A stretch of DNA of 64,000 nt from Dysidea avara (taxonomy: Eukaryota; Porifera; Demospongiae; Dictyoceratida; Dysideidae): positions 15,784,780 to 15,848,779 of the forward strand of contig NC_089280.1 in NCBI RefSeq assembly GCF_963678975.1, read 5' to 3'. Shown in pieces: positions 1-64,000 of the stretch. The position numbers were made by a program, and so were the translations under genes. The notes beneath the pieces were generated by a model. That model did not search any database. It was not told the DNA's origin and saw only the letters and a list, made by a program, of their open reading frames with translations. Numbering within the stretch: position 1 is the first letter of the stretch; each line of letters begins with the position of its first letter.

Positions 1-7
1 CAAGGTC

Positions 8-226
8 TCACTGAAAGAGGTTGTGGAACCTGAATTCCACAATGACCCCAACACCACTAAGCGAGATAAGGACAGCCTGCATTTGCTTCTCCAGTAAACA
101 CCAGTTACCCATTGATGTTACAGCTGGGTTGGCTGCTTCCCCTGATGACACCAGGGCACCAATACACAGCTGGGTATACTGGAGCAATATGAGAAATAAC
201 AACACCAAGTTGGCATAATTGGGCAT
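8..226 (-). CDS. possible first exon of a secreted or membrane protein
   Basis: An ATG at 226 opens a frame whose first residues, MPNYANLVLLFLILLQYTQL, look like a signal peptide with a hydrophobic core of about 12 residues. About 45 further residues follow before a stop at 8-10. An in-frame CAG/GT near the 3' end could be a splice donor, so this may be a signal-peptide exon continuing outside the window. No domain is recognisable, and the + strand also carries a short overlapping ORF. It could be a chance ORF. Confidence 0.2.
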   Translation of the reverse strand: MPNYANLVLLFLILLQYTQLCIGALVSSGEAANPAVTSMGNWCLLEKQMQAVLISLSGVGVIVEFRFHNLFQ

Positions 227-587
227 CAAACCTGGAACCTTTCGATTGCTAGCCGTTGCTTGATATTTTATGGTAACTATGTGGCAAAATCCTAGACAGA
301 ATTCTTGCAGTAAAAGAAATTGATGAACGGTTGAAGCTGTGTCAAACATGCCAATATTAATTTCCTGCCAAAATTTTATGTGTAACATTTTATTTGAAAT
401 TTACAAAATGTTTAGTGAATATGAAGCGCGTTTCTTTAGTTAGAATATCTTGATATGTGTCATCTATAGCTTGCCAATTTTCAGCACACATGAACAGTTG
501 CAGTTGGTTCACAGACACATTCATTCTTATCATGACAATGTTTATTATGTTGCTTGATGCTATATCCTGGCTTCACAGTGACTAATA

Positions 588-852
588 GTAGGGTCAAAAA
601 CTGTGGTTTCGTGACCAACTTCTGGCTAACAAAGTTTGATGGTTTAATATTGTACTTTAGGGCATTTTAAACAAAATGAGCTCCCACGCCGCTTTTTAAA
701 GTCTGGGGAAAGATCAGTAGAACCAAAAGTCTAAAGTGGCTACTAGCTGACATATGCAAAAATAAAATAATGATAAAAATTCAAACAAAGGTTCTTTTTA
801 GACTAATTTGGGGTCAAGGAATCCATTTCTGATGTTAATTTTGTGATTGGAT
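588..852 (+). repeat. left terminal inverted repeat
   Basis: About 265 bp, matching the reverse complement of 2631-2886 with scattered substitutions and small indels. It starts directly after a TA. Confidence 0.75.
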
Positions 853-1029
853 GTTCTTATAACCAAGAAATTTAAGTTTGGTAGCTACCGGAACAAACAA
901 CTAGCTAGCTGTTTACAGTGATTAAGCCTTGTTCTTTCAGCTCCACAGTCAGTAGTACCTTTCTTGATAGTGAACAACCCCCTTTACAGAGTTAGCTGAC
1001 TAAAGCTAGCTGACTCAATTCTTTGCAAT

Positions 1030-2280
1030 GAGAAGCAATTAATGGCTGATACCAAAAATTGTCAACAACATTGATCGAATTCAAGCTGCTCAGGTGAATA
1101 GAAAGCTCTCTCAAAAGCACGAGGAATATACTCCAGCACATATGCGCAGAGATGGGCAAGCTGTACAAGATCTAACGACATGCTTCAACATTGCTATCCA
1201 TTTGATCCAGCACCACCTGCTCTAAGACCCTTACAATTAGCTATTCCAGCTACACCTGAGCTCATTTAGACTTCAAGAAGGCCAAGCAAGATGGGGGACC
1301 CAGCCAATAAAAATTTTCATGGATGAGCGCATCTATTCTAAAGAAAAATCCATCCATGACCGCATAAAACATAATTCGCATCTCACCTTTGCAGGGATTC
1401 CATCAAGAAAAGTCTCTGAAACGACACTAAAAATAAAACGAGGAAAAATGGATAACAGGACAATAGCATCCGTGTTAATGTCAGTGGTCTACTATCTCTA
1501 CCTGAGCTCATGAAACATGAAGAATACCTAACACTGTTTAATCCCAATGGTACTTTCAGAAAGACTCAAAAGAACAAACTTCATGCATTACAGCCCCTTG
1601 ATGTCTACTCCTACACAGCATTAGTGGACATGATGTAGTGCCTAGCATCACCTACAAGTCAAGAGTGATGAGTCTCCATACACTTGGGGTGACTACACCA
1701 AGGGTCTGTGATCCTGGCACAGCATGTCAGTGCTACCACCATCATCTGCATCATTGATCCCCATGACTATGCTGAGTCCACCAAAGATGATGAGCATGAA
1801 TTGCGCATTCAGGGTCAAGGTCCCATACCCAATGTGTATATGAAGCCAGTTGATCTGTTTCCCATGGCCCCATTCAAGACAATTCTCTGCACTGCTGGTA
1901 ATAAGAAATGCCTCCAGGCTCTAATCAAAACTCATCAGCTCTCAGAACTGTCTAAGTCTATCAATCAGGAACTAGTCTACTCAGTGGATGAGGACTGTGT
2001 GAGAGTCTGTCAACTGGTGACACCAAAGAAAGCCTGAGCTTTAGTCAGGGTGAGGCTGACACAGTTATGATATCTGTTTTTGCAGCTCTAAGATCGATAT
2101 CACCAAGCTATAGCAATCTCATAGTAATTGATGCAGTAAACACAGATGTGTATATTCAGGCTGCAGCCATTTCACATGACATTCCAGGTATTATAGTATC
2201 TCTAAGAAGCAGTTTTTTTTTTGCAGAGGCATGTGTACTGATGATTTTTTATACCTTTTCATGTCTTGACTGGCTGTGAT
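1030..2280 (+). pseudogene. decayed transposon ORF with EADT...NTDV nuclease-like motif
   Basis: Three frames carry pieces of one protein. The frame at 1319-1513 contains YSKEKSIHDRIKHN. The frame at 1708-2037 contains CIIDPHDYAESTKDDEHELR. A one-base shift before 2040 leads into QGEADTVM and then IDAVNTDVYIQAA near 2130. From memory, this layout matches an uncharacterised ORF found in animal mobile DNA, whose EADT and DTDV motifs resemble the acidic sites of PIN/FEN-type nucleases. Several stops and frameshifts break it. It lies between the inverted repeats of 588-2886 and was probably that element's protein. Its exact role is unknown. Confidence 0.45.
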
Positions 2281-2630
2281 GCCAACAGTTGTTTTTCTGG
2301 GCACAGCAAGATATCCCTCTATGAGAAATTGTCAAAAAGTACTGAGGCCTGTTGCCTCATCTCAAAGTGTAGAGAAGCCTTACAATATGGTTACTTTCCA
2401 AGTCAGATTTGAATAGATGCGTGATATTTTCAATGAATGGATGGATGGATGTGCTAGAAGTAGTAAATCCTACAGTTTGTAAAACACAGGTGCTCTGCAT
2501 CTGAATCTGGTTTTAATACTGAACCTGAATCATCAAATGAGTTGGAGTTATTGGATGAACCTTGAATTAGACTTAACACACTATTTATATGCATTACATA
2601 TTATTGAGCAAAATTCTTAAAATTTTACAG

Positions 2631-2886
2631 ATCCAATCACTAAAATAACATCAGAAATGGATTCCTTGACCCCAAATTAGTCTAAAAAGAACCTTTATTT
2701 AAATTTTTATCATTATTTTATTTTTGCGCATGTCAGCTAGTAGCCATTTTGGACTTTTGGCTCTCTCAAACTTTCCCCGGACTTTAAAAAGCGGCATGGG
2801 AGCTCATTTTGTTTAAAATACCCTAAAGTACAATATTAAACCATCAAACGTTAGGTTGGTCACGAAACCACAATTTTTGACCCTAC
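2631..2886 (-). repeat. right terminal inverted repeat
   Basis: About 256 bp and inverted relative to 588-852. It ends ...GACCCTAC directly before a TA. Divergence between the two arms suggests the element is not recent. Confidence 0.75.
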
Positions 2887-2915
2887 TATATTGACAATTT
2901 GCTTGATGGACTGTC

Positions 2916-3039
2916 AGAAGGTGAATGTGTGTGCATGCATGCATACGTGCGTGCGTTAGACATGCATGTGTGTGTGTGCACGTCTGTGTGTGCGTGTGTG
3001 TGTTAGACATACATATTTGTGTGTGTGTGTGCGTGCGTG

Positions 3040-3115
<76 letters not shown>

Positions 3116-3134
3116 GGTGGGTGTGTGTGTGTGA
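2916..3134. repeat. TG-rich microsatellite
   Basis: Nearly pure TG/CG dinucleotide repeats, ending in GGGT units around 3106-3121. ORFs of Cys-Val-Cys-Val in this stretch are artefacts of the repeat. Confidence 0.95.
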
Positions 3135-3175
3135 AGAAAGACTGTAGCAGTGATGGATCTAAGATTTTTGAAAGG

Positions 3176-3340
3176 TCATAGAAAAAGGTAGGGAAACAAG
3201 GGAGGTCACCTACACCTACTGATATACTAGTGGATATTTAATCCCTAATTCAGTCATTGGAATAGACTGAAGTAGGGATTAAATGTTCACTATATCTTCA
3301 TGTGTAGGCAACCTCCATTGTTTCCCTACCTTTTCTATGA
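3176..3340. repeat. 165-bp foldback (MITE-like palindrome)
   Basis: The sequence TCATAGAAAAAGGTAGGGAA at 3176 pairs with its inverted counterpart ending at 3340. A second paired block (ATCCCTAATTCAGTC with its near-complement) sits around a short central loop near 3258. The structure looks like a small foldback transposon. No clear target duplication was seen. Confidence 0.6.
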
Positions 3341-3587
3341 TCCCTAATCAAACTTGAAATTCCTAATTTTTCTTTATTACAATTGACTTCCTTGATGTGG
3401 CATACATGTACATAGCATTAACTCTTGATTCCAAATACAAATGATTGTTTTATTGGATTACTAGACATATTAAACTTAAAGAATAGGGATCACTGAAAAA
3501 CCCACAAAGCAAGAAGGGATCATTGGTCTAGTCAAAAAGGTTAATTGTGGTTACATTGAGTAAACCCATGTGTTTACATGACACGAT

Positions 3588-3613
3588 AATGTGTGTGTGA
3601 GTGTGCGCACACG

Positions 3614-3661
<48 letters not shown>
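3588..3661. repeat. GT microsatellite
   Basis: A run of GT dinucleotides, uninterrupted from about 3617 to 3661. Confidence 0.9.
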
Positions 3662-3663
<2 letters not shown>

Positions 3664-4070
3664 GGTGGTCTAGTGGTTCCAAAGGTATAGATGAGAGAGG
3701 CACAGTTTCCCGTTATCTGTTTTTCTATCTGACATGACAGCCTCAAATCCTTATTTTGACTCTGCTACTGCGCATGACACTAGCAAATAGGTCAAATTAG
3801 TGACTTGTGGATGTAACCATAAACCTTGTTGATCACACCATAGGTTATACATGCTTAACAGGGATTAGTGATAAACATAGCAATGTGTACTGACATCATG
3901 GAGACTCTTTGTTATGGTTGCATGCAGACCCACTCTTAAATTCAAGCACCCTTTTGGTTGCTAACTATCTGCTACTGCCACAAGATAGTGCTTGGTCAGT
4001 AAGCTGTGGCTGCTTCATTATAAGTCATTGTGTTCTACTTACTCTTAAAAGACTCCCATGTAAGTATTGT
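3662..4070. other. intergenic, nothing recognised
   Basis: Unique-looking AT-rich sequence between the GT microsatellite and the first 31-bp repeat array. No convincing ORF or repeat was seen. Confidence 0.6.
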
Positions 4071-4074
4071 CAGC

Positions 4075-4485
4075 TACAGACAATCACCCTGTAGAGAGAT
4101 CAACTACAAACAAATCACCCTGTAGAGAGTTCAGTTACAAACACATCACCCTGTAGAGAGATCAGCTACAAACAAATCACCTTGCAGTGAGTTCAGCTAC
4201 AAACAAATTACCCTGTAGAGAGATCAGCTACAAACAAAACACCGTGTAGAGACTTCAGCTACAAACAAATCAATCTGTAGAGATTTCAGTTACAAACAAA
4301 TCACCCACTGTAGAAAGATCAGCTACAACCAAATCACCCTGTAGAGAGATCAGCTACAAACAAATCACCCTGTAGAGAGTTTGGCTACAAACAAATCACC
4401 CTGTAGAGAGTTCAGTTGCAAACAAATCACCCTGTAAAGAGTTCAGCTGCAAACAAATCACCCTGTAGAGAGTTCAGCTATAGCT
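4075..4485 (+). repeat. 31-bp minisatellite array of copy 1
   Basis: About 13 tandem units of roughly 31 bp (CTGTAGAGAGTTCAGCTACA plus AACAAATCACC). It includes rare variants (TTGCAGTGAG, ACACCGTGTAGAGAC, CACCCACTGTAG) that occur in the same order near 56730-56900, which indicates common descent with the array of copy 4. Confidence 0.9.
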
Positions 4486-5509
4486 GAACTCTCTTCAGTG
4501 TGACTTGTAATGTTCTGATTCTTCTGAATCACTACAGCGATACATCTGTAGCTGAACTCTCTATAGGGTGACTTGCTTCTTGCTGAACTGTCTATAAGAT
4601 TAACTGTTTGCAGCTGAACTCCCTACAGAATAACTTGCAATGTAATAGAATTCTATAATGGAGTAAATAAATTAGCTGAATGCTCTATTAGGGTGACTGT
4701 TCTATTAGACTATCTCGATCTCGCATATGTTACACGTAGTTGGCTTTGGAATCATAACTCAGTGGTTTGTAATCCGATTCTTATGTACTACTGCAAGGAC
4801 TTTCTATGATGATTATTCCAGCTACACACCGATTTTCAGCTCACTGCTCTAAGCGGTTTGCCTAGTAGGCGTGAAAACTAATAGTTTCTTATTCATAAAA
4901 ATCGATCGCGTAATTGTGACACAGGTTGGATTGTGTGTCATATCTCGATGGCCTTTAACTGGATTTCTTTCAAACCACAAACAGGCACTCCTACGATAGT
5001 TACTCCATCTACATAGCAATTTTCAGCTCATTCCTTCAAGCGGTTTACCCTGTGGGCGTGACAGACCTTCGACCTTATTTTACGCAAATAATCGGTCATA
5101 ACTCCGTGAATGTTCATCGGATTCCTACCAAACTTAGTACTGAGATTCGCCTTAATGAGCCCTTCACGTGTGCCAAATTTCAGCCCGATTGGAGAACGAA
5201 TTCCTGTTTTATGGCGGATTTTGCAAAGTGTGCGAAAGGAAGAAGTATAGAAGAAGAAAAAAAACGAAGAAAAAAAAACCCAAACTTTGGCCGATCGTAT
5301 CTCGGAAATGGCTGGAGCGATTTTCTTCAAATTTGGAATATGGACTCCCCTACCTAGCCGGCACTTCTGTAGCAACTTTGGTTTCAATCGGATAAGGAAT
5401 CACGGAGCTACATAGGTGTGAAAATCGCGTTTACTTTCTTCCTGTAAATATACTCACGGTGTGGCGCGCCGGCTTCTTGGGCCGCACGACACACTACCGT
5501 GTGTCTTGA
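4075..5509 (-). mobile_element. Helitron/Helentron-like satellite element, copy 1 (partial, rearranged)
   Basis: Read on the - strand, the element starts with the family head at 5509 (TCAAGACACACGG, preceded by A). It then runs through the GC-rich hairpin block, the ~0.8-kb core and the start of the 31-bp repeats. At about 4485 the repeats flip orientation, so the array at 4075-4485 runs on the opposite strand. No tail palindrome follows, so the copy is truncated. The core and early array resemble copy 4 most closely. Confidence 0.7.
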
Positions 5510-7072
5510 TATTAGAATCACTCATTATGTGAATGTTTCTTATTTCCCTGAGGACTGTTCACTGTGTTCAGGTGGTGGATTAGTTCTCTGCACAAGATGG
5601 CTCATCAACTCCACTTGCATATAGCCCTCAAATAACAAAAAATAAAATCATTAACTATACCATCCACCCATCTTCATCCATTGAGATGTATAATCCAATT
5701 AGAAATATGTTGCTATGTTGCTGGATGTCTTCATCACTGGATTTCAAACATTCACAAATCATCATGCATATACTTATCACCATGCATGCATGTTAAGATG
5801 TTTTTTAAAAAAACACATGCATACAATTAGTTAACCTTGGACACATGCAACTTGTTTTCTTCATACTGTACAGTCAAAAGTGTTTCAGTTGGTTGTTCAT
5901 CATATCTTTTATAAGCATGCATGACTGTTAACATTTCTTCAAAAATTTGTTAGTTGCACTCTCTAATGGTTCAGGCAACATATAGATGCATAGTAGTCAT
6001 TTTTTGCTAAGTAGCTGTCTCTACCAAGATTGAGACCAAGTTTTCAATTATGTTACTTACACATAAATGTGTCAGGATTGTGAAATGATTGTTAAGCATG
6101 TTATTTATCCCTGTAAAGTATGCATAATCTATGATTACACCAGTGTTCCCTTTTTTCATAAATTTTTCCAGCAATCCTTATTCTGTATTTTTAAATTATT
6201 GTCTAATTTGATTAACTTGTTAGACACCAGTCAAACCATAGTGCATAGTATAATTCGTGAGCACATCTACATGCTTCCAGAATATTTCACATTGTAAAGG
6301 GAAGAGACATTCTATCATTAATTCTATTGGTCTGTGCAGATTATTGCTGTCAGTGGTACAGAGTTTACTAAAACCATTTATTGGAAGGTGAACAATTGGA
6401 TATTGACCAGTTATTGTCTGACCTTAAATTAGTTGGTTATTGTCTGATTGTAAATTAGCAGACATATAATGGTACTCAATGTGCCTGTTGGAAGCCTCAG
6501 GGTGGTACAAAGTGACCATCAACATCCTGCCTTACAATAACAGTTATTACAATCACATGCTTTGAGGTTATGTTATGATGTTAACACTTGTCAGCAGGGG
6601 TAATTTAAGGTTTACCAAAACCAGTTTAAAGGGTTTGACCTAGACAATGCTGGGTTTTTCCATACCGGTTTGCAACACTATATCAAATTACACATGATAA
6701 GTATAAAAACCAGAGACAGGTATATATTATAGTGACTGATGACAACTGACTCATGCAGAAATGAATTAGCTTCCAACGTGAATCAGTAGCTACAAATGAC
6801 CCCCACAGTGTCTAGCCAGAATATGTACTGAAGGGCAGCCTTTTTATATGCACATCTTATTACAATGATTGCATACATTGACCATAGCTAAGTTGTGTTT
6901 ATAATTTTCTCTGGTATTGCCCATATAGTTTTGATTTAATGCAACAAAGAATGTAAATTCCTGCAATTTTTGAAAAAGGAAATGGATTATACAAATCAAA
7001 TTCATTACAACGAATGTACATGCTGGTAGCTATCAACACTAGGTGCCTGGGTGCAAGTAAAAGTTTTTATAG
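5510..7072. other. intergenic, nothing recognised
   Basis: AT-rich sequence with only short chance ORFs. It probably holds the 3' flank of the fibrinogen-related gene. No repeat family known from elsewhere in the window was recognised here. Confidence 0.6.
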
Positions 7073-7915
7073 TTACTGTATGTACAGTTCTAACTGGTCA
7101 ACAAGGAGAGCTTCATCAGAAATATTTTCATCAGGGCAAATTCCCACCTCCACATCATCCAGAGTAGTCATATCCAACTCCCTATAGAACCATGGTAGGT
7201 TGGGGTTATCACAACAAGTGTTACCAGTAGGACAGTCAAAACCATCCCACAAAGGATCCGAAAGGTAATAAGCACTACTAGATGATCGATCATTAGTGCC
7301 TGATTCACAGTAATAATTGTTAGAACTAGAATTTTGGCCAGGTACAACAGCACAGGGACAGTTATAAAAACCACCGAATTCTGGATCTTCATCAGAATGC
7401 CCTGCTATGTATGACCATATATGTACACGAGGGTTTCTGCCATGAGTTATAATTACCCCATCATTGCTTACAAATGCATCAGGTGATCCTTTTTGGTAAC
7501 CTCTAGCCATTCCACACACTTTCTGGTAACTTATTCCTTTAGAGGAGAATAATGTACGATAACACCCACCATTGTCACTTGGTGATCTACAGAAACTGAT
7601 GCCATCATGTGAGCTCTTGTTCCATCCAGTTGGGCATTCATCTCCTCTGGTAATGTTAACACTAGCAATTCTAGTCCATCCACCAATATTACCACATTCT
7701 GATCGTTGCTCCATATCACAGTACACATGACGAAGAGGATTAATAAGCCAATAATATCCTGACCTGTTGTGAGTTTGTGTGTTACTGTCATAGATCTCCT
7801 TACAGGATTCACCAGGATAGAAGGGATGATCAAATTGGTAAAAGTCACATTGCTCATTTGTTCCCACCAACTTCCCAGCACAATGTAATACTAGAACAAT
7901 TATCAATTTTATCAT
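7073..7915 (-). CDS. secreted fibrinogen-related (FReD/intelectin-like) protein, 280 aa
   Basis: A complete single-exon ORF. Residues 1-18 (MIKLIIVLVLHCAGKLVG) form a signal peptide, so the product is probably secreted. Residues about 33-85 follow the start of a fibrinogen C-terminal-like domain: SCKEIYDSN, then WLINPLRHVYCDM, then GGWTRIASVN. The second half differs from classical fibrinogen. It has many cysteines, a DPLWDGFDCP...CCDNP stretch, and an ending DDVEVGICPDE...VDQLELYIQ that I recall from lectin-like families expanded in sponges and cnidarians. A ligand-binding or innate-recognition role is inference from those families. The start ATG is the only one ahead of the signal peptide. 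Confidence 0.85.
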   Translation of the reverse strand: MIKLIIVLVLHCAGKLVGTNEQCDFYQFDHPFYPGESCKEIYDSNTQTHNRSGYYWLINPLRHVYCDMEQRSECGNIGGWTRIASVNITRGDECPTGWNKSSHDGISFCRSPSDNGGCYRTLFSSKGISYQKVCGMARGYQKGSPDAFVSNDGVIITHGRNPRVHIWSYIAGHSDEDPEFGGFYNCPCAVVPGQNSSSNNYYCESGTNDRSSSSAYYLSDPLWDGFDCPTGNTCCDNPNLPWFYRELDMTTLDDVEVGICPDENISDEALLVDQLELYIQ

Positions 7916-7944
7916 CTTGAACTGAAATGTTGCTTCGGTATGTT

Positions 7945-7960
7945 CTGTGTTTTATATCAC
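7945..7960 (-). promoter_or_regulatory. possible TATA box of the fibrinogen-related gene
   Basis: The - strand reads GATATAAAACA about 35-45 bp upstream of the ATG at 7915. A TATA box here would imply a very short 5' UTR. The support is the motif and its position only. Confidence 0.3.
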
Positions 7961-8389
7961 AGTGGCATTAAGTTTAGATAACAATTATTAGTATACATAC
8001 CATAATTATTAGTAGCCACCAAACCATATCCGTTTCATGATGTGACAAATTGTAACAGAATAGCATACGTTTTTTTTTGATTTTGAGCACATAGAATAAT
8101 GAAAGTTGCATCATGGATACTTCAAATGTGTTTACAGTTTCTTTTTAAGAGGCAAGATAAAGCATAGTATTAATGACTCAGTCAAGGTCAAAACTAAGAT
8201 GAATTTCAATTGGACATAATATATGTTAAATTCAGTATGTACAGTCTCCACATCATTATCATGATTACTATCTTCTCAATTGAGAGCTAATGTGACAATT
8301 CTTATAATTTATACTGGCTGTAACTTCAAATTGTTTTCAGTGAGGATTTTAGTTGAGCTTTATTTAGTACTGATATAATCAGTTACATG
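7961..8389. other. upstream flank of the fibrinogen-related gene
   Basis: AT-rich sequence with no recognised gene or repeat. It may hold upstream regulatory sequence. Confidence 0.5.
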
Positions 8390-9637
8390 GGCGTATAGGA
8401 ACAGGAGGGGGGGGGGGGGGGGGGCACAGGGGCCAGGGCCCCCCTAGTCTGTGGCATAGAACAGGCCAGGACCCCTCCAGTTTGCAGCAGGAATCATTTT
8501 TTACAGTAATGCACCATGTGACACGTAATAATTATAGATCATTGGCCTACTTGGACGCTGATAAGCTATGTTCCTTCCTCACCAAGTGAAATGTTGGTCC
8601 TAGTTTATTTGAAATAATATTAGAGGCACTTAAAATGCTGTGATAATAAGCTACACCTCACGTGTGATTCGTGTTAGAAAATAATTAAAGAACTGTGCAT
8701 CTGCAGAGAGTTAACTTATATCTCAGTCTCACTGCCAGAAAACTTTGTCAGAATTAATTCGTAGTCGTGGTAGACCTATTTCAAAGAGTCCAGTTGTTAG
8801 TGAAGGAGCTTCTAGCGGTTCCCAAGCGGTTCTAGCAGAGATAGTATTGTTCTAGCCCTGGCCTGGCTCTAGCCCTAATAACGAACCTGTGATGGAGGAA
8901 GCTGAATCAGAGCAGTCCCACTTCCCCCTGCACTTCCCAGACAACTACAGATCTTCGAACTACCATAGGCGGGGAAAGTTACGCGTGGGAAAACTTTCGC
9001 GAATTTTGCGATTGCAGTAACCATCGCGAAACTTTTACGCCGGTTGTCTTGCTAGACTGTCTACATGCTTGTATTTGTGCAGTAAGATATTACTATACAC
9101 AGTCAGTATCGCGAAACTTTTCCACTGGTATACAGAGTAGAGAGCCATTCGCGAAACTTTTCTCACGCGTAACTTTCCCCGCAACACAGAATGTAACTAA
9201 TAGCTACTCAGGAGGGAAAATGTTAATTAATTCATCCATACAAGTAATTTATAACTAGCTATATATCTTATCTATGTGTATTTCTGGGGGGTATATTTAA
9301 CAACATGAAATTAGTTCAAGTAACAGCCCCTTAAAGGCCTTATTAATTGTGTTTTGTGATGTCATCAGTTCTATCACATCATTAACATGGTATACAAGGT
9401 TGCTATAAGATTACTTATCTAGCATAACTGTGATTACGATTATTGGCTAAAATTGCCTCCAGATTCAACCTCCTAGCACCTATTTTTCAAAATTTTCCTG
9501 GGAGGCGTGCCCCCAGAACCCCCTTAGAAGGAGAGCATGCAAATGCGCTTCATGCACTGTGCATACACCCTCCTCCACCACTGCTTTAGTTACCAGTAGT
9601 GGCCCCCCTATAGTTTTTTGCTTTGTTACGCCCCTGA
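8389..9637. mobile_element. putative non-autonomous transposon with G-rich end
   Basis: The left end (CATGGGCGTATAGG, then an 18-base G run) and the right end (reverse complement CAGGGGCGTAACAAAG) are similar inverted ends. AGTTA occurs directly outside both ends, which could be a 5-bp duplication. Internal sequence near 9480-9530 (AAAATTTTCCTGGGAGGCGT and a GCCCCCAGAACCCCC block) resembles 17740-17800 and 20790-20830. No transposase is present. Confidence 0.4.
8969..9182. repeat. 214-bp MITE with TIR GCGGGGAAAGTTACGCGTG
   Basis: About 35 bp at each end are inverted copies (GCGGGGAAAGTTACGCGTG, then a GAAAACTTTCGCG-like block), and CGCGAAACTTTT is repeated inside. It is nested in the larger repeat at 8389-9637. 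No target duplication was identified. Confidence 0.65.
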
Positions 9638-9639
9638 GT

Positions 9640-10310
9640 TAGTGATGCAATGTGTTGTTTACAAAGTCTGTAGCTATGAGATTCACATTCACAAGAATAA
9701 TAGAGAATTGCAGCAGGATGCGTAAAAATGTTTAGCCATACTCAAATGACGCTAATTCATTACTAAAGGCAAGTTACTCAATAAAATTGGTATGTACATT
9801 GGTATTTGCATACTATGATATTTGTCCAATAAGATTCACAAAACACGTACATATGTTAATCTACACATTATGCTCAGTGTGTGTATTAGCTACTGCTGCA
9901 TGTATTATGGTTTGTGTGTATGATTAATTACTGTTTAAATGGTGCTAACTAGCCTGCTAGTACAGATTCTCCAACAGTGTAACAAGAAATGGGACAAATT
10001 CTCACCACCACACATATCAGTGTCAGTGTCTACTATATCCATAGTTGATCGGAAATACTGTAACATACAGTACAGTATAGCTGCTTTTTTAGCTATGAAC
10101 TTTGTATTGCTACAAAATTACAGGTGTATATATAAACTGTATCGCACGCATGCATGCACGCACGCACACGCATCATATTATATTTCTTGGAATAATAATG
10201 TTTATTATTGATCACTATAATCCCATATACTGACATATTCATAACTTGAAGTGACAAAATATTGATTGTGACCCAGTGACTGCACACGGAAGTTGTAAGT
10301 CTAGCTGTCC
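9640..10310. other. intergenic, nothing recognised
   Basis: Unique-looking sequence with an imperfect palindromic GCATGCATGCACGC stretch near 10147. The short ORFs here look like chance. Confidence 0.5.
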
Positions 10311-10325
10311 ATCTACATCTATTCA

Positions 10326-11551
10326 GCCTCTTTGCCGAAACACAACCTCATGCTTCCTATGCTGCTTTTTGTCATGGTCTCTCTTTCCGATGGAACTATT
10401 TTTTTCGTGTTTCTTCTTGTTCTACAGACCTTTTCCTTCCTCTTGAACATTTTGTTAAATCTGTTTTCCTTCCTAGTCTATTGGGTCGAACTGTCCCTGG
10501 TGATGTTGAGAGAAAGCTATTTGCCTTGCCTGTGCGGCTAGGAGGCCTTGGTGTGTTTGATCCTTCGATTGTTGTGTCACAGCAGCGTTCCTGCTCTGTA
10601 GAAGTAAATGCTGGTCTCGTTGGCTTGATTATCTCTCAGGTACATCAACTAGGTGACTGTCTTGATGCACAGGTTCAGTTGCGATCCAAGTTTCACTCTA
10701 GGAGCCATCAAGAGCAACTTCAATCTGCCAATCATTTGTTCGATGAACTTCCTCCTAGCATGCGTTCCTCAGTCATGTTGGCTCAGGAGAAGGGTGCATC
10801 GAATTGGCTCTCTTGTCTTCCATTGAAGTCGCATAATTTTGTGCTTCATAAAACTGCTTTTCGTGATGCAATTGCGCTTCGCTATCATTGGCTACCATCT
10901 GCCTGCCCTACTTCCTGTGCCTGTGGTCACTCTTTTACCATAGAACATGCTCTGTCTTGCCCAAAGGGTGGGTTTCCTTCTCTGAGACATAATGAAGTGC
11001 GTGATCTAACTGCCAATTTACTTTCCGAGGTCTGTAACAATGTTGTCACTGAACCCCACCTTCAGCCTCTTTCTGGTGAGACCCTTCAATACAAAACAGC
11101 TAATCGTGATGATAACGCAAGGCTTGACATTGCAGCTAATGGTTTTTGGGGAGGACGGTTTGAGAGGTCATACTTTGATGTCAGAATTTTTAACCCTAGT
11201 GCACCCTCAAATCAACCCCTACACTCTGCATACCGACGTCATGACAAGGAAAAGAGACGTGAATACCAACAACGGGTTCATGAAGTAGAGAATGCCTCAT
11301 TTACTCCCTTAATTTTTACCACTACTGGTGGAATGGGTGATGCTGCTACTCAGTTTTATAAGAGATTGGCCAACCTTTTGAGTGCAAAGCACAGTCTTTC
11401 CTACGGAATAGTGATGGGATGGCTGAGATGCCAATTGAGCTTCTCTTTGTTGAGGTCTGCAATTATGTGCATTCGCGGTGCCAGGTCCAGTTTGCGCTGT
11501 CCCATTGCTGAGGCACCGATTGCAGTGCAGGTCGCTGAGGCCCATATGTAA
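10326..11551 (+). CDS. LINE C-terminal region: zinc knuckle and restriction-like endonuclease
   Basis: The frame is open from the 5' junction (AETQPHASYAAF at 10334) to a stop at 11549-11551, without needing the internal ATG at 10481. The first part (RKLFALPVRLGGLGVFDP) follows the end of a reverse transcriptase thumb region. A CxCx7HxxxC knuckle (CACGHSFTIEHALSC) is encoded near 10920-10965. ARLDIAANGFWGG...YFDVRIFNP follows near 11120-11200 and fits the PD-(D/E)XK endonuclease of R2/CRE/NeSL-type LINEs. The RT catalytic core is missing, so this fragment cannot retrotranspose by itself. The same type of element supplies the fragments at 12003, 38713 and 39110. Confidence 0.75.
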
Positions 11552-11612
11552 GATAATTTGTTTTTGTTTATTATGTACTGTTTTATCTAAAAAAAAAAAA
11601 AAAAAAAAAAAA
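10326..11612 (+). mobile_element. 5'-truncated LINE (R2/CRE-like endonuclease type) with 15-bp target duplication
   Basis: The insert is bounded by direct repeats ATCTACATCTATTCA at 10311-10325 and 11613-11627. It ends in a run of A from about 11590, the signature of target-primed retrotransposition. It holds only the C-terminal part of the element's protein, so it was truncated at the 5' end on insertion. The coding part is unusually intact, which suggests a fairly recent insertion. Confidence 0.85.
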
Positions 11613-11677
11613 ATCTACATCTATTCATGAAACCCATACAGTGATCTACAAATATGTAAACTTTGGTGTTTCAAGTA

Positions 11678-11952
11678 CCGTACGACAGGAAATATTGACG
11701 AAAGGAAAATTTGACGAATCCACAATTCTCGAGCATTGACGAATTAAATATTGACGAAACGTTTGGACTAGCTTATAGCGCCTGTAAAAACATTTGATTT
11801 CGCTTCAGATGAACTACTGCTATAATACGCACAAAAATTAATACAAAACGAGGCGCTTATTTAGTAGAAGTTTGACGAATTAAATATTGACGACACAAAT
11901 AATTCGTCAAATTCGTCAAAGTTTCCTTTCGTCAAAATTTCCTGTCGTACGG
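11678..11952. repeat. 275-bp MITE with TIR CCGTACGACAGGAAA, TA target
   Basis: Ends are inverted (CCGTACGACAGGAAAT...GACGAAAGGAAA and its reverse complement), with TA directly outside both ends (11676-11677 and 11953-11954). The interior repeats TTGACGAATTAAATATTGAC. It lies between two LINE fragments. Confidence 0.7.
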
Positions 11953-12002
11953 TATATAGTTTGTGTTAAGCTTATAGCTTAGGACAAACTGTACAAATGA
12001 AT

Positions 12003-12255
12003 TCTACTCAGTTTTATAAGAGATTGGCCAACCTTTTGAGTGCAAAACACAATCTTTCCTATGGAATAGTGATGGGATGGCTGAGATGTAAATTGAGCTT
12101 CTCTTTGTTTTCATGGTTCCAGGTCCAGTTTGCGCTGTCCCATTGCTGAGGCACCGATTGCTGTGCAGGTCGCCGAGGTCCATATTTAAGATAATTTGTT
12201 TTTGTTTATTATGTACTGTTTTATCTTATGTCATTAATTTGTAAAAAAATAAAAA
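12003..12255 (+). pseudogene. second LINE 3' fragment (same family as 10326-11612)
   Basis: From CTACTCAGTTTTATAAGAG the sequence closely repeats 11345-11580, including the last ~60 codons and the 3' UTR (TTGTTTTTGTTTATTATGTA). It has a small internal deletion and substitution near 12110, and it ends in an A-rich tail. It is severely 5' truncated and non-coding. Confidence 0.8.
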
Positions 12256-13390
12256 CGCATTCTAGCTACATTGCAGACTAGCTCTCCCTCCAAGGTTCCT
12301 TTGCGTACTTGCAGCTGGCTTGGATAAGGTGTATACTGTGTTTCTCTCTCAGTTTTGCTCTCTGCATGTAGCATTTGTGGTAGTAGCTGGCAGGTTCATC
12401 TCGTTTCGATCAGCTGCCATGATATTGATGGGCACATGTACAGTCCAGCCTGCATGTATGTTTTTCTAGCAGGTGTCCAGCATAAACAAACACTGCACAT
12501 GCATGCTCCACCAGTTATAATGAAATGTATATCAGCACATAAGGTTTGGTGCATTGTAACTAATGTCCCAACATTATATCTTTAATGTCCAGTTCATGTA
12601 CTTAATAGTTTCACTCTCACATTATCTCATGCATGCAGATGTCATGTAACACAACACGTAGTTACATAATGTCACCTCATACAGCTATTAGTGCAAACAT
12701 ATAGTGTTTGGAATCAGGTATGCTGTGTTACACATGTAGCTAAGTATATACTCCAATACATGAGTTACAAAGGCACAGCTCCATTTGATCAATCTTGATG
12801 AACAGCAAGACCTAGAAAAGTTATATCCACTTTCATCTTGCCTGGCTGTGACCACATGTCTTCCTAGACACCGTTCATGGTACTGGTACCCCTGATGAGC
12901 AACTATTGCATTTGACCTATGGAATCCACACATGAATACAAAATTTGTTTGCATAATTAGACCTCACCATGTCAGTCGTATCATCATCCAAACTAATCAT
13001 TCCACAAGAATGACAATAGTCATCAAGTGATTCTAATTAAACAAACACTATCTGTTAATAATGCATGTGACACATCATAACTCATCGGAATATACAACAG
13101 ACTATGAAAAGAAATTCACTGATTCACCAAGAAATCCAACTATTTACCAAGAAGGTTAGAACAATATAGATATATACAAACGTGTATATGTTTACTTAAT
13201 GGTACAAATGAGTACACAGAATGTGATGATGTATATTGAACTGTTTGCTGAAGCAGTTAATAGGTGCATAATTATAATAATTTATGTGGCATAGTCTAAC
13301 TTATTTCAATACATTTCATTTTAAACAAAGGATAGTTGAGTTTCAATCAGTGGGTAATCTACATAAACAGAGTAAATTAATTCAAATAGT
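12256..13390. other. intergenic with a 54-bp block shared with 37101-37153
   Basis: Mostly unique AT-rich sequence. The block 12278-12331 (CTCTCCCTCCAAGGTTCCTT onward) recurs inverted at 37101-37153 inside the Ginger-like transposon, so it is a fragment of an unidentified dispersed repeat. Confidence 0.5.
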
Positions 13391-13915
13391 CAGTGTTGGG
13401 AGTAACGCACTACTTATGTAACGCGTTACGTAATATTATTACTTTTGTGGTGACTAAGTAATATAACGAAATATGCTATAAAAACAGGTAATATAACTCA
13501 AGTTACTTTACTTACAAATGTAACGCGTTACCTAAGTAATATATAGTTACTGTAACGAATCTAATATTACGTAATATTATTACTACAAGTAACAAAGTTA
13601 CTAATTTCGTTAGTAATCAACTGAGTAACGCCTAGCCACAACGAAGTAATGAAGCCTACTGAATGAAGCTTATTCACCAGCTTCTTACTTATAACCAAGA
13701 TTTGCACATTGTCTAACAACGCAATCATGTCACGTGATAAGGTGGTAGTTTCACACATGACAGCTTAAGGCTGTGGACACAAAGTAATATAATATGTAAT
13801 ATTATTATAGTTACTTTATTTTATGGGTAATATGTAACTGTAACTAATTAGTTAAGTTGCAAGTAATATGTAATATGTAACTAGTTACTTTTACAAAGTA
13901 ACTTGCCCAACACTG
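13391..13915. mobile_element. hAT-like MITE, 525 bp, 8-bp target duplication
   Basis: Ends are CAGTGTTGGG and CCCAACACTG, flanked by the 8-bp direct repeat CAAATAGT (13383-13390 and 13916-13923). The interior is full of GTAAC/GTTAC motifs. The 8-bp duplication and CAG ends fit hAT elements. A second copy, split by other insertions, lies at 53782-53823 plus 59666-60016. Confidence 0.85.
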
Positions 13916-13923
13916 CAAATAGT

Positions 13924-14667
13924 TAACCAAAAACAGGTGCCGGACTTCATGTATTCATCTGAACGTGCCCCCAACAATAATTAGGCCACTACACTTTGCT
14001 TTCAGCCATGTTCAGCCGGTTACACAGCATTGCATGGGAAGCTCCTCTAGAACCATTCCAGTCACTATACAGTAACAGAAAATACAGATAACTTCTGTTA
14101 CACGTGTAGGGAAGCCATTACGTGAAGCTAGCTACCACAAATCAACATCTTCCACTGTTAGCAAAGATACATAAAAGAAGACTCAAGTAGGTACATGATG
14201 TTTGCATTATATAAGTACTGCGGTATGCCAAATTAAGATACCAAGCGATGTTGAACAGTGAAGAAATCAGGGGGGTCTGTTCCAGGTAGTTGTAAAGCTA
14301 AGTACCATGTGAAAATACACACATAGCTAGGGGGTCTGGAGGCATGCCCCTACAGATTTCTTCTAAGATCACTTATACTTACTGACTGCTCTATTAGAAC
14401 AAATGACTGTTCTATCAGTCTTTTTATATATCAGAAAATTGATAGGTGGGCTCCATAAATTGATAGCTGGTTGCTATGTCTATGGGGATCACAAAGGTTT
14501 GGTCTCTTGTAAAAATATCAGCTAAAACCCAGCCTGACTTGTCTTTCACTACAGCTTGGCATTATTACAAACTTGGGAACTGGACTACTTGTTCAGAATT
14601 ATATAATATTGCTATATAATTAACCACCCATCTCCACAATGTCCAGGTCTTATGACTAGTGGCTATA
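13924..14667. other. intergenic with fragments of dispersed repeats
   Basis: It contains a GGGGTCTGGAGGCATGCCCC stretch near 14333 (shared with 17755 and 20800) and a CTGCTCTATTAGAACA stretch near 14388, related to the motif found beside the 31-bp arrays. No gene was seen. Confidence 0.5.
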
Positions 14668-15208
14668 AGGTGGGGTCCTCATTGCAGTCAACGACAAAAT
14701 TTCCTCCCAGAAATTAACTTCACCTGTAAACTTGGAAGCCGTATGTGTCATACTGAATCTACCTAATCCTGTCACCGTTTGCACAGTTTAAGTACCTCTC
14801 AACAGTACTGCTACTTATTATGAAACCCTGTTCGATTTTCTTTCAAATTTATCTAATGCGTCTGATCAATTAATCATTCTTGGTGATTTTAACTTTCCAG
14901 ACATAGACTGGGACTCATTGTCAAGTCAGTCTCTTCCTTCCAATCAGTTTTGTGATCTGGTTTTCCAGACTGGTTTAAGTCAGCTCATCGACATACCTAC
15001 CCATAATCATGGCAACATACTAGACCTGGTTCTTACTAATTTAGATGACAATATTTCCAATTTACAAGTCCATTCAATTCCACTACTACCATCTGATCAC
15101 TTCAACATTACCTTTTCACTGTCTACAAGTACTACAATGTCTTCTAAGCCAACCACTTACTTTACATTTGGTTATTCCAAAGGTGACTACCAAGCTAGGT
15201 TTACATGA
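14668..15208 (+). pseudogene. LINE apurinic endonuclease (EEP) domain, C-terminal part
   Basis: The frame encodes VLIAVNDKISSQ, then LIILGDFNFPDIDWDSL, then ILDLVLTN and LPSDHFNITF. These are the GDFN and SDH signatures of exonuclease-endonuclease-phosphatase domains in APE LINEs. A stop occurs near 14790 and the frame ends at 15206-15208. The RT continues in another frame, so a frameshift separates the two domains. Confidence 0.7.
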
Positions 15209-17363
15209 CTACCTATGTTGCTCTGACTTTACATCATGCTATTCAAGTGATGACGTTGAGTATATATGGCTCATTGTTGAATATCAGATAATTACAGCCA
15301 TGGAACTGTTCATTCCTGTAAATAAAGTTCATTCAGACCGACACCCCATATGGTTCAATTCAGAAATAAGGCACTGCATCAAACGTCTCAGAACTCTTCG
15401 ACGTAGAAATAAGCGGCACCCAACATATCACATTTCCCATATCATTGACTCCCTTGAGAACTCTCTTCAAGACAAAATAAAAGCAGCCAAACAGAACTAT
15501 GAATTTCACCTCATAAACAATTTTGCCCCAACTAACAACAACAAAATATTTAAATATCTAAAATCTATCACTAAGTCTAATACTAATCCTCCTATCATGA
15601 ACTTTGACTCTTCATCTGCTAGCACTGACTCCAGCAAGGCCAATTTGTTTAATCAATACTTCCACTCTGTTTTTCACAATTCATCTTCACCAGCAAACCA
15701 TGACAATTACCCAGCCACACATGAATCTTTAAACTCCATAACTATTACTGTCACTGATGTTTTTGAAGCTCTCATTTCATTAGATGTTGAGAAATCTTGC
15801 GGCATTGACAGAATTGCTCCTAAAGTACTTCACAGCTGTGCTGGACCTCTGTGTGAGCCACTACATCATCTGTTTTCCATGTCACTACGTCATGCCACCT
15901 TACCTTCTAGCTGGAAAATTCACAAAGTAATACCTATCTTCAAAGCTGGTGACCATTGTTCTGTAAGAAATTATCGTCCCATCTCGCTCCTATCCAACAC
16001 ATCTAAAGTTCTTGAAAGACTAATCTACAACAAAATTATCACTCACATTAGTAAATATATTAGTTGTTCTCAGTTTGGTTTCACTAAAAACTGTTCAACC
16101 TTACAACAAATGCTAATTTTCCTAGACTACATAATTAACAGCTCCTCACAAACTGATGTGGTGTACTTCGATATCAGTAAAGCCTTCGATACCGTATCTC
16201 ATGCCATCTTGCTCAACAAGCTTTGGTCTGCTGGAATAACTGGTACACTCTGGGCTTGGTTCAGGGAATATCTGACTGATCGATATCAACGTGTTTGCAT
16301 TAACAACTGTTACTCCGATTTACTGCCAGTTCTCTCAGGTGTGCCCCAGGGCAGCATACTTGGCCCCGTGCTATTTCTAATTTATATAAATGACATGACA
16401 TCATATATACACCAAAGCCAACTCCTAAAATTTGCCAATGATACCAAGTGTTTCATGCACATCTGTACTACATCTGACTACATCGCTCTGCAAGAAGATA
16501 TCATCGCTTTATTTACTTGGTCCAGAGAGACAGATCTGAATTTTAATCTAAAAAAATTCGTACATTTATCATTTAAATGCAAGTTTGAAACCACCTACAC
16601 CATTTCGGATATTACTATACCACATAATGACTCACACAAGGACTTAGGGCTCATATTATCTGAGAATCTAAGTTGGGACAAACACTACAAATCAATCTCT
16701 GCTCGTGCATACAAGGTATTGGGACTAATACGTCGTACTATTGCTTCTACCCATTCTGCTTCTACATTGGTCACATTATATATTTCAATGGTTCGATCTC
16801 AGCTGCTCTATTGCACCCAACTATGGCGTCCACACCTGATGAAAGACATTTTAACTCTCGAGCAAATCCAGCGCCGTGCCACTAAGTATCTATTAAATGA
16901 TTACACCAGTAGTTACAAAACCCGTCTAGTAAAACTAAGGATCCTTCCTCTGATGTACCTGTTCGAGTTACAAGATATATTATTTGCAATCAAATCAATC
17001 AAGGTACAATCTAAACAGTTCAATATTCATGATCATATCAACTTCAGCTCAGCTAATACTAGATCCGGCACCAGCAACAAATTGATCATCCCTCATCATT
17101 TAAATAACGTATCTAGACATTCTTATTTCCATAGATTACCAACTCTCTGGAATGCCATGCCTATCCTTAACTTGGATCTAACGTTTCCTCTGCTAAAATC
17201 AAAACTAAAAACTTTTCTCTGGGATCATTTTATAACTAACTTTGAAGATAACAACAATTGCTCATTGCACTATCTCTGTCCTTGCTCAAGATGCCACCAG
17301 TCACGTCCACCCACCTCAAACCTGAACTATACTTGTAGAATCTGTATGTATGTGTGTATATAA
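15195..17363 (+). pseudogene. LINE reverse transcriptase, long ORF with altered catalytic box
   Basis: An open frame (from 15045, with in-family sequence from about 15195) carries the RT motifs in order: GIDRIAPKVL, YRPISLLSNTSKVLER, QFGFTKNCST, VVYFDISKAFDTVSHAILL (motif A), GVPQGSILGPVLFLIYINDM (motif B), and LLKFANDTKCF where FADD would be expected. The first aspartate of the motif C pair reads Asn, so the enzyme is probably inactive. KDLGLILSENLSW and RRTIAST...LLYCTQLW continue the usual C-terminal region. The long open frame suggests recent decay. It could not be mobilised without an active partner. Confidence 0.8.
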
Positions 17364-17496
17364 GTAAGTAAGTAAGTAGGTAAATAAGTAATGTAATGTA
17401 ATGTACTTTCGCGGCTGTTGGTACATGTTACCAACAGACCTTTGGTGTGTTTACACCATAAAGCAATAAATAATGATAATAATAATAATAATAAAT

Positions 17497-18251
17497 TTTT
17501 GTGATGCTTAAGAATATGATAGCATACATAATTTACTATACTTCCATACCTCTGCAAGTATTTTCTTGTAGTCTACATGTCCATTTTCAGTTGAATGCAC
17601 ACACTCTACTACATCATAAAAATTCTCAACTGTTGCAACTAAACCAGGGGCGGATCTAGGATTTATAAAAGGGGGGGGCTAACTCAAGGTACTAATCTCT
17701 TGGGTAAAGGTGTGTGAAGCACACTTCCCAGCATGCAAAGCATGCTGGAACTAGGGGGGTCTGAGGGCATGCCCCCTCCCCCCAGGAAAATTTTGAAAAA
17801 TAGATGCTAAAATACTGCAATTTGGAGACATTTCCATATAAAATTCATACCTGTAGATATTTTATATACTGAAATTGTGCGCAGATTTTGACACACTAGA
17901 CCTGGCATTCACTTAGCCACATGGTTGGCCAGTGGTTAAGTATGTAAGTTTTAACTCAGGTTTTAGTTACTCCTCATTACTTTGACCTATAGCTATAATT
18001 ATACTTTTCAACAGTTGATAAGAAAAGTCATTTTCTTTAGGGGTCTCTTGCCAACCATGCATGGCAGTGATGTAATAGTGCTGTGGGCATGGATAGTACA
18101 TAATGCGCATATTATAATTAAGCATAGTGGTAAAATAACTGCGGTGTTACTGTAACCCAAGTGGCGTAGGTGCATATTAAATATCGCAAGACTCAGACGT
18201 TGACAATACACATAGGTATACAATAATGTTTGTATATTTCAATTAAAATAT
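17497..18251. other. intergenic with a partial dispersed repeat
   Basis: At 17646-17830 the sequence AGGGGCGGATCTAGGATTTA begins a stretch with a G run and a GGGCATGCCCCC block, shared with 20790-20830 and 9490-9520. A matching inverted end was not found, so only part of the element is present. The remainder looks unique. Confidence 0.5.
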
Positions 18252-18259
18252 CTTATAGG

Positions 18260-18898
18260 TAGGGCTGCACCGATTCTAGTATCGGTATCGGTATAGGGCC
18301 GATACTGCTGTTTTCATGAAGTATCGGAATCGGCCATTATATTGTTGAAAATACCGATTCTTATCACGTGCGAGAATAAAATAACGTTCGTTTGTACTTG
18401 CTTATTTTACTAGCACAGTGGATAGTCTGGCGGCGCCCGCTACACAGTGGACGCCTAAAAGCATCAAGTATAACACCAATAGCTACCAGCAAAATTACTG
18501 AAACCTACGTGTGAAAACGCTTTACTGAGAAACAGATCGATATACTCTATAGAACAGTCAATAACTCTAATAGAGCAATCAGGTAAAAGTGACTTTCAGT
18601 ATTTTTTTTGTAAGCACCATTATGATATTATTATCTACACTTCTCCAGAAGAATACTGGAATATCCACTGGTTTGCATTTCAGTGATCATGACTTCCTTC
18701 TTTGTGAATCTTGATTGGCTACTTCATTATAAACATGAACCATACTGAAAACGTGTACAAGAATACCATGAAATGCAATATATAATAAATGTGTGCACTG
18801 TGAAGTAGCTACTTTAAGGTACTTGTACTTGCAGATACTTCGCAGCTGAGTACTTGACATTTGAAGTATCGGTTAAAAGTGGAATCGGTGCAGCCCTA
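18260..18898. mobile_element. hAT-like MITE, 639 bp, 8-bp target duplication
   Basis: Ends are TAGGGCTGCACCGATTC and its inverse, flanked by exact 8-bp repeats CTTATAGG (18252-18259 and 18899-18906). Subterminal ATCGGTATCGGTAT repeats follow. At 18539-18585 it carries a diverged form of the CTCTAATAGA motif found beside the satellite arrays. Confidence 0.85.
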
Positions 18899-19137
18899 CT
18901 TATAGGCACATGCATATACCCATTGTAGTGAACTGGATAGCTAGTACCCACGAATGCCTTGTGGGGCGTACGCCAAAATTGCATCCTAAAAGTGTCTAAG
19001 TAATCAATTTTGATCATGATACTGCTAAACTTGGACCAAATTTGCTAATTTGGCTGTAACAATGAGCCCGAACTGCAGCATGACCACTGCTAAATGCATC
19101 CAAAATATAAGATGATTGGGTGTATTTTGTCACAGGA

Positions 19138-19975
19138 TCAAGACACACGATAGTGTGTCGTGCGGCCCAAGAAGCCGGCGCGCCACACCGTGAGTATATT
19201 AACAGGAAGAAAGAAAACGCAATTTTCACACCTATGTAGCTCTGTGATCCCTTATCCGATTGGAACCAAATTTTCTAGAGACGTGCCGCCCAGTTAGGGG
19301 AGTCTACATACCAAATTTGAAGAAAATCGCTCCAGCCATTTCCGAGATACGAGCGAACAAAATTTCGTTTTAATTTCTTCGTTTTTTTCTTCTTCTACTT
19401 CTTCATTTTGCACACTTCGCAAAATCCGCTATAAAACACGAATGCGTGCTCGGATCGGGCTGAAATTTGGCACACTTAAAGGGCTCATTAAGGCGGATCT
19501 CTGTACCAACATTGGTAGGAATCCGATGAATATTCACGGAGTTATGACCAATTATTTGCGTAAAATAAGGTCGAAGGTCTGTCACGCCTACAGGGTAAAC
19601 CCCTTGGAGGAATCAGTTGAAAATTGATATGTAGATGGAGCAACCATCGTAGGAGTGCCTTTTTGTGGTTTGAAAGGAATCGGAATAAAGACCATGGAGA
19701 TATGACACAAAACCCAACCTGTGTCAAAATTACGCGATCGATTTTTATGAATAAAAAAACTATTAGTTTTCGTGTCTACCAGGCAAACCGCTTAGAGCAA
19801 CGAGCTGAAAATCAGTATGTAGCTGGAATAATCATCATGAAAAGTTCTTGCAGTAGTACAGAAGAATCGGATTACAAATCACTGAGTTATGATTCGAAAG
19901 GCAACTATGTGCAGCAAATGCGAGATCGAGATACTCTAATAGAACAGTCACCCTAATAAAGCATTCAGCTGCATG
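19138..19975 (+). repeat. head and core of copy 2
   Basis: Starts with the short stem GACACACGATAGTGTGTC, with one mismatched pair in this copy. It contains a short frame (19442-19627) encoding IGLKFGTLKGLIKADL and NPMNIHGVMTNYLRKIRSKV that is also open in the other copies. The core ends with CGAGATACTCTAATAGAACA just before the array. Confidence 0.75.
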
Positions 19976-22900
19976 TATAATTTACTCAGTTACAGTACAT
20001 TGCAAGTTATTCTGTAGGGAATTCAGCTACAAACAAGTCACCCTGTAGTCAGATCAGCTAGAAGAAGGTACCTAATACAGGCCCGTAGCCAGGGGGGGTT
20101 CGGGGGGTTCTGAAGAACCGCCCTCTTGGAAAAAAGGTCCACAATTTCAGTAAAAGGTCCACAATTTTAGCAAAAAGGTCCACAATTTTAGTATACAAGT
20201 CCAAATTTTCAGGAGCAAAAGTCCATTAGCTACAGTTTACTAGATACCACTATAATAAGAAGCTAAAATAAGTGCTCCGAGTAACTCATTCAGTGCTTGC
20301 ATTAAATGCAATGCAAGATCGAGATACTCTATAATAGAGCAGTCAACCACTCTAATAGAACAATCACTCTAATAGAACAGTCACAATTACATTTTCTTTT
20401 AAAAGCTACTTAATTTACATGTAGATTGTCTAAACCGAGCTTTCATTAAAAGATTTTGGTGGACAAGCCCCTCCATTCAGAGCCCACAAATAGCATCCAT
20501 GCTTCAACTCCATGCAATGTGTAAATTTCATTGTTTAAGACACCCTTTGTTCTGCTACACTGCCCCTGTTGATCATGGCAGAGTGCTCAATCTTTCCCAT
20601 TCTTATTCAATGTGATATTCCAATATATTATATTTAGACACATACATGTGCAGATGGTATAATTACAGTAGCAGTAGAGATATTTTTCCAGATATCATTC
20701 ATACAGCTGGTCTTCAGCTTACCTAAAAAAATTGTTATTTTTATTGACTGAAATGCCACTAAATTCAACCTTTTAGTATCTGTTTTCAAAAAATTTTCTG
20801 GGGGGGCATGCCCCCAGACCCCCCTAGATTGGGTGTGCTTCGCACACCCAGTCTCAGTACCTTTATTAATCATCATGCAAGTAAAGGTCCACTTTTGGTC
20901 AAAAAGAACCCCCCTTTCAAAATTCCTGGCTACGGGCCTGCCTAATAGAGAGTTCAGCTACAAAGAAGCCATCATGTAGAGAGTTCAGCTGAAATAAATC
21001 ACCCTGTAGAGAATTCAGCTACAAACAAATTGCCCTGTAGAGAGATCAGCTAGAAGAAGTTACCTTGTAGAGAGTTCAGTTACAAAGAAACAATCATGCA
21101 AAGAGTTTAGATGCAAACAAATCACCCAGTACTCAGAAAGTCCGCTATGAACAGATCACACTATAGAGAGTTCAGTTAGAAACAAGTCATCCTGTAGAGA
21201 GATCAGCTAGAAGAAGTCACATTGTAGAGAGTTCAGTTACAAAGAAACAATCATGCAAAGAGTTTAGCTGCAAACAAATCACCCAGTAAAAAGTTCCGCT
21301 ATGAACAGATCACACTGTAGAGAGTTCAGTTAGAAACAAGTCATCTTGTAGAGAGATCAGCTAGAAGAAGTTACCTTGTAGAGAGTTCAGTTACAAAGAA
21401 ACAATCATGCAAAGAGTTTAGCTGCAAACAAATCACCCAGTTAAAAGTTCCGCTATGAACAGATCACACTGTAGAGAGTTCAGTTAGAAACAAGTCATCC
21501 TGTAGATAGATCAGCTAGAAGAAGTCACTTTGTAGAGAGTTCAGCTACAAAGAAACCACCATGTAAGAGAGTTCAGTTGCAAACAAATCACCTGTAGAGA
21601 GTTCAGCTAGGAACAAGTCACCCTGTACAGAGATCAGCTAGAAACAAGTCATGCTGTAGAGAGTTCAGCTAGAAGAAGTTACATTGTAGAGAGTTCAGCT
21701 ACAAACAAGTCACCCTGTAGAGAGATCAGCTAGAAACAAGTCACCGGTAGAGAGTTCAGCTAGAAGAAGTTACATTGTAGAGAGTTCAGCTACAAAGAAA
21801 CTACCATGTAGAGAGTTCAGCAGCAAACAAATCGCCCTGTAGAGAATTCAGCTACAAACAAATCACCCTGTAGAAAGATCAGCTAGAAGAAGTTACCTTG
21901 TAGAGAGTTCAGCTAGAAACAAGTCACCCTGTAGAGAGTTCAGCTAGAAGAAGTTACATTGTAGAGAGTTCAGCTACAAGAAACTACCATGTAGAGAGTT
22001 CAGCAGCAAACAAATTGCCCTGTAGAGACAAACAAATCATCCTGTAGAAAGATCAGCTAGAAGAAGTTACCTTGTAGAGAGTTCAGCTACAAACAAATCA
22101 CCCTGTAGAGAGTTCAGCTAGAAACAAGTCACCCTGTAGAGAGATCAGCTAGAAGAAGTTACATTGTAGAGAGTTCAGCTACAAAGAAACTACCATGTAG
22201 AGAGTTCAGCTACAAACAAGTCACCCTGTAGAGAGTTCAGCTAGAAGAAATTACGTTGTAGAGAGTTCAGCTACAAAGAAACTACCATGTAGAGAGTTCA
22301 GCTGCAAACAAATTGCCCTGTAGACACAAACAAATCATCCTGTAGAAAGATCAGCTAGAAGAAGTTACCTTGTAGAGAGTTCAGCTACAAACAAATCACC
22401 CTGTAGAGGGTTCAACTACAAACAAGTCACTCTGTAGAGAGTTCAGCTAGAAGAAGTTACATTGTAGAGAGTTCAGCTACAAAGAAACTACCATGTAGAG
22501 AGTTCAGCTGCAAACAAATTGCCCTGTAGAAAATTCAGCTACAAACAAATCACCCTGTAGAAAGATCAGCTAGAAGAAGTTACCTTGTAGAGAATTCAGC
22601 TACAAACAAATCACCCTTTAGAGATTTCAGCTAGAAACAAGTTACACTGTAGAGAGATCAGCTAGAAACAAGTCACCCTGTAGAGAGTTCAGCTAGATGA
22701 AGTCACATTGTAGAGAGTTCAGCTACAAAGAAACTACCATGTAGAGAGTTCAGCTGCAAACAAATTGCCTTGTAGAGAATTCAGCTACAAACAAATCACC
22801 CTGTAGAAAGATCAGCTAGAAGAATTTACCTTGTAGAGAGTTCAGCTAGAAACAAATCACCCTGTAGAGAGTTCAGCTAGAAACAAGTCACCCTGTAGAG

Positions 22901-23175
22901 AGATCAGCTAGAAACATGCCACCCGTAGAGAGTTCAGCTAGAAGAAGTTACATTGTAGAGAGTTCAGCAGTTTAGCTGCAAACAAATCGCCCTGTAGAGA
23001 ATTCAGCTACAAACAAATCACCCTGTAGAAAGATCAGCTAGAAGAAGTTACCTTGTAGAGAGTTCAGCTACAAACAAACCACCCTGTAGAGAGTTCAACT
23101 ACAAACAAGTCATCCGGTAGAGAGATCAGCTAGAAGGGTCACCTTGCAGAGAGGTCAGCTACAAAGAAATCACCC
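19976..23175 (+). repeat. 31-bp minisatellite array of copy 2
   Basis: Roughly 75 tandem units, interrupted by the MITE at 20078-20940. Unit variants alternate (CAGCTACAAACAAATCACCC, CAGCTAGAAGAAGTTACC, CAGCTACAAAGAAACTACCA, CAGCTGCAAACAAATTGCCC). They recur in blocks of several units, so a higher-order repeat is present. Confidence 0.9.
20078..20940. mobile_element. 863-bp MITE inside the satellite array, TIR CAGGCCCGTAGCC
   Basis: Inverted ends CAGGCCCGTAGCCAGG and CCTGGCTACGGGCCTG, flanked by the direct repeat CCTAATA (20071-20077 and 20941-20947). The 7-bp duplication is close to the hAT size. The interior repeats AAAAGGTCCACAATTT and holds a GGGCATGCCCCCAGACCCCC block and a CTCTAATAGAACA block. 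Confidence 0.8.
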
Positions 23176-23609
23176 TGCTTCATCTTTTCTTCTTCCTGTA
23201 GTAAAGAAAAAATGACAGGTTAAAAAGCTCTAAAGCTGGCCATAGGCTGGCTTTGGGGTATACAAATACAAAAAGAAGTGAAATCTAATCCAAAACAGCC
23301 AAGCTGTAAAAAAAGAGTGCGGCCCTGAGAAAGGCTATGGTGAAAAAAGATGTGAAATCCAAGGTGGCGGCCAAGAAATGGCTGTGATGGTAGGTTAATG
23401 GTAAAAATTTTAATAACAACAATTCAGGTGAATTTGGTGCCGCTTGGTCTTGGCACAAAATTCACCTGAATTGTCGTTATTAAAATTTTTACCATTAACC
23501 TACCATCACAGCCATTTCTTGGCCGCCACCTTGGATTTCACATCTTTTTTCACCATAGCCTTTCTCAGGGCCGCACTCTTTTTTTACAGCTTGGCTGTTT
23601 TGGATTAGA
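23176..23609 (+). repeat. tail of copy 2 with long palindrome
   Basis: A short lead (CTTCATCTTTTCTTCTTCCT) and a small stem are followed by a near-perfect palindrome from 23283 to 23610, with arms of about 145 bp around a loop near 23446. The arms match those of copies 3 and 4. Confidence 0.85.
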
Positions 23610-24175
23610 TATAAGATGAGTCAATCAGATATACTATAACCATTATAAGAAATGACTATCACTAAACTGCTAGGAATACAAAACCATGCATGCGTGTAGC
23701 ACCAAACCCTTCAAGTTGCATCTCTTACATGTTCAACAGTTGCTTGGCTATAGCATGCATTGTGCACCATGATTGCAATATCATGCATCCATAACCATGC
23801 AGAGCAGCAAATGAGAGTATATCTTGATTAAATTGCACCTGTTTATATAGCATTTATCCAAATGCTGGTTATTTACCCTATACTTATTACGTCACATGCA
23901 GTGTGAAGCTTATGATAAGGTAAACATTATGATGTTGAAATTATACATGATAGGTCTGCTGCATACAGACTATATACCAATTTAAAAGTTTCATCAATTT
24001 GCAATTCTTACCAAAGATTAAAATCATGGATTACGTGTACAACATGAACAGGAAAATATGATGGTATATAGGATTTATTGATTTACGTAAATCTTGTTCT
24101 GATGTGCATGGGAGTATGATTACAGAGATGATGTCTCTAAAGTGCACGTGATTGTATATGCTATGTACCAGATAC
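23610..24175. other. 3' flank of the F-box gene
   Basis: AT-rich, unique-looking sequence between the tail of copy 2 and the F-box stop codon. It probably includes the F-box 3' UTR on the - strand. Nothing else was recognised. Confidence 0.5.
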
Positions 24176-26038
24176 TTACATTATAGGCCATAGAGGAAGC
24201 AAATCAGTTCTAGCTAAAATGACGTCACGGGAAACTTGTCCAACTGTAAAGCTACCAACTCTGAACAATTTTCTATCAGGGAATTTCTTCTGCAAACTGT
24301 CTCCTAAATCATCCACCACTGTGATTTCATTTCGTCCTATGATATTCTCTGCGTGAATAATGAAGCTCAGTAGTTCAGGAGAGTTCCTAATCAGAGTTAC
24401 AATTCCTTCAATGGTAAGACAGTTCACAAACAAGACAACATGTAGTAATCTACCATGACCCGAAACTGTCTCCATGAAGATCTCAGGGATGTTAGCATCA
24501 CCTGACTCAATGTAAAGCTGCTGCAAATTGGCAGTGAGCACTGGTGAGATCAGGAGACACGCAATAGACTCACAGAAGAAAACCATAAGCTCTTTACAAC
24601 CACTGATAACATCCTGTACAAGATCTGGGTGATCACCATACAGGTTACAGTATTTTAGTGATGGAAAATGGGACAACAATGACCATTTGATGCCACTATG
24701 TGTACAAACATCACATGATCCATCATCGTAAAAAGAGTCAAATTGTAATGCTTGTAGAGTGTAACATTTTCGAAACAAACCTATCAGTTTTTGCTCATAC
24801 TCACCATCAGAATTACTATGCAAAACGCATACCTCTGCTACCAGATGAGAAAGACTCATGCTGCTCAATATCTCCCATAATCCCAGGTGACTTTCCATGT
24901 CTGTCACTGAAATGTACTTTAAGTTAAGTCCATACAACTCATGACAGTGATTAGCAATCATGCGGAGACCTTGTAAAGGATGCAAACAGTTATGATTACC
25001 TTGTATGTTAAGACGTTGAAGATTGGGACAAGCAACTGCTACTTGTTCCAAATTTTCAGATTGAAGTGTCTCAGCATTTGTCAAATCAAACTCAGTGACA
25101 CAATTCAGATTATCAATAGCTTCATTAAGCACAAAACTCTGAAAAAAGTTATACACACCAGCATTTACCTTCCTGACTACCCTATCATCACATATACAGT
25201 CTGTTACAATAGCCATATCCTGGACTAATAATATTCCAAAACTGCTTGGTTTTATGATTGGCAGTGTGACAGTTTGACCAAACACTAACTGATTGGCTGG
25301 TATAGGTGGATAAAGATTTAATGGCAATCTCAAGCTTTTATAATGCTTGAAATACGATGTATAACCTACTAGCGGCGTGAAACTCCACTGCAACAATGAC
25401 TGCAGAAATACTGCTTCTTCTTGATCATAAAGCTCAGCAATAAGATTTAAGCGACACGGCACAAAGCCTTTCTTCATCCACTCTTGTACCCATGTAGAGC
25501 ACAGTGAATGATATTGCTGTGGTACATGTACTGTGAGTTCTTTCAACCCGTCAATAAGAAGCAAGGGATTTATATCAGTACTTAGTTGTACTTCTAATTT
25601 CTCCAAATGTTTCATATGATGGACAGCAATTCTTAATTGTTCGGAGTCTAAATGAGTTACAGGTGGCAGACTAAGTTCCGTTACATTGCCACAATGGCTC
25701 AACATTTCAAATAGTGTTGACGGTGTCACATGATCAGGTACGACGAATCGTTTAATGTACTCACCACAGATATTCAGCGAATTCATCAGAGAACGCTCTT
25801 CTCGACTGTCATAAAGTGGCCACACAAACTCACTCCATAGCGACGGTGTTTCGCTGACGACTCGTAGTTTTTGAGAAACGTATCGAAACTTCACCTTGTC
25901 GCGCATTGTAGCCAAGAAAGACATGATGTAAACTATAAGCTCCACAGGAAGACTTAAGATGTTAAATGGTTTTCCATGGCTGTCTGCAAGTTTTGCTTCA
26001 CACTCCTCGCACTTAGACTTATCCATGCACGTACCCAT
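24176..26038 (-). CDS. F-box protein with leucine-rich C-terminal region, 620 aa
   Basis: A single open frame. The first ATG is at 26038 (MGTCMDKSKCEECEAKL); the frame extends a few codons further only through a GTG. Residues about 27-70 form an F-box: NILSLPVELIVYIMSFL, then VSQKLRVV and SLWSEFVW. F-box domains bind SKP1 and recruit substrates to SCF ubiquitin ligases. The remaining ~550 residues contain irregular leucine-rich segments (VTELSLPPVTHL, LQRLNIQGNHN, LYGLNLKYISVTD) resembling LRRs that bind targets. A Cys-rich N-terminus (CxxC) precedes the F-box. The BEL/Pao LTR begins 24 bp upstream of the start codon, so the native 5' leader or promoter is displaced. Substrate unknown. Confidence 0.8.
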   Translation of the reverse strand: MGTCMDKSKCEECEAKLADSHGKPFNILSLPVELIVYIMSFLATMRDKVKFRYVSQKLRVVSETPSLWSEFVWPLYDSREERSLMNSLNICGEYIKRFVVPDHVTPSTLFEMLSHCGNVTELSLPPVTHLDSEQLRIAVHHMKHLEKLEVQLSTDINPLLLIDGLKELTVHVPQQYHSLCSTWVQEWMKKGFVPCRLNLIAELYDQEEAVFLQSLLQWSFTPLVGYTSYFKHYKSLRLPLNLYPPIPANQLVFGQTVTLPIIKPSSFGILLVQDMAIVTDCICDDRVVRKVNAGVYNFFQSFVLNEAIDNLNCVTEFDLTNAETLQSENLEQVAVACPNLQRLNIQGNHNCLHPLQGLRMIANHCHELYGLNLKYISVTDMESHLGLWEILSSMSLSHLVAEVCVLHSNSDGEYEQKLIGLFRKCYTLQALQFDSFYDDGSCDVCTHSGIKWSLLSHFPSLKYCNLYGDHPDLVQDVISGCKELMVFFCESIACLLISPVLTANLQQLYIESGDANIPEIFMETVSGHGRLLHVVLFVNCLTIEGIVTLIRNSPELLSFIIHAENIIGRNEITVVDDLGDSLQKKFPDRKLFRVGSFTVGQVSRDVILARTDLLPLWPIM

Positions 26039-26062
26039 GTCACCAATACAAGGGGGTATCAC

Positions 26063-26270
26063 TGTCGAGATGAACTAGCAACATTTATTATTAGTAGTAG
26101 TAATTATAGAAAACGTAATGTAAGTTATTTATAGATTGTAATCACGTGATTATGCCACGCTTGTACATGTGATCAATAAGAGTTGTAGTGTGATATTTGT
26201 ATCGTCTTCCTCCCGAATAATCCTACGCGTATCTAGCGAACCAGTGTTCTTATCGTGATATTCCCTCACA
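26063..26270 (+). repeat. BEL1 5' LTR
   Basis: 208 bp, TGTCGAGATG...CCCTCACA, about 93% similar by eye to 32247-32450. It is followed by TTTTTTGGTGCTGTGACC, the likely primer-binding region. Confidence 0.85.
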
Positions 26271-26310
26271 TTTTTTGGTGCTGTGACCAGTTCGCTACGC
26301 GTTCAACAGT

Positions 26311-27650
26311 TTGTTCATGGAGGAACTCAAGAAGCTTCGCGCCTCTCGTCGCGCACACCGATCACATCTTAAGAAGACTCTCACAAGCGTCACAGAAGTA
26401 CTAGAGAAGGACAGTAGTGAGCTACTAACAGACCTTCAAGCGATCACTTTGACCACCACGTTGGAAGGTTTACAACGCAGGAAAGAAATTTTGACGAACC
26501 TCGATAGAAAAACAGTGCTGATTGAACAAGAAGAATTAGAGACAGATATCTACGAGTGCGAAGAAATTCAAACCAATATCGTCGAAAAGATTGCTCAACT
26601 TCAGTTTCTACTTCGCTTTCAAACAACTCGTCCTTCAAAACCAATATCGCCTGCAGTTACAGATGTTCCGACAACCTCAATACCGCCAGTCATTCCTCGA
26701 CCTACAAACACTAGTTCACAGTCTGTCACTGAACAAGGAGACCTAACTCACATAGACGACACTCCACAACAGCCACCCACTGATTCAACAGCCATTACAC
26801 CCCCACAGAACCCAGTCTCTGGATACAATGTGAGTCGTCTACCTAAGCTTAACATTCCAATGTTTACCGGAGACCCCCTAATGTGACAACCATTTTGGGA
26901 CAGTTTTGAGGCGGCCATCAACTTAAACCCTGTATTAAGCAACGTACAGAAACTGAATTATCTCAGAGCTCAATTACAAGGGGATGCGGCCAGAGTGATA
27001 TCGGGTTTTCCTCTTACCAATAACAATTATTTACCATCAGTTGAACTGCTTCGTAGTCGATTTGCTCAACCTCACAAGTTGGTCATGCTCATATGCAGGC
27101 ACTCATCGACCTACCAAGCCCTAGTAACTCTCTCACTAGCCTGCAACAGTTTCACGATTCTATTGAGAGTCACACCAGAAGCCTTACTGCACTTGGAAAG
27201 AACAGTGACTCCTACAGCGATTTACTTGTGCCCATCACTCTTGGGAAACTGCCTACTGAGGTTAAGAGAAACCTAGCCAGAGAGTGGCGAAGTGAAGAAT
27301 GGACACTTGGTGAGCTACAAGGTGCACTACTTGTGGAAATTCGTATTCTAGAAACCACTACATCTACTTCCCACAAGCATCCTACTGCTTCATTCCTTGC
27401 TAACGCCCATAACACTAGTAACCCAGAGATCAAGAGGAAGTATCCATGTGTTTATTGTTCTGGTTCTCACCCTCCATCCAATTGTGTAGCCATTGCTGAC
27501 TCTAAGAAACGTTTGGAGATAGTCAAACAACGACTGTGCTTTAACTGCCTAGCTCATCACAAGAGCTCACAGTGCCAATCGAAGAACCGGTGCCGCAACT
27601 GCAAACGTAAGCACCACCTCCTACCACTGAGACTACTACACAGAATCCAG
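26311..27650 (+). pseudogene. BEL1 gag
   Basis: The frame from 26311 encodes a coiled-coil-like N-terminus, a Thr/Pro-rich linker and the conserved SRLPKLNIPMFTGDP. A TGA at 26884-26886 stops it where a tryptophan codon is expected. The frame continues (LNYLRAQLQGDAARVISGFP) and then shifts near 27085. The next frame carries three Cys/His knuckles: CVYCSGSHPPSNC, CFNCLAHHKSSQC and the start of CRNCKRKH (about 27450-27620). Gag forms the particle and binds RNA. This copy is broken by at least one stop and one frameshift. Confidence 0.8.
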
Positions 27651-27652
27651 CT

Positions 27653-30443
27653 TTGCCAAACACTGCAGTTACCACCATTTCCTCTACCTCACAAGAGACA
27701 ATTCTTCACTCTAACAACAGAAACGTATGTTTACTCAAAACTGCTGTTGCCACTGTTTCCAGTTCTAATTGTCATGCTGAAGCAAACGTTTTATTTGACG
27801 AAGGCTCACAACGATCTTTCATGTCACAGTCTCTGGCGAACACTTTACAGTTACAGCCACTCAAGAAAGAGATGATTTATCTATCAGCGTTTGCATTACA
27901 GATACCATCACCTCAACATTTGGAAGTAGCAAAGATCTATCTTGAAACTAAGACTGGCATCAAGCTACCATTATCTGTTCTGATCGTACCAACCATTGCT
28001 GCCCCTCTCCAGAACGCTGTTCAATCACAACTTACCCAGTTACCATACCTACAAGGGCTTACACTTGCCCACCCAGTTACCTCTGAGAAAGAATTTGAGC
28101 TGTCATTGCTTATTGGAGCAGATCATTACTGGGACATCATCGAAGATCACATCATCCGAGGAAATGGACCCACAGCCATGAAATCAAAATTAGGATATGT
28201 GCTTTCAGGGCCACTCCCACAATCTGTTGACACAACCACAAGTGCTCTCCACATTGCTGCTTTACAGACCAACGAATATGACTTGCAAAGGTTCTGGGCT
28301 ATTGAGGCATCTGGTACATCACCTTCCTGTAACACTGACAATGAACCCATACAGTCCTACATTGACTCTTGTATTTCGAGAAATGATGGGTCGTATACTG
28401 CAAGATTTCCGTGGAAGGAAAATCATCCTCCCTTACCAAGTAACAGATCTATATGTGAGAAAAGAACATGCTTCCTAGTCAACAAGTTAGTGCAAACTCC
28501 TAAACTGTTACATGTTTAAGACAGCATCCTAAACGAACAAGAACAACTAGGTTTTATTGAACAAGTACCAATACCAACGTTCACCAAGAATTGTCACTAC
28601 ATACCACATCATGCAGTCCGAAAGGACTCAACTACAATGCCAATAAGAATCGTTTACGACTGCAGCTGTCATGAATCCAAGGACTCACCAAGCTTAAATG
28701 ATTGTTTAGAGGTTGGCCTACCGTTTCTTACTGACATGTGTTCTGTTCTCCTTAGGTTCAGAGTAGGGCTGGGACGAATATTGAAATTTACCTTCGAATA
28801 TTCGCTTGTAAAATGTTCGAACATTCGAAGCTTCGGTGTTAGCTTTCAAGTTACAGGTTTTCTTGTACTTACTAACATCCTTCTTAAGTTTTATCTTTCT
28901 AGTCCTATTTAATAAGTTTGTAAGCATTTGGAAAGTGTATAGCAGCAGTACTGAATGACGCGATCGATCGATTGCAAGTGGGCGTGTCCGCTATACTGCA
29001 ATCATGCGTAGGTAAACACCAAATAATGGCTAAATCAATGTTTTCCTGCAATATCTATCACTTTATAAGGTGTTTCAAGGCTATAACAAGCTAAAATGCG
29101 TAGGTTTAAAAGTGGGCGTGGCACTCGCGAAGAGATGAACATCGATCGCGCAAGATAAATAATCAGCTGCAATAAAGACAACGACATTTATTTGTAATTC
29201 TTTCGTAAACAATGAGTGCATTACGAAGCTTCGAAGGATACTTTTAAAATTTGAAGTTTACTTAACCTTCGAACCATCGAAACATTCGAAGCTTCGTCCC
29301 AGCCCTAGTTCAGAGGTCACAGTTTTGGTATTTCAACAGACATAGAGAAGGCCTTCCTTCACGTCCAGCTCCATCCCCATGACAGGGACTTCACAAGATT
29401 CCTATGGTTGTCAGATGTAACCAACCCCAACTGTGAGTTCAAGGTGTACCGTTTCAAAGTAGTATTGTTTGGTGCAACCAGTTCACCATTTATGTTACAT
29501 GCTGTACTGTTTCACCACCTACAACAGTCACACACTCTTAACAGCAGCTAACATGCTAAGAAATCTGTATGTTAATAACATAATCACAGGATGTACTACA
29601 TCACAGCAAGCCACTCAGTTTTATCATGAATCTAGATCCATCATGTCTGAGGCAAGATTTAATCTTCGAGCTTGGGCATCCAGTTGTACCCAACTCAACA
29701 CTAGCACAACAGGAGAACGTGGCTGATAGCACTACCTTAGTCAATGTACTTGGCTTGCAGTGGGTCACTGTTACTGATAAACTTCACTTTATCCCAAAGA
29801 TGATCCTTCCTCAGAACCACACTACCGTTGTAATCACAAAGTGTCAGGTACTCCAACAATCATCAAGAGTGTTTGATCCCTTAGGTTACCTGGCTCCAGT
29901 CACAGTCCAGGATAAACTGTTCCTTAAGAAACTCTGGCAACACAAGATCAGTTGGGTGACCCACTGGAGAACAGCCTTAAGGATGAATGGCTTACCATAG
30001 CCCATGAAATTGAAGATGCCACCACTGTTTCCATGCTGAGACATTATTCTGCTACTAACAGTTCTGATACAAGTCTACAACTACATGTTTTTGCTGATGC
30101 CAGTTTGAAAGCTTATGGAACCGTGGCTTACCTCACAGCTGGAGACAAAGTAAACTTCATTATTGCCAAGTCCCGAATAGCACCAGTAAAGACTTTGACT
30201 TTACCAAGATTGGAGCTGATGGCTGCCGTACTTGCTAGCAGGGTAAGCAAGTTTATTGTTAACTCCTTGTCATTACAGGCCATACCACTACACCTTTGGT
30301 CAGTCAGATCGTCCTCTACTGGATTCAAAGTAATAAGAAGCTTCCCTCCTTTGTTTCTCACCGTGTCACTGAGATTAAGGATCTTACCAGCAATGCACCG
30401 TGGAGATATTGCCCAACTGATGACAATCCGGCTGACCTTCTGA
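27653..30443 (+). pseudogene. BEL1 protease, reverse transcriptase and RNase H region
   Basis: The protease motif VLFDEGSQRSF, with its catalytic Asp intact, is at about 27785-27815. A TAA at 28517-28519 interrupts the linker to RT. RT begins with MPIRIVYDCSCHES near 28640 and is split by a 544-bp MITE (28764-29307). Its catalytic box reads LYVNNI near 29567, where BEL elements have YVDD. An RNase H-like FADASLKAYGTVAYL lies near 30090. Further frameshifts occur near 29490-29630 and 29950. The RT is therefore inactive on several grounds. Confidence 0.8.
28764..29307. mobile_element. hAT-like MITE in the BEL1 RT, 8-bp target duplication
   Basis: Ends TAGGGCTGGGACGAA and TTCGTCCCAGCCCTA, flanked by exact GTTCAGAG repeats (28756-28763 and 29308-29315). 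Subterminal sequence is rich in TTCGAA. It interrupts the RT codons without other loss, so it arrived after BEL1. Confidence 0.9.
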
Positions 30444-30599
30444 CCAGGGACTGAGTTCACACGTACTGAAGTCGTCTACACTTTGGTCATCTGGCCCATC
30501 ATGGCTTACAAGAGACACCCTTTGGCCAACATGGCAGTCCTCACCAGATATTCAACTTCATGCTGCTGTAATCACTGCTGAAGAATTTACTCCATCTCA

Positions 30600-32090
30600 G
30601 CCTACTACTGAACCATTGGGACTACACTGTGTCATTGATCTGAAGAAGTTCAGCAGCCTTGGTAAGCTTGTTGTCACCACTGCTTATGTCCTCTGTTTCA
30701 TAGCAAACTGTAAACCTGGTGTAACCAAGCAAACAGGAACGCTGACACCACAAGAACTGTATCATGCCAAGATGAAATGGGTGAAGAGCTGTCAACTTCA
30801 AGTGTACGGAAAAGAGATCCAGTCTCATGTCCACCTCCCAAAGAAGCAAACAATTGACATTGCTGCGACAGTTACGTCTTTTCCTTGATGATGATGGTTT
30901 TATCCGATGTGGAGGGAGGATTCATAATGCACCGCTGAGTCAACTTACCAAGTTTCCGTACCTATTACCACCTAAACACCATCTTACCGCCCTCATCGTA
31001 TTCAATATACACGTCAAACTGTACCACACTGGTGTCAATAGCACGTTACTGCTATAAGACAAGAGTATTGGATTCCCACAGCAAGACAATATGTTAAGAG
31101 CTTACTGCGCTGCTGTACCATATGTAAGAGACATCAAGGAAAGCCATACATGGCACCAGATCCAGCACCTCTTCCACAATCTAGAACACAAGATTTACCC
31201 CCATTTACAGTATCTGGAGTAGACTTCACTGGGGCACTCTATGTCCAACAAGACAGAGATGAGGTGAAAGTTTATATCTGTTTATTTACGTGTGCCACAA
31301 CCAGAGCTATACATCTGGAAGTAGTCACCGATCTGTCAACTGAAACATTTTTACTTGCCTTTCGCAGATTTACCAGTCGCAAGGGTTTACCTCAAATTGT
31401 TATTTCCGACAATGCATCCACTTATGTCGGCTGCGGAGGAATTAACTGAGCTGTTCAATTCAATAGATCTAGCAAACACTGAGTAAACAAGGAATAACCT
31501 GGGAATTCATACCAAAGAGGGCCCCCTGGTATGGGGGGTTCTGGGAGAGGTTGATCGGGCTAACGAAGAGCTGCCTTAAGAAAGTCTTGGGAAGAGCACA
31601 TATTAATCTCCTAACCCTACAAACTCTAGTGGTAGAAATTGAAGCCATTCTAAATGACCGACCGCTCACCTATGTCTCAAGTGATGTCCTGGACCCAGAT
31701 CCGTTAACACCAGCTGATTTGCTTTATGGAAGACGTATCACCTCTCTACCCTACAGACATGTTGAGGAAGATGAACTGACAGATCCTACTATTGGAGATG
31801 AAGCACAGATCCGGAAGAGAGCTAAGAAACAGGCACTGATCATAGAACATTTTTGTTCCAGATGGAAGCATGAATATCTGACATCGTTAAGAGAATCCTA
31901 TAAGACTTCAGGCAACAACCAACAGAAGGCCAAGACAGGTGACATTGTGCTAATACATGATGATAAACCCCGTGTGGACTGGAGATTAGCTGGCATTGAA
32001 GAGTTGATACCTGGTGGTGATGGATTGATTCTTGCGGCAAACATACGCACCTCAACCGGTAAAACAAACAGACCGATCAACCTGAAGTGA
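30600..32090 (+). pseudogene. BEL1 integrase and C-terminal region
   Basis: An HH-CC zinc-binding region spans about 30980-31140 (HHLTALIVFN, then LLRCCTICKRHQGKPY). The catalytic core follows: GVDFTGALYV (Asp), VISDNASTYVG (Asp) and GFWERLIGLTKS (Glu) around 31210-31560, with a frameshift near 31440. The 31551-32090 frame (ILNDRPLTYVSSD, LTPADLLYGR, VDWRLAGIEELIPGGDGLI) matches the DUF5641-type tail of BEL/Pao polyproteins. Domain order is normal, but the frames are broken. Confidence 0.8.
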
Positions 32091-32246
32091 CCAATGCAGA
32101 ATCTGATGATCCTACTTGAAGCAGCAAGAGATGTACTACCGACTCCTCCACTTTACCTGATAGTCGTCCTCAGATAGATGCAGCCAGAAGGGGAAGAATG
32201 CGAGTTTCAGAGTGGACCAAAATTCTACGGCCCCCTCCCCGGAGGA

Positions 32247-32450
32247 TGTCGAGATGAACTAGTAACCTTTATTATTAGTAGTAGTAATTATAGAATACGT
32301 AATGTAAGTTATTTATAGATTGTAATCACGTGATTATGCCACGCTTGTACATGTGATCAATAAAAGTTGTAGTATGATATTTGTATCGTCTTCCCAGTAA
32401 TCCTACGAGTATCGAACGAACCAGTGTTCTTATCGTGACATTCCCCCACA
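32247..32450 (+). repeat. BEL1 3' LTR
   Basis: 204 bp, TGTCGAGATG...CCCCCACA. It is preceded by a purine/pyrimidine-rich CCCCCTCCCCGGAGGA stretch, where a polypurine-type priming site is expected. Confidence 0.85.
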
Positions 32451-32452
32451 GT

Positions 32453-32726
32453 CACTCCAATAAGCACTGTACTACGATCTGCGACCGCGGTCAAAGCTGG
32501 TCAAGATGGATTTTCGATTTTGACCGTTGACTCATCGAATTTTTGTCTTGACCATGGACCTGGTTCCGTTTATTTTCGCTATATTTTCGTACACTACTTA
32601 CTCGCGAAGCTTTGACCGTGCTGGGAAAACAGTTTGACCGTTGTTCTTCGTGAAAAGTCGGCCTTGTTCATTGACCTTTAGCTTTGACCGCGGTCGCAGA
32701 TCGTAGTACAGTGTATATTGGAGTGA
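32453..32726. repeat. ~274-bp foldback directly beside BEL1 and the Ginger element
   Basis: CACTCCAATAAGCACTGTAC at 32453 is the near-inverse of the sequence ending TATTGGAGTG at 32725. Both arms carry CGATCTGCGACCGCGGTCAA (arm length about 47 bp). TTGACCG repeats fill the centre. Its last bases, GTGA (32723-32726), are also the target duplication of the adjacent Ginger-like element. Confidence 0.7.
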
Positions 32727-32830
32727 TGTTAGGCGCAATCTGTGAATTTGCGCAGTTTATAAATTGCGCTGCGCATTTTGTGAATTCATAAAATGCGCAA
32801 CAATTTATAAATTGCGCAGCTCGAATGAGG
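32727..32830 (+). repeat. Ginger left TIR
   Basis: About 100 bp pairing with 37494-37606. It is itself built from short palindromes (AATTTATAAATTGCGC, AATTCATAAAATGCGC). Confidence 0.85.
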
Positions 32831-33007
32831 ACACGGTGCGATGCGATCGAGTGTGCAATTTACGACCTATTATTGTTTCACACCTGGTAGTTCACGCGAT
32901 TTAGACCTAATTTCGTTTCACACCTGGTGGTTCACGAGACCTAGCTCCTTGTGGTTCTTATAGTGCTTGCGAGGTGTGAGCTTCAACGAGTTAGCTAGCT
33001 AGTCAGT

Positions 33008-35570
33008 ATGTCGAAAGAAGGTCACAGAGAGCTGTTCGAAAAGTTCTGCAGAACGAAGTATTTTGATCACGCCACTACAAGCAAGACAGTATCAGAGGAG
33101 AAGGCTACTAAGTAAGAAAATCATAGACGTTTTGAATGGAATTGAAAGGCTGAGCGATGTTTCAAACTCCTTCAAATTCTGGGTTATTAAAACGAAGAAG
33201 TTTGCTTTATTAAACTATCTAGAGTTGAAGTTAGAAAATGTCCTATGTCTGCCAGCCAAGCAAAGAGTAAGAAATGATGGTTTTTTGTGCCTCTCTTCAC
33301 AAAACTATATTACAGAATGATAATGACAAAACTGTCTTTGGTCATCATCGCATAGTGGCAACAGCTGAGAAGTTTTATGATATATTAGAACGTGTGCACT
33401 CAACGGAAAATGGGCATGTAGGCTACAAGAAAACGCTTGCAGAGGTATAAGAATCGTGTACGCTGTCATATTATTAAAGTGTCACCAAGTTTTATGGTCA
33501 CTGAGACTGCATAATATAGTGAAGATGGGGTGGTCCTATGTTTATATTAAAGCCACGCTTAATTTAATTTTGTAACTAAACATGTGAGCCCATTCCTTGG
33601 AGTACTGAGTTGGTGAGATAATAAAAGAAATCATTACGTGCGTGCAATACAGGCTTTTGCTGAGATGATCGACTAATGTTTTAGCCTATTGTGGAAGTAG
33701 TTTTGGGAATATAGTGCTACACAGTAGAAAATTGAGTAAAGAAATCAATTTGAACAGTGAATATACTGACTACAAGTGCTTATATTCACAGCCATAACTT
33801 TAGAAGAGTTTGAAAATTTGGTTTGGATGTTGACCATAATATATTGGCATATATCTATCAGGGATATAATTAATGAATTGGTTAAAATAGTAATGGTTAA
33901 TTCCAGATGAGTTAGCTAGCTGCATGGTGCTTGGTTTTTAGAAGTAGCACAATATCAACTTGTTTCTGATTGCACTAGTGTGTTAACTGTTCTTGTTATG
34001 GCATAGCTATGTTATACACATTTGGCTATGACTGCTTTATTAGAGTGTCTTGATAATACTTAAAGGTATAGGAGTGCAGTTCCCATTGTTTTGTTTTCAA
34101 CAGCAGCTGACTGCAATTAAAGGACATAATTGTGTGGCTCTGAAGTGTGGCATGTATGTGTTCTGATTGTTTAAGAGTGTGGTCCAGTCATGTCATTGTA
34201 TCATTGAAGCTACATGTATTGTATCTGTCAGTAGTTTAAATGTCAAATAGTTGTTTGACTTGTTCTTCTAAGGAAAGTGTCTATACAGAAATTTAACACC
34301 TTATTATTATGGTTTCCTTGCATGAAGGAGATGATCATGTAATATAACAGAAAACAGACACTTGTCAGAACCATAAAGGTCTATCCGTGAGTTTGTTATT
34401 GTGGTGGCCATGTACTGCTTGCTTTGGTTTGGCCTCTGATGTTGTGACAAGTCAGACAGACAGTCAGGCAGACAAAAAATGGGTTTTGATGATTTTTAAA
34501 AATACAGGATTGATGTTTGATACACTAAGACTATTCAAAACTCATTTTCATCTCATATTTGTATGGTTTTCAACTAAAACATTCTGAGAGGCGCCATTTA
34601 TTTTCTTTAGTATTTGATAGCAGTACCTATTTCACACTTTGCCCACTTTTGTTTGTATGTCTAATTATATTTCCCGGCATTCTTAAGTATGTGTATTTAA
34701 CAAACTTGCCCACAATTATCATAATTTCTAATTGTGTTACTATTGTAGGTCCAAAGAATGTATGAAGGTTTGCCAAGGGAGGCAGCTCAATATTTTTGTA
34801 GCACATGCCATATTTGCCAGCTGAAGCAGCCACAGAATTGTACTGCTCCTTTGAAGCCAATCATTTCATCAGGATTTTTAACACGTTATCAGGTTTGTTG
34901 TGGGAGAGAGTATAATTTACATAGAGGATTATTCACTCTTGCTTATTTTAGATTGATTTGATAGATATGAGGCACATGCCAGATGATTCTTATTGCTACA
35001 TTGCACATTACATGGACCACTGGTCAAAGTTTCACGTGCTATGGCCACTGATAAACAAGAGTGCCATTGAAGTAGCTAGTGGGCTTGTGCACAAGGTTTT
35101 CCCATATTTTGGGCTCCCCAAAATACTGCAGTCAGATAATGGAAGGGAATTTGTTAATGAAGTTATTAGAGAGATATTGAAGTCGTGGCCAGGAGAAGTG
35201 ACAATAATCAATGGTAGACCTTGCCATTCACAGTCACAAGGTTTAATTGAAAAGGGCAACCATCTTGTAGAAATGCAGTTGCAAGCATTTAAATGTGAGC
35301 ACAAGGATTCCAACTGTGTATCTTGGACTGACTGACTGGCTGCCATGTATTCAATGTAAGTACTAGTATGAGCCCAACTAATATGTAATGTGCCCTTGCA
35401 GATAATTTAAATGTTCAAGTATGTCGCACTTTAAAACAAAGCTGATATGAAGTGGTGTTTGGCCAGCCACCAAGGTTAGCCCCATTTGCTGAACTTCCCG
35501 AAGGAGTTGACCATTGTATAATGGAAGAGGATTTAACTGATCTTATCAAAGATGGTTAGTGGTTCAATAG
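33008..35570 (+). pseudogene. Ginger/KRBA2-like integrase-transposase, multi-exon
   Basis: Exon 1 (33008-33444) starts MSKEGHRELFEKFCRTKYFD and is frame-broken, with pieces IDVLNGIERLS and EKFYDILERVHS; its donor is at 33445. Exon 2 (34749-34892) encodes a zinc-binding CSTCHICQLKQP. Exon 3 (34952-35355) encodes the DDE core: YMDHWSKFHVLWPL (Asp), PKILQSDNGREFVNEV (Asp) and SQGLIEKGNHLVEMQL (Glu). All introns have GT/AG ends. A TGA at 35333-35335 replaces an expected Trp. A later piece (VVFGQPPRLAPFAELP, about 35455-35510) continues the family pattern. From memory, the closest relatives are KRBA2-like proteins and Ginger1 transposases. The frameshifts in exon 1 and the stop indicate a pseudogene. 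Confidence 0.75.
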
Positions 35571-35639
35571 TGATGTAAAAAATCATGTGGCGCTTTCAAC
35601 TAGATGATGTGTCACTGCTATTTGATGAATTACCACCAA

Positions 35640-36098
35640 CTGTGTTTCCACCAACATCTAGTTCAAGGATGTCACCACAACAACTGAGTAGAAGTACATC
35701 ACCACAATCTAGCTTAATGATGTCACCACGGCGACTAAGTAGAAGTTAATCACCCCCCATCTAGTTCAAGGATGTCACCACAGCGACCAAGTAGTAGTGC
35801 ATCACCACCATCTAGCTCAAGGATGTCACCACGGCGACCAAGTAGAAGTACATCACCATCTAGCTCAAAGATGTCACCACAGCGACCAAGTAGAAGTGCA
35901 TCACCACTAACTAGCTCAAGGATGTCACCACAGCAAGCATGTCAAAGTGTGCCACCACTGTTACCTGACAAACCATTGTCAAATCAAATTGTATCTCCTA
36001 TAGCATCTCCTACAGATGATACGTCATCACCACCTGATCACATGGAGTCGGAGTCTCAGAGGTACAAATCATTACCAATTTTGTGTAGACTGCTATAG
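35640..36098 (+). repeat. coding tandem repeat, Ser/Pro/Arg-rich, in the Ginger element
   Basis: About six units of 50-60 bp, each encoding a version of RMSPQRPSRSASPPSSS. The frame 35772-36098 is open, and upstream units contain one stop. This looks like a low-complexity C-terminal tail of the transposase or a second protein of the element. Confidence 0.7.
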
Positions 36099-36359
36099 CT
36101 TTTTTGACCAGTGAAACCTCCTAGTTATAACTACACAAGCCGTGTATAAATACATTCTGTGGGATCAAGGTTTTTTCATATCAAGAAGTGAAAATGTTTA
36201 GTTTCAGTGAAAATCTTTGTCCTTATTGTGTGAGGCCTATATTTCTTTTATCAAGTTGTTTAAGCATGGAGGTTTTGTTATAACTGTAGTGTTTGGTGTT
36301 CTGTCTATGTGATTTCAGCAATGCCCTTATGTTTATAGCAATATGTTATTATTCTGTTA

Positions 36360-36495
36360 GCAAAAACAGTGAAAAATCATATGATCACCTCACTACTTGT
36401 GATCGCCATAAGGCAATTCGGGAGGCAGCAGACTTAGAGTACCGAAAGAATGCTGAAAGAATGAAATTGCAGTATGCAAAAGTTAAACATTGTTA
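36360..36495 (+). pseudogene. possible 3' exon of the Ginger transposase
   Basis: An exon-like frame encodes YDHLTTCDRHKAIREAADLE, then YRKNAERMKLQYAKVKHC and a stop. It starts near a TTAG acceptor. Its basic, helical RHKAIREAA segment resembles the region after the integrase core in KRBA2-like proteins. A further piece near 36663 (EPLNDYCHSCGMIGLVDDD) may be another exon. Confidence 0.4.
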
Positions 36496-37493
36496 AGTTA
36501 AACATTGTAGACAACACTTATGTGCATGCATTGGTTTGACATCCAGGTCAATAGTATGGTGTTCACATGCATTTATACGTAGTATAGTGCATCAATAGAA
36601 GTCAATGCCTTGTGATAATTATAATCCTGTGGAGAAAACATATATATTTTTTTGTTTATTTAGAACCATTGAATGACTATTGCCATTCCTGTGGAATGAT
36701 TGGTTTGGTGGATGATGATACAACTCCCTTGGTAAGCTCTAGTTACATTAACGAATCTTGTATTTATGTGTGTGAACTCTGTATAGGTCAGGTGCAATAG
36801 TTACTCATGGGGGTACCACAGACAGTGCTTAAGAAGGCATGAAGTGACAATCTCACAGGACGAAAACAGTTTTAACTTTGTAGGGCCATGCTGTTCAAAG
36901 AATGGGCCTGTGTTTGTGTATAGCTAACTGCTGTATTGGAGCTAATTCCAAGTTAAAATTGTAACTTTGTCACAAGCTGAATTTGAATATTAAAAAATCA
37001 ATTAGATCTATACTGAATATAAATATTGTGTTCTAGCTAGTACATCAGGGGCGTGGTGTTGGATGTGTGCTCCATGCAGGAACTTGATCAGACAGAATGC
37101 ACCTTATCCAATCCAACTGCAGAGTACGCAAAGGAACCTTGGAGGGAGAGATAGTCAATACAGAGAAAGCGGAACCGTCTTGACCCATGTTCCTTGTAGT
37201 AAACATATAGCTATCAAGGGGCTTATTAAAGTTATATAAAAGAAAATGAAAAAATTGGATCACATTAGACCATTAGAATCATTAATAACCAGTCGTAAAC
37301 ACGATAATTATTGGTAGCATCATTTGCAATCCATGCCATCTACCAATCTGTGGGCAGAGCAGTAAACTTCCCAATCTGTGGGGCTTATTACACCTCTCTG
37401 AAAGCAGCCATAATACGCACTTGATCAGCCAAGAACGTAACGGCGGTACACTGAATGGACCAGAATCCAAAGAGTTCATAAAATGCGCAGCTC

Positions 37494-37606
37494 TTACGGT
37501 AGTTCACAAATTGCGCAACAATTTATAAATTGTTGCGCATTTTATGAATTCACAAAATGCGCAGCGCAATTTATAAACTGCGCAAATTCACAGATTGCGC
37601 CTAACA
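37494..37606 (-). repeat. Ginger right TIR
   Basis: Inverted counterpart of 32727-32830, ending GCGCCTAACA. It includes the palindrome GCGCAACAATTTATAAATTG. Confidence 0.85.
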
Positions 37607-37629
37607 GTGACACCCCTTGCAATAGAGTA

Positions 37630-38368
37630 CCGTATAGCGGGAAATTTTCGAAAGGTTAAATATTCGAAAAATTCGAAAATAACAATGTGTTTCCGAAAAT
37701 ATTTTTTCGAAAATAGTACATCCCGGCTTTGAAATGACAATCAAAGAAAGTATGGTTAGGTATATATATATGAATGATTTTTGCGAGTGCACGCATGCAT
37801 AGTTTCTACTTATATCAGTTATCTATAGGCCTAATGTATTAGTCTATAGCTAGGCACTGGGGCACAAACAAGTAGCTAGCCATATAGCTATAGCTAAATA
37901 CCATGCATGCGCGTGTATATGAGTGAGCACGAATGACGCCATGAGTCTTGAAGCCTATAAGAGCTCGAGAGACCAGAAATTACTAGGAAAGACTATAATT
38001 ATCAGCAAACATCTTTATGGGCTGAAAAACGCCATGTACTTAGCTATGGTTCAATCCGCAGCTCGATCCGCAGGCCTCTGAGGCGAAGTCCGCCAAGCAA
38101 CATGGTTCAACCTACAAATTAAGGAAGACTCTAGGGTAGCTAGACGAGATTCTATCAAAGCTAGATTGGGTGTTTATCTAGCTATACTGAACAATCAAAG
38201 CAGCTATGTATGAGATGAACGCAACCATGCACTGTTAGTTTCCTCTGTGAATTAATTATCTACTGTGCGGCGCGGTAAAGAGGCATTGTTTCGAAAATAT
38301 TTTTTCGAATTTCCAATCAAGCACTCTTTCTCGAAAATTTAACCTTTCGAAAATTTCCCGCTATACGG
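37630..38368. mobile_element. 739-bp MITE, TIR CCGTATAGCGGGAAATTTTC, TA target
   Basis: Inverted ends of about 85 bp, rich in TTCGAAAA, with TA directly outside (37628-37629 and 38369-38370). No coding potential was recognised. It resembles 11678-11952 in its CCGTA start and TA target but not in the rest. Confidence 0.75.
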
Positions 38369-38370
38369 TA

Positions 38371-38709
38371 ACTTACCGCCCACTTACAGTCGATTGCAGA
38401 ATTGTTGAAATTTCTCTTCCCGTGCCGTAAACATTCCGTGGGCTGGAAAACTATCTGTAGTGACGCCGGATCAGCCGGACTGAGGAAAAAGATTAGTGTG
38501 GTTCAATTGCTGTTGAATCCGTGGCAAGGACAATAAAATTTACTCACAAGGAGCATTACGGAAACACTCACGGTACGGCATACCTTTTTCAAGAATCCTG
38601 CAACCGACTGTAGTGTGAAGTTTCGATTGTGGATGCTGGCTCGGCTACACACCTCGAAATAAAATTAATATGCGTTTATAATGTCATACGTACGTAGAAT
38701 ATACTATAT
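38371..38709. other. spacer, nothing recognised
   Basis: Unique-looking sequence between the MITE and a LINE fragment. Confidence 0.5.
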
Positions 38710-39109
38710 CTATTGTCAGTTTCCTCCTCAGAGTCTGGTGCGTGGCTTGGTGCTCTACCTGTACCTAATGAATCTTTGAAGATTGCTCTTGGTCTACGTC
38801 TTGGTGTTCCCATCGTTGTCGAGCATACGTGTCACGGTGTGTTTGTGGCAGTATTAAAAGTTGATGTTTTTGGAACTCACGGTTTATCTTGCAGGCGTAG
38901 TGGAGGCCGTATTCCTCGGCACGCTGCAGTGAATGAAACTATTCGTCGTGCTCTGGTGTCTGGAGGGAAAAGACATGTTTGACTGTATGCTAAAGCAAAT
39001 ATGCTATACAAAATTCTAACTAGCTTAACTACCAAGCTAAGTACTTTAACTACAAAACTAGCTACCTTAACTACAAAACAACCTTAATTAATAACTTAGT
39101 TCAACAAGT

Positions 39110-39985
39110 CTATATGCCATCTTCTGGGCATAAGCCATAATGCCTCAGGATCATTTTGGCATTATATCGCCAGAGAGTAACTGACAAGCGCTGAAGCAAT
39201 TGTTTCCTTGCTAACTGTCTGGGAATACCACTTTTAACAGTGGTACGGTCGGCAATCCGGCGTGGATAAGGTTGATAAAGCAAATGGTGTCCAAACACCA
39301 AACGACTCGCAAACCAGGGGAAAAAATTCACCACCATGGTTGTTAACAGTTTCCAAATATTTAATATGGCCTAATGGTCATCCTTAGCCTCCTCACCGGC
39401 AGCAGCAGCTACCCCAGCCTTAGATGCAGCAGCGGAAATAAAGGAAGGCTGAGTTGTGCACTTGACAGAGAGGTCAAAGTAAGCAGGACGGCCTAGAGTA
39501 AAATCAGGATGGTAAATGTCCCCAGGACGAGTTTGATCAGAGGCAATGCTTTGCTCATGGAGAACACCAGGGTGATCTTGCAGTAGAGCATGATGTACTA
39601 TAGAAACAAGAGCATCATGGCATTGGATACGTAGTGGGCCATGAGAGCAACCAAGAAGATGGTCACCAAACTGATCTATGACAGACAAACATGTACGACA
39701 AAGTGGTAACAATGGGAAAAGAGGAACACCCAACCATAAATGGACAGCGATAACAAACTCATGTGGAGAAAAGGCCAAACCCAATGTTGGTTGAGGGATG
39801 GCCTTCAGCCAGCCACTGCTGACACCAGAGGAGTGAGCAACAGCACGTAAACGAGCCTGGTCACGGATTGTGGAGGTGTTGAAAATGCTTGCAAATAATT
39901 GATCATCAAGGGAAGCCTGTAAGTCATTTTGGGAAGATAAGTTAGAAGGCAAGATGGATAGACTTTGGAATAGGAGATAGCACAA
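39110..39985 (-). pseudogene. nested LINE endonuclease region
   Basis: The 39371-39985 frame encodes GWLKAIPQPTLGLAFSPHEF, then HLWLGVPLF, a CxxCx9HxxxC knuckle (CRTCLSVIDQFGDHLLGC) and RPGDIYHPDFTLGRPAYFDL, the restriction-like endonuclease signature. After its stop the region to 39110 continues in another register with LASRLVFGHH-like and LLQRLSVTLWRYNAKMILRH sequence. This is a different subfamily from the host LINE. It lacks RT and is broken. Confidence 0.65.
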
Positions 39986-40064
39986 TTTTCACCTGGAAAA
40001 AAGGAAGTCACATCAAAATTTGGTGCTAAACGGGACACCAAAATCCGGGCTGAGTTACAGGAAC

Positions 40065-40236
40065 CCAAAAAGGCTGGATGTGAAGAGGCTGGCTGGCTGG
40101 ATGTGTCTGGAGGTGTACCAAAAAGGCTGGCTAGCTGGTAACCCAAAAAGGCTGGCTGGCTGGTAACCCAAAAAGGCTGGCTGGCTGGTAACCCAAAAAG
40201 GCTGGCTGGCTGGTAACCCAAAAAGGCTGACTGGAT
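40065..40236. repeat. 25-bp tandem repeat (AACCCAAAAAGGCTGGCTGG type)
   Basis: About six units. ORFs through it read FGLPASQPFW in several frames and are repeat artefacts. Confidence 0.85.
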
Positions 40237-40761
40237 GTGTCTGGAGGTGTACCTGCTGTTTTGGAGCCAGTCGGTGTGTGTCGTAATGATGGTAAGAGGC
40301 CAGATGGCATGTCATTGATTCCTTGGTCACGGGGCTTTGCTCTGGGACTTTACCTGTTCAGACACCCTGGCCCCATCTAATTTATCTACTTCTGCAAGTG
40401 GTGCCAGCCGGCTGGCAAACTCTGCAGAGTCAGCTAAGTTCAGAAAGTATTCTCTGATTCCATCATTTCACTTCTCCCCTTTATGTGTTGAGATTCTGGG
40501 TGCTTGGGGATCATGTGCACGCTCATTAGTGAGGTGGATAGGTTCCTGGGTAATGGAACAGTCTGGTGATAATAGGACCACCCAATTTTTGATTCAGAAA
40601 GTTGCCATTGATGTTCAACGTGGCAATGCTGCTTCTGTAATGGCAACAATACCATCATCCCAGGACTGTGCAGAGTTTGCCTCTCTGCCCACTGTTTAAG
40701 TGTTTTATATTATTATCATTGTGGTTGTATATAGCTTGTAAATATCTCATGTAAAAAAATA

Positions 40762-41640
40762 TCAAGACACACGGTAGTGTGTCGTGCGGCCCAAGAAGCC
40801 GGCGCGCAACCCCGTGAGTATATTGACAGGAAGAAAGAGAACGCAATTTTCGCACCTCCGTAGCTCTGTGCTGCCTTGATGAAACAAGACAAAGTTTGCT
40901 GTGTAGATTCTCTCCACCTTCAGTACTCCACATTCCAAATTTGAGCGAAATCGCTTCAGGCATTCCTGAGATATTCGACTTCAAAAGTTGGCTTAGTTTC
41001 TTCGTTTTTTTCTTCTTATTTTTCTTCCTCTTTTCGCACACTTACAAAAACTGCTATAAAACGCGAACGCGTTATCCGATTGCCTTGAAATTTGGCACAC
41101 AGAAGGGGGGTATAAAGGCGCATCTCAGTACCAACTTTGGCTGGAATACCATAAACAGGCAAAGAGTTATGAGCGATTATGCACGAAAAATAACACCAAT
41201 ATGTTGTCACGCCTACAGGGTAAACCGCGTATGGGAAGAAGCTGAAAATCGGTGGGTGAATAGGTTAACTATTGAACCTCAAACCTTTTGTGGTTTGAAA
41301 GAAATCGAGCTAAAAACCAGGAAGATACAGCGAAAAAATCAACAGTGTGTAACAATTACGCAATCGAGATTAGCTAATTTTTAATTTTTGAATTTTATTA
41401 TTATTATTATTATTATTATGCTTGCCACGCCTACCAGATAAACCACTTGGGGTAATGCTTTGAAAATCGCTGTACAGATGGAGTTATCATCTTAGAAAGG
41501 CTCTTCAATGGTGTAGAAGAATCAGCCTTAAAGCCACGGAGTTATTATAACACGAAATCTTGGTGTAGCAAGTGCAAGATCGAGATACTCTAATAGAGCA
41601 GTCATCCTAATAGAGCAGTCACCCTGAACAGAATTCAAGA
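40762..41640 (+). repeat. head and core of copy 3
   Basis: Contains the longest version of the shared frame (40896-41384, 162 codons), with IALKFGTQKGGIKAHLST and VMSDYARKITPICCHAYRVN. An ATT/TTA microsatellite sits at 41396-41419. Confidence 0.7.
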
Positions 41641-44600
41641 GATCAGTTAGAAATAAGTAACCTGTATAGAGATCAGCTACAAACAAATCACCCTGTAGAG
41701 AGTTCAGCTACAAACAATTCACCCTGTTCAGACATCAGTTAGAAGAAATTTTCTTGTAGAGAGTTCAGTTACAAACAAATCACCCTGTTGAAAGATCAGC
41801 TAGAAGATGTCACCTTGTAGATAGTTCAGTTACAAAGAAACCACCATGTAGAGAATTCAGCTACAAACTAGTGACCCTGTAGATACATCAGCTAGAAGAA
41901 GTTACCTTGTAGAGAGTTCAGCTACAAAGAAACCATTCTGTAAAGAGCTCAGCTGCAAACAAATCACCTATACAGAATTCAGCTACAAACAAATCACCCT
42001 GTAGAGAGATCAGCTAGAAGAAGTTACCTTGTAGATAGTTCAGCTACAAACAAATCATCCTGTAGAGAGATCAGCTAGAAGAAGTTACCTTGTAGATAGT
42101 TCAGCTACAAACAATTCACCCTGTACAGAGCTCAGTTAAAAGAGGTTTCCTTGTAGAAAGTTCAGCTACAAACAAATCACCCTGTAGAGAGATAAGTAAG
42201 AAGAAGTTACCTTGTAGATCGTTCAGCTACAAACAATTCACCCTGTAAAGAGATCAGCTAGAAGAAGTTACCTTGTAGAGAGTTCAGCTACAAAGAAACC
42301 ATCATGTAGAGAATTCAGCTGCAAACAAATCATGTATAGAGAGTTCACCTACAAACAAATCTCCCTGTAGAGAGATCAGCTAGAAGAAGTTTCCTTGTAG
42401 AGAGTTCTGCTACAAACAAATCACCCTGTAGAAAGATCAGCTAGAAGAAATCACCTTGTAGAGAGTTCAGCTTCAAAGAAACAATCATGTGAGAGTTCAG
42501 GTACAAACAAATTTTCCTGTAGAGAGATCAGCTAGAAGAAGTTACCTTGTAGAGAGTTCAGCTACAAAGAAACCATCATGTAGATAGTTCAGGTATAAAC
42601 AAATCACCCTGTAGAAAGATCAGCTACAGAAGAAATCACCTTGTAGAGAGTTCAGCTACAAAGAAACCATCATGTAGAGAGTTCAGCTACAAACAAATCG
42701 GCCTGTAGAGAGATCAGCTAGAAGAAATTACCTTGTAGAGAGTTCAGCTACAAAGAAACCATCATGTAGAGAGTTCAGCTGCAAACAAATCACCTGTAGA
42801 GAGTTAAGCTACAAACAAATCTCCCTGTAGAGAGATCAGCTAGAAGAAGTCACCTTGCAGGGAGTTCAGTTACAAAGAAATAAACCATGTAGAGAGTTCA
42901 GCTGCAAACAAATCACCTGTAGAGAGTTCAGCTAGAAACAAGTCACCCTGTAGAGAGATCAGCTAGAAACAAGTCACCTTGTAGAGAGTTCAGCTAGAAG
43001 AAGTCACATTGTAGAGCTACAAAGAAACTACCATGTAGAGTTCAGCTGCAAACAAATCACCCTGTAGAGAACTCAGCTACAAACAAATCGCCCTGTAGAA
43101 AGATTAGCTAGAAGAAGTTACCTTATAGGGAGTTCAGCTATGAACAGATCACCCTGTAGAGAGTTCAGCTACAAACAAATCACCCTGTAGAGAGTTAAGT
43201 TACAAAGAAACCACCATGTAGAGAGTTCAGCTGCAAAAAAAATTAATCACTGTGTAGAAAGTTCAGCTAGAAGAAGTCACCTTGTAGAGAGTTAAGCTGC
43301 AAATAAATCACCCTGTAGAGAATTCAGCTACAAACAAATCACCCTGTAGAAAGATCAGCTAGAAGAAGTTACCTTGTAGAGAGTTCAGCTACAAAGAAAC
43401 CACCATGTAGAGAGTTCAGCTGCAAACAAATCACCTGTAGAGAGTTCAGCTAGAAACAAGTCACCCTTAGAGAGATCAGCTAAAAACAAGTCACCCTGTA
43501 GAGAGTTCAGCTAGAAGAAGTCACATTGTAGAGAGTTCAGCTACAAAGAAACTACCACGTAGAGAGTTCAGCTGCAAACAAATCATCCTGTAGAGAGTTC
43601 AGCTAGAAGAAGTCACCTTTTAGAGAGTTCAGCTACAAAGCAACCACCATGTAAAGAGTTCAGCTGCAAAAAACTCAATCACCTTGTAGAAAGATCGGCT
43701 AGAAGAAGTTACCTTGTAGAGAGTTCAGCTACAAAGAAACCACCATGTAGAGAGTTCAGCTGCAAACAAATCACCTGTAGAGAGTTCAGTTAGAAACAAG
43801 TCACCCTGTAGAGAGTTCAGCTAGAAGAAGTCACATTGTAGAGAGTTCAGCTACAATGAAACTCCCATGTAGAGAGTTCAGCTGCAAACAAATCACCCTG
43901 TAGAGAACTCAGCTACAAACAAATATGCAGTGTAAAAAGATCAGCTAGAAGAAGTTACCTTGTAGAGAGTTCAGCTACAACGAAACCACCATGTAGAGAG
44001 TTCAGCTACAAACAAATCACCTGTAGAGAGTTCAGCTAGAAACAAGTCACCCTGTAGAGAGATCAGCTAGAAACAAGTCACCTTGTAGAGAGTTCAGCTA
44101 GAAGAAGTCACATTGTAGAGAGTTCAGCTACAAAGAAACTACCATTTAGAGAGTTCAGCTGCAAACAAATCACCCAGTAGAAAGTTCAGCTATGAACAGA
44201 TCACCCTGTTGAGAGTTCAGTTAGAAACAAGGAATCCTGTAGAGAGATCACCTAGAAGTATCGCCTTGTAGAGAGTTCAGCTACAAACAAATCACCTGTA
44301 GAGAGTTCAGCTACAAACAAATCACCCTGTAGAGAGTTCAGCTACAAAGAAACCATTCTGTAAAGAGCTCAGCTGCAAACAAATCACTTGTACAGAATTC
44401 AGCTACAAACAAATCACCCTGTAGAGAGATCAGCAAGAAGAAATTACCTTGTAGATAGTTCAGTTACAAACAAATCACCCTGTAGAAAGATCAGTTAGAA
44501 GAGGTTACCTTGAAGAAAGTTCAGCTACAAAGAAACCATTTTGTAAAGAGCTCAGCTGCAAACAAATCACCTGTACAGAATTCAACTACAAACAAATCTC

Positions 44601-44990
44601 CCTGTAGAGAGATCAGCTAGAAGAAATTACCTTGTAGAGAGTTCAGCTACAAAGAAACCACCATGTAGAGAGTTCAGCTGCAAAGAAATCACCCTGTAGA
44701 AAATTCTGCCAGAAACAAATTGCCCTGTAGAAAGATCAGTTAGAAGAAGTTACCTTTTAGAGAGTTCAGCTACAAAGAAACCATTCTGTAAAGAGCTCAG
44801 CTGCAAACAAATCACCTATACAAAATTCAGCTACAAACACATCACCCTGTAGAGAGATCAGCTAGAAGAAGTTACCTTGTAGATCGTTCAGCTACAAACA
44901 ATTCACCCTGTAGAGAGAGCAATTAGAAGAAGTCACCTTGTAGAGTGTTCAGTTACAAAGAAACCACCATGGAGATTTCTGTAATCAATA
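41640..44990 (+). repeat. 31-bp minisatellite array of copy 3
   Basis: Roughly 105 units with the same alternating variants as copy 2. They are tandem without spacers, so this is not a CRISPR array. Confidence 0.9.
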
Positions 44991-45699
44991 TATGTGACCG
45001 GATTTGCGAAAAGGGGTCTTCCACACACATCCAATTCCGTAAACGTTGGAGACCATAACTCAGTGTTCAAGTAACATATTAACCTGAAAATTTCACCATG
45101 TATTCAGTTATAGTGGTGCTCACCACTGCCCAAATATCAAGGCAATAGCTCTTTCCAATCTGAAGTTATCAATTGTCAAAGTTGGCAAATTGGATGTGTG
45201 TGGAAGACCCCTTTTCGCAAATGCGGTCAAATATGTATTATACAGTATATATAATTTGTACATTTACTGATAAAATATTTAAAGTACATCTACTTCATCT
45301 TTTCTTCTTCCTGTAGTAAAGAAAAAAACGTAGGTTAAAAAAGTCCCAAAGCTGGTATACAAATACAAAAAGAAATGAAATCTAATCCAAAACAGCCAAG
45401 CTGTAAAAAAAGTGTGCGGCCCTCAGAAAGGCTATGGTGAAAAAAGATGTGAAATCCAAGGTGGCGGCCAAGAAATGGCTGTGATGGTAGGTTAATGGTA
45501 AAAATTTTAATAATGACAATTTAGGTAAATTTTGTGAAGCGGCACAAAAATTCACCTGAATTGTCTTTATTAAAATTTTTACCATTAACCTACCATCACA
45601 GCCATTTCTTGGCCGCCACCTTGGATTTCACATCTTTTTTCACCATAGCCTTTCTGAGGGCCGCACACTTTTTTTACAGCTTGGCTGTTTTGGATTAGA
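44991..45699 (+). repeat. tail of copy 3
   Basis: An extra inverted pair lies at about 44996-45230 (GACCGGATTTGCGAAAAGGG with its near-inverse CCCTTTTCGCAAATGCGGTC). It is followed by the standard tail, with a palindrome from 45380 to 45700. The extra foldback is absent from copies 2 and 4 and is probably a separate MITE. Confidence 0.75.
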
Positions 45700-46393
45700 T
45701 ATATATATATATATAAATATAATATATATATTATACTATCTATGATAATGTACGGTAATTCTGAATGATTGAGCTGATACAGCAATCTTGCAACATGTGG
45801 TTAATCTTGCGTGTGCACTCACTCTGTACTCATGCAATGTTAGTAACTGTACATTCCCAGAAAAAGCAAAACACTTCAACTGTAGATAATAACATCCCAT
45901 AAGAAGTAAAATATGAGTAGTGACACTCATGTGCCATCATCAATTCATGACCTCAAATAAAAATTAAATCTCAATACTTGAGTAGAGATACCGAGTATTT
46001 TAATGTGCTAACTACTACATTGTACCTTATTAGAATAACACAATGTGTGTCCTTACTAGCTAGCTAAGTATTGCTACTTCTTGTAGATGTGATGAGCAGT
46101 GCTGATCACTCTTTGTGTGTGCATTCATGTTATAACACATTGTTCAACTTCTGAAGGGTGATAGCAAATGCAAAGTCCTTACGTACCATGAAGCAGAAAT
46201 TGATTCTAGATACTCTAGCAGAAAAACTTGAAGCTTAAGTTTTCAAAGTTTGTAACTGATTCCAAAAGACAATGTATAATAGATAAAAAATTGTAAAAAC
46301 AAAAAATCAACAAATTTTTTCTAACGGTATACATACGACATACCGACATAGTTTATCCACATTACAATGACCTCTTATTGATGTGTACTGTAG
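45700..46393. other. spacer with AT microsatellite
   Basis: An AT repeat at 45700-45735, then unique AT-rich sequence upstream of the first + strand TRAPPC10-like exon. No further exon was recognised. Confidence 0.5.
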
Positions 46394-48223
46394 GTAGTGA
46401 TCCACTGTCAGTGGCTGATGCCCATCCACGTGGCAACATTATCTGTCACTTCTCCAGAACTACTGAGTGTGAACCATCAGATATACTGTACTCCCTACAG
46501 GTAACAATGTATTGTATGCTACTATTGGTTGTGTGCTGTTGTTGTGATGCACAATTACATACACTCATGTGTTGTTGTAGGTCGTTTCTTCAGTTCTCAG
46601 TTACTAGTCACTGGCCACAAGGTGTGAAACTTTGTGAAGAGAAGCTCTCTATTCCAAATGGTGCCTCTTCAGAACCAATACAAGTCCCAGTACCTGAAGT
46701 AGGCGTACTGTACAATGTAGTGTATGCACTTTAAATTTCTTTATAGATTTTGCCAAGTGAAGAAAATTATTCATATTTATGGGAGATACAAAGATCAGGT
46801 ATGCATGGTGATTTGCAAGTATTCTCCTTACAGACATGTACTTACTCTGTTGTAAGACCATAGGGTATGCGTATTTGTTACCTTGTAGATTTAACTGTTA
46901 ATGAACCGCTAAACAGTAAATGTTCCTTTGATCTCAGTAGTCAGCTGATCATAGATAATGACATGGTACAGTGGTGTTGTGTTAGCACAGTGAGTAACAG
47001 ATCTTGTTTTATATTATAGGGACAATTGTCTGTCAATCACAGCTATCCTTTCACACTTCCTGCAGTGTCGGTATGTAAAATAATGTGTTCCCATGATTGT
47101 GTAATTCTACACGTACTTGTTGCAAAGTGATTTATTTGTGTGCATGTACATACTTCAAGAAGCTGGTGTGGTTACAAGGTAGCATGTACCTATGCCACTT
47201 GGGGTACTACAACAAAGAGGATTATAACAGTTAGCCATTGTACATTCTCCCATTTAATTTAAAGATCACCCAATTACCTACTGGACTGGGAAGGATGCCA
47301 ACCATTTTCTGCTGGCAAAGATTGATATACTCTAATAGAACATTCACCCACTCTCCCAGTCAAAACATTCTAATAGAGCAGTCAAAGGGCTTGTTAAAAG
47401 GGTGTACCTAAGAAACTTATGCCATCAACTAGGGAATTGAACTCTGAACTTTTCAGTTTATGCACTGTGTAACTTATCACTGCATGTGTGCATCCCTTGT
47501 TAACCTGTCTTCGGTGGTGTTTTTAGTATGATACTACAGTATATGGCCACAATATTCTAGCAATGAAAGTATATGCATTAGAGATACATTGCATTACACT
47601 CATCTAGAAATAGAAAATAGATTAAAGGTATATACGGTGTACAATTAGGCTTAAAATACAGTGTTTAGGCTGCTAAAACAGTTTTGTGTGTCAAATTAAA
47701 GTAGCTATCAGTTGCAATCTAGAGGCATACCCTCAACTCTTGCAATGTCAGATCAACTTTGTCCCTGATCTGACATCAATGAATGACAGTTACCACTTTC
47801 CCTATATATCACAAACAGGCCCTATACTGTATAGAATGTACAGTGGAGTCAGTTTCTGGTCGAGGTGTGACAGAAAACAACTTGTGCCAGTTAAAGGTCG
47901 TCGTCAGATGTTGTTCACCATTGGGAACTGACTGTCCCAACAAGTTCCACTATTCCATCCTACATGACTCATACTGGTGTGTACTAGAGGGTGTGAGTGG
48001 AACAGCTTTAGTGGAGAACACCAGAACTGTCCACATTAATGTTGATGTTGTGCCTCAAATGTATGGAGAATTGCCTCTTCCCTTAGTCGATATCACAGAA
48101 CATTCTAGACGACGTCCTTCATTTAAGGGAAGCAGACAAGAGGATGTGTTTGTACCTGTGGACAAGTCACTGGTGTATAACTCATCTCGTGGAATGAGAG
48201 TGTGTGTTTATAGTGAATCATGA
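46394..48223 (+). CDS. TRAPPC10: TRAPPC10-like C-terminal exons (six exons)
   Basis: Six exons join in phase: 46394-46500, 46594-46716, 46747-46798, 46889-46965, 47020-47070, 47819-48223. All have AG acceptors, and every exon but the last ends at a GT donor. Together they encode about 271 residues ending in a TGA. Recalled vertebrate TRAPPC10 matches in order: YSYLWEI (VFFVWEL), GQLSVNHSYPFTLPAVS (EQLSISLKPYTYEF), NNLCQLKVVVRCC (SLCSLEVLITR), YGELPLPLVDI (AGYLPLPDVRLF) and LVYNSSRGMRVCVY (QVFNSSSGTQVLVI). TRAPPC10 is a subunit of the TRAPPII tethering complex, acting in Golgi trafficking. No stop or frameshift was seen in this part. The first exon is incomplete upstream; the preceding exons are on the other strand (48304 onward). 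Confidence 0.65.
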
Positions 48224-48303
48224 CAAGTTCCCTGATAGGACTACTATATAAACTATGCACTGTATATTATTATATCACATGTAATATTATGTACGTTGCA
48301 CAC

Positions 48304-51300
48304 CTCATGATTCCAAGCAGTTGGTTTTGAAGCAACAGGGAACACAAAATCATCATCTCCACCCACTAACAGTAACTTGGGCTCCTTGTACACAGATGGA
48401 GAGTACATTGTCACATATTCTGACCAATCAGAGCACTTATCTACTGCGGGAAATGTCAGATTTAACTCTGACAAGTGTTCTTCGGAATCTGGCTTTGGAA
48501 CAAACTTGATTCCTGTATTGCAGGAAAGTCTCAGAATACCATCTTGTGGAATGATGTCTTCTCGACCAGTTAAAACGTTATCTTACACTTTTGCTTTACT
48601 CCAGCATAGAAGTCTATAGCAAAATTATAAAGCAAATGAACACGTTAAAATATACCCACCTCCTAAAGTAGGCTCTAGATCAAATGAAATGTCCACTGGT
48701 TTTAACAGTACTGGGACACCTTTATTCCAATGAGCACTGGTTACCATAGTGATGAAAGAAAGCTGTCCAACTTTCAACGTCAGTTTCCTACCATAGTATT
48801 GGCCAGATGTTACCGGCTGAGGAAAATACAAAAATATTAGCATGAAATAGATCTTTTACACAGATGCTAACTGTATGTGTGATAGGGTGTGTGTACCTCT
48901 CCAGAGAGTTGGAGGACATTTTCACCAGGATGTAGGACAATTTTGTTAGAGGAGATCACAAAATCTGGCTCATCACTTTCCTCATCGAAAGCAGCATCTC
49001 TTCCAAGTGAGGCCTGATCCAGTGAATAAGATGAGAATGTCTCGCTCAGTGTCCTCCTCACATGAGCTTGTACATCACACAGTGGCCTATAGTCTGAACA
49101 GTTACTATAATCTCCATTAATGTCTAAGTCATCAAGCTTCTCTTTTCTCTGATCCAATTGTGAAGTGTGATTGTTCATTATCATCCGGTGTCTTGGGACG
49201 ATCTATTTCACCACAAATTGATTGACCAGGACCAATTTCAGGTGACTGAAGTAGTGACTTGATTGATGTCCTTAATAGGAGAGACAAGCTGTCCACTACC
49301 AAGTCCTAGGAATAATACATGCAATCATCCAACAATGATAGAGGGAAATACCTTTTGTCCATTGTATTGCAGGTTGATTGTCATAGTAACAGTGTTTCCA
49401 ATCATGTATTCAGAATTATTAGGGATTACTTTAATAATTGAAAATAGTCCAGCACTCCATTTTCTATTACAGAAATTGATTTGAATAAAGTTAGAAAAAT
49501 AAAGTAAACCATTGATGGATGGTTCAAAACGATCTAGTATATCCTTTGACCATACAATGCAGAACTTGGAGTTACTTATTGACAAGTTTACACAAGCTAT
49601 GTACTTGCTTATACACTTGTGTCAAGGTAAAATGCTTTCTAGATAAGTCATGCATCCACCTTACAAATACAAATTATTACAAAATTAGACACACATGTAT
49701 ATCCTATTGAAGGTGTTTATATTCACCTTGACTGATTGATTTTGACAGCTCCACTATTTCATCCAAACACTGATGAGGATCATGTGATGTTCCCACTCCT
49801 TGGGGTAACACAGCAAGTGACAGGCAAGACAGTAAATATCTAAATAGGTTAAGAAGTGTGACCTGACTTGACCAAAATCATGTAAGAGTAATACAGTAGT
49901 GCCTGTTAAGGATACTTGGAATCCAAGTGTAGAGTTTTTTGTCACTCGGCCAAAAGAGATATAGTATTGGCTGAAAATATTGTCCAGTTTTCAGGGGAGT
50001 ACAGTGAACACATGTCACTGAGAAGGCGTTCAGCCTCTTCTATCTGTCCCAACTCCCTGTGTATTGTAAGTAATAAGAATATTTTATGATATCATTCCAC
50101 TACACTCAGAAATACTAACAAAGAAATGGCTGCAGTGAAGCTAACAATGTAGTCATTATAAAAATGCAGATTAGCCCATCAGCACTGAATGGACATTTAA
50201 CCCTGGGATTTATGAGAGGTCACACCCTTTTTCACAGCATAGCTATTTTATAGATCCTTCTCTACAGCACATCACCAGTAAACCTGTGCATACTAATTTT
50301 CTGTCTGTACTGGTAGAATTGGTGGACTTGGGTAGCCTACCACATTTGATGACATTCTATTGCTTGCCCTTATTTTTCCACATTTAATTTTGACTCCTCA
50401 AACACCACAACATGCATAATACCATGAAAAAAAACTGAATGAATTTGACAAATTAGCTAAATTCATCAATTCCCATATTTTCAAATGCCAACAAGCATCT
50501 GAACAATGATTTTGTGATTTTTGTCAACAGTTAATTTATAAAAATGCAGATTTGTCAACCTTTCTTTATATCAAAATTACCTGTCATAGGGTACCTGCAC
50601 CTTATCAAAAACCTACCTAAAATGGTGAGAAAACCGGCTGGTGTCTGAATATTATTGTGAATAGCCTTGTAAGGCACAAACTACTGTATAACACTGTGTA
50701 CATCAAGCTGGTCTTCTAGGCCATGGTCAACTGATAATAGCTGCAAGGTAGGAAACTATTGAATGGGAAAGAGAATGTATGATGTGTTGTCGACGTTAGG
50801 CCAACAAATTATGGCACCACTGTGAGTCTTTTTGTCTTTATAAAATAACATGACATCTTGTTTGGCGCCAGGTTGGCTGAAGTGTATCTACTTAGAAACA
50901 GATCACTGCTAACATGTACGTATATTTTGAAGAAGAGAACAGGAAGAAAATTGTAGGAGCAGCTACAAATTAGGTTATATGGCTGCTCTATTATCTTGAT
51001 CATTTGGTGCTTGGATAACACACATGCACATGAGAGTACAAAGAAAATAACTAGTTTATATCATCCATATACAATACTGCTCAATGATCAGTCACATGAA
51101 AAATGCCACAAGTTGTTCACAACAGATTTTATATACAAAGACTACCAATAAATAAAGCTTGCCTGTGTTACTGTTTGGTCATTATATAGCCTGAATCTGT
51201 ATATGCTCAGTGGATATCTTGATCTGTAACACTGAACCTTTATGTACCACTCACAATACAGATTGAATAATATATGTATATCAGAATGTCTCAACATTTT

Positions 51301-53435
51301 TCTACGTGGGTAGAAAATCCCTTTAAGGTTGTGAGGGAGGGAGAACATGCTCTTATACACATATGCATGTAAATAGCAGCTACAATATGTCAGTATGTAG
51401 CTGCTTACTTACACGTGGAACTTAGCCATGTCTAGTCCAACACTACAAGCAGTCCTCTTTCTGCCAGCATGCTTAAATGCACCAATCACCATCTCTCCTA
51501 ATTCCTATAACAACAAAGAACATGTTTACTAGTATATGTGTTTAATTGGTTAAAAAGTCTTTCTATAACACACTGATATATTGGACACTAACACTGGTTC
51601 TACATGGCAAATTTCATCACTATATATGTAACCAAATTACCAAGTATTTTGAAGTGAACTGCTGTTTGGACATCAGTGTTGCCACTAGTAACCGACCTTG
51701 ATCTTCAGAATCCCCACCTGCTGTATGAAAGATCAGTACTGTAGTGTGGGGTGTAATTTTTCCTGTGTTAAGGTATGCACTGGTTCACTAACAATGAATT
51801 CTGTTATTACAAAAAGTAAAAGGAAAAATTCATTTGATAGAAATAAAAGAAGAGCATCTATGCGTATACTAGCTCTACTTCAGTCATGGCTATACTATTG
51901 ACTGAGTGTAGATTAAATATCTACTAGTAGCTGTACATGATCTTCAATGTTCATCCTACTCAAATGTAAATTTTCTACTAACTAACTAACTATCTGATGA
52001 ATGCTTTCAGCCAAGCATAACTTAACTATGGTGAATACTATGGGTTTGATTTCTTCACTGTTGGTTAGGCCAAAGACATACATACCTTTCACCTACTCCA
52101 GTAGCTACAATGGACGCACCATGAAGAGACCTTTAATTGTCTGCCCATTTTTTCTCAATTACTGTGTGGGTGTTTTTGTGCTGACTATCATGTTTACAAT
52201 GGAAACCATCTGTAATTTCTGTAGTGATTGGATTTTAGAGGCATTTATTGTGCTGCTCTTTGGCTTTTAGATAACACAAAATGACCATTTAGCTTTCATT
52301 AATTAATAGTTGGGGCATGCATTCACATGCAAAATTTGCTTTATGTGTGACACGATTCTGTTCTTTGATGCAGCATGCATGGATTTACCAGTCATGATTA
52401 TGTTACAAAAAAGTAGATACAAAGAAAAGATTTGAAACTCAAGATAGATGAAACATGACACGTCTGCAGCTATAGTACCACTCAAATGCAATGTCATCTT
52501 GTGAGAGTGCAAGCAATTAAAAACTCGCTAATTAAAGGGCATGGCACTCGTTTCGCTTGTGAGTATTTATCCCAAACAAAACTGGATGTACACTCACGAG
52601 CAAAATGGGTGTCACGCCCTTTAATTAGTGAGTTATTTAATCACTCGCACTCTCGCGAGACGATGTTGCGTTTGAATGGTACCATATATATTGGACATTT
52701 TCTTCTCTGTGTTACATAGCAGATATGAAGTTCAATGGTGAAACACAGTGCAAGCACATCAAAGGAGTCACACAAAACTAGTGGGAACCTAGATGTTATA
52801 TTGGTTCTTAGGAGCTTGTTTTACGCTAGCTTGCCCAATAAGCTTCTTGAAGCCTGCCAAAAAATCTGTATTACAACCAATTTCAATATAAACAACAGTT
52901 TCTTAACTTTCATTACTTATATAGTAGTACACTCACAAAATGATTGTGGGTATTAGTCTCTACAGCTACATTGCATCAGACAACCACCAGTTATAAAAGA
53001 AAAAAAGTAATAGTCTTAGGCCTACCTTGTTTCATTCCTATAATCCCAGGCTATTTGTCACAGATGGGGGACCATTTGCGTGTGCTGCAATACAGGCTGT
53101 ATGTACAATATTTAGTGTACGTGCATTGTGTTAATTTGTTGTTACAAGGCCATTTTTGACGTGATTAGTTGTTTCATGGGTGAAAATCTCAAGAGTATGG
53201 ATTGGTAGGTCGGCTTATGTATAAATAATTTAATAGAATCAATACAAAAGTACAAAAATAACAAACACAATTAAGGTAATTGCTTGAATAAATGTTATGG
53301 AGTAAATCACTAATTCATGGCTACACTAGTAACATACCACTTTGTTGTGTTATTCCTGATGTGATCCTGTTGATCTGGTTTTCATCAGGAGCATTGCTGG
53401 TGGGCACTAATTGGCATATTTCTCCAAGCTTATAT
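48304..53435 (-). pseudogene. TRAPPC10: TRAPPC10-like middle exons, opposite strand, with lesions
   Basis: Exons on the - strand, in transcript order: about 53345-53435 (EICQLVPTSNAPDENQINRI), about 51415-51510 (AGRKRTACSVGLDMAKFH), about 49915-50056 (RELGQIEEAERLLSDMCSLY), 49352-49463 (YMIGNTVTMTINLQYNGQK), 48897-49305 (SSNKIVLHPGENVLQLSGE), 48660-48816 (VTSGQYYGRKLTLKVGQL) and 48304-48613 (AGVKQKCKIT, then LTGREDIIPQDG). KIVLHPGENV and AGVKQKCKIT align with QIVLHPGTNN and AGIPQRVKFT recalled from TRAPPC10. Three lesions occur: a one-base shift near 49150-49184, another near 48577, and a TGA near 49938. The N-terminal part is not in view. It may be a decayed paralogue or a gene broken by inversion. 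Confidence 0.5.
52474..52685. repeat. ~212-bp foldback MITE
   Basis: Two arms of about 100 bp: AGTACCACTCAAATGCAATG at the left pairs with the inverse of CGTTTGAATGGTAC at the right, and CGCTAATTAAAGGGC pairs with GCCCTTTAATTAG. It lies in what would be an intron of the - strand TRAPPC10-like part. Confidence 0.7.
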
Positions 53436-53781
53436 AACTATAGTATTAAAACATAATCTTAGTAGCACACTCTGTAGAATTGTACTTTACATGGACAATG
53501 CATTATGTATATGAAGTGTTTTAGCCAGAGCAAACCCGTTACTTAAAGTTTGGGAAGATGCAGACACAATGAACATGGATTCAATCCAAAAAATACTGTA
53601 ATACAATAGTAAACTGTCATGACACTAGTTGTACAAATATAGTAGTTACCTGCAATAATTACTGAAATGAGATTGATTGAAAGCAATCATTGATTGAGGC
53701 AATGAGAGAAAAAGACATACAGTACAAGTAAGGCCATTATCACTGGCCCTGAATTTGTGTTTAGCATAACCGTATGCTAGC

Positions 53782-53823
53782 CAGTGTTGGGGAAGTTACT
53801 TTTTAAAAGTAACTAGTTACATA
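53782..53823 (-). mobile_element. left piece of a split hAT-like MITE
   Basis: CAGTGTTGGGGAAGTTACTT and the following GTAACTAGTTACATA match the end of the MITE at 13391-13915 (inverted). The rest of the MITE resumes at 59666 after copy 4. Confidence 0.85.
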
Positions 53824-54404
53824 TCAAGACACACGGTAGTGTGTCGTGCGGCCCAAGAAGCCGGCGCGCCACACCGTGAGTATATTTACAGGAAGAAAGT
53901 AAACGCGATTTTCACACCTTTGTAGCTCCGTGATTCCTTATCCGATTGAAACCAAAGTTGCTACAGAAGTGCCGGCTAGGTAGGGGAGTCCACATTCCAA
54001 ATTGGAAGAAAATCGCTCCATCCATTTCTGAGATACGATCGGCCAAAGTTTGGGTTTTTTTCCTTCGTTTTTTTCATTTCGCACACTTTGCAAAATCCGC
54101 CATAAAACACGAATTCGTGCTCCAATTGGACTGAAATTTGGCACACTTAAAGGGCTCATTAAGGCGAATCTCAGTACCAAGTTTGGTAGGAATCCGATAA
54201 ACGTTTACCGAGTTATGACCGATTATTTGCGTAAAATAAGGTCGAAGGTCTGTCACGCCCACAGGGTAAACCGCTTGAAGGAATGAGCTGAAAATTGCTA
54301 TGTAGATGGAGTAACTATCGTAGGAGTGCCTTTTTGTGGTTTGAAAGGAATCCAGTTAAAGGCCATCGAGATATGACACAAAACCCAACCTGTGTCACAA
54401 TTAC

Positions 54405-55096
54405 GGGTACTGATGAAAGCCGGAATGGAACGGAACGGGATCGATCGGGGCGCGCGCCAAGTTAAAAATCGTTTAAAACAGATTGTGCGCTATTTCCAAC
54501 TGTCACACAATAACTATAATTATGCTAGAATTAGTTTGTTTCTGTTTATAGGCATGCTAGTAATCGTTCGCTCAAAAGTTCTATTAAATGCCCACCACAT
54601 GGTAAGGTGTGTGTAAATAAAATCCATCCAGTTTAGTTTAATCCTGTTGTAGAAGTACTTCCTTACCATTCCAAGAGGTAAACTACTGTAGTATTTTCAT
54701 GTTGTAGCGGTATTCAAACCTTTTTGTACATGTTTCGCTGGTTTTCTGAAGCGACTATAATTCTACCATTATTGGCAGTGATTTACGAGAGTTCGCAAAC
54801 TGCAGTATGTTATATTACCAGTGCTTACAAAAAAATAGGTTAACAACTTAGCTAGATGATCGTTGTTCAGCTTAGACGATTACACAACGCATTCTTGCAG
54901 TGGGCATTAAATAGAGTTGTCGAGCAAATGTTTTCTAGCATGTTTATAGCAGAAGCGAACTAATTCTAGCACAATTCTAGTTATTGTGTGAAAGTTGGAA
55001 ACAGTACACAATCTGTTTAAAACGATTTTTTTTACTTGGCGCACGCCCCTATTGATTCCATTCCGTTCCGTTCCATTCCGGCTTTCATCAGTACCC
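54405..55096. mobile_element. Mutator-like MITE, 692 bp, 9-bp target duplication
   Basis: Ends GGGTACTGATGAAAGCCGG and its inverse are the tips of ~195-bp inverted repeats (54405-54598 and 54900-55096). They are flanked by exact CACAATTAC repeats (54396-54404 and 55097-55105). Copy 1 retains the unoccupied site CACAATTACGCG. Long TIRs and a 9-bp duplication fit the Mutator superfamily. Confidence 0.85.
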
Positions 55097-55285
55097 CACA
55101 ATTACGCGATCGATTTTTATGAATAAAAAACTATTAGTTTTCACGCCTACTAGGCAAACCGTTTAGAGCAGTGAGCTGAAAATCAGTGTGTAGCTGGAAT
55201 AATCATCATAGAAAGTCCTTGCAGTAGTACAGAAGAATCGGATTACAAACCACTGAGTTATGATTCCAAAGCCAACTACGTGTAA

Positions 55286-55512
55286 CCAAGAGTAAATAAT
55301 GGAAGAGAGAGTATCCAACTGCCATATACTGCATCAAAAATGAGCACGTCAAGTAGAGAAGCCATCCTGTAGTGCTATCAAAGTAAGTGTTGAATGAAGT
55401 AATAAACACCCTCTAGCTCAGACTGTTTGACTTCAAATCATGCCTGGGCACTTCAAACAGTCTGAGCTAGAAGGTGCAGTTGGATACTCTCTCTTCCATT
55501 ATTTACTCTTGG
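55286..55512. mobile_element. 227-bp MITE, 5-bp target duplication TGTAA
   Basis: Ends CCAAGAGTAAATAATGGAAG and its inverse (about 37 bp), flanked by TGTAA (55281-55285 and 55513-55517). A second inverted pair (CTAGCTCAGACTGTTTGA and its near-inverse) sits inside. The unoccupied site is seen in copy 1. Confidence 0.8.
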
Positions 55513-55579
55513 TGTAACATATGCGAGATCGAGATACTCTAATAGAACAGTCACCCTAATAGAGCATTCAGCTAATTTA

Positions 55580-58500
55580 TTTAATCCATTATAGAATTCT
55601 ATTACATTGCAAGTTATTCTGTAGGGAGTTCAGCTGCAAACAGTTAATCTTATAGACAGTTCAGCAAGAAGCAAGTCACCCTATAGAGAGTTCAGCTACA
55701 GATATATCGCTGTAGTGATTCAGAACATTACAAGTCACACTGAAGAGAGTTCAGCTATAAACAAGTCATGCACCCTGTGGAGAGTTTGGCTACACTCTCT
55801 AGAGAATTCAGCTACAAACAAGTCACTGTGGAGAGAGTTCAGCTACAAAGAAACTACCCTGTAGAGAGTTCATCTATACAAACAAGTTAACCTATAGAGA
55901 CCAGCTGCAAACAAGTAACCCTGTAGAGATTTCAGCTACAGACAAGTCACTTTATAGTTTATACAATGTTCAGCTACAAGTAAATCACTCTGTAGAGAAT
56001 TTAGCTACATACAAGTCACTCTGTAGAGAATTTTGCTACAAACAAGTCACAGTGTAGAGAGTTCAGCAACCAAAAAACCACCTGTAAAGAGTTCAGCTAA
56101 ACAAACAAGTTACTCTGTAGAGAGAACAGCTAGAAACAAGAGAGAACTCAGTTAGAAGAAGTTGCCCTGTAGAGATCTCAGCTGCAAAGAAACCCTGTAG
56201 AGAGATCAACTACAAACAAATCACTCTGCAGAGTGTTCAGCTATAAACAAATCACCCTGTAGAAAGTTCAGGTACATACAAATCACCCTATATAGAGTTC
56301 AGCTACAAAAAACATCACTCTGTAGAGAGTTCAGCTACAAAGAAACCATCCTGTAGAGAGTTCAGCTACAAACAAGTTACCCTACAGTGAAATCAGTTTG
56401 AAACAAGAGATTTCAGCTACAAACAAATCAACCTGTAGAGAGTTCAGCTATGAACAGATCACCCTGTAGAGAGTTAAGCTATACAAGTCACCCTGTAGAG
56501 AGATCAGCTAGAAGAAGTCACTGTCTGCAGAGATCAGCTAGAAGCAAGTCACCTTGTAGAGAGTTCAGTGACAAAGAAACAATCCTGTAGACAGTTCAGC
56601 TACAAACCAATCACCCTGTAGAGAGTTCAGCTACAAATAAATCAACCTGTAGAGAGATCAGCTAGAAACTAGACACAATATAGGGAATTCGGTTACAAGC
56701 AAATCACCCTGTAAAGAGATCAGCTACAAACAAATCACCTTGCAGTGAGTTCAGCTACAAACAAATTACCCTGTAGAGAGATCAGCTACAAACAAAACAC
56801 CGTGTAGAGACTTCAGCTACAAACAAATCAACCTGTAGAGATTTCAGTTACAAACAAATCACCGACTGTAGAGAGATCAGCTACAACCTAAATCACCCTG
56901 TAGAGAGATCAGCTACAAACAAATCACCCTGTAGAGGGTTCAGCTACAAACAAATCACCCACTGTAGAGAGATCAGCTACAACCAAATCACCCCGTAGAG
57001 AGATCAGCTACAACCAAATCACCCTGTAGAGAGATCAGCTACAAACAAATCACCCTCTAGAGAGATCAGCTACAAACAAATCACCCTGTAGAGAGTTCAG
57101 CTACAAACAATTCAGCCTCTGGAGAGTTCAGCTACAACCAAATCACCCTGTAGAGAGTTCAGCTACAAACAAATCACCTTGTAGAGAGTTAAGCTACAAA
57201 CACATCACCCTGTAGAGAGATCAGCTACAAACAAGACACCGTGTAGAGACTTCAGTTACAAACAAATCAACCTGTAGAGATTTCAGTTACAAACAAACCA
57301 CCCACTGTAGAGAGATCAGCTACAACCAAATTACCCTGTAGAGAGTTCAGCTACAAACAATCACCCTGTAGAGAGATCAGCTACAAACAAATCACCCTGT
57401 AGAGAGTTCAGTTACAAACACATCACCCTGTAGAGAGATCAGCTACAAACAAATCACCTTGCAGTGAGTTCAGCTACAAACAAATTACCCTGTAGAGAGA
57501 TCAGCTACAAACAAAAAACACCGTGTAGAGACCTCAGTTACAAACAAATCAACCTGTAGAGATTTCAGTTACAAACAAATCACCCACTGTAGAGAGATCA
57601 GCTACAACCAAATCACCCTGTAGAGAGTTCAGTTACAAACAAATCACCTTGCAGTGAGTTCAGCTACAAACAAATTACCCTGTAGAGAGATCAGCTACAA
57701 CCAAATCACCCTGTAGAGTGATCAGCTACAAACAATCACCCTGTAGAGAGATCAGTTACAAACAAATCACCCACTGTAGAGAGATCAGCTACAACCAAAT
57801 CACCCTGTAGAGAGATCAGCTACAAACAATCATCCTGTAGAGAGATCAGCTAGAAACACATCACCCTGTAGAGAGTTCAGCTACAAACAAATCACCTTGT
57901 AGAGAGTTAAGCTACAAACAAATTACCCTGTAGAGAAATCAGCTACAAACAAATCACCTTGTAGACAGTTCACTTACAAACAAATCTACCCGTAGAGATA
58001 TCAGATCACCCTGTAGAGAGTTCAGCTACAAACAAATCACCCTGTAGAAAGTTCAGGTATAAAAAAATCACCCTATAGATAGTTTTGATACAAACAAATC
58101 ACCCTGTAGAGTGTTCAGCAAGATAACAGTCAGCCTGCAGAGACATCAGGTTACCCTATAGAGAGGTCAGCCAGAAGAAGTCACCTTGTAGAGAGTTCAG
58201 CAACAAAGAACCCACTCTGTATAGAGTTCAACTAGAAACTAGTTACCCTATACAGAGATCAGCTATATGTAGAAACAAGTCATCCTGTAGAGAATTCAGC
58301 TACAAACACATCACCCTGTAGAGATTTCAGCTACAAACAGATCATCATCCTGTAGATAGTTCAACTATAGATACAAGTCACCCTGTAGTAGAAGTCACCT
58401 TGTAGAGAGATCAGCTAGAAACAAGTCACCTTGTAGAGACCAGCTACAAAGAAACCATCCTGTAGAGAGTTCAGCTACAAACAAATCACCCAGAGAATTC

Positions 58501-59165
58501 AGCTATGAACAGATCACCCTGTAGAGAGTTCAGCTATACAAATCACCCTGTAGAGAGATCAGCTAGAAGCAAGTCACCTTGTAGAGAGTTCAGCTACAAA
58601 GAAACCATCCTGTAGAGAGTTCAGCTACAAACAAATCATCTTGCATAGAGTTCAGCTGCAAATAAATTACCCTGTAGAGAGTTCAGCTACAAACAAATCA
58701 CCCTGTAGAGTGTTCAGCTAGATAAAAGTCACCCTACAGAGAGATCAGGTCACCCTATAGAGAGATCAGCTAGAAGAAGTGATCTTGTAGAGAGTTCAGC
58801 TACAAAGAACCCACTTTGTAGAGAGTTCAGCTAGAAATAAGTTACCCTATAGAGAGATCAGCTAGAAACAAGTCACCCTGTAGAGATTTCAGTTACAAAC
58901 AGATCATCCTGTAGATAGTTCAGCTAGATACAAGTCACCTTGTAGAGAAATCAGGTAGAGGAAGTCATCTTGTAGAGAGCCAGCTAGAAACAAGTCACCT
59001 TGTAGAGAGTTCAGTGATAAAGAAACTATCCTGTAGAGTTCTTCTACAAACAAATCACCTTGTAGAGAGTGCAGCTACAAACAAATCAACCTGTAGAGAG
59101 TTTAGCTACATTTCAAGTCCCTTAGTAGAAAGATCAGCTGCGAACAAGTTATCCAGTAGGGAATA
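55580..59165 (+). repeat. 31-bp minisatellite array of copy 4
   Basis: About 115 units. It contains a repeated higher-order block with markers TTGCAGTGAG, ACACCGTGTAGAGA and CACCCACTGTAG at about 56730-56900, 57230-57330, 57440-57600 and part at 57640-57720. The same block is in copy 1 at 4160-4330. Confidence 0.9.
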
Positions 59166-59665
59166 ATAGACATGTAATAAATATATTTATATAATTACTG
59201 ATAAAATCAAAAACAGTTGAAGTATTAAAAATCTGCTCTGTCTTTTTATTCTGCCTGTGGTAAAGAAATAGGATAGGTTAAAAAAGCCCCAAAGCCAGCC
59301 TATGGCCAGCTTTGGGGTATACAAATACAAAAAGAAGTGATATCTAATCAAAAACAGCCAAGCTGTAAAAAAAGGTGCGGCCCCTAAAAAGGCCAAGGTG
59401 AAAAAAGATGTGAAATCCAAGGTGGCGGCCAAGAAATGGCTGTGATGGTAGGTTAATGGTAAAATTTTAATAACAACAATTCAGGTGAATTTGGTGCCAC
59501 TTGGTCTTGGCACAAAATTCACCTGAATTGTCGTTATTTAAATTTTTACCATTAACCTACCATCACAGCCATTTCTTGGCCGCCACCTTGGATTTCACAT
59601 CTTTTTTCACCTTGGCCTTTTTAGGGGCCACACCTTTTTTCACAGCTTGGCTGTTTTTGATTAGA
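59166..59665 (+). repeat. tail of copy 4 with long palindrome
   Basis: A small stem (CCCCAAAGCCAGCC with its inverse, 59286-59318) precedes a palindrome from 59342 to 59666, with arms of about 140 bp around a loop near 59495. Confidence 0.85.
59356..59445 (+). pseudogene. histone-H1-like Lys/Ala-rich peptide in the left arm of the tail
   Basis: One frame of the left arm reads SQAVKKGAAP and continues through KKAKVKKDVKSKVAAKKWL to a TGA. This Lys/Ala/Pro composition is typical of linker-histone C-terminal tails. The right arm (59563-59652, - strand) encodes the same peptide with a single Ala-to-Val change. In copies 2 and 3 the frame is shifted near the GCGGCCCT stretch. A captured 3' end of an H1-type gene is a plausible origin. 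The alternative is chance Lys-rich composition. Confidence 0.4.
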
Positions 59666-60016
59666 TTACATGCAACTGAACTATTTAGTTACAGTTACAC
59701 ATTACCCATAAAATAAAGTAACTATAATAATATTACATATTATATTATTTTGTATTCACAGCCTTAAGCTGTCACGTGCGAAACTACCACCTTATCATGT
59801 GACATGATTGCATTGTTGGACAATGTGCAAATCTTGGTTATAAGTAAGAAGCTGGTGAATAAGCTTCATTCAGTAGGCTTCACTACTCTGTTGTGGCTAG
59901 GCGTTACTCAGTGGATTACTAATAAGATAGTAACTTTGTTACTATTACATAATATTAGATCCTTTACAGTAACTATATTACTTAGGTAACCCGTTACATT
60001 TGTAAATATAATAACT
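59666..60016 (-). mobile_element. right piece of the split hAT-like MITE
   Basis: Matches the inverse of 13391-13880, including GTCACGTG...CTACCACCTTATCA and GGCTAGGCGTTACTCAGT. It ends abruptly near 60016, where the BEL2 LTR starts, so the MITE was hit by two later insertions. Confidence 0.8.
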
Positions 60017-60186
60017 TGTGGAGTATAGTGGCGTAAATGTGCGAGATCAGAACGAAGCTACTACACGTGTTCACACTGAATACCAACTGAACTTATGTGT
60101 TAGAATCACACATGCGCATAACAATTACAACGGCTAATAATAGTAACAGTCTACAATGTTAATTGTGTTAATCACTGTCCGTGACA
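60017..60186 (-). repeat. probable BEL2 3' LTR
   Basis: On the - strand it reads TGTCACGGAC...TACTCCACA, with TG...CA ends, and follows GGCCCCCTGGAGGA (a polypurine-like site as in BEL1). It has no second copy in the window for comparison. Its far edge coincides with the break in the MITE. Confidence 0.45.
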
Positions 60187-60223
60187 TCCTCCAGGGGGCC
60201 ACGTAATAGTGCAGTCTATTGTT

Positions 60224-60829
60224 TCATCTGCTCTTGTCCCTTCTTTGCTGCTGTGCGAACAGGTCTGGTGGAAGATGTAGGCATATCACCATCTGTGATG
60301 TGGTTGTGGTCGTCTTCTCTGCTGTCACTTCTAATGGATAAAGTTTCGCTATTGGGCGATTGGTCTTTCTGGTAGACGTCCTCAATTGCACACTATGAAT
60401 TAGTCCATCCGCACCCTTGTTCAGTTGCTCCACGACTCCCAGTCTCCACTGAATCCTTGGGCAGTCATCATGAATTTGGACTACATCTCCCTCCTTCACA
60501 GTCTGCACATTATTGCCCGACGCACGGTGAAATTCACGCAAGGCAGTGAGATACTCCCTACTCCACCGCCTCCAGAAATGACTAATTATTACTGCCTGAA
60601 CCTTGGCTCTTCTTCGTACATCAGAATCATCACCGTAAGTTGGATCGTCAATTTCATCCGTTGTTACATCATAGTGGGGTAAGGTGATAATTGGTCTCCC
60701 ATACAATAAGTGGGCAGGTGTGATTGGACAAGGATCATCCACATCTGGTGAGCTATAGGTCAGGGGGCGATTGTTCAGTACTGTCTCCACTTCTGTTATC
60801 AAGGTTCGAAGACTCTCAAAGAGTGGCAT
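60224..60829 (-). pseudogene. BEL2 integrase C-terminal (DUF5641-like) region
   Basis: 201 codons with VLNNRPLTYSSPDVDD, ITPAHLLYGRPI, RRWSREYLTALREFH, WRLGVVEQLNKGADGLIHSV and TRKTNRPIAKLYPLE. It is equivalent to 31551-32090 of BEL1. It is offset by a frame from the pol ORF upstream, with the shift near 60820. Confidence 0.75.
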
Positions 60830-62483
60830 GGGTTCGGCCTAGGACTCTCTTCAGTGCTGACTTCGTCAAACCTATTAACCTTTCCCAAAAACCACCAAAC
60901 CAGGGTGCACGCTTGGGAATGAAGCGCCATTCAACACCCCTCCTGGCAAGGTTATCTGCTAATGCTGCAGATGACAGTACACTCTGCTGTTCCTCCCCGG
61001 CGGCTAAAAAGGTGGTAGCATTGTCTGATATCATCACTTTCGGAAGAGATCTCCTGCTGGTAAATCGTCGAAATGCCTGCAAAAAACACTCATGGGTTAG
61101 ATCAATAACAATTTCTAGATGCACAGCTCTGGATACAGCGCATGTGAACAGACAGACATACAAGTTACTGAGAAGATCCTTGGCTACTGGTGAAACATAC
61201 TTAGTCAGGTGGAACGTAAGTGCAGCGTTTAACATGAAAGGGGAGCTAGTGGCACCGAACAAAACTACTCTAAACCGGTAAGTGATGAATGGGCTATGCT
61301 CATCCGTAGGGTCTGATAGCCATAGGAAGCGTGTGCTATCTCTGTCAGTTTCAGCAAGGTAGACATGAAGAAAAGCCTTTTTGATGTCAGCCGAAAAGGC
61401 AAAACTATGTTGGCGGAAACGGAGAAGGATTGCACAGAGGTCATTGAGAAATGGTGGGCCTGGGTGTAGACAGTCATTCAGACTTGGTGTAGCGGGGGAC
61501 TGCTTACAGCTGCAGTCATACACTATTCTAATTGGTGTTGTGGCTGATTCCTTCCTCACAGGATGGTGAGGGATATAGTGTACGTTGGCCTGACTGCTAG
61601 TGGTATTCACCTTCTCAATAAAACCTCGTTTCTCCTGCTCCTTGATGATTTCTCCATACATCTTCAATAGCTCTGGTGTCTTAGCTAGCCGGAGTGCCAG
61701 CGACCTTGTACGCCTGGAGCATACGGAGTAGTTAGATGGCAGTAGTGGGTGACTGTCTTTCCATGGGAAACGTAGGCTGTATGTTCCATCAGGCTGCTCA
61801 GTGATGTGTGTGTGCATGTATCGTCGAAGAAAGACGTCATCCGGGGTTTCTCCTGTTGGCACAGTACCTACAGATTCTGACTCCCAAAACACATCCATAC
61901 TTTCAGTCACACTGGTACACGATAGGATGGCAATATGAAGGTTTGTAGTCTCCACAGGGTGGGGCAAAGGGAGTGGGCCAGACAGTAGGTAGCCAAGGTG
62001 TGATTGCACAGTGGTAGGTCCTTCACCCCGAACTATGCAGTCTTGGACGAAATGCCAGTAGAAGTCTGCTCCTATGAGGACAGAAATCTCAAAGTTCTCA
62101 TCTGAGGTCACTGGATGGGCAAGTGGGAGGTCCTTGAGGTACGGTATGTCTTTCAGGCAGGCACGCACTGAGTTCCTAATTGGAGCTGCAAGCTTGGGCA
62201 CAATAAGGACTGAGATAGGAATACGGCTGCCTCTCAGGGTGTATATAAACAATGTTGCTACATCAAGACTGTTAGGAGAAGTGACTTGTGCCCTAAAGGA
62301 CGAAACTGATACTGTTTCGTGGTGGGTTGGCTGAAGCTGTAAGTGATTAGCCAACTGTTGTGTAACAAATGATCCTTCGTAGAATAAAATGTTCCCTTCG
62401 GCCCTAACTGTGTCTGATGAAACAACAGCATTTGCAGTCTTCAGCAAACAAACACTAGTATAATGTGCTGACAATGGTGCCAT
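60816..62483 (-). pseudogene. BEL2 pol with in-frame RT-to-integrase deletion, 555 codons
   Basis: The open frame carries protease, RT and integrase pieces. The protease motif reads ILFYEGSF where BEL1 has LFDEGSQRSF, so the catalytic Asp is replaced by Tyr and a few residues are missing. RT covers PIRIVYDCSCKQS to FSADIKKAFLHVYL and KDLLSNLYV. Directly after LYV the frame reads CLFTCAVSRAVHLE, which belongs to integrase. The RT catalytic box, RNase H, zinc domain and first integrase Asp are deleted. Integrase then continues with VMISDNATTF and GGFWERLIGLTKS. The frame is uninterrupted, so a fused protein is possible, but it cannot be an active polymerase. Confidence 0.8.
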
Positions 62484-62636
62484 TGTAGTCAGTGAGGCTT
62501 CAGTTGAAGCCTGTTGGGTGTTTGCTGGTGCTGTATTAGTGGGTTGTGTGGCAGTGTTAACAGGTTGTGTGGAGGTGCTGGCAGGTGGTGATGGTACATC
62601 TGCAACAAGAAAGGCTTGGCAAAGACTGGTATGGTG

Positions 62637-63872
62637 TCATTTCCTACACTCTTTACAGGTGAACTTAGAGTGACACCGTGTTGCCTTGTGTTTTGCTAAA
62701 CAGTTAAAACACAAATTCTCTCTTCGTACAATTGCCAGCCTTTCCTTGGGATCAACAACCTTGGTACACCTAATGGGTTTGTGATTACCCTTACAATACA
62801 CAAAAACTGGTTCCCGTTTCTGACGTTCATCATGGGAGTGGTGACTGCGTGTTGTTCGCTCTGTGTTTGCATGAAAGGTGTCAGTGGTAGGCATGGTGTT
62901 GTCAAAGCTCACGGATTTCCCCACACACTGACTCATCTCAAGGATTTGTATCTCCTTGAGCATGCTAGCCATAACATCATTGATGGTCCATTCTAAATTG
63001 CAGTGCTCACGTGCCATGTGTTTCTTAGTCTCAATGGGCAACTTAGCTAAAATTGATGAAGTCAACAGGGAGCCATATGAATCAGAGGACAATCAGAGGA
63101 CTTGCCTAGGGATGACAAGGCCCTCATGTGCTTCTCTACTGAATCATAAAAGGCTTGTAAACCACATAAACTGTTGGATGTCTTTCCTAAATTAAGAAGT
63201 GCTTCCATGTGAGCATTGACAAGTTTGTAAGACTGGCCAAACCTGTCCTTCAGCAAGGTGATAGTGTTCATAATTGTGGTCAGTGAGGGGGAAACCGGCA
63301 ATGACACGAGAAGCATCACCATGCAATTGTGCACGTAAATAGTTAAATTTTTGCTCACCACTAAGGCTTGGATTCAAATGAACTGCTGCATTGAATGAAT
63401 CCCAAAACGTTTGCCATTGTAGGGAATCTCCGCTGAAAGTAGGGAGAGATAACTTAGGGAGCCGGCTGACGTTTTGGAATGCATGTGATGTAGCTAATGT
63501 GTCATGTGTATGCATACTGCTAGGACTCACGTGTACTGGCTCTGTGTGAGTTGTACTACTTGAGGTGTCAGCTGCTGAGGTGGGTGGCAACACTGGAAGT
63601 GAGGATACTACAGGTGGTGGAGGTAGACCCGCCTTGCGGATGAACTCGGCAAGAAAGGCAATCCTTTCTTCTAGAGTGAGCTGGTAAGTGTCAGCACTAA
63701 TCGTTTCCTCCTCAAACGCCTCTTCTGCTTCTATCTTCGCCGCGATGGCGGAATCCAGTTCTATGATCTGGTCGCGCTTCGTCCGGAGTTGGGCAAGGGT
63801 GGTGACGACCATCAGCTTCCTTGATTCTGTGACGGATTCGGAACTAATTCCCTCGAGGTCCGCGGAGATCAT
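62637..63872 (-). pseudogene. BEL2 gag
   Basis: Starts MISADLEGISSESVTESRKL at 63872, with a charged coiled-coil-like region, a Pro/Ser-rich linker, SRLPKLSLPTFSGDSLQWQT and FNYLRAQLHGDASRVIAGFP. Frameshifts near 63260 and 63080 pass it through two other frames. The last carries knuckles CKGNHKPIRC and CFNCLAKHKATRC and ends at CKECRK with a stop at 62637. A spacer without clear domains precedes the protease. Broken by two shifts and one stop. Confidence 0.75.
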
Positions 63873-64000
63873 ATCTCATAATACTGCGGTTTTCCAAGTT
63901 CTTGCAATGCAAAGCGTCATGCGCTATACAAGCATGTACGTGCGCAGTTGTTCAACAGTGGATTTTCAGTGACAACTACTGACTCACAAGACTTCAAGTA
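63873..64000. other. right edge: upstream of BEL2 gag
   Basis: It should hold the BEL2 leader, and the 5' LTR if close by. Neither a primer-binding site nor LTR ends matching 60017-60186 was recognised. Confidence 0.5.

Follow-up and report, generated by a model that had tools for sequence, protein, structure and literature searches.

Copies and coding content

Four copies of a protein-less mobile DNA were located by self-BLAST in the window (the whole 64-kb stretch of DNA analyzed), most of them carrying kilobases of 31-bp repeats. The genes and retroelements present suggest an animal-like host. Copies 2 (19138..23609), 3 (40762..45699) and 4 (53824..59665) are complete, lie on the forward strand and share a head, a core, a 31-bp array and a palindromic tail; the original prediction had given this same order, which self-BLAST bore out. 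Copy 2 runs from TC to TTAGA between a flanking A (19137) and T (23610), and copy 3 has the most diverged core. Copy 1 (4070..5509, the lower bound approximate) lies on the reverse strand and was correctly predicted to have the head and core of the family; these are followed by a short array and then by units in reversed orientation, and the palindromic tail is missing. Nested TIR insertions were found in copy 2 (about 20076-20936), copy 3 (about 44990-45234) and copy 4 (two, at about 54404-55096 and about 55280-55512).

The elements lack long reading frames: of 18 stop-to-stop frames of at least 150 aa in the window, a single one (185 aa, in copy 3) falls within the copies. No Helitron Rep/helicase was detected by Pfam among eight of these 18 frames and one stop-masked stretch of 958 aa. 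The frames scanned matched F-box-like, RVT_1, DUF1758 and DUF1759, with DUF2208 and a second RVT_1 below the curated cut-offs.

Termini and insertion sites

The 5' end, an outside A followed by TCAAGACACAC, is the same in all four copies, and all three tail-bearing copies end in TTAGA followed by an outside T, as predicted. Copies 2 and 3 are identical at 92/100 positions in the first 100 bp and at 562/818 (about 69%) in the remaining head and core (Fisher 1.4e-7, run on nearly equal counts), and at 378/398 positions in the pre-tail and tail. Ends and tail are thus retained while the core diverges, as expected of ends recognized in trans.

Beyond AT, no direct repeat was seen by eye at the ends of copy 2, and the flanks of copy 3 are too A/T-rich for a target duplication to be judged. 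Because the last base of the element is A and the flanks are A and T, insertion between A and T and a 2-bp AT duplication give the same sequence. The predicted absence of target duplication stood in part: none beyond AT was seen at copy 2, and an AT duplication fits equally well. A 6-bp duplication of TTACAT, which is present on both sides of copy 4, was considered and rejected, since no comparable repeat flanks copy 2 and a single TTACAT is missing from the empty site.

This paralogous empty site lies at 13499..13915 on the reverse strand, where the two flanks of copy 4, 53782-53823 on the left and 59666-60018 on the right, directly adjoin each other. Its left joint agrees with a boundary between A and TC, and its right joint is fixed less exactly. 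In a scan of 169 joins, the plain A/T join, with TC...TTAGA removed, scored 55.0, and 13 joins scored higher; the best (58.5) had the identical left joint and retained TTAGA on the right. The plain join ranked lower because it had to be aligned with a gap of 7 bases within a local ATATTAC repeat.

The same ends could be drawn as those of a cut-and-paste element, CAAGACAC...GGATTAG, that is mobilized by a DDE-type enzyme and duplicates a 2-bp AT target. Such an element would leave an identical empty site, and AT flanks every scorable end (4/4 left, 3/3 right), which makes it formally possible; it is nonetheless unlikely, as the tips carry no terminal inverted repeat (the head starts TCAAGACAC and the inverted tail TCTAATC), and, when the outermost 60 bases of each end are compared, the longest inverted match is the subterminal 9-mer for copies 2 and 3 but just 5 bases for copy 4. 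No DDE family is known to make AT duplications.

Terminal hairpins and subterminal repeats

A 5' hairpin with a 7-bp stem, GACACAC-GATA-GTGTGTC, occupies 19142..19159 (forward strand) in copy 2, and the same stem with loop GGTA is found in copy 1 (5488-5505, reverse strand), copy 3 (40766-40783) and copy 4 (53828-53845). In predicted folds, copies 1, 2 and 4 favor a longer head structure in which this hairpin is absent. Immediately 3' of the hairpin is the subterminal inverted repeat GTGCGGCCC, at 19160..19168 (forward strand) in copy 2, from 40784 in copy 3, from 53846 in copy 4 and at 5479-5487 (reverse strand) in copy 1; it spans element positions 23-31, and so starts 22 nt in. Its 3' counterpart, GGGCCGCAC, is located at 23568..23576 (forward strand) in copy 2, 45658-45666 in copy 3 and, with one mismatch, 59625-59633 in copy 4, and ends 33 nt before the 3' end. 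Inverted twins of this 3' repeat lie in the left palindrome arms at 23317 (copy 2), 45414 (copy 3) and 59375 (copy 4). The 9-bp GTGCGGCCC has nine exact sites in the 64 kb, every one in an element end, with 0.09 expected. The subterminal match is nevertheless a single event and only moderately beyond chance: shuffled heads aligned to the tail end equally well in 23, 49 and 350 of 1000 trials for copies 2, 3 and 4.

A small 3' hairpin, ACAGC-TTG-GCTGT (13 nt), is separated from the 3' terminus by exactly 11 nt in all three tailed copies (copy 2, 23586..23598, forward strand; copy 3, 45676-45688; copy 4, 59642-59654), nested in the far larger palindrome. Hairpins at both ends and no visible duplication would also suit a single-strand element resembling IS200/IS605, or some other kind of element moved by a recombinase, and terminal hairpins without TIR or TSD are described for IS200/605-type elements in PMC3627910. 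The TC start, the A/T flanks and the 11-nt hairpin offset match Helitrons more exactly, and no such enzyme was seen within the window, making an origin of this kind improbable.

Palindromic tails

The very large palindromic tail, predicted at ~320 bp, was confirmed at about 325 bp in copies 2, 3 and 4. With the flanking T included, comparison of each tail (all forward strand) with its reverse complement gives identities of 95.7% at 23283-23610, 96.3% at 45380-45700 and 93.9% at 59342-59666. The folding energy of the copy 2 tail, -196.2 kcal/mol, is far below that of 100 shuffles (-37.5 +/- 3.7), and the palindrome is therefore not due to chance. In the outer 120 bp the arms change together, with seven symmetric columns and two one-sided. 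The closest pair of copies differs between tail and core comparisons. Whether these matched arms are due to gene conversion, selection or copying during transposition is a testable question.

Long near-perfect palindromes are a known type of assembly artefact, produced here, on that account, by read fold-backs. This explanation is hardly credible given that the palindrome boundaries are identical in three copies and stop at the element end, that the symmetric differences are copy-specific, and that a central asymmetry is common to copies 2 and 4 in the same orientation.

A captured gene in the tail was also considered and rejected: an arm of copy 4 contains a frame for a lysine-rich peptide, the reading of which is altered in copies 2 and 3. 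The peptide gave no match in PDB or Pfam up to E 10.

Tandem arrays

The 31-bp arrays extend over 20946-23177 in copy 2 (2.2 kb), 41661-44975 in copy 3 (3.3 kb) and about 55619-59149 in copy 4 (3.5 kb, recovered as several overlapping rows in the search), all on the forward strand, and over 4070-4480 in copy 1. Under a 23-of-31 match rule, the copy 1 array contains 12 plus units and 3 minus units, and the orientations meet at a joint of TTCAGCTA and TAGCTGAA. This inverted joint, and the large share of element length taken up by arrays, would be explained if the copies were rearranged satellite DNA, that is, 31-bp islands with common flanks moved by recombination and no transposon. Exact common termini in differing flanks, conservation of the ends beyond the arrays and the empty site all argue against such an origin, which we regard as very unlikely.

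Class assignment

The elements are probably non-autonomous members of the Helitron superfamily (HUH, rolling-circle type), best read as combining the TC start and A/T target of Helitron1 with a 5' hairpin and subterminal inverted repeats that are Helitron2-like. The original assignment to a Helitron/Helentron-like family is supported in part: the TC start, the A/T flanks, the 11-nt hairpin offset, the subterminal repeat, the empty site and the lack of long reading frames speak for it, and the CTRR terminus and T/T target of the known groups were not found. The 3' end is TTAGA in 3/3 copies (TTAG if the final A is flank) rather than CTRR, and the family was consequently not filed as canonical Helitron1; the target at 3/3 two-ended copies is A/T rather than TT or T-rich, and it was not filed as Helentron/HINE.

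In published descriptions, Helitron1 elements have a 5' TC, insert between A and T without duplication and have their hairpin placed about 11 nt before the 3' terminus; Helraiser has a 19-bp palindrome at an 11-nt offset, equal to that of the 13-nt hairpin here, and Mothra, a non-autonomous Helitron1, contains tandem-repeat blocks. The present family resembles these in 5' TC, A/T flanks, hairpin position and tandem repeats. It differs from canonical Helitron1 in ending TTAGA, in its 13-nt hairpin (16-20 nt in Helitron1), and in having a 5' hairpin, subterminal inverted repeats and an inverted duplicate of the putative terminator that forms a tail of about 325 bp, whereas Helitron1 hairpins are small.

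Helitron2, Helentron and HINE elements (DINE-1, oyster Cg_HINE), as described in the literature, resemble the present family in central tandem repeats, in hairpins at both ends and in subterminal inverted repeats of which the 3' copy precedes the 3' hairpin. Their flanks are T/T, and their 5' repeat begins 0-4 nt in, in contrast to 22 nt here; the 3' distance of 33 nt compares with 20-30 in Helitron2 and 38-60 in mite HINEs, whose 3' palindromes measure 5-10 bp. The arrays here reach 2.2-3.5 kb, and no HINE microsatellite block was detected apart from a short (TTA)n run in copy 3. Among literature titles and abstract beginnings, no Helitron with a 300-bp palindrome was recognized, which is no proof of absence.

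Exact-pattern scans of viral-contig and genome-contig collections returned 0 loci, and blastn gave no match of the copy 2 head and core to plasmids or of its pre-tail and tail to phages; as these collections cover other kinds of organisms, the absence of relatives there says little. End structures are a main criterion for finding Helitrons, and a trait-mixing family with a 325-bp inverted terminator duplication could escape end-motif searches.

Proposed mechanism

We infer HUH enzymology, strand peeling, a terminator role for the tail and its origin by fold-back copying. A partner Rep/helicase would recognize the 5' end (TC, the 7-bp hairpin and GTGCGGCCC) and nick between A and TC. One strand would be peeled off through core and array as far as the 3' terminator, made up of GGGCCGCAC, the small hairpin and the 11 nt that end in TTAGA. 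After a pause and a cut there, the strand would enter a new AT site between its two bases, and no duplication would result. The terminator is envisaged as duplicated in inverted orientation to give the tail of about 325 bp, which, when single-stranded, would fold into a single long stem based at the cut site. Such a family would offer a natural test of the role of the 3' hairpin.

Rolling-hairpin termini of the parvovirus type contain a long terminal palindrome with arms that remain matched. By analogy with parvovirus terminal resolution, the tail might be re-made at each move, the 3' end folding back once the foot of the stem has been cut and one arm being copied from the other; we consider this a long shot. 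The likeness extends to the long terminal palindrome and its matched arms, but here no Rep or virus genes were seen, the palindrome is at one end only, and its central asymmetry keeps one orientation in copies 2 and 4. If re-copying did occur, this would be a eukaryotic rolling-circle transposon with a rolling-hairpin step, in which replication, and not selection or ordinary gene conversion, keeps the arms matched.

The 31-bp array would be cargo, moving with the element and also expanding in place. The family would thus add a vehicle dispersing kilobases of short-unit satellite DNA; the predicted spread of satellites reaching 3 kb or more can fairly be drawn from the three long arrays, though copy-specific amplification, evident among 295 segmented units, contributes as well.

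Organization of the element family

Self-comparison of the window and a tandem-repeat search located three complete copies on the forward strand (copy 2, 19138-23609; copy 3, 40762-45699; copy 4, 53824-59665) and one partial copy on the reverse strand (copy 1, from 5509 down to about 4070). Both methods bore out the common order of head, core, array and tail claimed for copies 2, 3 and 4 in the original prediction, the head and core being followed by a 31-bp array, a pre-tail and a palindrome. All four copies start with TCAAGACACAC preceded by A, in line with the proposed start TC after A, and the proposed end TTAGA before T was found in all three complete copies. Head plus core make up about 0.9 kb once nested insertions are excluded, the 31-bp arrays of the complete copies 2.2, 3.3 and 3.5 kb, and the palindromic tail, which closes at the end of the element, 321-328 bp (flanking T counted). 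A sensitive search with copy 2 head, core, pre-tail and tail pieces found no further heads or tails in the window; outside the copies it returned only two short matches, of 21 bases (tail) at 2695 and 31 bases (core) at 47319. The evidence for the family comes from four copies in one window.

Copy 1 holds the head and core that had been attributed to it, then three array units in element orientation and 12 reversed units, the flip falling at an exact inverted joint between TTCAGCTA and TAGCTGAA; the tail is absent. As the joint demonstrates, the element family has undergone strand-switching or inversion. Copies 1 and 4 are identical at 872 of 900 compared bases (copy 4 minus its two nested insertions).

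Arrays and coding capacity

Array units were compared using the 270 units of 27-35 bases among 295 segmented, the 25 of other lengths being excluded. Among copies 2, 3 and 4, units of one copy had a mean identity of 0.78-0.80 and units of different copies one of 0.78-0.79. For 58% of units the nearest relative nevertheless came from their own copy; 500 label shuffles gave 31%, with a maximum of 39%. The arrays draw on a common variant pool and have also expanded within each copy. Only one of the 18 stop-to-stop frames of at least 150 aa in the window lies inside the copies, a 185-aa frame in copy 3 with no Pfam match over its cut-off. No copy is able to encode a full Rep/helicase, which has 1,496 aa in Helraiser; the family is non-autonomous.

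Element ends and comparison with known Helitrons

At the 5' end, TCAA is followed by a 7-bp hairpin (GACACAC-GRTA-GTGTGTC) and then by GTGCGGCCC, a 9-bp subterminal inverted repeat; at the 3' end, with the other strand read inwards, TCTAATC is followed by a 5-bp hairpin (ACAGC-CAA-GCTGT), an A-rich spacer and GTGCGGCCC. The repeat was found nine times in the 64 kb (0.09 expected), in all four heads and five of the six tail arms; the sixth arm (copy 4, right) is one base off. Since all nine occurrences lie within one family, the sharing between head and tail counts as a single event. Shuffled heads matched the tail end equally well in 23 of 1000 cases for copy 2, 49 of 1000 for copy 3 and 350 of 1000 for copy 4. 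DNA folding of the first 70 nt gave z = -2.82 for copies 1, 2 and 4 and -1.97 for copy 3; the best head fold includes the 7-bp hairpin in copy 3 and is a longer hairpin that excludes it in copies 1, 2 and 4.

Helraiser begins 5'-TC and ends CTAG-3', and a 19-bp palindrome lies 11 nt before its 3' end; when this palindrome is deleted, truncation and read-through increase. The elements in the window share Helraiser's start, flanks and hairpin offset. Helitron2 elements carry a hairpin at either end, and their terminal inverted repeats are asymmetric, with the 3' repeat just upstream of the 3' hairpin; a similar arrangement is seen here, with the 5' repeat placed further in. HINEs are characterized by central repeats and TT insertion. 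Neither CTRR at the 3' end nor a TT insertion target was found in these elements, so the best assignment is to the Helitron superfamily, with no named group. We consider it likely that they are non-autonomous Helitron-superfamily elements of the rolling-circle type.

Insertion site of copy 4

Both flanks of copy 4 adjoin at 13499-13915 (reverse strand), a paralogous empty site. With TC...TTAGA removed, the joined flanks showed no mismatch to the empty site at the joint, the alignment needing a single gap of 7 bases within a local ATATTAC repeat. This join scored 55.0, with 13 of 169 offset combinations scoring higher; the top-scoring join (58.5) placed the left joint between A and TC and retained TTAGA on the right, and the ranking held when more of the empty site was included (177.0 with TC...TTAGA removed, 180.5 for the best). 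We take the higher score of the TTAGA-keeping join to reflect filling of the gap, and TTAGA is assigned to the element because it is common to all three tails. The right joint is fixed less exactly than the left, and the outcome of the scan slightly reduces our confidence in the rolling-circle assignment. The target that copy 4 entered is an interspersed repeat starting CAGTGTTGGG, at 53782-60018 and 13499-13915, which we take to be hAT-like.

Palindromic tail and sequence conservation

Palindrome arms were compared over the outer 120 alignment columns. Seven columns vary between copies yet match between both arms within each copy, and two are one-sided, both in the copy 4 right arm; two columns of the outer arms distinguish copies 2 and 3, both symmetrically. 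Under independent change of the arms in copies 2 and 4, the probability of the observed overlap would be about 6e-10. The outer arms are thus held equal, whether by gene conversion, by selection acting on the stem or by a copying step in transposition, each of which is compatible with the data. Towards the palindrome centre the arms are asymmetric, and alike in copies 2 and 4 save single bases. The putative terminator is present in the tail in two copies, one of them inverted, and fold-back copying is a plausible origin for the tail.

Copies 2 and 3 are identical at 92 of the first 100 bp, 562/818 positions of the remaining head and core, and 378/398 of the pre-tail and tail; the corresponding values for copies 2 and 4 are 95/100, 711/811 and 382/414. 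Singleton differences in the core number 194 for copy 3 alone and 36 for copy 4 alone, against 11 and 20 in the pre-tail and tail (Fisher 2.8e-8), or 11 and 15 with the five symmetric arm changes counted once (Fisher 6.8e-6). Because the core and tail ratios differ, either the tail has had a history unlike that of the core, by exchange between subfamilies, or it is under lineage-specific constraint, the comparison comprising three copies with no outgroup.

Nested insertions and neighbouring repeats

Copy 4 carries two nested elements, one at 54404-55096, presumably Mutator-like, whose terminal inverted repeats measure ~198 bp and whose 9-bp duplication reads CACAATTAC, and a small one at 55280-55512 with 38-bp inverted ends and a GTGTAAC duplication; the empty sites of both are present in copy 1. 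Copy 2 has a nested element at 20076-20936 whose 16-bp inverted ends read CAGGCCCGTAGCCAGG and whose duplication is CCTAATA, and the array-tail interval of copy 3 holds a small element with 47-bp inverted ends (44990-45234). The core at 19238-20064 contains degenerate internal repeats, which in copies 1 and 4 show about 70% identity over 137 bp to another core part. Directly upstream of the tail lies a second small inverted repeat (copy 2, 23200-23282; copy 4, 59250-59340, reading CCAAAGC...GCTTTGG), collapsed in copy 3. A retroelement at 26063-32450, assumed to be BEL/Pao-like, has ~208-bp ends with 92% identity and matches DUF1758; a related fragment with DUF1759 lies at ~60224-63875.
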